Positions 1-38,645 of a DNA stretch of 38,645 bases are shown here, one piece after another (within the stretch, counting starts at the first letter, position 1; every line of letters begins with the position of its first letter). Under the pieces are notes generated by a model that saw only the letters and a list, made by a program, of their open reading frames with translations, was not told the origin of the DNA and ran no database searches. Where the stretch lies: the NCBI GenBank assembly GCA_944325025.1, contig CALUYN010000016.1:1-38645 (forward strand), given 5' to 3'. This stretch comes from Candidatus Gastranaerophilales bacterium (GTDB taxonomy: Bacteria; Cyanobacteriota; Vampirovibrionia; Gastranaerophilales; Gastranaerophilaceae). Both the position numbers and the translations under genes were made by a program.

Positions 1-1736
1 TGCTGGGCCTGAATTGGCTCCCAGACAGGTTACATTTGTGCCCGTCACGCCTTTACAAGCATTAATACCTATGGCAATATTATCTAAACCTGAAGCTTTT
101 GCACCATATCCAATAGCAATCCCGTAAATTCCGCTAGCTTTTGCCCCATAACCTATTGCTATTGAGCTGCTACCTGTTGCTTCTGGGCTGTTAACAGTAT
201 TGGTTGAGCTGTCTGAACCTCCTATAGCAATCGAATGAGCACCGGAAGCAACAGAAGATAACCCTATGGCAATAGCTGCATAACTATTGGAGGGATAACC
301 GATACTGGCCTGTGCATTATTACCTATTGCAATAGAACCAATTGGTTCTGCAGAGGAGTTATTTCCAATGGCTATTGAATCTGTTCCTGTTCCGGTTGAT
401 CTATATCCCATAGATAAAGCTGATTGTCCAGAAGTTATATGATCTCCTATACCTATTCCATTATCTTCTACTTCTACCAGAGTGCCAATAGCAATTCCTC
501 TTGAACCTGAAATTACACGGTCGTAACCTATTGCCACACCGCTATTACCTGCAGCTGTCCCACTGATTCCTATAGTAACAGAGTTAGGTGAATTAACTGT
601 ACTAGAGCTACCTACAACAATTGAATTGGAAGCTGCATCGTTTGCGGTAATATTTGAGCCAATAACTACAGAATCTTGGCCGCTTACTTTATTATTTGTT
701 CCTATTGCGATTGAATGCAAGCCTGTACTTTCAGTTATTGGCCCCATAGCTATTGAACCTGCCTGCGAAGCTACTGTAGCAGCACCTATTGCAATTGAAC
801 CGTCGCTGTTAGATTGTGCAGCATGAGCAGGCGGGGCCTCTCCGCCGATTGCTATGGCATATGTTCCGCTAGCAGATGCACTGTGACCGATTGCCGTTGC
901 ATTACTGTTTGTTGCTGAGGCATTTACACCTACTGCAGTTGAGTTATCCTGTGCTACTTGAGTATTTCTACCTATAGCTACTGAATTTTCTACAAGATTG
1001 CCGCTTGATAAACTTCCTAGCAACAATCCATTGTTATCAAATCTCAAACTGCCTAAAACTGAATTACCTTGTTTAAATAGAATATGGTCTTTACCATCGC
1101 CGGTATTGATTACCAAACGAGAATTTGTGTCAGTATCTTCTGCTTCCTGCTGACCTATCATGGCAATTTGTGAATCGCCTAAACCATAATAAGCATCAGA
1201 TCCGTTTTCTGCCCATACCCACGGGGATGACTGGTCAAGTTTATTCCTTGTTGTCATCACAGGCGCCATTGCTGCCATGATGATACTTAAAATTAGCATA
1301 ACTACCATCATCTCAGCTAATGTGAAGGCGGCCTTTCTTCTGGGTGAAGAGTGAAGGGTGAAGCGTGAAGAGAATTTGTCTTTACGAGGCAGCGTAGCAC
1401 CCTCACCCCATTGGGGAGAGGGATTATATGTTTTTACGATACTAGCTTTGCATCTTTGCCTCTTGGCTTCTTCGCATCTAATTAAACCCTCACCCGCAGT
1501 TGTAAGTTCACTTTGTTCACACAACTGCTCCCTCTCCCAGAGGGCGAGGGGGAACGTAGCCGTTCCATCCGACACATTAAGATTACATAAAATTCTTAAG
1601 ATACTTCTTAGTAACCTAGCGCCATAGTATCCTAGTATCTTTAAATAGCTTGCCTTCTTGACCTCATGACTTCCGTCTAGCCGAGAAGTGCCCCCCCCCC
1701 GAAGCTCACGTATCTTGTTAATTCATCATTGTTCAT
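1..1736 (-). CDS. Prepilin-signal YadA-head-like surface fibre protein, frame broken at G10 tract, C-terminus outside window
   Basis: The minus-strand frame is open from a prepilin-type segment (KAAFTLAEMM, about 1350-1300) to the left edge. Its body is a long series of short repeats containing SVAIG/AIAIG motifs, the pattern of trimeric YadA-type head domains. The last visible residues match the paralogue at 18303-20431 shortly before that protein's S74 domain, so the missing part probably holds an S74 chaperone. The likely start is ATG at 1736, with AGGAG six bases upstream. From there the reading frame enters a run of ten G (1700-1691) and stops after a few codons. With 11 G the whole stretch to the prepilin signal is open, giving a leader of about 136 residues, most of it made of interspersed repeat sequence. 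The residue before the FTLAE motif is Ala, not the usual Gly. It may be phase-variable, read by frameshift, or decaying. Prepilin and head repeats are clear; the start is inference. Confidence 0.75.
808..1107 (-). repeat. 300-bp block identical to 19809-20108
   Basis: Read base by base, positions 808-1107 match 19809-20108 without a difference (constant offset 19001). Just outside, the two genes differ at scattered sites, and to the left (below about 785) identity falls sharply. The block encodes the region just after the pilin-like stem and the first head repeats. A short perfectly matched block inside diverged paralogues suggests recent gene conversion or a young partial duplication. Confidence 0.85.
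1344..1373. repeat. GTGAAG-type short repeat (copy 1)
   Basis: A run of imperfect GTGAAG(A/G)GT units. A second, longer and self-complementary copy lies at 35732-35789 between two divergent genes. Here the repeat falls inside the frame just upstream of the prepilin signal of the fibre gene and would be translated as part of the leader. Confidence 0.7.
1394..1422. repeat. CCCTCACCCC/GGGGAGAGGG palindromic repeat (copy 1)
   Basis: A G/C-rich dyad (CCCCATTGGGG core) followed by GAGAGGG and preceded by GTAGCACCC. Related sequence occurs at 1484-1559, 18029-18204 and 35043-35098. It is much richer in GC than its surroundings, which suggests a mobile or imported short repeat. Confidence 0.7.
1484..1559. 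repeat. CCCTCTCC-type palindromic repeat with inner dyad (copy 2)
   Basis: The element contains CCCTCACCC, an inner dyad with arms GCAGTTGT and ACAACTGC, then CCCTCTCCCAGAGGGCGAGGG. It belongs to the same family as 1394-1422 and 18029-18204. It is open in the frame that would join the 1736 start to the prepilin signal, so it may be translated. Confidence 0.7.
1642..1674. repeat. AGAGGTCAGGAAGGCAGG-family repeat (copy a)
   Basis: Read on the minus strand it is GGAAGTCATGAGGTCAAG followed by AAGGCAAGCTATTTA. Close relatives lie at 7564-7581, 9711-9795 (two arms facing each other), 16420-16459 and 17886-17920. This copy lies directly downstream of the G10 tract, within the would-be leader of the fibre gene. 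Confidence 0.75.
1691..1700 (-). repeat. G10 homopolymer tract in the 5' coding part of the fibre gene
   Basis: Ten consecutive C on the plus strand, flanked by TG and GA. On the coding (minus) strand it lies 33 bases after the ATG. With ten G the frame ends in TAG five codons after TTC; with eleven it joins the prepilin frame. Runs of this length are prone to slipped-strand change in many bacteria. The same context, TG-C10-GA, occurs at 3985 and 20392. Confidence 0.85.
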
Positions 1737-1810
1737 ACTTACTCCTTTGCTTCTTTTACATACTTATTAATTAAGTATAACCTAATTTCATATTTTTTAT
1801 AAGTATAAAA

Positions 1811-1843
1811 AAATCCGGATGAAAATTTCATCCGGATTTTTTT
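1811..1843. terminator. Rho-independent terminator downstream of HU gene
   Basis: A near-perfect dyad with arms AAATCCGGATGAAA and TTTCATCCGGATTT, flanked by A-rich sequence on the left and T-rich on the right, so it could work in both directions. It lies 16 bp past the HU stop codon on the minus strand and upstream of the fibre gene start, separating the two units. Confidence 0.9.
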
Positions 1844-1858
1844 ATTTATTATGATTAA

Positions 1859-2131
1859 CTATTTAACCATTTCTTTGAATTTTTTACCAGCTGAGAAAGC
1901 AGGAACTGTTTTAGCAGCAATTTTCAAAGGTGCACCTGTTTGAGGGTTTCTACCTGTTCTAGCTGCTCTTTTGCGTGGTTCGAATGTTCCGAAACCAACT
2001 AATGTAACTTTTTTACCTTTAGATACAGTTTTTTCAATTGTTTCTAAAGTTGCAGCGATAATATCTGCAGTAGCTTTTTGAGAAACTTTTGCTTTCTTTG
2101 ATACTTCTTTTACCAATTCTTCTTTGTTCAT
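1859..2131 (-). CDS. hup: HU-family DNA-binding protein
   Basis: A 90-residue protein of the usual HU length, starting MNKEELVKEVSKKAKVSQKA and carrying the family signature GFGTFEPRKRAARTGRNPQTG at about residues 46-66, which forms the DNA-binding beta arm. HU proteins are dimeric nucleoid proteins that bend DNA. The start is supported by a strong AAGGAGG sequence seven bases upstream. A promoter is visible about 80 bp upstream and a terminator follows the gene, so it is probably a single-gene unit. Nothing points to the related IHF proteins or to a plasmid or phage HU. No anomalies seen. Confidence 0.97.
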   Translation of the reverse strand: MNKEELVKEVSKKAKVSQKATADIIAATLETIEKTVSKGKKVTLVGFGTFEPRKRAARTGRNPQTGAPLKIAAKTVPAFSAGKKFKEMVK

Positions 2132-2210
2132 TATGAACCTCCTTTTAATTTGTGCATACAGTAATTGAAACCATTCTCTCTCCGCATGCTCTTTAATATC
2201 GACAAAATTT

Positions 2211-2238
2211 ATTATAGCATTTTATTTAAATTTGGCAA
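2211..2238 (-). promoter_or_regulatory. Sigma-70-type promoter of the HU gene
   Basis: On the minus strand, TTGCCA (2238-2233) and TATAAT (2216-2211) are separated by 16 bp. The predicted transcript would have a leader of roughly 70-75 nt before the HU start codon at 2131. Confidence 0.7.
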
Positions 2239-2330
2239 GTGTTTTTCAAAAAAAAATTTATATCCTTTAAATATACACTGGATTTGCGCAGTCAAAAAGA
2301 GTGCAAAAGGCGTTCTTATAATGGTTTTGC

Positions 2331-3203
2331 CTAGTTATAAGAATCCTCGTTTACTCTGGCAAATTTTACATCTTTATAAAAATATTGTAATATTTGATAT
2401 GCATTATAGCCTTGTTTAGCAAGATTGTTTGCGCCATGCTGCGACATGCCGACCCCATGCCCGTTCTTTTTAACATTATCATCAAATGACGGAACAGAAC
2501 GCAAATAAGGAAGCGTGCTTCCCCAATTGTCAGCATTTGTCTGTCCGCCTGCAGATGCAGAATAATAAGCATTTATAACTTTCATGTTATATGTAAGCAC
2601 AATACCTTTTGTCTGGTCTACAGCGTAATTTGTATCTGCTGTTTCTTTAGAAGCTCCGCCATATGCTTGATCTTCCGGTGTATCTTTGAGGTCGTATCCA
2701 AATTTTGCACGTTTACCTAAATTTGCAAGGGCATAACTTCTTGCTGCAATCGCCTGTGCCTTATGCGCTTCTGCCGCCCAGCCTGAGGGCATTTCAGAAG
2801 GAACAACCCCTTTTATATAATCTTCAAGCGGAACGTTATTGATAACTGTCAATTTTCCATTTTTATTCTGTATCATTATAACTCCGCGGTACCATTTGCC
2901 TTTGGCACTGACAAACCCCTTATCAAAAGTTCTGACAACAATATTATCAGAATCTATTTTATAATATGTGCCGTTATAAAGTATTGCCATTAAATTGTGG
3001 TAAGGTTTGATAACATAACCTTTCATGGCTTCCAAATCGCAAATTGTATGATTTGTGTTTGCATCAATAATCTTGCCGTCAATAGATGTACCGACAGCAG
3101 CAGAGTCAACATCTGTTTGCAATCCTATCTTGATTGCATAGCACGGATTTATAAATATAAAATTACAAATAACTATTGAAAATAATATAATAATCTTCTT
3201 CAC
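2331..3203 (-). CDS. SpoIID/LytB-domain exported protein
   Basis: A 290-residue protein with an N-terminal signal peptide (hydrophobic to about residue 20, cleavage likely after CYA at 23). It carries a SpoIID/LytB domain from about residue 115: VPLEDYIKGVVPSEMP at 124-139, HKAQAIAARSYA at 147-158, and GHGVGMSQHG at 248-257. SpoIID proteins in spore formers are lytic transglycosylases acting on cell-wall glycan; in non-sporulating bacteria this domain is usually found in cell-wall remodelling or amidase-enhancer proteins. The start is GTG, with no ribosome-binding site but a TATAAT box six bases upstream, suggesting a leaderless transcript. There is no sporulation gene nearby, so a sporulation role is not supported; cell-wall remodelling is the likely role. 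Confidence 0.88.
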   Translation of the reverse strand: MKKIIILFSIVICNFIFINPCYAIKIGLQTDVDSAAVGTSIDGKIIDANTNHTICDLEAMKGYVIKPYHNLMAILYNGTYYKIDSDNIVVRTFDKGFVSAKGKWYRGVIMIQNKNGKLTVINNVPLEDYIKGVVPSEMPSGWAAEAHKAQAIAARSYALANLGKRAKFGYDLKDTPEDQAYGGASKETADTNYAVDQTKGIVLTYNMKVINAYYSASAGGQTNADNWGSTLPYLRSVPSFDDNVKKNGHGVGMSQHGANNLAKQGYNAYQILQYFYKDVKFARVNEDSYN

Positions 3204-3209
3204 AAGCTT

Positions 3210-3215
3210 ATTATA
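3210..3215 (-). promoter_or_regulatory. -10 box giving a probable leaderless transcript of the SpoIID gene
   Basis: TATAAT on the minus strand ends six bases before the GTG start at 3203, which puts the expected first transcribed base at or next to the start codon. No Shine-Dalgarno sequence is present, and the -35 region is weak. Confidence 0.55.
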
Positions 3216-3264
3216 ACATATATTTAAATAAATGTGTTTAAATCATAAGATTGATTTTTACACT

Positions 3265-3876
3265 CTAATTTTTCACTAACTTTACATTCGCCTTAACTCT
3301 TTTTGCTGTAGCTTCACCGAATTTTTGGCCTACAGCATAAGATGTCATTGAACCGCCGACAAAAAGCAGACCTTTTATAATAGCTCCGGCTTTGCCTTTT
3401 AACTTATGTTTTTCAAGATATTCAAAAAGAGGCTTCAAAACTTTAGTTTTAGAAAGTTTTGAAATACCTTCTTTCACTGTTTTAGAATTTACAGCCTTGT
3501 CATAATTCTTCTTTATCATCCCTTCGCCTGCAAACATAGCTGATAGTGCTGCAACTTCTGTCACACCCGTTCCGACCTTATCATCAGACATAGCCGTTTT
3601 TAACACACCTGAAGCGCAAATTAAAGGATTAACATTATCTGCAGCAAATTGTACGGCTTTACCTGCATATTCAAAAGCCTTATGCTCATTTGCAAGTTTT
3701 GAAAATACACTCAATGCACTTCTTGCTGAGTTTGCCGCTAAACCGTCGTACTTTGACACTTCTTGCAGCAAACCTGCAGTCTGCCCTAAAGCAACAGTAC
3801 TCCTGCCGACATCACCGTTTTTGGTTTTGTCGACATTCCTGCAAGCAAATATACATGATGCTATTGGACTAAACAC
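3265..3876 (-). CDS. Unknown protein, 203 residues, glycine/alanine-rich helical
   Basis: I do not recognise a family. The start is GTG at 3876, supported by an AAAGGTG sequence eight bases upstream. The protein is mostly predicted helix, rich in Ala, Gly and Lys, with a weakly hydrophobic stretch near residues 165-185 (AIIKGLLFVGGSMTSYAVG) that could be a membrane or buried helix. There is no clear signal peptide. It stands alone between the SpoIID gene (61 bp downstream) and a divergent gene at 4047. The shared upstream region contains a G10 tract 109 bp before the start codon, in the same flanking context as the tracts inside the fibre genes, so its expression might vary with tract length. 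This is speculative. Confidence 0.7.
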   Translation of the reverse strand: MFSPIASCIFACRNVDKTKNGDVGRSTVALGQTAGLLQEVSKYDGLAANSARSALSVFSKLANEHKAFEYAGKAVQFAADNVNPLICASGVLKTAMSDDKVGTGVTEVAALSAMFAGEGMIKKNYDKAVNSKTVKEGISKLSKTKVLKPLFEYLEKHKLKGKAGAIIKGLLFVGGSMTSYAVGQKFGEATAKRVKANVKLVKN

Positions 3877-3984
3877 TACAATTCACCTTTTAATCTACAC
3901 TACAATTATATAAAGTATTTTTTTTTATAAAAATTGCCAAATAAATTACTTTTTTTACATTTGTTACAAAACTACATACAATTG

Positions 3985-3994
3985 CCCCCCCCCC
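3985..3994. repeat. G10 homopolymer tract between divergent genes
   Basis: Ten C on the plus strand flanked by TG and GA, exactly as at 1691 and 20392. Here it lies between the minus-strand gene starting at 3876 and the plus-strand gene at 4047. It could alter promoter spacing for either gene. A short minus-strand frame beginning with ATG four bases... upstream of the run is also lengthened by one extra G, but that frame has no other support. Confidence 0.75.
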
Positions 3995-4046
3995 GAAACC
4001 ATATATAATTTCAAATATAGTATTAATTAATAAAAAAGGGGAAATA

Positions 4047-4859
4047 ATGAAAAAATTTTTAATTCTATTAGTGATTTTAGGTGTTTGTGTGTACATTTTT
4101 AAAGACGAACTTAATCCTAAGGGGGCATTAATAAACAAACTCAACAAATTCAACGAAATTGAAAATATATATTATCAAACAGATATTTCATATAAATTTT
4201 TAGGTCAGCAAGAAACTACCATTACTCTTAAACAATTTAAAAAAGGGAATAACTATAATGCAAAATTCTCAAACCCTATGATGAGAAGCGAAGCTAATTT
4301 AGAATTAAAAAACGGCAATATTCGTTATAACGAATACTTTATGACTGTTGAAGGAAGTGTTAATGAATCAAAAGCAGACAAAAGTTTCTTCTGGCTAGAT
4401 AAAATAACATCAGACGATATTAATAAAGACACAATTAAAAAACTCGAAACACCTGATAACCTTTCAACCTTGAATTGTAAAATGTACTCTTCTGAATTAA
4501 AAAAAGATAAAAACAAAATTGATATATGTATTAATAAAGAAAATATACCAGTGTATATTAAATATTATAATATAGACTTTATCCCATTACTTTTTAGCAC
4601 TAATCCAATCACAAGCGTCACAGAACACAAAGGAGATGTCATATTAAAATTAACTGATATAAAATTAAATCCTGCGTATGACACCTCATTTGACGTAAAA
4701 ACAAGTAAATATGGACTCACAATGACAGTAAAGGAATTAAAAGACCAAATTGCCGAACAGCAGGCTATGTTTAACGAAATAAATGAGTCTATGGACGATT
4801 TAAAATCCCTTATGAACGATTTAAACAATCTGCAAAATACAGAAGATATACATTATTAA
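4047..4859 (+). CDS. Membrane-anchored or exported protein of unknown function, 270 residues
   Basis: The N-terminus (MKKFLILLVILGVCVYIFKD) is a signal anchor or uncleaved signal, so most of the protein should lie outside the cytoplasm. The remainder is Lys/Asn/Asp-rich with alternating beta-type segments, for example YQTDISYKFLGQQETTITLKQ at about 38-58, somewhat reminiscent of lipoprotein-carrier (LolA-like) folds; this is only an impression. The C-terminal 45 residues (VKELKDQIAEQQAMFNEINESMDDL onward) form a likely coiled coil. The start has a good AAGGGGAAATA upstream. It is the first plus-strand gene before the exported-protein/TonB cluster and is separated from the next gene by 76 bp that contain a promoter. 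Confidence 0.7.
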   Translation: MKKFLILLVILGVCVYIFKDELNPKGALINKLNKFNEIENIYYQTDISYKFLGQQETTITLKQFKKGNNYNAKFSNPMMRSEANLELKNGNIRYNEYFMTVEGSVNESKADKSFFWLDKITSDDINKDTIKKLETPDNLSTLNCKMYSSELKKDKNKIDICINKENIPVYIKYYNIDFIPLLFSTNPITSVTEHKGDVILKLTDIKLNPAYDTSFDVKTSKYGLTMTVKELKDQIAEQQAMFNEINESMDDLKSLMNDLNNLQNTEDIHY

Positions 4860-4899
4860 AACAAAATGAACAAATAATCTTTTCATATCGTTTGTTATA

Positions 4900-4927
4900 T
4901 TGATAATAGAAAAAAAACTGTTATAAT
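4900..4927 (+). promoter_or_regulatory. Promoter with short or no leader upstream of gene at 4936
   Basis: TTGATA (4900-4905) and TATAAT (4922-4927) with a 16-bp spacer that includes an A8 run. The ATG follows the -10 box by eight bases and has no Shine-Dalgarno sequence, so the transcript is probably leaderless or nearly so. Confidence 0.7.
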
Positions 4928-4935
4928 ATATAATT

Positions 4936-5520
4936 ATGAAAAAATTACTTGTTATACTCGCTCTATTATTATTCACCGGCAATGTTCAGGCAGAAGATTT
5001 GCCTAACGTTCAGCTTGACATAAGAGATTACGATGCAATTGAAATTCCGGCAGGTACATTCATCCCTGTCATAAATACTCAGGAAATCTCAACACAGTAC
5101 TGTTCAGAAGGTTACAAAGTTAAATTCATCGCAACAAATGATATGTACCTTCATGATACAAATATAGTTCCGCGCGGAACAGAGTTTTACGGATACATTG
5201 AAAAAATTAATGCACCTGTTGTCGGAACCAATGCTGCTATGAAGATTAAAATAACAAAAATGATTTACAAAGACGGATATGAAGTTCCTGTGAGGGGGTA
5301 TTTATACACTTCTAATAACAATGTTTTTGGAGGTGAATTAACTCCGCCTGAAAAACTTTTGAGAATTGCACACCGCCAACAAAAAGTAAAAAGAACAACT
5401 CTTCAAATAAGACCTGGTAATGTTCGTAAAATGGGTGCTCATACAGTTATTCAATCCGGCTCAAATGAAATTATAGTACTGACAGACCCTGCAATGATAA
5501 CTCATACCTTAACAAATTGA
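4936..5520 (+). CDS. Exported protein, 194 residues, related in plan to the next gene
   Basis: It has a cleavable signal peptide (MKKLLVILALLLFTGNVQA, cleavage about 19/20). The mature part has the pattern IPAGTFIPVINTQEIST ... NDMYLHDTNIVPRGTEFYGYIEKI ... MKIKITKMIYKDGYEVPVRG. That is the pattern of the beta-rich C-terminal domain of TrbI/VirB10-like proteins (an upper bound value, a default surface property, then a converter segment). The following gene has the same order of motifs, so the two look like diverged paralogues. No other secretion gene accompanies them, so a type IV secretion role is not supported. They may be envelope proteins linked to the downstream TonB system; this rests on position only. 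Confidence 0.65.
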   Translation: MKKLLVILALLLFTGNVQAEDLPNVQLDIRDYDAIEIPAGTFIPVINTQEISTQYCSEGYKVKFIATNDMYLHDTNIVPRGTEFYGYIEKINAPVVGTNAAMKIKITKMIYKDGYEVPVRGYLYTSNNNVFGGELTPPEKLLRIAHRQQKVKRTTLQIRPGNVRKMGAHTVIQSGSNEIIVLTDPAMITHTLTN

Positions 5521-5566
5521 CTTAATTTTAAAGGTAAAATAAAATAATATAAAAAGGAAGGTTAAT

Positions 5567-6310
5567 ATGGATAAAAAATTCACAACAACTATAGCTGTAC
5601 TGCTTTTGTCTACAACAGCAGCATTTGCAGCACCTAACTATAATTACAGCCAGAATTCACCGGCACCGCAATATCAGCAGAATTTTTATCCTACGCAAAC
5701 ATTAAGCGGAAACCAAACTTTAAAAGGCAGGGTAGTAACGGTTCCGGCAGGACAGAGTTTTCCGGCTGTTGTGACAACTCCGATGAGTTCCGCAAATTTA
5801 ACAACAGGCCAGAATGTAACAATTGCACTCGGGTCAGATTTTTACTATAACGGAAATCTCATAGCACCTGCAGGAAGTTCAATAACAGGAACAGTTCTTG
5901 AAGTTTCAAAAGCTAAACACGGAAGTCTTAACGGGAAATTAATGCTTAGATTTACGCAGATTGTAACACCTTACGGAATACAAATTCCTATTTCAGCAGT
6001 TGTAAAAACTAATGACAATACCGGAGTTTTAGTCGGCGGAACTAAAATGGATGTTGCTAAAGATTACGGTAAAGATGTAGCAGTAGGCGCAGGAGCAGGG
6101 GCGCTTGCAGGTGTTATTATTTCACCTCTTGCAGGAGGAGATATAGGTAAAGGTACAGCACTTGCAACTGCAGTCGGTGCAGGCGGAGGACTTGTAAAGT
6201 CAATATGGGATAAAGGAAACGATGTTGAAATCCCTGCAAACTCCGCAATTCAGCTAGTACTTACCCAACCGATTACTGTTAACCCTGCAATGTTTAATAC
6301 AAATTACTAA
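5567..6310 (+). CDS. Exported VirB10-like protein with glycine-zipper segment, 247 residues
   Basis: The signal peptide ends at AFA (about residue 22) and is followed by a Gln/Pro/Tyr-rich linker (about 25-48). The body has VTVPAGQSFPAVVTTPMSS, IALGSDFYYNGNLIAPAGSSITGTV, and a middle glycine/alanine segment, VGAGAGALAGVIISPLAGG, at about residues 174-192 of glycine-zipper type, then EIPANSAIQLVLTQPITV at the end. The motif order is like the VirB10/TrbI C-terminal domain and like the preceding gene. The start is preceded by AAGGAAGG. It is 46 bp after the previous gene and 70 bp before tonB, all on one strand, so co-transcription is plausible. The function is unknown; an outer-membrane or envelope role is inference. 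Confidence 0.65.
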   Translation: MDKKFTTTIAVLLLSTTAAFAAPNYNYSQNSPAPQYQQNFYPTQTLSGNQTLKGRVVTVPAGQSFPAVVTTPMSSANLTTGQNVTIALGSDFYYNGNLIAPAGSSITGTVLEVSKAKHGSLNGKLMLRFTQIVTPYGIQIPISAVVKTNDNTGVLVGGTKMDVAKDYGKDVAVGAGAGALAGVIISPLAGGDIGKGTALATAVGAGGGLVKSIWDKGNDVEIPANSAIQLVLTQPITVNPAMFNTNY

Positions 6311-6380
6311 GTAAATCGGGTGATAATTTTATTTTTGTTTTAAAATAGAATTAATCAGACAGAATTTTTAAGGGGAGAGA

Positions 6381-7565
6381 ATGTCCTTATTAGGAAAATA
6401 TACAGATAATTTTATAGAAGATGATGAGCGAGAAGAAAGTATAAACTATACACCGCCTTCCGTTTTAAAGAACAATGAAGATATAAGCCTTAAAAAATCT
6501 ATACTTATTTCGGCAATTCTTCACCCGACAGCTATAGGTGTATGGGGTTTAATTGTCCTTATTCTCGGGATGCTCGGGATTACTCTGACAATCTTTGACA
6601 AACCAAAACCCAAAATGAATGATATTGAATTTGTTCTTGTTGATAAGGAAGAAACACCTATTAATAAAAATACTCCTTACCGTGCGGACATAAATTCACG
6701 TGCAGGCGGTCATCATGACCCGACAAGAAAAGTTTCAATGCCGTCACCTGCGCCGGGCGCGCCAAAAACAGCTTCGCAGCCCGCAAAAAAAGCCGCACCT
6801 GCACCTGCGCAAAATCCGCTTCAAAAAATAGTAAAACAGGTAACCCAACAGGTTCAGGCTCCTGCTCCTAAAAAAGCTGCAACACAACAGGCGCCCGCAG
6901 GCCCTAAAAAGGTTGAGCAGGCAAAACCTGCGCCTCCGACTGCACGGCCGTCTTTAAAACCTCCTACAACTCCAAGACCTGTTGCAAAACCGTCATCAGC
7001 ATTTACAGTTCCCGTACCCAAAGGGGGAACAGGTTCTGGCAGATACGCTACAGGCCCGATAAGCGGATCCGGCACAGCAGCCAAAGGCGGTGGCGGAGGC
7101 AGTACAGCTTCGTCAGGCAGAGGTTCTCATGCGCCGGCACCATCGCTTGCGCCAACAGGCGGCTCCGGCACAAAACTTGCTAAAGGCGGCGGGGGAGGAA
7201 CCGGCGGAATAGGCAATCCTGGCCCTGGCAACCCTAACGGACGTCCTGGTATTGATGCAATCAGAGAGCCTGATTTCGGCCCTTATATGAGAGAACTTCA
7301 AAGACGTATCAAAATGAACTGGGATCCGCCAAAAGGCAACGAAAGCAAACGTGTTGTTCTGCTTTTCAAAATTGCAAAAGACGGAAGATTACTTTCCTGC
7401 AGCGTATTTAAGTCCTCCGGACTTCCCGGAGCTGACAAGGCTGCAATAAACGCAGTTCAAGCAACTGCACCTTTCAGACCGCTCCCTGCCGAATTCAAAG
7501 ACAACAGTATTGATATCCAATTTACATTTGATTACAACGTATTTGGAGCATCAGGATACAATTAG
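6381..7565 (+). CDS. tonB: TonB/TolA-like energy-transducing protein
   Basis: A 394-residue protein with a short cytoplasmic N-terminus, one membrane helix at about 41-72 (the conserved Ser-His type region ISAILHP lies in it), and a long Pro/Ala/Lys linker (about 95-210). A glycine-rich section follows (GGGGG at about 236-241 and again near 270-275), then a C-terminal TonB domain from about 298 with RIKMNWDPP and VVLLFKIAKDGRLLSCSVFKSSGLPGAD. TonB proteins transmit the proton-motive force harvested by ExbB/ExbD to the outer membrane. The ExbB and ExbD genes follow directly, which supports the call. TolA is the main alternative, but no TolB or Pal gene is present. The start has AAGGGGAGAG upstream. 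The stop codon abuts a repeat of the AGAGGTCAGG family. Confidence 0.9.
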   Translation: MSLLGKYTDNFIEDDEREESINYTPPSVLKNNEDISLKKSILISAILHPTAIGVWGLIVLILGMLGITLTIFDKPKPKMNDIEFVLVDKEETPINKNTPYRADINSRAGGHHDPTRKVSMPSPAPGAPKTASQPAKKAAPAPAQNPLQKIVKQVTQQVQAPAPKKAATQQAPAGPKKVEQAKPAPPTARPSLKPPTTPRPVAKPSSAFTVPVPKGGTGSGRYATGPISGSGTAAKGGGGGSTASSGRGSHAPAPSLAPTGGSGTKLAKGGGGGTGGIGNPGPGNPNGRPGIDAIREPDFGPYMRELQRRIKMNWDPPKGNESKRVVLLFKIAKDGRLLSCSVFKSSGLPGADKAAINAVQATAPFRPLPAEFKDNSIDIQFTFDYNVFGASGYN

Positions 7566-7581
7566 AGGTCAGGAAGGCAGG
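7564..7581. repeat. AGAGGTCAGGAAGGCAGG repeat (copy b)
   Basis: The core AGAGGTCAGGAAGGCAGG begins within the tonB stop codon. Other copies are at 1642-1674, 9711-9795, 16420-16459 and 17886-17920. Confidence 0.8.
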
Positions 7582-7600
7582 TAGAAAAGGAGGCAAAAGA

Positions 7601-7692
7601 ATAAAAAAACGCCTTTTAAATAGTCATAAACTATGGTAAAAAAAGAAAGGAAATTACGAAGGATTTTAAAGCAAAACAGGTGCGAGGGATAA
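7601..7692 (+). repeat. exb-cluster repeat copy A, with a 19-codon frame (MVKKERKLRR...)
   Basis: The segment ATAAAAAAACGCCTTTTAAA ... CTATGGTAAAAAAAG resembles the copies at 7783 and 8497. It is followed by GAAAGGAAATTACGAAGG ... TTTTAAAGCA, which matches the sequence before copy C. The ATG at 7633 opens a 19-codon frame (stop 7690-7692) rich in Lys and Arg. It has no clear ribosome-binding site. It may be a leader peptide, or the ATG may be incidental. Confidence 0.5.
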
Positions 7693-7782
7693 AAAATTCC
7701 GAAACTAGTACAAAATAACTAAAACACCCGAGTGCATTGACTGTATAAAGCGATAACAAAATATAATACAAGTTAATGCAAA

Positions 7783-7847
7783 ATTATAAAAAAGCGCCTC
7801 ATAGAATATCGTAAGCTATGGTAAAAAAAGAAAAAAAGAGAGGATAA
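7783..7847 (+). repeat. exb-cluster repeat copy B, with a 9-codon frame ending 2 bp before exbB
   Basis: TTATAAAAAAGCGCCTC ... CGTAAGCTATGGTAAAAAAA is nearly identical to copy C at 8534-8577. The ATG at 7818 begins MVKKEKKRG, with the stop TAA at 7845-7847, two bases before the exbB ATG at 7850. The AGAGAGGA inside this frame is also the exbB ribosome-binding site, so translation of the short frame could couple to exbB. Confidence 0.6.
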
Positions 7848-7849
7848 TT

Positions 7850-8500
7850 ATGGAACTACTATTAAATTCAATTAAAATGGACTGGCCGGTATTGCTGCCG
7901 ATTTTAGTCTGCTCTATTCTGGTTGTTGCTGTTGTAATCAACAGATTTTCTTTCTACAAGAAAAACAAAAGAGATGTCCGGTTATTAATCCCGAGATTAA
8001 AAAAAGAACTTGTAAAAAACAACCTTGAAGGCGCAGAAACTCTGGCAGTACAATGCGGCGGAGCAATTGGCGAAGTAACCGAAGAAGCTGTAAGAATATT
8101 TGCAGAACAAAAGAGCGGTTTTTCACGTGCTTTTGATATTTCAGCATCTTTAGAGTCAAGAAAACTTGAAAGCCACTTAACAATACTCGGTACAATCGGC
8201 GGTGTTGCACCGTTCTTAGGTTTGTTCGGAACAGTTGTCAGAATTCTTTTTACATTCCAGGATCTTGCAGCTCAGGGCAATCAGTCAGCAGCAGTTGCAT
8301 CAGGTATTGCATCAGCTTTGATTGCTACAGCTTTCGGTCTTGGGGTTGCTATTGTTGCAGTTATCTTCTATAACTCATTCCAGTCAATAGTTAAACGCTA
8401 TGAAGATGACTTTCAGCTTATCAAATTGTTGTTCTTAAGCTTTGTAGATTCAAACGATGAATCAACAACACCGAGCAATGCAAACATATCACTGTCTTAA
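7850..8500 (+). CDS. exbB: ExbB/TolQ/MotA-family proton channel protein
   Basis: A 216-residue protein with an N-terminal membrane helix (about 12-30, VLLPILVCSILVVAVVINRF), a cytoplasmic region, and two more helices (about 104-128 and 145-172). The family signature lies between them, with HLTILGTIGGVAPFLGLFGTVVRI and ASALIATAFGLGVAIVAVIFYN. ExbB pentamers surround ExbD and form the proton channel that powers TonB. Its place between tonB and two exbD genes supports the call; TolQ is the alternative. The ribosome-binding site GAGAGGATAATT is good and lies within a nine-codon upstream frame that ends two bases before the start. Confidence 0.93.
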   Translation: MELLLNSIKMDWPVLLPILVCSILVVAVVINRFSFYKKNKRDVRLLIPRLKKELVKNNLEGAETLAVQCGGAIGEVTEEAVRIFAEQKSGFSRAFDISASLESRKLESHLTILGTIGGVAPFLGLFGTVVRILFTFQDLAAQGNQSAAVASGIASALIATAFGLGVAIVAVIFYNSFQSIVKRYEDDFQLIKLLFLSFVDSNDESTTPSNANISLS

Positions 8501-8577
8501 GAAGAAAGGGACTTACGAAATTTTCTAAAGCATTATAAAAAGCGCCTCTTAGAATGTCGTAAGCTATGGTAAAAAAA
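8497..8577 (+). repeat. exb-cluster repeat copy C, supplying the start of exbD1
   Basis: GAAAGGGACTTACGAAATTT ... CTAAAGCATTATAAAAAGCG ... TCGTAAGCTATGGTAAAAAAA. In this copy the ATGGTAAAAAAA is in frame with the ExbD gene, so the repeat provides its first four codons (MVKK). The ATG has no Shine-Dalgarno sequence at normal spacing. Confidence 0.6.
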
Positions 8578-9027
8578 ATGACAATGAAAACTAATAAGGG
8601 TAAAGAAGCCCTGTTCACAGAAATAAATATTACACCTCTGACAGATATTTTTCTTGTTCTGTTAATCATTATGATGGTCGTAGCTCCGACCTTCCAGTCA
8701 ACAGACAGTTCCATAACTATCCCCGAGATTAACAGCGGAATTTCAATTGAGCAGAAAAATGCGACAGTATCTGTTACCAAAGACGGTAAAATGTATTTGA
8801 ACGGCAATCCGGTGACGGAAGAAAACCTTACAAACGAACTTGTTACTTTAAAGCCTCAGCTTGAAAAACCCGAACTGGTTGTAAAAGCCGATGAAAAAGT
8901 AAGAAGTGCAAAAATTATGGAAATAATGAACGCCGCGCAGGACGCCGAATACAAAAAACTCATTGTCGCAGGCGAACCGTTGAGCAAAAAAGAACAGAAG
9001 AACCTTGAGGAAGGTAAAAAAATATAA
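8566..9027 (+). CDS. exbD: ExbD/TolR-family protein (first copy)
   Basis: A 153-residue protein with a single N-terminal membrane helix preceded by EINITPLTDIFLVLLIIMMV (about residues 21-40). The Asp of LTD is the conserved membrane Asp that carries protons in this family. The periplasmic domain follows, with SVTKDGKMYLNGNPV and a C-terminal Lys/Glu-rich tail, EPLSKKEQKNLEEGKKI, that the second copy lacks. The first codons MVKK come from a repeat shared with upstream leaders; initiation at ATG 8578 or 8584 (MTMKTNK or MKTNK) would give a more usual N-terminus. The gene lies 65 bp after exbB and 33 bp before the second exbD. Confidence 0.92.
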   Translation: MVKKMTMKTNKGKEALFTEINITPLTDIFLVLLIIMMVVAPTFQSTDSSITIPEINSGISIEQKNATVSVTKDGKMYLNGNPVTEENLTNELVTLKPQLEKPELVVKADEKVRSAKIMEIMNAAQDAEYKKLIVAGEPLSKKEQKNLEEGKKI

Positions 9028-9060
9028 TTTCCTGACTTCTAAAGCAAATTTGGAGAAAAT

Positions 9061-9453
9061 ATGGCACGAAACAGAGATACATTCAATGAAATAAACATAA
9101 CACCTTTAACAGATATTTTTCTGGTTCTGTTAATCATCATGATGGTAATAGCGCCAATGTTGGATCAGCAGGGGTTAAATTTGACTGTACCTGAAAATGT
9201 TGCCGAGGAACAGGTTCAAAATAAAGAAACGAAAATCATGACAATAATGGTTTCTGCTGACGACAAATTTTATCTTGACGGTGCTGAGGTTCCTTCTAAC
9301 GAACTGGAGGATGCAATTGCCGCTCAGGCAAAAAATTATCCTGACGGGCTGTTGATAAAGACTGATGCAGATTCTTCGCACGGCGCAATGGTAAGAGTTA
9401 TGGACAGTGCAAGAAATTCAGGCGTAACAAGCATATCAGTTGATCAAATTTAA
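9061..9453 (+). CDS. exbD: ExbD/TolR-family protein (second copy)
   Basis: A 130-residue protein starting MARNRDTFNEINITPLTDIFLVLL; the stretch EINITPLTDIFLVLLIIMMV is identical to the first ExbD copy, while the periplasmic parts differ. It contains the conserved membrane Asp and the family's C-terminal fold (DKFYLDGAEVPSNELEDAI, DGLLIKTDADSSHGAMVRVMD). Two ExbD-type subunits in one cluster are common and could form mixed dimers within the ExbB pore. The ribosome-binding site TTTGGAGAAAAT precedes the start. The stop codon overlaps the stop of a convergent 59-codon gene by four bases. Confidence 0.92.
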   Translation: MARNRDTFNEINITPLTDIFLVLLIIMMVIAPMLDQQGLNLTVPENVAEEQVQNKETKIMTIMVSADDKFYLDGAEVPSNELEDAIAAQAKNYPDGLLIKTDADSSHGAMVRVMDSARNSGVTSISVDQI

Positions 9454-9629
9454 ACATTCCATTCAGGGTTTCCGTCTGCGACATCAAAGAACTTCTGCAT
9501 TTTTTCAGAAACAGTCATATCTTTATTCTGCGGAAACACGCTGTTTGGTTTTGTCATATCAACATTTGCCATAGTATCAAATTTATTTATTTGTTCTCTT
9601 ATTGCCTCAAAATTAATAATTTTTGTCAT
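9450..9629 (-). CDS. Small protein of unknown function, 59 residues
   Basis: A minus-strand frame starting ATG at 9629, preceded by a good GAGAGGGTAAT ribosome-binding site, and ending TAA at 9450-9452. It begins MTKIINFEAIREQINKFDTM, continues through a polar section (NVDMTKPNSVFPQNKDMTVS), and ends EKMQKFFDVADGNPEWNV. There is no signal peptide or membrane segment. The composition is ordinary for a coding region (Lys, Asn, Asp, Phe). It converges on the second exbD and shares four bases with its stop. I do not recognise the family. Its reality rests on the ribosome-binding site and plausible protein composition. Confidence 0.6.
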   Translation of the reverse strand: MTKIINFEAIREQINKFDTMANVDMTKPNSVFPQNKDMTVSEKMQKFFDVADGNPEWNV

Positions 9630-9710
9630 ATTACCCTCTCACATATAAAAAAAACATTCAGCCCGCAGAGATTTCAGCAAACATTTTTTTATTTACAAAA
9701 CTTTATCTTT

Positions 9711-9795
9711 TAGAGGTCAGGAAGGCAGGAGGGCAAGTTATTTTCGTAAGCGTCGCTCACATTAATAAGCCTGCCTTCTTGTCCTACAGACTTCC
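9711..9795. repeat. AGAGGTCAGGAAGGCAGG repeat pair in inverted orientation (copy c)
   Basis: The left arm (9711-9740) reads TAGAGGTCAGGAAGGCAGG; the right arm (9764-9795) reads AATAAGCCTGCCTTCTTGTC, then CTACAGACTTCC, which is the reverse complement of the same unit. GAAGGCAGG pairs with CCTGCCTTC, so RNA from either strand could form a long hairpin. It lies between the 59-codon gene and ftsH. This gap (9630-9893) otherwise holds only the ftsH promoter region. Confidence 0.8.
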
Positions 9796-9845
9796 GACAC
9801 AAACTTATCCGCCCGATAACTATAGCTATTTTTAAGCTTTTGAGT

Positions 9846-9851
9846 TATAAT
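9846..9851 (+). promoter_or_regulatory. -10 box upstream of ftsH
   Basis: TATAAT preceded by GAGT, 42 bp before the ftsH ATG. The -35 region is poor. The resulting leader of about 35 nt contains the ribosome-binding site GAGAGGTATTTTA. Confidence 0.55.
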
Positions 9852-9893
9852 AAAAAAGTTAAAATTTATTGATTTATTGAGAGAGGTATTTTA

Positions 9894-11792
9894 ATGAATA
9901 AAAGTCAATCTGCAGGGATGTATATAGTGTTAGCAATAGTCGTATTGCTCTTTGTTTCATCCGTATTTCTATCAAGTCCAACAACTAAAGTAACAGAAAT
10001 TTCGTATTCAAATTTTCTGGAACGGCTTGAAAACGGAGAATTCAAAAAAATAGAAAAGGCAGACGACTTTTTATTTGCAATACCAAAAGTTCAGCCCAAA
10101 ACAGAAGCGCCTAAGACTGTAGCGCCTGCTATGGATAATCCGTTTGGTGTTCCTGTTGAAAAAGCTCCTGCTTTAAAATACAAAGTTCTGACACCGGCAT
10201 TTGATCCGGATTTGATGAAAAAACTCGACGCTTCAGATGCTGAAGTTCAGATTACACGTGCATCAGATTCATCAAAAACGCTCGGCAATATATTGAGTTA
10301 TCTTTTGCTGCCGATATTATTTCTTGTGTTCCTTGCTGTTATGGCAAAAAGTATTCAGGCAGGCGGTTCTCAGGCAATGTCTTTTGGAAAAAGCAAAGCT
10401 AAGATGCTTCTTGACAGCAAAGTTAAAACAACATTTAAAGATGTTGCAGGCATAGATGAGGAAAAGAAAGAACTCGAGGAAATCGTTGATTTCCTAAAAA
10501 ACGGCGACAAATATATAAAACTCGGCGCAAAAATTCCCAAAGGCGTTCTTCTTGTAGGCCCTCCCGGAACAGGTAAAACTCTTATGGCAAAAGCAGTTGC
10601 CGGAGAAGCAGGTGTTCCGTTCTTTTCTATCAGCGGTTCTGACTTCGTTGAAATGTTTGTTGGTGTTGGTGCTAGCCGTGTAAGAGATTTGTTTGATCAG
10701 GCAAAAAAACATCAGCCGTGTATTATATTTATTGATGAAATCGATGCTGTAGGCCGCCAGAGAGGCGCCGGTATGGGCGGAGGCCACGATGAAAGAGAGC
10801 AGACATTGAACCAGCTGCTTGTTGAGATGGACGGGTTTGATGAAAACACAAACATTATCGTCATTGCAGCTACAAACAGACCTGATATTTTGGACAATGC
10901 ATTATTAAGACCGGGTAGATTTGACAGACAAATTTATATTAATGCTCCTGATGTCAGAGGCAGAGAAGAAATTTTAAAAGTTCATTCAAAAAACAAACAG
11001 CTTGACAGCGGCGTTGATTTGAAAACTCTTGCAAAACGCACACCCGGATTTACCGGTGCAGATTTGCAAAACTTGCTTAATGAAGCAGCACTGCTTGCTG
11101 CACGCAATAACAAAGACAAAATTTCAATGGATGATATTGATAATTCAATAGATAGAGTTATTGCAGGTATTGAAAAGAAAAGCAGAGTTATGACCGATGA
11201 AGATAAAGAACTCACGTCATACCACGAAGTAGGACATGCCTTAATTGCAAGACTTTTGAAAGACGCGGATGAACTTCATAAGGTTTCAATAATTCCGCGC
11301 GGTTGGGCGCTCGGCGTAACCTGGACAAAACCTAAAGATGAAAAAGTTCACACTAACAAAGCAAAATTGCTTGCCCAAATCACTGTATCTCTTGGCGGAC
11401 GTGCCGCTGAAGAAATAGTTTACGGCAAAGACAGAGTAAGCACAGGTGCATCCCAGGACCTTGTAAACGTTACAAATATCGCAAGAAAAATGGTTACAGC
11501 ATGGGGCATGTCTGACAAACTCGGCAACATGGCTTACGGGAAAAATCAGGAAAATGTTTTCATGGGCAGAGATTTCGGCCACCAGAGAGATTACTCAGAA
11601 CAGGTTGCGTTTGAAATTGATGAAGAAATGAAACGCATTGTTGATGAAAAATACGAAGAAGCTAAAAAAATTCTAAACGATAACAGAGATATGCTTGAAG
11701 CTATTTCAAAAGAATTACTGGATAAAGAAACACTTGATTCATCAGAATTTGACGAAATAATGAACAGAGTAGAAAGTGAAAGACAAAGTTAA
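9894..11792 (+). CDS. ftsH: ATP-dependent zinc metalloprotease FtsH
   Basis: A 632-residue membrane protease that degrades unstable or damaged membrane and cytosolic proteins. Visible parts in order are: an N-terminal membrane helix (about 8-26), a periplasmic segment, and a second membrane helix (about 131-153). The AAA+ domain has Walker A GPPGTGKT (222-229), Walker B IIFIDEID (about 277-284) and the second region of homology [18 protein letters not shown]. The protease domain carries the zinc site HEVGH (444-448). Length and layout match the family. The last 17 bases overlap the start of the next gene, suggesting coupled expression with the corrinoid-protein-like pair. Confidence 0.98.
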
Positions 11793-12438
11793 ATATATTC
11801 TGGAAGCGCCGATAAAATCGGCAGAAAATATTTTAGAAGAAGACTGCGATATAACAGGATTAATTATTGAAGAAGAAGCCGACAAAGAGATTTTAAAGAG
11901 GCTTCTTCATCGTATACAAAAACCCGTAATGCTCAGATGTACAGGAGATGATGCAAAAGACAAGGAATTATTGCCTCAGTTTATCGAACTGCTCGACAGA
12001 GAAAGCATAATAGCCTATGCAAATGAAAACACTTATAAAAACATTGTTCCTTCTGTGATAAAAGGTAATCACAAGCTTGTCATCCGCACCCCGATTGACA
12101 TCAACCTTGCAAAAGAAATGAATATTTTAACATCAGATATGGGACTGCCTCTTGATAAAATAATCATCGACACAGATATCGGCGGTTTGGGATACGGGTT
12201 TGAATACGGTTACAGTATTATGGAAAAAATAAAACTCGAAGGCGAAAAAGACAAATATTTAAATATGCCCCTGATTTCATTTGCCGCGGAAGAAACAGCA
12301 AAAACAAAAGAAGCACGGGATGAAAAACTTGCGACTTTCCTTGAAATCTCATCTGCAGCGGGCGTAAAAGCCTCAGGAGCTGATTATATTGTCCTTACAA
12401 AACCTGAAGCGCTTAAAACTATGAAGGAGCTTGAATGA
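11776..12438 (+). CDS. Short homologue of the corrinoid Fe-S protein small/delta subunit (AcsD/CdhD-like)
   Basis: A 220-residue protein starting at GTG, with ribosome-binding sequence inside the end of ftsH. The stretch [29 protein letters not shown] (about residues 131-159), followed by [18 protein letters not shown], matches the pattern of the TIM-barrel delta subunit of acetyl-CoA decarbonylase/synthase (LGYG(L/I)EY.YS.MERIRL, then a KEA(R) region). The canonical subunit has about 310-320 residues as I recall, so this copy lacks roughly a third, mainly the N-terminal part. In the Wood-Ljungdahl pathway this subunit pairs with the cobamide-carrying subunit, which is encoded by the next gene with a four-base overlap. 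No CO dehydrogenase or acetyl-CoA synthase gene is in the window, so its role here is open. Confidence 0.75.
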
Positions 12439-13544
12439 CAGAACTTTCAGGGTTACAAATTTTTAAATACCTTCCGGCCGCAAAAAAAGCAGAACATACA
12501 AACTGCAAACAATGCGGCTCGCCGACCTGCATGGCATACGCTTTGAAACTTGCAAAACATCAGACAGATATTGAAAAATGTCCATATGCACCGGATGAGC
12601 TGAAAGAAATCTATATACAAAATTCCAAACAGCCTCAAAAAACCGTTGAAATCAACGGGATAAAAATCGGCGGTGAAAACGTTCTCTATCGCCACGAAAA
12701 AACTTTTATTAACAGAACAGCTCTTGTAGTAATAATAGATTTAGCACAGCCTGACTGGCAGGAAAAGTTTGAGCGGGTAAAGAACTTTGAAATTACAAGG
12801 GTAAATGAAAAAATTAAGGTTGATTTAATTATTACAAAAAACGGCACTCTGCCTGATTGTATAAATTATGAAGCCCTTAAAAAATTTCCTCTTACCGAAA
12901 TTGTTGATGAAGATTTTAAAAAGACGTCAGAACAGCTTATTAATATAAGATATAAGGCTGTATTAGAAAAAGATGAAAAATTTTCTGACCCGGTTTATGT
13001 ATATTTCAAGCACACTGATGATTTGAACCAACTCTGTGCCAGAGCGAGCTATTATATCTGCAAATACGCAAATATGCTTGTGTTTGAAGATTTTGACGAA
13101 AATCTTATGACAGCACTTATCACGCTGAGACAGAATATTTTTACTGACCCGCAAAAGCCGCTGCAGGTAGAATCGAAGATTTATGAATTTAACAATCCGG
13201 ATGAAAATTCACTAATATTTATGACTACAAACTTTGCTCTGACATTTTTTGCGGTTGCAAATGAGCTTGAGAGTCTGCCTGTGCCGTCATATTTGATTGT
13301 AATCCCCGCGGAAGGGATGAGTGTATTAACAGCCTGGTCAGCGGAAAAATTTACCGCAAAAATTGTCGCTAATACATTGAAAAAACTTGATTTTGCAAGC
13401 AGAGTAAAAAATCGAAAAATTATTATCCCCGGACTTTTAGCCCACATGAAAGAGGAGTTGGAGGAAGAAATACAGGACTTTGAAATAGTTGTCGGCACAA
13501 TAGAAGCCTTTGCAATCGGCGACTTTGTAAAAAATTTGAAATAA
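12435..13544 (+). CDS. Corrinoid Fe-S protein large/gamma subunit homologue (AcsC/CdhE-like)
   Basis: A 369-residue protein. The N-terminus has the [4Fe-4S] motif C24-x2-C27-x4-C32-x16-C49 in the family context SGLQIFKYLP ... CKQCGSPTCMAYALKLA. A central part with VLYRHEKTFINRTALVV corresponds to the start of the TIM barrel. The C-terminal cobamide-binding half keeps TLRQNIFTDPQKPLQVE, NPDENS, TTNFALTFF, SVLTAWSAEKF and NRKIIIPG. AcsC has about 445 residues as I recall, so the middle barrel looks shortened by about 75. In acetogens this protein passes a methyl group from methyltetrahydrofolate to acetyl-CoA synthase. Here it is next to ftsH with its partner, without other pathway genes, so a methyl-transfer role with another partner is only a possibility. 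Confidence 0.88.
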   Translation: MTELSGLQIFKYLPAAKKAEHTNCKQCGSPTCMAYALKLAKHQTDIEKCPYAPDELKEIYIQNSKQPQKTVEINGIKIGGENVLYRHEKTFINRTALVVIIDLAQPDWQEKFERVKNFEITRVNEKIKVDLIITKNGTLPDCINYEALKKFPLTEIVDEDFKKTSEQLINIRYKAVLEKDEKFSDPVYVYFKHTDDLNQLCARASYYICKYANMLVFEDFDENLMTALITLRQNIFTDPQKPLQVESKIYEFNNPDENSLIFMTTNFALTFFAVANELESLPVPSYLIVIPAEGMSVLTAWSAEKFTAKIVANTLKKLDFASRVKNRKIIIPGLLAHMKEELEEEIQDFEIVVGTIEAFAIGDFVKNLK

Positions 13545-13559
13545 TGCTAACAAAAAATT

Positions 13560-13595
13560 TTCTGCCCGTATTTCTTATATAATAAAAGGGCAGAA
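13560..13595 (+). promoter_or_regulatory. Dyad spanning the -10 box upstream of the gene at 13597
   Basis: Perfect 8-bp arms TTCTGCCC (13560-13567) and GGGCAGAA (13588-13595) flank a 20-bp centre that contains TATAAT (13578-13583). The right arm includes the ribosome-binding GGG just before the ATG. The layout suits an operator or an RNA hairpin that could mask translation. No T tract follows, so a terminator is unlikely. Confidence 0.5.
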
Positions 13596-13596
13596 T

Positions 13597-14010
13597 ATGA
13601 AAATTCAAAACTCGCAAAATCCAATAAATTTCAACGGTCTGTATTTTAAAAAAGTTTCCCCGCAAATTCAGGAAGCATTCTGGGAATGCCCTGCTATTCA
13701 AAAGCTCTCACTTAACAACGATGTATTTATATCCCAATTTCAACGGGAAGTACAAGAACCTTACGGAAAAATTCTTGAATACGGGTATAGATGCAAAATC
13801 GTTGAACCACGAAACCTTTTCCGGCCTGACAGAAAATTGATTTTTGACGGAATATCCGAAACAGCACTGGATTTATCAAAATATAAAAATCAAAAGGAAA
13901 TAAACGATACTGTCACAAACGATATAGTTGAAGAAATCGGCTATATACATAATGTTAAAGATTTTATAGAAAATTTCTGCAAGGTTATAAAAAAAGATTT
14001 TGGCATTTAG
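13597..14010 (+). CDS. Unknown protein, 137 residues
   Basis: No family recognised. The protein begins MKIQNSQNPINFNGLYFKK and has no signal peptide or membrane segment. The rest is soluble-looking, with EAFWECPAIQKLSLNN, a charged middle, and a C-terminal helix (NVKDFIENFCKVIKKDF). The INFNG near the N-terminus recalls VSFRG in the unrelated protein at 21652-22059. It is a single gene, convergent with fliR three bases away, under a promoter with a striking dyad. The start codon is supported by AAAGGGCAGAAT. Confidence 0.65.
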   Translation: MKIQNSQNPINFNGLYFKKVSPQIQEAFWECPAIQKLSLNNDVFISQFQREVQEPYGKILEYGYRCKIVEPRNLFRPDRKLIFDGISETALDLSKYKNQKEINDTVTNDIVEEIGYIHNVKDFIENFCKVIKKDFGI

Positions 14011-14013
14011 AAA

Positions 14014-14793
14014 CTAAATAATTTTCGCAAACGACAAAAAGTAATCAGTAATAATATTTACAAGCATAGGCAAAATCCACACCATTATTGCTGCGCCTAA
14101 TACTGGTTTGAAAAGAAAACTTAACTGGAATACGTTAACCTGCGGAGCTGTTTTTGAAATTACACCGAGGATTATATCCTGCCCTAATGTCGCAAGCAAA
14201 ATAGGAGAAGCTATCTGAAGCCCCATAAATAACACATTTGACGACAATTCAACCATATAATCAAGGTTGACAAGCTTTGCAAGCGGGATTAATGTTGCAT
14301 CAAGAGGGAATATCTCAAAACTTCTCATTAAAGCGCTTAAAAGCCAGTAAACACCCCCGAGCTGAATAAAAATTAAAAGCCCGAGAAAAGAAAAACATTT
14401 ACCTACAATAGATACCTGAGAAGACGTTGTCGGATCCAAAACCATAGCTGATGACAAACCCATCTGCATATTTACCATATCACCGCCCGCATCAACAGCT
14501 AGAAGAATTAACTGCGCAATATACCCGAGCATCGCACCAACTACCATATTCAAAAATATAGAAAGTACAAAAGACTCTTTTATTATTGTTACATCAGGTT
14601 TTATAACACAGGTTAAAACTATTGAAAGAATTAATGCAAGACTCAATTTTACCATGCCGGGAATTTCCTTTCTGTTAAAAACAGGAGCAAGTCTGAAAAA
14701 TCCCAGAAGTCTTGCAAATATGAAAATTCCGGCTGCAAGATAAGCGTTCAGCAGCGGAAACATTTTCATTAATTCGGTTATTAATTCTTCCAA
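14014..14793 (-). CDS. fliR: Flagellar/type III export protein FliR
   Basis: A 259-residue multi-pass membrane protein of the export gate that, with FliP and FliQ, forms the pore for secretion of flagellar or type III substrates. Sequence landmarks are FARLLGFFRLAPVFNRKEIPGMVKLSLALILSIVL near the N-terminus and GGDMVNMQMGLSSAMVLDPTTSSQVSIVG in the middle, both typical of FliR. The listed start is TTG at 14793, four bases after the fliQ stop. Two internal ATG codons (residues 9 and 11) are alternatives and would cost little. It is the last gene of this minus-strand run; no flhB or flhA follows, as the next gene is convergent. Confidence 0.93.
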   Translation of the reverse strand: MEELITELMKMFPLLNAYLAAGIFIFARLLGFFRLAPVFNRKEIPGMVKLSLALILSIVLTCVIKPDVTIIKESFVLSIFLNMVVGAMLGYIAQLILLAVDAGGDMVNMQMGLSSAMVLDPTTSSQVSIVGKCFSFLGLLIFIQLGGVYWLLSALMRSFEIFPLDATLIPLAKLVNLDYMVELSSNVLFMGLQIASPILLATLGQDIILGVISKTAPQVNVFQLSFLFKPVLGAAIMVWILPMLVNIITDYFLSFAKII

Positions 14794-14797
14794 TTAA

Positions 14798-15286
14798 CTA
14801 TCTCCCCAGAATTGTATTTGTTTCGACAAAATCAGGTTTTGGCATCGGTGTCTGAGGACTCGGCAGATATTTTATTTTCTGCTGATTATCTATATAAGGC
14901 ACCTTACCCGGATTTTTCATCAATTCATCCATTGAAGGCTGATTTTTAAATTTGTCATTCATTTCATGTTCAAACGGTGATGTATATTTATAGTAGTCAG
15001 CCGGCAAAACGTAAGAATCACTTTTTGAAACGAGATTAAACGCCATTGCAAAGCCGTCAATTACAAAACCTTTTAGCATATTTATAAAACCTATACCGCC
15101 CATAACAATTACAAGAAAAACTCCCAAAATTTTAGGTGCAGCAGCAATAGTCTGTTCCTGTACCTGCGTAACCGCCTGTAAAATACCGACGACCAAACCT
15201 ATTCCGGCTGCCACAAGTACGCAGGGCATTGATATAGCGAGCATTATTAAAAAACCTTTTGCTAAATATTCAACTAAAACTTCCAT
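14798..15286 (-). CDS. fliQ: Flagellar/type III export protein FliQ with a long C-terminal extension
   Basis: The first 88 residues are a standard FliQ: two membrane helices (about 12-37 and 50-78) joined by the TQVQEQTIAAAPKI segment, in the usual length for the family (about 89). The protein continues for about 70 more residues of polar, Pro/Lys/Asp-rich sequence (YYKYTSPFEHEMND, MDELMKNPGKVPYIDN, PSPQTPMPKPDF). FliQ normally ends near residue 89, so this tail is unusual. It has no stop or frameshift sign and its codon use looks like its neighbours. The tail would probably lie on the cytoplasmic or periplasmic side depending on topology. The function of the extension is unknown. Confidence 0.93.
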   Translation of the reverse strand: MEVLVEYLAKGFLIMLAISMPCVLVAAGIGLVVGILQAVTQVQEQTIAAAPKILGVFLVIVMGGIGFINMLKGFVIDGFAMAFNLVSKSDSYVLPADYYKYTSPFEHEMNDKFKNQPSMDELMKNPGKVPYIDNQQKIKYLPSPQTPMPKPDFVETNTILGR

Positions 15287-15341
15287 TTTTTACCCTTTCT
15301 GAGATTTTTCCCGCTCTGCAATTTGCAGCGTGACAAAAATT

Positions 15342-15983
15342 CTAATTGTAACTCGTCACAAGCCCCTGTACAATAAGCGCCCAACCATCCACCGCAATAA
15401 ATATCAGCAATTTAAACGGCAATGATATAATCGTCGGCGAAAGCATAAACATACCAAGTGCCAGCAATATATTGGCAACTACAAGGTCTAGAACTATAAA
15501 CGGAATAAATATAATAAACCCGATTTCAAATGATGTTTTTAATTCGCTTATGATAAATGCCGGAGCAACCTGCCATACAGTAATTTCTTCGGGATTTTGA
15601 GGTGCTTTGCCCTTTGACATTTCCACAAAAAATGCTAAATCACTCTCTCTTGTCTGCTTCATCATAAACTCTTTCAAGGGCTTTGAACCCTCATTAATCG
15701 CCTCGATGACATTTTGATTTTTATGATACGGGACAGAGCCCATTTCATACATCTTTTGAAAAGTCGAACCCATTGTATAAAATGTTAAAATCATTGCAAG
15801 TCCGATAATTACGATTGAAGGCGGAACCTGCTGTGTACCTAACGCTGTTTTTAGCATTGAAAACACAATGACAAATCGCAAAAAACTTGTCATACAGCAA
15901 AATACCAACGGCAGTAATGAAAATACCGTCATTAATATTAACATTTGTAATACAGGATTCATATCTTTTATAATTGTGTCCAT
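15342..15983 (-). CDS. fliP: Flagellar/type III export protein FliP
   Basis: A 213-residue membrane protein of the export gate. The N-terminus PVLQMLILMTVFSLLPLVFCCMTSFLRFVIVFSMLKTALGTQQVPP contains the FliP signature (TSF.R...V...LR.ALGTQQ.P). The C-terminal half has LAFFVEMS ... EITVWQVAPAFIISELKTSFEIGFIIFIPFIVLDLVVA, also characteristic. Most flagellar FliP proteins carry a cleaved signal peptide and are about 245 residues long; this one starts directly before the first membrane helix, as type III secretion SctR proteins do. The 55-bp gap to fliQ contains a small dyad (CTGCAATTTGCAG). It lies 13 bp after fliO. Confidence 0.95.
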   Translation of the reverse strand: MDTIIKDMNPVLQMLILMTVFSLLPLVFCCMTSFLRFVIVFSMLKTALGTQQVPPSIVIIGLAMILTFYTMGSTFQKMYEMGSVPYHKNQNVIEAINEGSKPLKEFMMKQTRESDLAFFVEMSKGKAPQNPEEITVWQVAPAFIISELKTSFEIGFIIFIPFIVLDLVVANILLALGMFMLSPTIISLPFKLLIFIAVDGWALIVQGLVTSYN

Positions 15984-15996
15984 TATATTTTTCCTT

Positions 15997-16374
15997 TTAT
16001 AGTTTGTTTATCAAGTTTTTAAAAACTTTTTTAGGCTGCTGAGCTTTATTGATATTTACTATTGAAGGAAGCTCATCCACACCTTGCATATTCTCAGACT
16101 GGACATTTACGGCATCCACATCTTTTGTTTTTATATCAAGCTTTGATATAAGAGAAGTTTTATCCACATCCGAGGCAACAAGAAATCTTTCGCGTCCTGC
16201 GCGGATTACATAAAGATTTTTGCGTGGGCCAAGACCTATACAGTCCTCAATATCTAAAAATTTTGATTTTGAAACAGAACAGTAAGAGAATTTTTTATAA
16301 ACAAACAAGGCCAGAAAAATTATCCCGACCATTGCCGCTGTATAAACTATGAAATTTATCAAATATCCGCTCAT
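15997..16374 (-). CDS. fliO: FliO-like export assembly protein
   Basis: A 125-residue protein with a single N-terminal membrane helix (about 8-28) and a small cytoplasmic domain containing FLDIEDCIGLGPRKNLYVIRAGRERFLVASD, the FliO pattern (LGPRK.L...R.G...L...). FliO assists assembly of the FliP ring. The C-terminal tail is Lys/Gln-rich and probably disordered. The start has GAGAGGGTG upstream. It follows the SpoA-domain gene by 85 bp, a gap that holds one copy of the AGAGGTCAGG-family repeat, and precedes fliP by 13 bp. FliO is typical of flagellar rather than type III secretion systems. Confidence 0.88.
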   Translation of the reverse strand: MSGYLINFIVYTAAMVGIIFLALFVYKKFSYCSVSKSKFLDIEDCIGLGPRKNLYVIRAGRERFLVASDVDKTSLISKLDIKTKDVDAVNVQSENMQGVDELPSIVNINKAQQPKKVFKNLINKL

Positions 16375-16419
16375 TTTTTCACCCTCTCAGTCAAAATAGA
16401 ATTTTCAAGTACTTTATGT

Positions 16420-16459
16420 AAATAGCCTGCCTTCCTGCCCTCTTGTCCTCTGTTCTTCC
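16420..16459. repeat. AGAGGTCAGGAAGGCAGG-family repeat (copy d)
   Basis: Read on the plus strand: AAATAGCCTGCCTTCCTGCC then CTCTTGTCCTCTGTTCTTCC. It matches copies a, c and e as reverse complement. It lies inside the export operon, between the SpoA-domain gene and fliO, so it would be transcribed. Confidence 0.75.
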
Positions 16460-17650
16460 TTAAATATCTTCATCCTCTAATTCAAAATCGCTGTAGTCAA
16501 ACTCATCTTCTTCGCTTGCAGGCTGTTCGCCTTGCGCTTGAGGGGCAGGAGTTTGCTGAACATTTTCATCCAAAGATTCGTTAAATTCATCCTCAAAACC
16601 TTCCTGCTGAGCCGGAGCTTCAGATGATACAGTTTTTGCAGGCATTTGCGCAATAACCTCTTCTATCTTAACGCCGTATCTGTCGTTAACTATAACCAGT
16701 TCTCCGCGCGCAATGGGTTTGTCTTCAACGCTTAACGTAACTTTGTTATCATATATTGAAGTAAGATCAACAACTAATCCTTCTTCTATCTTTTTGAGTT
16801 CTCCAAGAGTAATTTTGACTGTATCAAATTGAGCACCCATTTCAACTTCAATACTATCCCAGAGATTAGTGTTTTCTCCTGCCATATTATCTTCTCCTTC
16901 TTCGTTTTCCACCGGTATAACCAGTCCTAAATTCGGGTTTAAATTTATTTCTTTCTCATAATCCTTGAACTTCATAACCATATGGTTAATATTGCTGTTA
17001 TCAAACACAACAATGTCATCAACTTCTATATTTTTTACATCTATAAGTTTAAATTTTGTACTTCCAACTTTTACAGAAATATCAATTACACTTGTTGAAA
17101 AATCTCCGTAGTCAAACTTATCCTTTTGCGAAACAACAGTTTCAGGGTTTAAAAGCACATCGGGTAAAGTTATTACAAACTTTGCGACTTCATTTTTTTC
17201 AATGTCTTTCAACAAAAAAGTCAAATGCACAACATCAAAATTAGTTCTTTTCAACGTTGGCGGGGGCGGAGAAAGAAATTTTGAAGTCATATTAAACATA
17301 TAGTCATTAAATGCTGTAATAATTTTGGCTTCCAAATCAGTTAATTTGTTTAAATTAAATCTGGAATTTGGTTTTCCTAAAATCTTATCCAGAATAATTC
17401 CAACAGCTTTTTCAGAAGTTCTGAAAAACATATCATGGAGTTTGTCAATGCGAATTTTGGTAACAAAATACGCATCTTTATCCATCAATGTATTAATATT
17501 TTTGCTTATTCCAACTAAAATAAACTGAAAGCCAGGCAGGAAAAATTCATCACAAGCAGCCTGAACAGCCGGCGGATAGGTTTTTGCAAACCAATTGTAC
17601 TGCGCATACAATTCTTTATAATCTATTGAGTTGATTTTTTGATTAATCAT
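16460..17650 (-). CDS. Tandem SpoA-domain switch/C-ring protein (FliM/FliN- or SctQ-like)
   Basis: A 396-residue protein. The N-terminal ~180 residues are helical with no obvious match, though in position they correspond to the FliM middle domain. Two SpoA-type domains follow: about 185-250 (VIDISVKVGSTKFKLIDVKNIEVDDIVVFDN) and 265-335 (WDSIEVEMGAQFDTVKITLGELKKIEEGLVVDL ... NDRYGVKIEEV). The C-terminal 55 residues are Glu/Asp/Gln-rich and likely disordered. FliM carries one SpoA domain and FliN one; two in one chain is the plan of SctQ/HrcQ of type III secretion. Its genomic place before fliO-P-Q-R fits FliM/FliN. The cytoplasmic ring of a flagellar motor or a related export machine is the likely site. 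A fused FliM-FliN is the main alternative. Confidence 0.8.
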   Translation of the reverse strand: MINQKINSIDYKELYAQYNWFAKTYPPAVQAACDEFFLPGFQFILVGISKNINTLMDKDAYFVTKIRIDKLHDMFFRTSEKAVGIILDKILGKPNSRFNLNKLTDLEAKIITAFNDYMFNMTSKFLSPPPPTLKRTNFDVVHLTFLLKDIEKNEVAKFVITLPDVLLNPETVVSQKDKFDYGDFSTSVIDISVKVGSTKFKLIDVKNIEVDDIVVFDNSNINHMVMKFKDYEKEINLNPNLGLVIPVENEEGEDNMAGENTNLWDSIEVEMGAQFDTVKITLGELKKIEEGLVVDLTSIYDNKVTLSVEDKPIARGELVIVNDRYGVKIEEVIAQMPAKTVSSEAPAQQEGFEDEFNESLDENVQQTPAPQAQGEQPASEEDEFDYSDFELEDEDI

Positions 17651-17885
17651 TTTTTAATCTTCTATCCCTTGTTCAAGTCTGTAATAATGAGCTTTCCCCA
17701 TAAATACAATAGACTATTTACTAATAGTGCACATCAATCATTTAATGGATATTTTGAAAAAATCAAGCAGAATATTTATAGGAAGATAAGCTAAAGTTAG
17801 AGGCAAAGATGCCAAGAGGCATAGAGGCAAAGCTGTTATCAATAATAAATTTTGTCCCAGTTTTACCTAAATAGCTATAAATGAA

Positions 17886-17920
17886 AATAGCCTGACCGCC
17901 TGCCTTCCTGACCTCTGTCA
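17886..17920. repeat. AGAGGTCAGGAAGGCAGG-family repeat (copy e)
   Basis: AAATAGCCTGACCGCCTGCC then TTCCTGACCTCTGTC; its reverse complement contains AGAGGTCAGGAAGGCAGG exactly as copy b. Confidence 0.8.
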
Positions 17921-17937
17921 GCTATAACAATTATGCG

Positions 17938-17958
17938 ATTGCGGATCAAGTCCGCAAT
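17938..17958. repeat. Short dyad ATTGCGGA/TCCGCAAT
   Basis: Arms ATTGCGGA and TCCGCAAT separated by TCAAG, followed by GACG. It is G/C-rich against its surroundings. I have seen similar short elements scattered in other genomes, but cannot name a family from the sequence alone. Confidence 0.6.
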
Positions 17959-18028
17959 GACGAAAAGCATAGAACCATCACGAATATATGACAAATGCTG
18001 ACATAAATTGTCTAACATGTCTACATGC

Positions 18029-18204
18029 GTAGCACCCCTCTCCTTGTAAAGGAGAGGGGGAAGGGGTGAGGTTTCTGTTCCCCCTCCCTGATTAGGGAGG
18101 GGCAGGGGTGGGTATTGATTGTTACCCATCCTCTTATCCTTCCCTAATAAGGGAAGGAAGGGTTAAGCTACTCCCTCTCCTGTGAGAGAGGATAGGGGTG
18201 AGGA
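18029..18204. repeat. Cluster of CCCTCTCC/GGAGAGGG palindromic repeats
   Basis: Three or more imperfect palindromes lie side by side: CCCCTCTCCTTGTAAAGGAG AGGGGG, CCCCCTCCCTGATTAGGGAG GGG, and CCTTCCCTAATAAGGGAAGG, then CTCCCTCTCCTGTGAGAGAG. The preceding GTAGCACCC also precedes the copy at 1394. They lie downstream of the second fibre gene, as related copies lie at the 5' end of the first. Confidence 0.75.
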
Positions 18205-18212
18205 ATGATAAA

Positions 18213-18243
18213 CAAAAGGAAAACCCGCATATTTCTATGCGGG
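18213..18243 (-). terminator. Terminator of the second fibre gene
   Basis: On the minus strand, CCCGCAT, a six-base loop, then ATGCGGG is followed by TTTTCCTTTTG. It starts 60 bp after the stop codon of the fibre gene. A second small dyad (TACCGC-TGT-GCGGTA, 18264-18278) lies between it and the gene. Confidence 0.8.
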
Positions 18244-18302
18244 AAGGAATGAAAGAATAAACATACCGCTGTGCGGTAAGTTTTTCTTTTCTGAATAAAC
18301 AA

Positions 18303-20431
18303 TTATTTTATTTGTGCCTCAAGTTTTTCTATACGGGCTTCTAGCTTTTTATTGTCTTTCTGAAGCTGTTTCAGAATCACAGTTAACTCTTGATTTTCTT
18401 TTTCTAGTGCCGTGATACGCGAATCAAGTTCTTTTATTGCATTTATCATGGCATAGAACATATCTTCAAAACGTATTCTCAAAAAACCGTCTTTGGCTTT
18501 TGTTACTGCGTCAGGAAAGACTTTTTGCAAATCCTGAGCGATTACACCAACGTGAGGCGTTTTCTTTTCGTCTTTTTTAAAGGTGTAGTTAAATACTTTT
18601 AACTGTTTGATTTTATCCAAGCCTGATGTATTTTCTTTGCCGACGTATTTTAATCGGCGGTCAGACACACTAAAATTATAAGACCAGTCATTTGGAGATT
18701 TAAAATTTCCATTATTTTGGAAATTATCAAGTCCACTACCTACACCGATAACTGCAGCTTGAGAGTCCTGATCACGGTTAGCGAACCAATATACACCACC
18801 AGTCCTTATATGTTTATCATCATTTTCTGCTGCTGCTGAAATTATACCGCCTTTTACGATAAGCAGGCCGTTTATAACAACTGAACTACTTATTTTTTGA
18901 CCATGTAAGGCTGTACCGTCAGAATTTGAAGTTGTACCATTATGCACCTCTAAGACTGCAGGCCCATTATTAAAGTTTGATCTGCTGCCGATAAATATTC
19001 GTTCTGTACTATCTGATGCACTTGCCCAACTTGAACCAGAACTAGGCCCTGAATTAGCGCCGATACATACTTTATTTTTTCCGGTCACACTACTACAAGC
19101 ATTATAGCCTATTGCTACATTATAATCATTATTTGCTTTTGCCAGAGCTCCTAAAGCAACACTATGAGAACCAAAAGCATCTGTAGCATACCCCAATGCT
19201 GTGGCCGTTGTATCACCTGTACTATTTCCTGCCTCCGCATAAGGGCCTAAAGCGACCGAATTCGGACCAATGGTTTTAGCCTGAAAACCTAAGGCAACAG
19301 AATTACCGCCTGCCAAACCTTCACCGGATATCGACTCTGTACCTATAGCTATGGAATTATCCGCCGAAGTAACAGCTGATCTTCCAATTGCAATACCATT
19401 TTGTCCGGCAGAGGTAACAGTGTCACTGTCAGAGTTAGAACCAATTGCAATTGCGTAAGAGGAATTGGCTCTTGCTAATCTGCCGATTGAAATTGTTCGA
19501 GATTGACCAACTGGCTGTTCTCCAATCACAATTGCTTCTGAAGCCAAATTACTTAAATTTATATTATTACCTATTAATATTGAATTATTAGTTGATACGC
19601 CTCCATTTGATCTTCCCAATACAATACTGCCTGTTCCGCTAACTTCTCCATTTGATACACCTAAAACAATACTGTCTTGACCGCTTACATTATTATTTGT
19701 GCCAATAGCTATAGAATGTAAACCTGTGTTTTCTGTTATTGAACCAATAGATATTGAACTTGCTTGAGAAGCAACAGTACCCGGGCCTATTGCAATTGAA
19801 CCGTCGCCGTTAGATTGTGCAGCATGAGCAGGCGGGGCCTCTCCGCCGATTGCTATGGCATATGTTCCGCTAGCAGATGCACTGTGACCGATTGCCGTTG
19901 CATTACTGTTTGTTGCTGAGGCATTTACACCTACTGCAGTTGAGTTATCCTGTGCTACTTGAGTATTTCTACCTATAGCTACTGAATTTTCTACAAGATT
20001 GCCGCTTGATAAACTTCCTAGCAACAATCCATTGTTATCAAATCTCAAACTGCCTAAAACTGAATTACCTTGTTTAAATAGAATATGGTCTTTACCATCG
20101 CCGGTATTAATTACCAAACGCGAATTTGTGTCAGTATCTTCTGCTTCCTGCTGACCTATCATGGCAATTTGTGAATCGCCTAAACCATAATAAGCGTCAG
20201 AACCATTTGTTGCCCATACCCACGGTGATGACTGGTCAAGTTTATTCCTTGTTGTCATCACAGGTGCCATTGCTGCCATGATGATACTTAGTATTAGCAT
20301 GACAACCATCATCTCGGCTAATGTAAAGCCAAAATGATTAAATCTAGACTTGCTTAATTTCCCAAAAACCTCGTCAGGAGTGCTTAGAGTGCCCCCCCCC
20401 CGACTTTACATTTGTTTACAATCATTCCCAT
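18303..20431 (-). CDS. Prepilin-signal, YadA-head-like fibre protein with C-terminal S74 self-cleaving chaperone, frame broken at G10 tract
   Basis: From ATG at 20312 the frame gives 669 residues, but the prepilin signal HFGFTLAEMMVVML lies upstream of that ATG. The better start is ATG 20431 (GGAG eight bases upstream). It joins the main frame only if a G10 tract at 20401-20392 is read as 11 G, giving a 39-residue leader before the Gly-Phe cleavage site. The body has about 400 residues of head repeats (SVAIG, AIAIG, SIVLG). The C-terminus carries an S74 peptidase domain, beginning SDRRLKYVGKENTSGLDKIKQL with the catalytic Ser, then HVGVIAQDLQKVFPD and RFEDMFYAMINAIKELDSR, and ends in a coiled coil. 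S74 domains help trimeric fibres fold and then cut themselves off. A pilin-type export signal on such a fibre is unusual. Expression is probably switchable. Confidence 0.85.
19809..20108 (-). repeat. 300-bp block identical to 808-1107
   Basis: The partner of the identical block in the first fibre gene, in the same orientation 19.0 kb away. Direct repeats of this length could recombine, either exchanging sequence between the two genes or deleting the DNA between them. Confidence 0.85.
20392..20401 (-). repeat. G10 homopolymer tract near the start of the second fibre gene
   Basis: Ten C on the plus strand in the context TG-C10-GA. On the coding strand it lies 30 bases downstream of ATG 20431. 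Ten G lead to TAA two codons later; eleven open the frame to the prepilin signal. Confidence 0.85.
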
Positions 20432-20512
20432 AATTACTCCATTCCTTTCAAGTTATATTTCTCATTATAACTCATATTTTGTAAATTTTGCAACTATTAT
20501 TTAAATATTATT

Positions 20513-20518
20513 TATAAT
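20513..20518 (+). promoter_or_regulatory. -10 box close to the hemW start
   Basis: TATAAT 11 bases before the hemW ATG, with no ribosome-binding site between. The leader would be about four to five bases, effectively leaderless. A -35 element is not obvious. Confidence 0.45.
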
Positions 20519-20529
20519 ACTATATAATT

Positions 20530-21618
20530 ATGACAAAAAATGTTTACATACATATTCCATTTTGCAAGTCAAAATGTAAGTATTGTTCATTCGTATCATT
20601 CTGCACAACAAACTCAAAACTTGAATATTTATACGCATTAGAAAAAGAAATTCTTCATTCATACAAACACGAAGAATTACACACTCTCTATTTTGGCGGG
20701 GGTACACCGTCATTGCTCAGGCCGGATGAATTTGCTCAAATTATTAAACTTTTTAACATAAATTCCTCAACAGAAGTTACGGCTGAACTCAATCCGGAAA
20801 CAATTACACAAGATTACCTCAAACAATTGAAAGAAACAGGTGTAAACAGACTTAGCTTCGGCTGCCAGACATTTAATGACAAAATTTTAAAAGAAATCGG
20901 ACGCACACACAATTCACAAGATGTTGAAAAAGCCGTCAACCTTGCTAAAAAAGTTGGATTTAAAAACATTAGCCTTGATTTTATATACGGACTCCCCGGA
21001 CAAACAGGCAGAATGTTTGAGGATGATTTAGAGCATGCCATTTTGCTTGATATACAGCATATTTCCCTTTACGGGTTAAAAATTGAAGAGGGCTGCTGCT
21101 TTTACAAAAACAGGCCTGAAAATCTTCCGGATGAGGATATTCAGGCAGATATGTACTTAAAAGCAATAGAAATCCTTACAAAAAACAATTTTAACCACTA
21201 TGAAATAAGCAACTTTGCACTCGACGGTTTTAAATCACGCCACAATTTAAATTACTGGGACAATAACAGTTACTATGGTTTCGGCCTTGCTGCACACGGG
21301 TACGAAAACGGCATAAGATATTTTAACACCTCAAACTTAAAAGAATATATAAAAAATCCATCCACTCACAAAGAAGTTCATAAAGTCACAGAACAGGAGC
21401 AATTGGAAGAAGAAATCTTTTTAGGCTTTAGGAAATCAGAAGGAATAAACACAGAAAAAATAAATAAAAAATTTAATATTGATTTCTGTAAAAAGTACGC
21501 TGCGACCTTAAATAAATACATTTCTTACGGGTATCTAAAAGAAACTAATAGAGGTTTTTCGCTGACTAAAGAAGGAATTCTTGTCAGCAACATAATACTT
21601 TCGGAATTTTTAGCATAA
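20530..21618 (+). CDS. hemW: Radical SAM heme chaperone HemW
   Basis: A 362-residue protein with the radical SAM motif C12-x3-C16-x2-C19 in the context HIPFCKSKCKYCSF, followed by YFGGGTPS and the AELNPET, GVNRLSFGCQTF and HISLYGLKIE motifs of the HemN/HemW family. The residue after the third Cys is Ser-Phe, as in HemW, and not the fourth Cys typical of HemN, so it is annotated as HemW, which delivers or inserts heme rather than oxidising coproporphyrinogen. HemN is the alternative. It is flanked by a dedicated terminator; its start has no ribosome-binding site. Confidence 0.93.
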   Translation: MTKNVYIHIPFCKSKCKYCSFVSFCTTNSKLEYLYALEKEILHSYKHEELHTLYFGGGTPSLLRPDEFAQIIKLFNINSSTEVTAELNPETITQDYLKQLKETGVNRLSFGCQTFNDKILKEIGRTHNSQDVEKAVNLAKKVGFKNISLDFIYGLPGQTGRMFEDDLEHAILLDIQHISLYGLKIEEGCCFYKNRPENLPDEDIQADMYLKAIEILTKNNFNHYEISNFALDGFKSRHNLNYWDNNSYYGFGLAAHGYENGIRYFNTSNLKEYIKNPSTHKEVHKVTEQEQLEEEIFLGFRKSEGINTEKINKKFNIDFCKKYAATLNKYISYGYLKETNRGFSLTKEGILVSNIILSEFLA

Positions 21619-21645
21619 AAAAGACCCGCATGATGCGGGTCTTTT
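21619..21645. terminator. Bidirectional terminator between hemW and the gene at 21652
   Basis: Arms AAAAGACCCGCAT and ATGCGGGTCTTTT around a single G, with A-rich and T-rich flanks. It immediately follows the hemW stop and also lies just past the stop of the convergent gene. Confidence 0.92.
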
Positions 21646-21651
21646 AATTTA

Positions 21652-22059
21652 TTATTTTGATTCCCCTTCTGTTTTTGGAGTTTCTGTTTTTGGTGTTTCT
21701 TGGGAGGTTTCAGCTTTTTTGCCTCTAATCTTTTTCCATAATTCATCAGCACTTTCACCAATTTTGTGGAAGAAGTTTTTAGTTTTCTGCATAATACCTT
21801 CAGGGTTATCTATTTTTGAAAGTTTACCTTTGTGAACAGCAATTCCCAAACCTATATAAGCAGCTGCCAACAGACCTATAATTGTTCCGATTACAGCTCC
21901 TTTATGACTTTTTTTATGTTCACCTTTTTTTTCAAAAGAATCTGCAGAAACATCTGAGTTTATTCCGGCAGTAGTAAACTTGCCGGGAGAATTAATTAAA
22001 TCCGCAGCATTTACAGGCGCATCGCCACGAAAACTAACACCGGAAACAGAATTTATCAT
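21652..22059 (-). CDS. Small single-pass membrane protein of unknown function, 135 residues
   Basis: No family recognised. The N-terminus is MINSVSGVSFRGDAPVNAAD, followed by a polar segment rich in Ser and Lys (residues 20-54). One membrane helix comes next (about 54-75, AVIGTIIGLLAAAYIGLGIAV), then a basic amphipathic stretch (KTKNFFHKIGESADELWKKIRGKKAE) and a Thr/Pro/Glu/Lys-rich tail that repeats TPKTE. It starts after a strong AAAAAGGAGG. It faces hemW with a shared terminator and is divergent from the 1003-residue gene at 22231. The VSFRG motif near the start echoes INFNG in the protein at 13597; whether this means anything is unclear. Confidence 0.75.
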   Translation of the reverse strand: MINSVSGVSFRGDAPVNAADLINSPGKFTTAGINSDVSADSFEKKGEHKKSHKGAVIGTIIGLLAAAYIGLGIAVHKGKLSKIDNPEGIMQKTKNFFHKIGESADELWKKIRGKKAETSQETPKTETPKTEGESK

Positions 22060-22149
22060 GAGAAACCTCCTTTTTAAAACACACTTTTTCTAAGATATTT
22101 AAAACGACTGATATACTTATTTTGACTAAAATAAATTAATTTTTCAATA

Positions 22150-22160
22150 TTTGTTACAAA
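22150..22160. promoter_or_regulatory. Palindrome TTTGTTACAAA upstream of the DUF1822-like gene
   Basis: An exact palindrome with a central T, followed by ACT. The same 14 bases, TTTGTTACAAAACT, occur at 3960-3973 between the divergent genes at 3876 and 4047. A regulator binding site is possible; with only two copies seen, chance is not excluded. Confidence 0.35.
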
Positions 22161-22230
22161 ACTTTACAACAAAAATGGAATATTTTTGAGTTTAGTGTCA
22201 TCTTATTGATTAGAGATAGGAGAAATAAGC

Positions 22231-25200
22231 ATGGGAATTCAGCAGGACGCTATAATTTATATTGAAGACCAGGACAAACTAGATGCAAGTGCAGCGGCAA
22301 ATTCATTTGCCGATAAAAATGTTAAAAACAGAGCATATGTTAATACTCTCGGAGCAGAGTTAACTTTAAAATATCTGGCATCAGAAAATATAAATATTTC
22401 AGGTATATACAACATCCACTCTATTAAAAAAATTCTGGAAGAACTAGATATTTCAGATATCATGCTTCCCAATATACATATTGATGTCAGGGTTGTTTTT
22501 GACGAAAATCTTATTTTTATACCGAAATCTCATTTCAAATACAATCTTGTTCCTGATATTTATATTGTATTAAACCTTGCAAAAGATTTCTCCCATGTTA
22601 AATTGTTAGGCTTTTTCGAACCTAAATTAATTAATAAAAATAACCAGAACAATGATTATTATTTTATTGAAAAGGAAAAGCTAAACCCTGTTTCTGATTT
22701 AAAAAGTTTTATTGAAAATTTCAAAGGTAATACAACATCAGGTGTCACAGAAAATGATATCGAAAATTCTGAACGAATAATTATGGCGATGTCTGATAAT
22801 GATGTTTCCGAAGATGAAAAACAGTATTTGATAAAACAGCTGACCAAAAGCGCAGAACTCAGAGATAAATTCATTGAATATGAAAACTTTGAAACTCTGT
22901 CATACAAAGCAATGACTGACCCGCAAATTGAAAGAAAAGAGATAGAAACCGAGCCAGAAGAAAATATTAATGCTGCATCTGTTATTACAGATGAACCAGA
23001 TGTTCAGGAAAATAATTTAGAAACTATAGACGGCATTGAAAATTTTGACAATCTTGAGCTTGAACCCATTGAGAATATTGAAAATTTATCTCTTGATGAA
23101 ATTTCTCCTCAACCATCTGATACAAATGAAGAGAATTTAACTGACGGGCTTGCTGACATAGGAATGGCGGCTGCAGCAGGGACAATTGCAGGGGCAGCCG
23201 CAGCTGAAACTGAAGCCGCAGAGGAAATTACAGATACAGCAATTGAAAATAGCCTTAATGTCTTAGATACTGGAATTGAAGTAGAAAAAGACCTTGTTAA
23301 CAATGAAACTGACTCGCCAGAACCAATTGTTTTTGATGATATAGATACATCCAACCTGGATAATATAGCAACTCAAAATTCTGATAATTTTGAAGAAGAA
23401 ACAATATCTTTTGACAATATTGATACTTCAGAAACATATAATGATGTTGATTATATAGATAAAATTGACAATAAAATCTCCTTTGACGATATTGAAACCC
23501 CTGATGAACAGCAGATAGACAATGTTTCCCAAAATAGTGAAACAATTTCACTAGATGATATAGATACTTCATTTATGGATGAACCCTCTAATCTTCCATC
23601 TGTAGAGGATGAAACTATTTCTCTGGAAGATATTGACACTTCTGAAATTGAAGAACTAAACACTGAAGATAATAACGTTGTTGAAATTGATAATTCTTCT
23701 AGCGAAGAAGACCTGGAGGCAGATACAACAGATATATCAAATCCAGAAGATAGTTCTGACGAACCTATGCCGTTTGATGATACTGAAATTCAGCTTGATG
23801 ACTTACAAATTGAGTTTCCTGAAGATGAAAGTTCTGAAAATATGCAGGACAGCGATGAGGATTTGAACGTTGAACCACTTAATCTTATTCAAGAAGATGA
23901 CTCTTCTATAGAAACTGCACAAGAAGAACCGGAAATGAATTTCGAAACGCCAGAGTCAGACGAATTACCGGAAACACCTATCGGGAAAAATCTAGTTTCT
24001 GACGATGAATTACAAAAAAACAGCAACACAGGTTTTGGAAAAAGTTTGCTTGAAAATATAAATGAAGAAAATATTAACAGCATCTCAATAGACGATTTAG
24101 ACCTGGAAGATACCCCGACAAGCAGTAATGCAGAAGAAATAACTTCTGATGAACTCTTATCACAAATTGATAATCTGCTGAATTCCAGGGCTGAAACATC
24201 GACCTCAGACGAAACAGCTAGCAGTGAACAATTAACACCGCAAGAAATTCAAAATTCTGACAATGACAGTGAGTTTGATGACATTCCTGATATAGATGCT
24301 CTTGTATCTTCTTCTGAAATTGATACACCGGATTCGGTTATAGCTGAAAATACAGCTGCACCTCAACAGCCTGCACAACCTCAAGATGACGAGCAAAATT
24401 TGAACATTGATGAGTTGCTTAATATGGCAGATGACGCAGCTAATCAAGGCGAAACAGAGGAAAATGATAAGCTTGGAGTACTGTTCAATGATACAGATCC
24501 AGTATCAGACGTAGAATTAGATAATATAGACTATGCTGATACAATGCCTGCTTCAGATGAAGAGCGTATTCCCGGGGCAGCAGTTTTAAAACCTAAAAAA
24601 TCAGCTAACCAAAAAACTATTATAACTACAGCTGCATTAGTAGCTATACTTGCAGGAGCCTCCGCTTTTGTACTTCTAAAACCAAAATCAGAAAGTCCTG
24701 CAGACATAGAAGCAGCAACACCTGCCTCATCTGAAATTATTAATAACACCAAACCAGTGGATAATAAAGATGAAAATATTTTAGAAACTAATGCACCAAC
24801 TATAAACAAAACTGCAGATAAAAAAGTTCAAAAAACAAAAAAACAGGTAAAAGAACTCAAAAATACACCTGCAGCTAAAAAACCTGTTTCGACAGAATCT
24901 TATCTTGAAGTTCAACGGCTTGTTTGGGATGTACCTGATGTACTTTCTTACAGCCCGAAAATACAAAATTATCTAAGAACTGCAGGTAAAAGTATAAAAC
25001 TTTCACTTTCTGCAGATTTACTGCTTGCTACTGAATACGCATATTCAAATCAAGTTAAAGTCAGCTTAAAACTCAGCAAAGACGGCAGTGTTCAGGATGC
25101 AAAAATAATTTCTAGCAGCGGTTCAACAGAAATTGATAACATTGTGTTACAATCTGTTAAAGATACATTAAATGTCGTAAAACCGCCTAGCAACGAGATT

Positions 25201-25242
25201 AGCACCCCCGATTTCAATTTAAATCTTATCATATATTTTTAA
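22231..25242 (+). CDS. DUF1822-like N-terminus, acidic linker with DDIDTS repeats, membrane helix and TonB-like C-terminus
   Basis: A 1003-residue protein in four parts. Residues ~1-165 resemble cyanobacterial DUF1822 domains: ANSFADKNVKNRAYVNTLGAELTLKYLASENINIS, then VLNLAKDFSHVKLLGFFEP. Residues ~230-780 are a long Asp/Glu/Asn-rich linker with degenerate repeats of the type ISFDNIDTSE, ISLDDIDTSF, ISLEDIDTSE, VFDDIDTSN. A membrane helix lies at about 790-810 (TIITTAALVAILAGASAFVLL). A Lys/Pro-rich stretch and a C-terminal TonB domain (~925-1003, VSLKLSKDGSVQDAKIISSSGS) follow. Topology would put the DUF1822-like part inside and the TonB-like part in the periplasm. It heads a plus-strand unit with a sigma-like factor and an ATPase. 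The ribosome-binding site is ATAGGAGAAA. A role in transmitting envelope signals is inference. Confidence 0.8.
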   Translation: MGIQQDAIIYIEDQDKLDASAAANSFADKNVKNRAYVNTLGAELTLKYLASENINISGIYNIHSIKKILEELDISDIMLPNIHIDVRVVFDENLIFIPKSHFKYNLVPDIYIVLNLAKDFSHVKLLGFFEPKLINKNNQNNDYYFIEKEKLNPVSDLKSFIENFKGNTTSGVTENDIENSERIIMAMSDNDVSEDEKQYLIKQLTKSAELRDKFIEYENFETLSYKAMTDPQIERKEIETEPEENINAASVITDEPDVQENNLETIDGIENFDNLELEPIENIENLSLDEISPQPSDTNEENLTDGLADIGMAAAAGTIAGAAAAETEAAEEITDTAIENSLNVLDTGIEVEKDLVNNETDSPEPIVFDDIDTSNLDNIATQNSDNFEEETISFDNIDTSETYNDVDYIDKIDNKISFDDIETPDEQQIDNVSQNSETISLDDIDTSFMDEPSNLPSVEDETISLEDIDTSEIEELNTEDNNVVEIDNSSSEEDLEADTTDISNPEDSSDEPMPFDDTEIQLDDLQIEFPEDESSENMQDSDEDLNVEPLNLIQEDDSSIETAQEEPEMNFETPESDELPETPIGKNLVSDDELQKNSNTGFGKSLLENINEENINSISIDDLDLEDTPTSSNAEEITSDELLSQIDNLLNSRAETSTSDETASSEQLTPQEIQNSDNDSEFDDIPDIDALVSSSEIDTPDSVIAENTAAPQQPAQPQDDEQNLNIDELLNMADDAANQGETEENDKLGVLFNDTDPVSDVELDNIDYADTMPASDEERIPGAAVLKPKKSANQKTIITTAALVAILAGASAFVLLKPKSESPADIEAATPASSEIINNTKPVDNKDENILETNAPTINKTADKKVQKTKKQVKELKNTPAAKKPVSTESYLEVQRLVWDVPDVLSYSPKIQNYLRTAGKSIKLSLSADLLLATEYAYSNQVKVSLKLSKDGSVQDAKIISSSGSTEIDNIVLQSVKDTLNVVKPPSNEISTPDFNLNLIIYF

Positions 25243-25279
25243 TTATGCTATAATGTGATAAGAACAAGGAAACTGTATA

Positions 25280-25855
25280 GTGGAATTAGCTCAGGATAAA
25301 ATTGATTTAATAGAAAAAATTATAAAAAGCGACAGAAAATTCGCGAATAATGAAGATTTGTATGATGATTTTTTTAATGAAACATGCAAACGCTCATTGC
25401 TTATTGTCAAAACCGTTACTTCTGATGAAACTTTAGAAGCCTATTTAAGAAAAATTGCCACAACCTCTATTTTAAACGTCTTAAAAAATGAAGGCAGATT
25501 AAGAAGAACAAGAAGCGGTTATATGTCAACAAACGAAATGCCGCTTGAATCTGCAGTTTCATCAACAGTACCTGATTACTCAAAAATTGAAATCAGGTAT
25601 GAAAATATTGAAATTCAAGAAACTCCGGAAGATATTGCCGTAAAAAAAGATATATTGCAAAATATAGTTAATGCTGTTTATAAAATTGACAGCGAAACTC
25701 CTGAAAAAAATTACTATAAATTATACTATCTCAGATATGAAAAAGGGATGACTCAAAATGAAATTGCAAAAGAGTTAAACCTCTCTCAATCCGAAGTTTC
25801 AAAAAGATTATTTAAGTTATTAGATAAAGTAAAACAAGCATTTAACCAGGATTAA
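25280..25855 (+). CDS. Sigma-70-like (ECF-type) transcription factor
   Basis: A 191-residue protein starting at GTG with AAGGAA upstream. The N-terminal part (~20-75) has the look of sigma region 2 (LYDDFFNETCKRSLLIVKTV ... LEAYLRKIATTSILNVLK). The C-terminal part carries a clear region-4 helix-turn-helix at 157-180 (MTQNEIAKELNLSQSEVSKRLFKLL), preceded by YKLYYLRYEKG. In cyanobacteria, DUF1822 genes commonly sit beside a sigma-70-family gene, as here. It lies 37 bp after the DUF1822-like gene and its stop is followed by the next start after four bases. It probably directs expression of genes tied to this membrane system; the target is unknown. An anti-sigma role for the neighbour is possible. 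Confidence 0.8.
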   Translation: MELAQDKIDLIEKIIKSDRKFANNEDLYDDFFNETCKRSLLIVKTVTSDETLEAYLRKIATTSILNVLKNEGRLRRTRSGYMSTNEMPLESAVSSTVPDYSKIEIRYENIEIQETPEDIAVKKDILQNIVNAVYKIDSETPEKNYYKLYYLRYEKGMTQNEIAKELNLSQSEVSKRLFKLLDKVKQAFNQD

Positions 25856-25859
25856 CAAA

Positions 25860-28823
25860 ATGAAATGTCCTATATGTAAAAAAAACATTCCTGACAATGC
25901 GCTAAAATGCCCTTATTGTAAGGCTCGTACAGGTTTAATCTGTAAGAATTGCAATACTGTCAATTCTTTATTTGATTTGACATGCAAAAAATGCGGCAAA
26001 GAAATCTTAAAACTCTGCCCGCAATGTAAAAGTGTCAACTTTCCTAATGCAGAAAAATGCCGTAAATGCGGCCATAAATTTGAAACACATCAGCAGGAGC
26101 CTGAACCTAAAAAAATAAAGCTTGAATATGGAACAAAAACGGTTTCACAGCAAAGTGCAAAAAATTTGCTTGTAAAAGGGCTGCTTTCTAAAAATAAAAA
26201 AATCCTTTCGCTCAGCGGCGAAAAAGGAGTAGGGAAAAGCCTTGTATTAAAAGCTGTCATGCAAAGTTTAAACGACAAAAATATATCATGGCTTTACGGC
26301 AAATGTACACCATTAACTCAAATTACCCCGGGCGGGCTTATTCAGGATATTTTACTCAACATTTTTAATCTGCCGAATTTTTGTATTAATAATTTGGATT
26401 TCAAAAAAAATGCATCTCAGTATTTTAAAAATGAATTTCCGCAGCTTAATAACAGTGAAATATTTGATCTTTTGAATTTTCTTTACCCTGATAAGGAAGG
26501 TATTTTTGAAAATATCGCAGCGGCTAAAAACAAGACTTTTGAATTTCTAAATAAAATATTTGACCATATTACAAGCATAAATCAATTTGTTTATGTGATA
26601 GACAATTTTGATTTTATAGACGGTTTTTCCTATGAGTTTATAAGCAAATATATAAAAAAAGAAAATATCTGGACTAATTTAAAACTGCTTCTGATTTATA
26701 ATGAACCAAAGCCTTCAAAGGGATATTTTTATTTCCCAGAAAACGATAAAGAAAACTTTTACTTAGATGTCGGAATTGCACCTCTGGAATTTCAGCAGAT
26801 GTTTTCGCTTGTGGAACAAAAAAACAAAAAAATTGACGGCTTCCCTCATCTTAATAATGCGGAACTACAGGAAATATATAAAATCAGCAGCGGAAATCCA
26901 TCTTATATTAATCACGCTTTGAGCCTGTGCTTTGACTGCCAGCTTTGCGGAAGGGAATTTGAAATTTCTACCACTTTTACAGGACTTCTTGAATACAGGC
27001 TTAAGCTTTTGGAAGAACTAAATCCTATTGCATACGATATCCTTGTCGGTTCTGCGATAATAGGCGACAAGATTAATATGAACCTTGTAAAAGAAATTTT
27101 CAAAGTTGATGATGCGGCATTCAGAGATATTTTGATTTATCTGAAAAAAATGGACTACATAAACCATGTAAATGATATTTACTGCGAATTCAGCTCATTA
27201 ACTCTTTGGGAAACAATCCTCAAAACTTCCAAAAATGCAGATAAATATGAAGAAATTAATAAAAAAATTCTTGAATATTTTGCGGGATTTACTCTCAATT
27301 CAAACGCAATTCTCGGCGTGATTGCGCAAAACCTCAAGCAGCCGCGGCTTGCACTTGAAATTTGGACAAAAAATACAAAACTGGCAGCTTATGTCGGAGA
27401 TTTAAACCTCTATGCAATTTCGCAAAAACAATCAATGGCTCTTATTAACGAGTTTGACGAAAGCGCAACTTTAAAAATCAGATACAATATCTCAGAACGC
27501 CTCGGCAAACTTCTTGCAAATTCAAATCCAACAGAAGCAATTGAATATCTTCCTGATGCGATTTCCAACGCTCAGGCAGTCGGCGACAGCCCTAAAGAAA
27601 TTGAACTTTTAGCGTATATGTCATCCTGCTGCCGTAAAACAGGAAATTATTTCGGCGAAGTTGAATGCGTGGACGCGGTTTTGAAAAAAGCAAAACCTGA
27701 AAATGCACTTGATATAGCTCTTTTAAAATGCACAAAACTTAAAGCTCTTTTAAATATCGGAAACTGCGGGCAAATTATTAATATGATTGATACAGAAATA
27801 ATGCCTGTTTTGGATAATTATTTTGCACAAAAGAAAAATTTAAAAAATCCGCAGACACCATTTATTTATGAAACCTGGCTTAAAACTTATTTAATTCTTG
27901 CAAATGCACTCGCGCTTCAGGGCAACGACAGATCTTTCGAGATTTTGACAATACTGTTTGATATCATTGAAAGAAACCAAATTCAAGATGAACTTTTTAT
28001 TTGCAAATGCAAACTTACGCTCGCCCTTGCAAATACAATAAAAGGCAGTTTTAAAGCATCCGAGCAAATGCTTGAAGATGTCCTTAAATGTTACCGCGAA
28101 AACATTATGGATAATGAAACAATTATCCGTTGGAATTTTATAAACATAATAAACAATTTCTTGAGAAAACGCTACGACGGCATGCAAGAAGATTTGTTCC
28201 AGATAGTAACTTTTGCAAACAATAACGGCGATAACTTCACCAAAAATATATTAAAAACCCTTCTTGGAAAAATGTTCAAAGACAATGACAACGCAAAACA
28301 GGCAATGGAAATATATAACGATCAAATAGCTTATTTTGCAAAAGAAAAAATGGCACTTGGAGCACTTTTAACCTGGTACTTTATTGCAGAAGCAACACTT
28401 ATTACAGAAGGGCCGAAAAATGCACTTGAAATTGCCGAACAGGCACTTGAAGTTGCACAAAATCCAAAAATCGATAACTATTTCTTTACAGTACTTTTCA
28501 AAATGGTTATTGCAAAATGCTCTATAACACTTTCTGACTTTGATACGGCAAAAATCCATATTGAAAATGCAATATTTACTGCAAAAAAATTCAATATGAA
28601 TGATCTTCTCTCCAGACTATTTTTATTATACGGAACTTATTTTCAGGAAATAGGTCTGGTCAAATCCCCGCAGCAGCTTGAATATTTACAGGCAGCAGAA
28701 AAAATGTACAAACAGGCAGAAGCAGCCATTAAACAAACAGAAAACAAATATGTTTACACAGAACTTCAAAAAGCAAAAGGGGTTCTCAAATCATTCTGCC
28801 GCATGAATTATATTAAACTTTAG
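25860..28823 (+). CDS. Zinc-ribbon ATPase with C-terminal helical repeats (STAND-like)
   Basis: A 987-residue protein with three CxxC zinc ribbons at the N-terminus: C3/C6-C17/C20, C28/C31-C42/C45 and C53/C56-C67/C70. A P-loop ATPase follows, with Walker A GEKGVGKS at 120-127 and a Walker-B-like strand FVYVIDNFDFIDG at about 243-255. The remaining ~600 residues are helical with repeating patterns of TPR type (for example AIEYLPDAISNAQAVGDSPKEIELLAY and NALEIAEQALEVAQ). This order, regulatory zinc ribbon, NTPase and TPR, resembles STAND-type signalling ATPases and regulators such as MalT. Its start is four bases after the sigma-like gene, so both are co-translated. A role in controlling the sigma factor is inference. 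Confidence 0.82.
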   Translation: MKCPICKKNIPDNALKCPYCKARTGLICKNCNTVNSLFDLTCKKCGKEILKLCPQCKSVNFPNAEKCRKCGHKFETHQQEPEPKKIKLEYGTKTVSQQSAKNLLVKGLLSKNKKILSLSGEKGVGKSLVLKAVMQSLNDKNISWLYGKCTPLTQITPGGLIQDILLNIFNLPNFCINNLDFKKNASQYFKNEFPQLNNSEIFDLLNFLYPDKEGIFENIAAAKNKTFEFLNKIFDHITSINQFVYVIDNFDFIDGFSYEFISKYIKKENIWTNLKLLLIYNEPKPSKGYFYFPENDKENFYLDVGIAPLEFQQMFSLVEQKNKKIDGFPHLNNAELQEIYKISSGNPSYINHALSLCFDCQLCGREFEISTTFTGLLEYRLKLLEELNPIAYDILVGSAIIGDKINMNLVKEIFKVDDAAFRDILIYLKKMDYINHVNDIYCEFSSLTLWETILKTSKNADKYEEINKKILEYFAGFTLNSNAILGVIAQNLKQPRLALEIWTKNTKLAAYVGDLNLYAISQKQSMALINEFDESATLKIRYNISERLGKLLANSNPTEAIEYLPDAISNAQAVGDSPKEIELLAYMSSCCRKTGNYFGEVECVDAVLKKAKPENALDIALLKCTKLKALLNIGNCGQIINMIDTEIMPVLDNYFAQKKNLKNPQTPFIYETWLKTYLILANALALQGNDRSFEILTILFDIIERNQIQDELFICKCKLTLALANTIKGSFKASEQMLEDVLKCYRENIMDNETIIRWNFINIINNFLRKRYDGMQEDLFQIVTFANNNGDNFTKNILKTLLGKMFKDNDNAKQAMEIYNDQIAYFAKEKMALGALLTWYFIAEATLITEGPKNALEIAEQALEVAQNPKIDNYFFTVLFKMVIAKCSITLSDFDTAKIHIENAIFTAKKFNMNDLLSRLFLLYGTYFQEIGLVKSPQQLEYLQAAEKMYKQAEAAIKQTENKYVYTELQKAKGVLKSFCRMNYIKL

Positions 28824-28837
28824 TATCTTTATAAAAC

Positions 28838-28904
28838 GTCATGCTGAACTTGTTTGACAAAGCGAACCAAAATTTTTATCATCCTGAATTTATTTCAGGG
28901 GTAA
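28838..28904. repeat. GTCATGCTGAAC-type intergenic repeat
   Basis: CGTCATGCTGAACTTGTTTG, then a second segment TCATCCTGAATTTATTTCAG GGG that forms a dyad (CCTGAA ... TTCAGG). Elements of this style are found in many genomes. It follows the ATPase gene stop by 15 bp and may act as a weak terminator. The rest of the gap to 28941 has no further signal. Confidence 0.6.
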
Positions 28905-28941
28905 CGGTTTTATACATTTTTAATTTATATTGCAATATATT

Positions 28942-28985
28942 TTCTCTTGAAAATGTATTGACAAAATCAAGAGAAGAGTTATAAT
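28942..28985 (+). promoter_or_regulatory. Consensus promoter with a 9-bp dyad operator for the His/Cys-rich regulator
   Basis: TTGACA (28958-28963), 16 bp, then TATAAT (28980-28985): both hexamers are perfect sigma-70 consensus. Perfect 9-bp arms TTCTCTTGA (28942-28950) and TCAAGAGAA (28967-28975) flank the -35 box with a 16-bp gap, so their centres are 25 bp apart (about 2.4 helical turns). A regulator binding both arms would block the polymerase. The next gene codes for a DNA-binding type protein, so autoregulation is plausible. Confidence 0.75.
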
Positions 28986-29006
28986 GATTACAAGGAGGTT
29001 AAAATT

Positions 29007-29321
29007 ATGCACGAATGTAATCATGAACATCATTGTAATCACGAAGGCCACTGCGGACACGGTGAAGGGCATTGTCACGGGCACGGTGAAGGACATGAAT
29101 GCCACAACCATGAAGAAGGCCACAACTGCCACGGCGGCGGATGCCACGGAAAAGGGCAGTGGGGCGGGAAACGCGAAGGCGCCGGAAGAAAATGCGAAAA
29201 TCCAAAAATTCCATTTAACAGAAGGCTAAATGAAGAATTAATCAATAAATTAAAAACTTACGCATCAGAAAATGGAATAACTGAAACTGAAGCTCTGGAA
29301 CGCGCAATACAAAATCTGTAG
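29007..29321 (+). CDS. His/Cys-rich protein with a C-terminal ribbon-helix-helix-like DNA-binding domain
   Basis: A 104-residue protein. The first 47 residues contain 16 His and 7 Cys, dominated by GHG, CHNH and similar clusters, strong potential ligands for Zn, Ni, Co or Cu. A linker, GKGQWGGKREGAGRK (residues 48-62), resembles the GGxRxGAGRK motif found ahead of ribbon-helix-helix or other DNA-binding domains. The last 40 residues (IPFNRRLNEELINKLKTYASENGITETEALERAIQNL) have a beta-strand/helix/helix layout typical of Arc/MetJ/NikR-type proteins. It is transcribed from a consensus promoter overlapping a dyad, with AAGGAGG before the start. A metal-responsive repressor is the favoured reading; a metal-storage protein is the alternative. 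The DNA-binding class is inferred from a short match. Confidence 0.75.
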   Translation: MHECNHEHHCNHEGHCGHGEGHCHGHGEGHECHNHEEGHNCHGGGCHGKGQWGGKREGAGRKCENPKIPFNRRLNEELINKLKTYASENGITETEALERAIQNL

Positions 29322-29392
29322 ACTTTAGGGGCGATAATCATTCCAATTTATCTTTTTTTATAGTAAAATAATTTACAAATAAAGGAGATAAA

Positions 29393-30445
29393 ATGTATTA
29401 TCAAGGTTTAATCAATGAATTCAGAGAGTACCTTCCGGTTTCAAGCACAACTCCGGTCATAACTTTAAATGAAGGCAATACGCCGCTGATTAAGGCTGAA
29501 AATCTTGCAAAAAAAATCGGACTTAATGCAGAAATCTATTTAAAATTTGAGGGCTGCAACCCGACAGGCAGTTTTAAAGACCGCGGAATGACAATGGCTG
29601 TTTCTAAAGCTAAAGAAGCAGGCTCAGGCGCTATCATTTGTGCCTCAACCGGCAACACTTCAGCTTCAGCTGCAGCATACGGTGCAAAAGCCGGTATGAG
29701 AACATTTGTACTTATCCCTGACGGCTACATTGCTCTTGGCAAACTCTCGCAGGCCATGATGTACGGTGCAGAAATTATTGCAATTCAGGGCAACTTTGAC
29801 GAAGCTCTTGAAATGGTAAGAAAAATCTCTGATAATTATCCGATTACCCTTGTCAATTCAGTAAATCCATACAGAATTGAAGGGCAGAAAACCGGCGCTT
29901 TTGAAATCTGTAATGCTCTTGCTCAGGCGCCTGATTATCATTTTATCCCTGTCGGCAATGCAGGTAACATAACAGCCTACTGGAAGGGTTATAAACAATG
30001 GCATGAATTAGGGAAAATTCCTTCTCTGCCAAAAATGATGGGCTTTGAAGCTGAAGGAGCAGCTGCAATTGTTAAAGGAGAAAGAATTTATAAGCCGGAA
30101 ACTCTTGCAACTGCAATTCGTATCGGCAACCCTGCTAGTTGGAAACAGGCAGAAGCTGCCCGCGATGAAAGCGGAGGCATGATTAATTTTGTAACCGATG
30201 ATGAAATCGTAAAAGCATACAAACTTATCGCATCAACAGAAGGAATACTTGCAGAACCGGCAAGTGCTGCTTCCGTTGCAGGGCTAATAAAAGTAAAAGA
30301 CCAAATAAAAGAAGGTTCTAAAATTGTTTGTATTTTAACAGGAAACGGACTTAAAGATCCTGATAACGCCATAAAATATTCAAATTCCGATGTTAAAAAG
30401 ACATCAGCTGATATGACGGAAATTTTACGGGCAATGAATATATAA
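29393..30445 (+). CDS. thrC: Threonine synthase
   Basis: A 350-residue PLP enzyme that converts O-phosphohomoserine to threonine in the aspartate-family pathway. The PLP lysine is in [13 protein letters not shown] at residues 54-66 (K62); phosphate-binding PVGNAGNIT and the C-terminal substrate region ([28 protein letters not shown]) are in place. Length matches the shorter class of threonine synthases. The start has AAAGGAGATAAA upstream. The preceding 71 bp hold no obvious promoter hexamers beyond AT-rich sequence. It ends five bases from the convergent gene at 30451. Confidence 0.95.
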
Positions 30446-30450
30446 AGTTG

Positions 30451-31035
30451 TTATTTACCTTGCAAATCCTCCGTGATAATACCGCCGGATCCCCTGTCTA
30501 TTTCACGTTTGACAGGTTTGCCGTTTTCGTCAAACCATATTTTAACACTTCCGCGCTGCTCATAAGAAGCAGTTAATTTTCCGTCCTCATCAAACATTGA
30601 TACATTTGTAATGTCTTCAGGAAATTTTGTTACACTCTCTGATTTTTTTATCCCGCTGTCATAATAAGTATAAGTGTATTCTTTCCTCATTGCTTGAACA
30701 TTATTTTCATCGTATACAATATTAACCTGAAATGCTATCCTGTCATACTCATCATACTGACGGCCGATTTCCAAATTTCTATCACGGGCATATTCTGAAA
30801 TAAGCTGGCCGGAATGGTTATAAATCCTCGAAATATAAACCTTATCAGGACTTATTTCATAAACAATATGACCTACAGGATCATCTTTTTCATAAACTTT
30901 TGTGCCGTCTTCTTTTACATAAGACGGTAATAACGGTTTTTCAGTATTTTGTTGTTCTAACGGGTTTACAAAAAAGTTTTTAAACATGCTAATTATATCG
31001 GTAAAAAATGTATATAACTTTAAAAATTCATACAT
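30451..31035 (-). CDS. Unknown protein, 194 residues, with YD-like/MORN-like beta repeats
   Basis: No firm family. The N-terminus (about 1-23) is hydrophobic with aromatic residues and may be a membrane anchor. The rest alternates short beta segments of the type VYISRIYNHSGQLISEY, YDEYDRIAFQVN, YTYYDSGIKKSESV, MFDEDGKLTASYEQ, IWFDENGKPVKRE, each with a D/N-x-x-G-K/Q turn. This pattern is seen in YwqK-like antitoxin repeats, MORN-like and RHS/YD repeats. It is divergent from a TPR gene at 31065 with only 29 bp between the starts. There is no ribosome-binding site; CATAAT lies nine bases upstream. Function unknown. Confidence 0.6.
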   Translation of the reverse strand: MYEFLKLYTFFTDIISMFKNFFVNPLEQQNTEKPLLPSYVKEDGTKVYEKDDPVGHIVYEISPDKVYISRIYNHSGQLISEYARDRNLEIGRQYDEYDRIAFQVNIVYDENNVQAMRKEYTYTYYDSGIKKSESVTKFPEDITNVSMFDEDGKLTASYEQRGSVKIWFDENGKPVKREIDRGSGGIITEDLQGK

Positions 31036-31051
31036 ATAAATGAAATTATGT

Positions 31052-31057
31052 TATAAT
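31052..31057 (+). promoter_or_regulatory. -10 box giving a leaderless transcript of the TPR gene; divergent start region
   Basis: TATAAT seven bases before the ATG at 31065, with no ribosome-binding site: the expected first base is the A of ATG. On the opposite strand, CATAAT lies nine bases before the start at 31035. The two divergent genes thus share a 29-bp gap with overlapping -10 regions, and their -35 regions lie within each other's coding sequence. Confidence 0.6.
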
Positions 31058-31064
31058 TTTATAT

Positions 31065-31955
31065 ATGAAGAAGTCGGTTATTTTAGTTTTATGTTTGTTG
31101 TTTTCATGTTCTTGTGTATTTTCAAATGAAATCACAGAAGACTATTTTGATATAGCAGCAAATTACACAACTTACGGCCAGTACAAAGAGGCTTTTCAAT
31201 ACTTGAACAAAATTTTAGAAATTGAACCTTCAAACTATGATGCACTTGAGCTGAAAAATGTTCTTCTGAGAGTAACAAATCCGCAGGCAAAATCTTATCT
31301 CTGTACAAATAATAAAAATATCAATAATGCTTTTGAGCTAAAAAAACAAGGCGAACAAGATAAAATGATTTCCGCATTATCTTTAAATTCAAATGATTTT
31401 TGGTCATGTTATCTTCTCGCGGATTTCTATTTTAATAAAAGAGATTATGCAAACGCTGCTGAATATTATAAAAAAGCAATCAGTCTAAAACCTAATTATG
31501 CACAGAGCTATCTCGGGCTTGCACAAAGCTATGCCAGAATAAAAGATAATCAAGCTGCACTAACTAACATAAATAAATACTTATCATACAATCAAAACTC
31601 TGATTTTGCGTATGCTGTCCGCGCCGAACTTAATTTGCAGTCAGGGAACCTTGTTCAGGCGCAAAATGATATAAACAAAGCTCTTGATATAGAAGAAAAT
31701 ATATCGTATTTGCTTATTGAAGCAAAAATTCTTTATGCAAAAGGCGAATATCAAAACGCAAAAGATAAATTAACCCTGCTTTCAAAAAACGTCCAAACAT
31801 CCGAAGTTTACAAATACATAGGTTTATGCGATTATGCATTAGGGAATTTGCCAAATGCCATGCTAAATCTTGATAAAGCAATCATACTCTCTGATGACGA
31901 CAATACTTTAAACACACAGTATAATGAGATAAAATCTAAACTGGAAAAGAAATGA
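31065..31955 (+). CDS. Exported TPR-repeat protein, 296 residues
   Basis: The N-terminal segment MKKSVILVLCLLFSCSCVFS is a signal peptide; the Cys residues could form a lipobox, though it is not a clean match. The body is a series of TPR units, for example AANYTTYGQYKEAFQYLNKILEIEPSNYDAL, YYKKAISLKPNYAQSYLGLAQSYA, and YIGLCDYALGNLPNAMLNLDKAIIL. TPR domains mediate protein contacts; no enzymatic motif is present. The next gene starts within its stop codon (ATGA overlap), so it is co-translated with a metallophosphoesterase, and the two may act together at the envelope. Confidence 0.88.
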   Translation: MKKSVILVLCLLFSCSCVFSNEITEDYFDIAANYTTYGQYKEAFQYLNKILEIEPSNYDALELKNVLLRVTNPQAKSYLCTNNKNINNAFELKKQGEQDKMISALSLNSNDFWSCYLLADFYFNKRDYANAAEYYKKAISLKPNYAQSYLGLAQSYARIKDNQAALTNINKYLSYNQNSDFAYAVRAELNLQSGNLVQAQNDINKALDIEENISYLLIEAKILYAKGEYQNAKDKLTLLSKNVQTSEVYKYIGLCDYALGNLPNAMLNLDKAIILSDDDNTLNTQYNEIKSKLEKK

Positions 31956-32941
31956 CAAAAAAACAAAAAAGACATATCATAAAAAAAGAAACAACAATGA
32001 CAAGAATTAAGAATTGGACAATTTCAATACTGCTTGCAGCCTTAATGCTTTTCGGCCTGCAATGCTATAGCAGAAGTGCATCGTCTTTAAAATTTGCTCA
32101 GGTGAGCGATGTTCACTACTACACAGGCGCAAACAATACAACTTACAAAATGATTGCAGAATCACCTAAACTTCTTGATGATGCCATAGAACAGATAAAT
32201 GCAACGCCTAACGTTTCTTTTGTAATGTTTACCGGCGACTTGGTTGATAAAGCTTTTGAAAAAGAACTTAGCGCTTTTTTACCTCATACCGAAAAGCTAA
32301 ATGTGCCCTGGTATTTTGCATTCGGTAACCATGATACAATGCAGGGCGGATATTTGACACCTTCTGTTTTCATGCAAATGGTGAATAAATACAACAAAAA
32401 TTACAAATTTCAAAAAAGCTATTACTCATTTGTACCTCAAGAAGGCTTCAAAGTAATAGTTTTGGATACAATAATCCGCGACAGGCTTACATCTAACGGC
32501 AGGTTAGGAGATGAACAGCTGCAATGGCTTGACAACGAACTAAAGAATTCACAAAAAGATACTGTGTTGATATTTATGCACATACCTGTTATAGAACCTT
32601 ATGTAAGCCCTAACCACAGACTACTCGACGCTTACAAAATGGAAGATATTCTTGCTAAATACAAAAATCCTATAGGTGTTTTCCAGGGGCACTATCACGG
32701 AGCAAAAATTACTCAAAAAGGCAACATTCTTTACGTAAGCTGCCCTTCTATGGTAACTTATCCTAATGCTTTCAGAATGGTGACAGTAACAAACTACAGG
32801 AATAAAGTTGTATTTAACATTGAAAATAAAGAAACAGGGTTGAAAAATATTCAAAAACTTGCTAAAATTCTTGTTTTTGGAACAAGTGTTTATACAGGAA
32901 CCGAAAATGACCAAAATGCAACAATTACAATAAAAAAATAG
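31952..32941 (+). CDS. Exported calcineurin-like metallophosphoesterase
   Basis: A 329-residue protein with the metallophosphoesterase motifs in order: DVHYY (D53, H55), GDLVDK (~95), GNHDT (~126), HIP (~210) and GHYHG (~247-251). These bind two metal ions and cleave phosphoesters. Residues 16-41 (MTRIKNWTISILLAALMLFGLQCYSR) form a signal peptide or anchor; the true start may be ATG at 31997 instead of ATG 31952, which overlaps the preceding stop. The substrate is unknown; nucleotides, phospholipids or cyclic dinucleotides are possibilities in this family. No partner enzyme in the neighbourhood narrows it down. Confidence 0.9.
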   Translation: MTKKQKRHIIKKETTMTRIKNWTISILLAALMLFGLQCYSRSASSLKFAQVSDVHYYTGANNTTYKMIAESPKLLDDAIEQINATPNVSFVMFTGDLVDKAFEKELSAFLPHTEKLNVPWYFAFGNHDTMQGGYLTPSVFMQMVNKYNKNYKFQKSYYSFVPQEGFKVIVLDTIIRDRLTSNGRLGDEQLQWLDNELKNSQKDTVLIFMHIPVIEPYVSPNHRLLDAYKMEDILAKYKNPIGVFQGHYHGAKITQKGNILYVSCPSMVTYPNAFRMVTVTNYRNKVVFNIENKETGLKNIQKLAKILVFGTSVYTGTENDQNATITIKK

Positions 32942-33030
32942 GAGCGTGCCGCTCCACCCGCCAAACAGATTTTGCAAAAAACTGTAAAGGCTAAACTAAA
33001 GAAGAGCATGCCGCTCCGTCGCCCGGATTT
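32939..33030. repeat. GAGCGTGCCGCTCC hairpin repeats
   Basis: GGAGCGTGCCGCTCC (6-bp stem, 3-base loop) starts within the stop codon of the metallophosphoesterase gene; a second copy, GAGCATGCCGCTCC, lies about 60 bp later at 33003-33018, followed by GTCGCCCGG. The dyads may weakly terminate transcription. The rest of the gap to 33065 contains only the ribosome-binding site of the next gene. Confidence 0.6.
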
Positions 33031-33065
33031 GTGTAAAACCGGTACAATTAAAGAAGGATAAAAAA

Positions 33066-33998
33066 ATGAGCAAATTTAACGTAAAATTTAGAGGTGTAAG
33101 AGGAAGCTATCCTATAGCAAACAAAGATTTTTTGCAGTACGGCGGAAATACTTCCTGCGTAGAGGTTAATGTTAACGGACATCTTATAATCCTTGATGCC
33201 GGAACAGGTTTGATAGAAGCCGGCAACAGACTTATGAAAGATTATATTTCCTCAGGACTTAATGCTTCAGAAAGAACTCCAATAAGAGCAACTGTTCTTA
33301 TTTCGCATATACATCAGGATCACCTTCAAGGTTTTACGTTCTTTAGACCTCTGCATATCCCGTCATCTTGTATAAACGTATTCGGTAATGTAAATTACAA
33401 TGAAAGTTTGTCTGATGAACTCGCAGAACTTCTGTTCGGCAAATCATTCCCGCTTGATTTAGGCGATATTGCCGGCAATTTGAATATCAGAGATATATCT
33501 GAAACCGAAGGAATTATCCTGCGCCACGGAGAAGATCCGATTATTAAAAGAATAGAAAATGAAAATGACGCAAAAGTAGAAAATGACGATGTATTAATCA
33601 CCTGCTACCGCTCTTATGCACACCCGCAGGAAGGAGTTCTTGTTTATAAAATTTCTTATAAAGATAAAACTCTTGTTTATGCAACAGACAAAGAAAGCTA
33701 TGCAGGCGGAGATAAAAAATTAGTTAATTTTGCTCGCGGCTGTAATCTTTTAATCCACGATTCGCAGTATACTACAGAAGACTATATGGACTCTTTCAAC
33801 CCAAAACAGGGTTACGGGCATTCAACATTTGATATGGCAGTTGAGGCAAAAAACCAATCAGGTGCGGAAAAACTTGTATTTTTCCACTATGATCCGGGTT
33901 ATGATGATAACAAACTCAACAGTATAAAAGAACAATTTAATCAGACTAAAGAAAATACTATTCTTGCATACGAAGGTTTGGAAATTGATTTATTATAA
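33066..33998 (+). CDS. Metallo-beta-lactamase-fold hydrolase
   Basis: A 310-residue protein with the MBL-fold metal motif H81-x-H83-x-D85-H86 in SHIHQDHLQGF, a GGNTSCVEVNVNGHLIILDAGTGL start typical of the RNase Z/PhnP-like branch, and distal metal ligand candidates in LLIHDSQYTTEDY and VFFHYDPGYDD. Members of this branch act on phosphodiesters, RNA or cyclic nucleotides; which one cannot be told. The first residues (MSKFNVKFRGVRGSYP) match the family's usual opening. The start has AAAGAAGGATAAAAA upstream. It is followed by a small TPR gene 14 bp after its stop. Confidence 0.88.
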   Translation: MSKFNVKFRGVRGSYPIANKDFLQYGGNTSCVEVNVNGHLIILDAGTGLIEAGNRLMKDYISSGLNASERTPIRATVLISHIHQDHLQGFTFFRPLHIPSSCINVFGNVNYNESLSDELAELLFGKSFPLDLGDIAGNLNIRDISETEGIILRHGEDPIIKRIENENDAKVENDDVLITCYRSYAHPQEGVLVYKISYKDKTLVYATDKESYAGGDKKLVNFARGCNLLIHDSQYTTEDYMDSFNPKQGYGHSTFDMAVEAKNQSGAEKLVFFHYDPGYDDNKLNSIKEQFNQTKENTILAYEGLEIDLL

Positions 33999-34011
33999 TT
34001 AAATAATAAGT

Positions 34012-34572
34012 ATGAAAAAATTCTTATTAATATCACTGTTATTTGTAAGCTTTATAGCATCAGGTTACAGAAAACCTGATGTATATGTGATTGATGCAAC
34101 AAAAAATGCCTATATCCACAACAACATGGGGCTTCGTTATATGGATGAACGCTGTTACTATGCAGCAATTCAGGAATTCAAAATCGCAATAAGTTTAAGT
34201 CCTTCCGCGCAGGCAACAGCCGTTTATTACAAAAATCTCGGGGATGCCTATATGAAAATCGGCTACCCTGATATGGCGCGTCAGCCTTATGAAGATGCGG
34301 TTAAACAATTCAGTCTTAACTTCCAGTATTATAAAGACCTTGCAAAATGTTACAAGGCACTCGGGCTTGTTTCTTCCAAAATCACAGAATACCGCAATGG
34401 AGATAACCCTTTGAATAAAGTTATGCTCGGAATTTTATATGTCGAAAGCGGAAATCCAAAGCGCGGAGTAACTGTACTTGATGAATTTGCAATGTCTGAG
34501 CCTGATTTGTTGATAACACCTGCCGTTAAACAATACATAAAAGAAACTGTCAAACAGATTAATGATTTATAA
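34012..34572 (+). CDS. Small exported TPR protein, 186 residues
   Basis: The signal peptide is MKKFLLISLLFVSFIASG (cleavage near 18-20). The rest has three TPR-like helical pairs: NMGLRYMDERCYYAAIQEFKIAISLSPSAQA, VYYKNLGDAYMKIGYPDMARQPYEDAVKQF and FQYYKDLAKCYKALGLVSS. A Cys/Tyr-rich spot (DERCYYAA) is notable but unexplained. The start has a TATAAT box ending 12 bases upstream and no ribosome-binding site, so it may have its own leaderless transcript in addition to read-through from the MBL gene. It overlaps the end of the convergent nucleotidyltransferase gene by 14 bp. Confidence 0.82.
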   Translation: MKKFLLISLLFVSFIASGYRKPDVYVIDATKNAYIHNNMGLRYMDERCYYAAIQEFKIAISLSPSAQATAVYYKNLGDAYMKIGYPDMARQPYEDAVKQFSLNFQYYKDLAKCYKALGLVSSKITEYRNGDNPLNKVMLGILYVESGNPKRGVTVLDEFAMSEPDLLITPAVKQYIKETVKQINDL

Positions 34573-35692
34573 TATTGATTTCATCATCTTTTGTCATGTT
34601 TGGATTTTTAAGTTTTTGTTTCAGTATTTCATCAAAAATCTGCTGATATTTCGGCGACGGATTTATACCGAGTTTTTGAAGATCATCCCCATTTATTGAA
34701 ATTTTTATTTTTTTCAAATCGTCAAGATAATGCCTTGCCCCCTGCTCGTCTTTTAAAATTCCGTAAAGCAAAACTGTTTCAATGCGGGCATTTTCAAAAG
34801 CTTTATATAGTTCAAAATCGGTTTTCAAAACATTTTCGGGAACATCATCAAGAATTTTTTGTTCGATTTTTGTCAGCGGCAGACGCGACAAATCCCTGAG
34901 AACTCCAACATAAATCAGCCAAATATTTTCAGGTTCATATTTATTAATTAACTTTTCAATATTAACAGAAGGCAGCTCAACTTCATTTGGAGTTACCAGT
35001 TTATAAATTTTTTCATTTATAAACTTTTCAAAGGCAAGCTGATATATTCCCTTCTCCCCAATGGCGGGAGAAGGTGCCTGAAAGGCGGATGAGGGGGAAA
35101 ACCGATGGTTAAACGTTTCAATGAGTTCTTTTTTTACCCTTTTGTAACTCATATCATAATTAATATTTCCAAGATAATCTTCCTGAAGTTTTCTTGTATG
35201 TTCATCAAGATTAAACCCGAAACGAACTGAAAATTTAAGCCCTCTTATAATTCTTGTAGGATCATCTATAAAACTTTCATCGTGCAAAACACGGAGTTTT
35301 TTATTTTTTAAATCTTCAAGTCCGCCTGTGTAATCAACAATTTCACCGGTTGTAACAGATTTTGCCAATGCATTTATTGTAAAATCGCGCCTCATGACAT
35401 CTTCTTTTAAGGTACATCCGATTTTTTCAACAACAGGTAAATGTCCTTTGCGCGGATAGCTTTCCGAACGCGTTGATGCAAAATCAACTTCACGCCCGCC
35501 AATATTAACCCTGACCGTCCCAAAATCAGGGTTTACCTGAATAACTTCGCCAAACTTTGAGCAGTAATCAATTGCATTTCCCACATAAGTTATATCAATA
35601 TCAAAAGACTCACGCCCCAAAAGCTCATCGCGGACAACTCCGCCTATAAAAAACAGTTTGTTTGAAGTATCCTTTATATTGATGATGTTCAT
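34559..35692 (-). CDS. cca: CCA-adding/poly(A) polymerase-family tRNA nucleotidyltransferase with an in-frame repeat
   Basis: The start chosen is ATG 35692 (MNIINIKDTS), giving 377 residues; a longer frame from 35773 would add 27 residues translated from repeat sequence and is unlikely. The nucleotidyltransferase core has FIGGVVRDELLGRESFDIDITYVG (GGxVRD at 17-22, catalytic DxD at 31-33), VRRDFTINALA, and DDPTRIIRGLKFSVRFGF for the tRNA-binding region. This class adds or repairs the 3' CCA of tRNAs. Residues ~199-217 (SPSSAFQAPSPAIGEKG region) come from a G/C-rich palindromic repeat inserted without breaking the frame. The C-terminal third is divergent from the family. The end overlaps the convergent TPR gene by 14 bp. 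Confidence 0.87.
   Translation of the reverse strand: MNIINIKDTSNKLFFIGGVVRDELLGRESFDIDITYVGNAIDYCSKFGEVIQVNPDFGTVRVNIGGREVDFASTRSESYPRKGHLPVVEKIGCTLKEDVMRRDFTINALAKSVTTGEIVDYTGGLEDLKNKKLRVLHDESFIDDPTRIIRGLKFSVRFGFNLDEHTRKLQEDYLGNINYDMSYKRVKKELIETFNHRFSPSSAFQAPSPAIGEKGIYQLAFEKFINEKIYKLVTPNEVELPSVNIEKLINKYEPENIWLIYVGVLRDLSRLPLTKIEQKILDDVPENVLKTDFELYKAFENARIETVLLYGILKDEQGARHYLDDLKKIKISINGDDLQKLGINPSPKYQQIFDEILKQKLKNPNMTKDDEINIINH
35043..35098. repeat. Palindromic repeat translated within cca
   Basis: On the minus strand: CCCCCTCATCCGCCTTTCAG, then GCACCTTCTCCCGCCATTGG GGAGAAGG. GGGAGAAGG and CCTTCTCCC-like arms make it palindromic, and its high GC content contrasts with the gene. It is 56 bases long including flanking remnants and leaves the cca frame open. 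Confidence 0.75.
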
Positions 35693-35731
35693 GTAAAGCA
35701 TTTTAGCGTAAAATGTAAGAATAGTAAATAA

Positions 35732-35789
35732 GTGAAGTGTGAAGCGTGAAGAGTGAGGCACTTCACTGTTCACATTTCACTCTTCACTC
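35732..35789. repeat. GTGAAG-type palindromic repeat (copy 2) between divergent genes
   Basis: AGTGAAGTGTGAAGCGTGAA GAGTGAGG, followed by CACTTCACTGTTCACATTTC ACTCTTCACT, so the two halves are complementary. Copy 1 is at 1344-1373. It fills most of the 107-bp gap between cca and the helicase gene and probably lies in the 5' regions of both. Confidence 0.75.
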
Positions 35790-35799
35790 AGAGGTCACT

Positions 35800-38645
35800 A
35801 TGCTACAGGAAGCTTCACGCGCAATAAATTCAGCATTCAACAACAGTTTTATAAAAAAATTAAGCCAGTACCTGCACGACTGTGTAAGAGAAGAGGTTAA
35901 AAGCTCGACCTTCAGAAATCTGAAAGGCGACAGAGATAACAAATGGATTTTTCTCAAAGGAGAAGAACAGCTTTTCTCAACAGGTGCCGAATATATATCA
36001 CTTGACGGAAGCGATCCGAAACTAACAGAATTAATGATCCAAAGTGACTTGGGTCAAAAAGATAAATATCTTATCTACGGCTACCTTTTCCTTGTCGGCA
36101 AAAGCTCTAAATCAAAAAAGAAAAACGAATTTTTAACGCCGCTTTTATATATGCCATGCAAACTTGAGCGAAACGGCGTGAATATAAACTGCCTTCCGCT
36201 TGATGAAGTTTTATCCCTGAATACAGGTGCTCTCGCAGCTCTTATGCGGAAAAATGATGATGAAGATGAAGTGGATCTTCTTCTTGAAGGTATCCTTGAT
36301 GTTGTCCCTGATCTTCCTATAACAAAAGAAAAACTTGATATCTTTTTAACTACTCTGAAATCTCTTGTCCCTGAAATAGAAATTGTTGAAAATCTCGGCG
36401 ATTACAGAGAAGACGACAATATAACAAAGGCAAAAGATTTTTACAAAGAAAAAATTGACGGCGAAAATTTAGACGAAATTATCGAAGAAGAAACCGAACA
36501 GGAAAAACAAAAAGTCAAACTTGAAACTATTGCCGTAACTTATCAAAGTGCAATAATTTTGACCAAACGCCCCTCTGTAACCGCAGGTGTTTTACATGAA
36601 TTAACACAGATTTCTGAAAAACCGTCAGGAATTTACAGAGAAACTGCACTGAGCATAATTAATGAAGAATACGCTCAGAGCAGGGAAAAATCCGTTCCGC
36701 TTAAAGATATGAATAAAATTACGGATTTTTACCCCATAACACCTCTGTCATTAAGCGACAGCCAATTACAGGTAATCAAAAATATTGACAACAGCAAATT
36801 TGTCGCAGTTCAGGGGCCTCCAGGGACAGGGAAATCCCAGACAATAGTAAACCTTGTTGCGCACCTTGTTGCTAACGGAAAAACAGTTCTTGTAGCTTCC
36901 CGTATGGACAAGGCTGTCGATGTTGTCGCAGAACGTTTGAATGAACTGGGTGCATCTCACATGGCGCTCAGGGCAGGACGTTTGAATTATCAAAGACAGT
37001 TGAGCGAAGAATTAAACAATCTTCTCTCGCAAAACAGCGATTTGGATGAAGGTGTTGAAGATATTCTTCTTGTAGACACAAAGGATATGAAAGACCACCT
37101 TGACATGATAAAAAACATGGAGGTTAAATCAGAAACCATAATAAAACTTGAAAAAGATTGGCATGACAAGTTATTGGAAGTTGAAGAACAGGAAAAACTT
37201 CTGGGCACAAAAGAATTTATCAAAAAAAGTCTCAAAAAAGGTGAAATTGATATTATTTCAGGGATTATAAAAGTTCTTGAACACAATATGGAAAAAGCAG
37301 GCTTTATCTCAAAAATCGCAAACTTTACAAGCCTCGGACAGCTCAAAAAAATTCTGAATTTAAAAGAATTTGATGTAACTTATGAAAACCTCGGGAGATT
37401 AAAACAGGAGTTAGACTTTGCCAATATGGAATGGTCTTTGAGAAAAATCGAAGCAGATATTCAGAAAACAGGCAATCTCCACATGCTCTCAGAACAAATC
37501 AGAACAATGAAACGCAAGCAAAAAACTCTTGCAACAAACATTCTGAAAAACAAACGCCGTGAAGCTTTGAAAGGACTTTTGCGCGACGAAAACAAACGCA
37601 GAAGGCTGAAAGTTCATGCAAAATCCCTCGTTACAAACAGAAAACGCCTTCAAACAAATATTCTTGAAGAAGAAGATTTCAAACCCTTACTCGAAGCCTT
37701 CCCCTGCTGGTGCGTAACGACTTATGCAGTTTCGGATTCGCTGCCATTGAAACCCGGTATGTTTGATGTTGCAATTATTGATGAAGCATCACAATGCGAT
37801 ATCGCAAGCTGTTTCCCGATATTATTCAGAGCAAAACGCGCCGTAATCGTAGGCGACGACAAACAGCTTCCGCATTTGTCCTTCCTTGAAAAGGCAAAAG
37901 AACAATCATTCTTAAGCCAGTATGGAATTCCTGATAAATATCAGCTTATGTGGCGTTTTAGAACGAATTCAATGTTTGACCTTGCTGATTATTACTCCAT
38001 GAATTCCGTTATGCTTGATGAGCATTTCAGAAGCCTTCCGCCAATTATAAATTTTTCAAACCACGAATTTTACAACGACAGAATTCGAGTCATGAGAAAA
38101 GACAAACCGGATGAAAAGGTTCTTGAGCTTGTTGAAGTTCTCGACGGCAAAGTTGACTGTGATGCTACAAGAAACCTTCCGGAAATAGAAGCGCTTGTAA
38201 AAAGATTACACGAAATAATAATAGAAGATGAACGTGAAAACCCTGACAATCCTGTATCAGTCGGTATAATATCACCTTTCAGGGCGCAGGTTGAACAATT
38301 AAAAATATCTGTTTCAAAAGTTCTTTCTGATTACATGATAAAAAAACACCAGATAGAAATCGGTACAGCTCATACGTTCCAGGGAGATGAACGCGATATT
38401 ATGCTGATTTCATGGGCAATTGCAGATAACAGTTATAACCAGAGTTTGATTTTCTTACAAAAACCGAACCTCTTTAACGTTGCAATCACACGCGGCCGCA
38501 ACAAAGTTATAAACTTTATTTCGCGCAACCCCAGAGAACTTCCCGAAGGTCATTTCAGAAATTACGTGTCATATATGCAGCTTTATCAAGACCGCAAACA
38601 GGCCATGCTCTCAGGCGACATAGACGAAAATATCTACAAAAATCC
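35800..38645 (+). CDS. Large superfamily 1 (Upf1/Dna2-type) helicase, C-terminus outside window
   Basis: At least 948 residues from ATG 35800 (AGAGG seven bases upstream). Motifs: Q-motif-like PLSLSDSQLQVIKNI (~322-336), Walker A GPPGTGKS (339-346), motif Ia VLVASRMDKAVD, motif II IIDEASQ (D661-E662-A663-S664-Q665), motif III VGDDKQLPHL, motif V TAHTFQGDERDIMLIS, and motif VI NVAITRGRNKV. An insert of about 280 residues, mostly charged and coiled-coil (about 370-650), separates motifs Ia and II. The N-terminal 320 residues are of unknown function. Proteins of this layout unwind nucleic acids; some serve in phage defence, others in RNA metabolism. No partner gene is visible before the edge. 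It starts next to the repeat at 35732. Confidence 0.88.
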   Translation, partial: MLQEASRAINSAFNNSFIKKLSQYLHDCVREEVKSSTFRNLKGDRDNKWIFLKGEEQLFSTGAEYISLDGSDPKLTELMIQSDLGQKDKYLIYGYLFLVGKSSKSKKKNEFLTPLLYMPCKLERNGVNINCLPLDEVLSLNTGALAALMRKNDDEDEVDLLLEGILDVVPDLPITKEKLDIFLTTLKSLVPEIEIVENLGDYREDDNITKAKDFYKEKIDGENLDEIIEEETEQEKQKVKLETIAVTYQSAIILTKRPSVTAGVLHELTQISEKPSGIYRETALSIINEEYAQSREKSVPLKDMNKITDFYPITPLSLSDSQLQVIKNIDNSKFVAVQGPPGTGKSQTIVNLVAHLVANGKTVLVASRMDKAVDVVAERLNELGASHMALRAGRLNYQRQLSEELNNLLSQNSDLDEGVEDILLVDTKDMKDHLDMIKNMEVKSETIIKLEKDWHDKLLEVEEQEKLLGTKEFIKKSLKKGEIDIISGIIKVLEHNMEKAGFISKIANFTSLGQLKKILNLKEFDVTYENLGRLKQELDFANMEWSLRKIEADIQKTGNLHMLSEQIRTMKRKQKTLATNILKNKRREALKGLLRDENKRRRLKVHAKSLVTNRKRLQTNILEEEDFKPLLEAFPCWCVTTYAVSDSLPLKPGMFDVAIIDEASQCDIASCFPILFRAKRAVIVGDDKQLPHLSFLEKAKEQSFLSQYGIPDKYQLMWRFRTNSMFDLADYYSMNSVMLDEHFRSLPPIINFSNHEFYNDRIRVMRKDKPDEKVLELVEVLDGKVDCDATRNLPEIEALVKRLHEIIIEDERENPDNPVSVGIISPFRAQVEQLKISVSKVLSDYMIKKHQIEIGTAHTFQGDERDIMLISWAIADNSYNQSLIFLQKPNLFNVAITRGRNKVINFISRNPRELPEGHFRNYVSYMQLYQDRKQAMLSGDIDENIYKN

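What the first reader, a model, noticed from the sequence alone, without database searches (positions are those of the whole stretch)
1691..20431. Two fibre genes each need the same one-base correction in a G10 tract: phase variation or programmed frameshifting
In both fibre genes the ATG with a good ribosome-binding site leads into ten G and then a stop, while 11 G would join it without any stop codon to the prepilin and head-repeat frame. I traced both frames: 1736 to the prepilin signal in gene 1, and 20431 to HFGFTLAE in gene 2. Long G runs in bacterial surface genes commonly mediate on/off switching (established for several pathogens). That both are off by the same single base also allows a -1 ribosomal slip or transcriptional slippage on the G run, or a systematic homopolymer length error in the assembly.
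Basis: partly seen in the sequence, partly recalled or inferred. Interest (0 to 1): 0.82.

Follow-up and report, generated by a model that had tools for sequence, protein, structure and literature searches.

The report
Pilin genes parked one G short
In a group of uncultured gut bacteria, dozens of genes for hair-like surface fibres each carry a run of ten Gs that leaves the gene one letter out of step, most likely a switch that rare copying slips turn on, so that different cells wear different fibres.

Summary
Both window fibre genes start with a good RBS-ATG, run into exactly ten G and stop; the prepilin frame lies one base away. Relatives are Candidatus Gastranaerophilales. In this genome 37 of 53 prepilin places carry such a tract upstream, in a leader that prepilin peptidase should remove (recalled).

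Of 164 prepilin genes with a tract that I read in several genomes of the genus, 132 are one base short, 11 one too many and 21 in frame, modulo three. Two further genomes gave 39 of 45 one short.

Ten is also the length in genes that are open at ten (8 of 9 non-prepilin genes). The G strand follows replication, not the gene: 237 of 240 tracts counted in five genomes lie on the G-rich, leading strand, and prepilin genes read them as G10 or C10. That favours a DNA-level, replication-coupled switch over RNA-level frameshifting, and speaks against assembly error.

Best reading: default-off slippage phase variation of a large pilin repertoire, like B. breve pili but genome-wide and replication-polar. 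No reads or RNA were available; switching itself is inferred.

The parts
1734..1736 (-). start codon of fibre gene 1 (AAAGGAG a few bases upstream)
1691..1700 (-). G10 tract in the leader of gene 1
1677..1679 (-). frame-0 stop TAG that ends the 19-aa product at ten G
1267..1341 (-). N_methyl prepilin signal of gene 1, in the shifted frame that is open from 1722 on
1..1377 (-). gene 1 stretch with prepilin signal and YadA head repeats; the frame runs off the window
20429..20431 (-). start codon of fibre gene 2
20392..20401 (-). G10 tract in the leader of gene 2
20384..20386 (-). frame-0 stop TAA that ends the 15-aa product at ten G
20268..20339 (-). N_methyl prepilin signal of gene 2, in the shifted frame open from 20405 on
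18303..20312 (-). listed ORF of gene 2 (its ATG lies inside the prepilin signal); YadA head repeats and C-terminal Peptidase_S74
3985..3994 (-). third G10 tract with the same close flanks (TTC-G10-CA), intergenic, between divergent genes and upstream of 4047-4859

Best explanation
The two tracts belong to a genus-wide set of DNA-level phase-variation switches. Each switch sits in the leader of a prepilin gene, a stretch that prepilin peptidase should cut off, so its sequence and length are free to vary. Replication keeps the tract close to ten G on the leading strand. At ten G most prepilin genes are one base out of frame and stop after 11-34 codons (median 15). Rare slippage to 11 (or 8) opens the whole frame. 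Cells would then show small random subsets of a large pilin and fibre repertoire, off by default. Shown: tract, frame, length peak, one-short rule, replication polarity, and (weakly) purifying selection on the shifted frame. Inferred: that length varies within a population, that slippage is the switch, that the prepilins become pili or fibres, and what advantage this gives.
For: (1) 164 prepilin genes with a tract: 132 one short, 11 one too many, 21 in frame, modulo three; at n=10, 129 of 136 need 11, 7 need 10, none needs 9. Need 11 prevails in each phase class (ATG-to-tract distance 0, 1, 2 mod 3) and both coding orientations (at n=10: G 73 of 76, 8 of 11, 12 of 12; C 13 of 13, 17 of 18, 6 of 6), so it was probably re-set more than once. 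Out of sample: G044 22 of 24 one short, G023 17 of 21. (2) Ten is the peak whatever length the gene needs: 170 of 208 tracts; by my reading non-prepilin genes are in frame at ten in 8 of 9 cases at n=10, among them two family-2 glycosyltransferases. (3) Strand follows replication: neighbouring tracts share a strand in 198 of 206 pairs in five genomes and 113 of 119 in two more; prepilin genes on both strands share one tract strand per contig in the own genome; GC3 skew pooled by contig agrees in 46 of 48 contig groups of five genomes and 237 of 240 tracts of at least nine (overlapping loci counted twice in places); in G007 skew and tract strand flip at the same places. (4) Lengths 8, 9, 11, 12 do occur; the paralogue L045 (n=11, in frame) has a leader like that of gene 2. 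(5) A tract-less orthologue of gene 2 (L112) is intact in the shifted frame; dN/dS 0.17-0.28 in 9 of 10 pairs of five orthologues, the tenth undefined, dS saturated. (6) B. breve pili are switched by replication slippage at default-off G10/G11 tracts (PMC9187656, abstract and passages).
Against: No reads, RNA or protein data were available; switching was not seen. MutS and MutL are present in the genome, so hypermutability through repair loss does not apply. The length peak is very sharp in G007 (66 of 70 prepilin tracts at ten, none of 70 in frame), narrower than the Campylobacter spread (9: 53%, 10: 26%; PMC6321876, passages), which simple random slippage would not give. Slippage in both directions should also allow genes that open at 9, but none of 136 at n=10 does. 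The shared flanks on the G strand are not explained by slippage.
Confidence: 0.62

Rival explanations
1. RNA-level recoding: RNA polymerase adds one residue on the ten-base run, or ribosomes slip -1, so every ten-G gene yields some full-length prepilin without any DNA change.
For: The needed shift at n=10 is +1 nt / -1 frame in 129 of 136 genes and never the other way, which a one-directional recoding event would predict. Ten bases is about the length of an RNA-DNA hybrid (recalled). In G007 none of 70 genes is in frame in the assembly.
Against: The coding strand is G10-like in 118 and C10-like in 46 genes while the replication strand is nearly constant. Ten is also the length where no shift is needed, and 7 of 12 genes that need 10 have 10. 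0 of 164 genes have an SD-like stimulator 7-17 nt before the tract; downstream hairpins were not tested.
Confidence: 0.22
2. A dedicated element: a trans-acting factor recognises YC-G10-C(A/G) with a GCT within +6..+17 on the leading strand, and holds or resets its length at ten during replication.
For: Same flanks on the G strand for both coding orientations: C before the tract 100% and 95%, C after it 92% and 95%; GCT at +6..+17 in 105 of 117 and 41 of 44 against 15 and 2 at +26..+37. In G007 71 of 76 distinct runs of at least eight are exactly ten, and no G7 was met in the 647 kb scanned.
Against: No candidate factor found; a reverse transcriptase writer is unlikely, since the own genome and G007 have no RVT_1 match. 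Tracts outside prepilin leaders share the GCT part less (20 of 37). Gene 2 itself has GCA, not GCT, after the tract.
Confidence: 0.18
3. Assembly or sequencing error: the true length is 11 throughout.
For: Homopolymers are error-prone, and a published G-tract length differed from deep counts (PMC9187656, passages).
Against: Other genes are in frame at ten, and some prepilins have 11 and are in frame. An FtsH-like gene has an in-frame G10 in two genomes, where seven of ten other orthologues read encode the same FGGG with interrupted codons.
Confidence: 0.04
4. The frame is repaired by starting translation downstream of the tract, and the short upstream ORF is only a leader peptide.
For: 80 of 143 off-frame genes have at least one possible start codon between tract and prepilin motif.
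Against: 63 of 143 have none, and 115 of 143 have none with a 4-base SD match.
Confidence: 0.05

Closest known systems
Bifidobacterium breve sortase-pilus G-tract switch (PMC9187656; abstract and passages seen)
   Same: Gut commensal, pilus genes, G10/G11 in the first gene, reference state out of frame by one, replication slippage, default off
   Different: There one or two sortase-pilus clusters per genome open by losing one base; here dozens of type IV-like prepilin genes, tract in the leader, open length one more than the usual ten, both coding orientations, leading-strand polarity
Campylobacter poly-G phasome (PMC6321876; passages seen)
   Same: 5 to 81 phase-variable genes per strain, poly-G of 9-10 in open frames
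GnT mutation hotspots (PMC12344412; passages and one section seen)
   Same: Leading-strand G runs grow at their 3' end by T-to-G change; offers a source for leading-strand polarity and for the lack of T after the tract (4% and 5% in the two prepilin classes)
   Different: A substitution process studied on runs of one to five G; does not explain a fixed ten, the lack of A after the tract or the one-short rule; in that paper a C before the run lowers the rate, while here C precedes the tract
Transcriptional slippage and frameshifting, IS elements (PMC1088944, PMC6211511; search listing only)
   Same: Slippage-prone run with the product one base out of frame
   Different: Not tied to the replication strand (recalled); the first concerns runs of A and T

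Membership tests
Simple-sequence-repeat (translational) phase variation | Repeat tract inside the 5' part of an open frame, so that length sets the frame | tested here: met
   164 prepilin genes plus 45 out of sample
Simple-sequence-repeat (translational) phase variation | Tract length differs between related loci or orthologues, with some in the open length | tested here: met
   n = 8-12; 21 of 164 in frame; orthologues of gene 2 with n = 9 and 10, two of them in frame
Simple-sequence-repeat (translational) phase variation | Genes for surface structures | tested here: met
   N_methyl prepilins; YadA-head fibres in the window; by sequence only
Simple-sequence-repeat (translational) phase variation | Reversible, heritable length change inside one population | not testable with these tools
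   no reads or isolates of one population held
Programmed ribosomal frameshifting or transcriptional slippage | Slippery run in the RNA with product in the shifted frame | tested here: met
   run of G or C in the coding strand, prepilin one frame away
Programmed ribosomal frameshifting or transcriptional slippage | Constraint follows the transcribed strand | tested here: not met
   G in 118, C in 46 coding strands while the replication strand is nearly constant
Programmed ribosomal frameshifting | SD-like stimulator upstream of the slip site | tested here: not met
   0 of 164 with AGGA/GGAG/GAGG 7-17 nt upstream; not every known site has one (recalled); downstream hairpins not tested
Programmed ribosomal frameshifting or transcriptional slippage | RNA or peptide evidence of the shifted product | not testable with these tools
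   none held
Type IV-like prepilins | N_methyl signal (PF07963) near the N-terminus | tested here: met
   53 places in the own genome at E <= 0.01, 48 of them over the curated cut-off, both window genes included
RT-written (DGR or retron-like) element | Reverse transcriptase in the genome | tested here: not met
   no PF00078 match in the own genome (91.5% complete) or G007; 13 of 34 genus genomes have one

The most novel reading that the evidence does not exclude
A length-clamped, replication-polar switch element (YC-G10-C(A/G), with GCT within the next 17 bases, on the leading strand), held at ten by an unknown factor during replication, keeps some 30-70 prepilin genes per genome one base short, so that each cell opens only a few of them at random and a clonal population displays the whole repertoire.
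Probability: 0.2. Interest if true: 0.88.

Novelty: new variant of a known kind. Interest (0 to 1): 0.7.

Why it matters
It turns an uncultured and poorly understood gut lineage into a testable case of population-level surface diversity: dozens of pilin genes, one common default-off setting, and a link between switch orientation and the replication fork that I did not meet in the phase-variation papers I saw. It is also a warning for gene calling: at least in the window the ORF finder starts these genes inside or after the leader, although the shifted frame looks intact.

Tried and rejected
Mismatch-repair loss as the cause of unstable tracts: rejected, MutS1 and MutL are present in the own genome. 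G013, which has no G10CA tract, is the one of 25 genus members there without a full-length MutS1 match, the opposite of what that idea predicts.

Reverse-transcriptase writer that copies a fixed G10: no RT match in the own genome and G007.

Hand reading of C10 genes suggested to me that they were in frame at ten; the script showed that most need 11 like the others, so the hand count was wrong.

Tail of a run-length distribution: in 380 kb of G007 chosen by position there are four G6, no G7-G9 and one G10; in 267 kb chosen around tracts four G6, no G7 or G8, one G9, 61 G10 and one G11. Over the whole of G007 71 of 76 distinct runs of at least eight are ten. In one search the strand of the tract-chosen stretches was set from the tracts themselves, so its strand column is circular; one search repeats the test with GC3 skew.

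Known RNA elements: no Rfam family at gathering score in the window.

Papers: searches listed no paper that I recognised as describing these tracts; most hits were seen only as listings. Library: open-licence PubMed Central, no preprints.

Rows dropped and limits: tracts with identical near flanks were counted once (56 of 57 places in the own genome, 76 of 78 in G007, 36 of 39 in G019). Loci are biased to G10CA. In one search G000, G007 and G019 use runs of at least eight, G001 and G004 only G10CA, G001 from a cut list (23 places), and G014 was typed in but not counted. Of 51 and 89 places in G044 and G023 30 each were fetched, giving 28 distinct tracts each. The start codon was chosen by SD match and the prepilin motif by a loose pattern, so a few calls of the needed length may be wrong. 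The non-prepilin count of 8 of 9 is by my own reading; it leaves out L057 and the first L062 tract (n=12 and 11, both out of frame), the first L053 tract (gene end), L078 and L085 (unclear); L021 also reads from an upstream start at 11. In one search the window copy failed to load and L095 was too short, so the dN/dS pairs are among five orthologues. In one search the contigs were split where the tract strand flips, and stop-free frames stand for genes; two of 48 contig groups and three of 240 tracts disagree, the three being runs of nine with other flanks (L020, L262, L352).
Full report
What is there. On the minus strand of the window two fibre genes begin with a ribosome-binding site, an ATG, 36 or 30 bases, ten G, and then a stop after 19 or 15 codons. 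The prepilin signal FTLAEM and the YadA head repeats lie in another frame, which is open back into the leader. N_methyl (PF07963) hits at both places are over the curated cut-off. A third G10 with the same close flanks (TTC-G10-CA) sits between genes at 3985-3994.

Where it comes from. A HemW-like protein of the window (name by recall) finds relatives of which many are named Candidatus Gastranaerophilales. The genome has 1.76 Mb in 43 contigs and 57 places with a run of at least eight G. Of 56 distinct runs 41 are exactly ten. The string G10-CA occurs in 23 of 25 genomes of the genus (3 to 92 places each) and in 1 of 15 genomes from other genera of the order; read backwards it is rare.

Which genes. 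In the own genome 37 of 53 prepilin places have a tract less than 1000 bases upstream, 29 with G and 8 with C on the coding strand; 16 have none. Three genus members with no or three G10CA tracts have 17, 23 and 25 prepilin places, so the tract-bearing genes look like an added repertoire. The five best N_methyl hits of the own genome are the two window genes (off at ten), L045 (n=11, in frame), L049 (n=10, in frame) and one on contig 32 without a tract; only the window copies were tested for YadA repeats.

The one-short rule. I classified 208 distinct tracts from the own genome, two further genomes and scattered relatives. 164 lie after an RBS-ATG and lead to a prepilin motif. At n=10, 129 of 136 open only with one more base, 7 are open at ten and none opens at nine. 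Overall, modulo three, 132 are one short, 11 one too many and 21 in frame; in G007 none of 70 is in frame. Need 11 prevails in every distance class from the ATG and in both orientations, and in 99 of 111 distinct flank types. Two genomes looked at afterwards agree: 22 of 24 and 17 of 21 one short. At ten the off genes end after 11-34 codons, median 15 (129 genes).

The shifted frame is real. A tract-less orthologue of gene 2 (L112) is open in that frame through 36 residues before the prepilin signal. Orthologues of gene 2 give dN/dS of 0.17-0.28 in 9 of 10 pairs, though dS is saturated. 63 of 143 off-frame genes have no start codon between tract and prepilin motif, so they need the upstream ATG and a frame change.

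Length is set at the DNA level. Ten is the length also where ten is the open one: at n=10, 8 of 9 non-prepilin genes that span a tract are in frame by my reading, among them two family-2 glycosyltransferases and an FtsH-like AAA/M41 protein. In the FtsH-like gene the tract encodes a native FGGGAL: two genomes have G10; of ten other orthologues read, seven encode FGGG with interrupted codons and three differ (FGNG, FGSG); one more was not read. Over the whole of G007 71 of 76 distinct runs of at least eight are ten, and no G7 was met in 647 kb (267 kb of it chosen around tracts). This also speaks against assembly error. Contig 1 of G007 has the length of a named contig with a NODE label, which suggests a short-read assembler (recalled).

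Replication polarity. Neighbouring tracts share a strand in 198 of 206 pairs in five genomes and in 113 of 119 in two more, over hundreds of kilobases and regardless of gene strand. Four of the eight discordant pairs are on contig 2 of the own genome, where three of the five runs are atypical (8, 8 and 9 long). GC3 skew, taken separately from genes of both strands with the tracts masked, agrees with the tract strand in 46 of 48 contig groups of five genomes; 237 of 240 tracts of at least nine lie on the G-rich strand, and the three others are runs of nine with other flanks. In 20 position-chosen stretches of G007 both skew measures agree with the tract strand in 12 of the 15 that lie in assigned territory (exceptions at 60, 250 and 450 kb of contig 1), and skew and tract strand flip at about the same places, near 320 kb of contig 1 and 595 kb of contig 2. 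The G-rich strand is taken as the leading strand (usual in bacteria; recalled). A recoding signal would follow the transcribed strand; this follows the fork.

Flanks. On the G strand both coding orientations share C before the tract and C(A/G) after it, and GCT at +6..+17 in 105 of 117 and 41 of 44 tracts against 15 and 2 in a control window; other tracts have it in 20 of 37 against 3. Gene 2 has GCA there. Leading-strand G runs are known to grow by T-to-G change at their 3' end (PMC12344412), which could give birth to tracts in this orientation and fits the lack of T after them, but not the lack of A, the C before them (less mutable in that paper), the fixed ten or GCT.

How it most likely works. 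The leader before FTLAE is removed by prepilin peptidase (established for type IV prepilins; recalled), so it can hold a tract and even long repeats: by the motif pattern used the leaders have 18 to 294 residues, median 47. Slippage at the fork changes ten to eleven (or eight) in some cells and opens the gene. With 21 of 164 loci open in the assemblies, a cell would show only some of its prepilins. This is the default-off logic of the B. breve pili (PMC9187656), on the scale of a Campylobacter phasome (PMC6321876). Against it: repair genes are present, the length peak is sharper than in Campylobacter, and at ten no gene opens at nine. RNA-level recoding remains the chief rival; a dedicated flank-dependent mechanism is the boldest reading.

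Verdict. A real, genus-wide feature, most likely a default-off pilin switch; a new variant of slippage phase variation. Reads of one sample would settle whether the DNA itself varies.

Noticed in passing
window 780-1326 and 19780-20327 (minus strand): Genes 1 and 2 are 93-100% identical over about 500 bases from the prepilin signal on and then diverge to chance level within about 250 bases, which looks like recent exchange between fibre genes.
   Followed up: partly
window 1380-1680 (minus strand): The long leader of gene 1 holds low-complexity and palindromic repeats; strings such as GAAGCCAAGAGGCA recur after other tracts of the genome.
   Followed up: no
window 3985-3994: Intergenic G10 of the same kind before the gene at 4047; it could act on a promoter or 5' leader rather than on a frame.
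   Followed up: no
window 1-1377 and 18303-20312: A prepilin signal fused to YadA head repeats, in gene 2 with a C-terminal S74 chaperone domain: an unusual prepilin-anchored fibre.
   Followed up: no
G013: The one of 25 genus members without a full-length MutS1 match also has no G10CA tract; incomplete assembly possible.
   Followed up: no
L053:829-2452 (own genome, contig 24): Two adjacent family-2 glycosyltransferase genes each carry a G10, 290 bases apart; the second is in frame at ten, the first tract lies near the end of its gene.
   Followed up: partly
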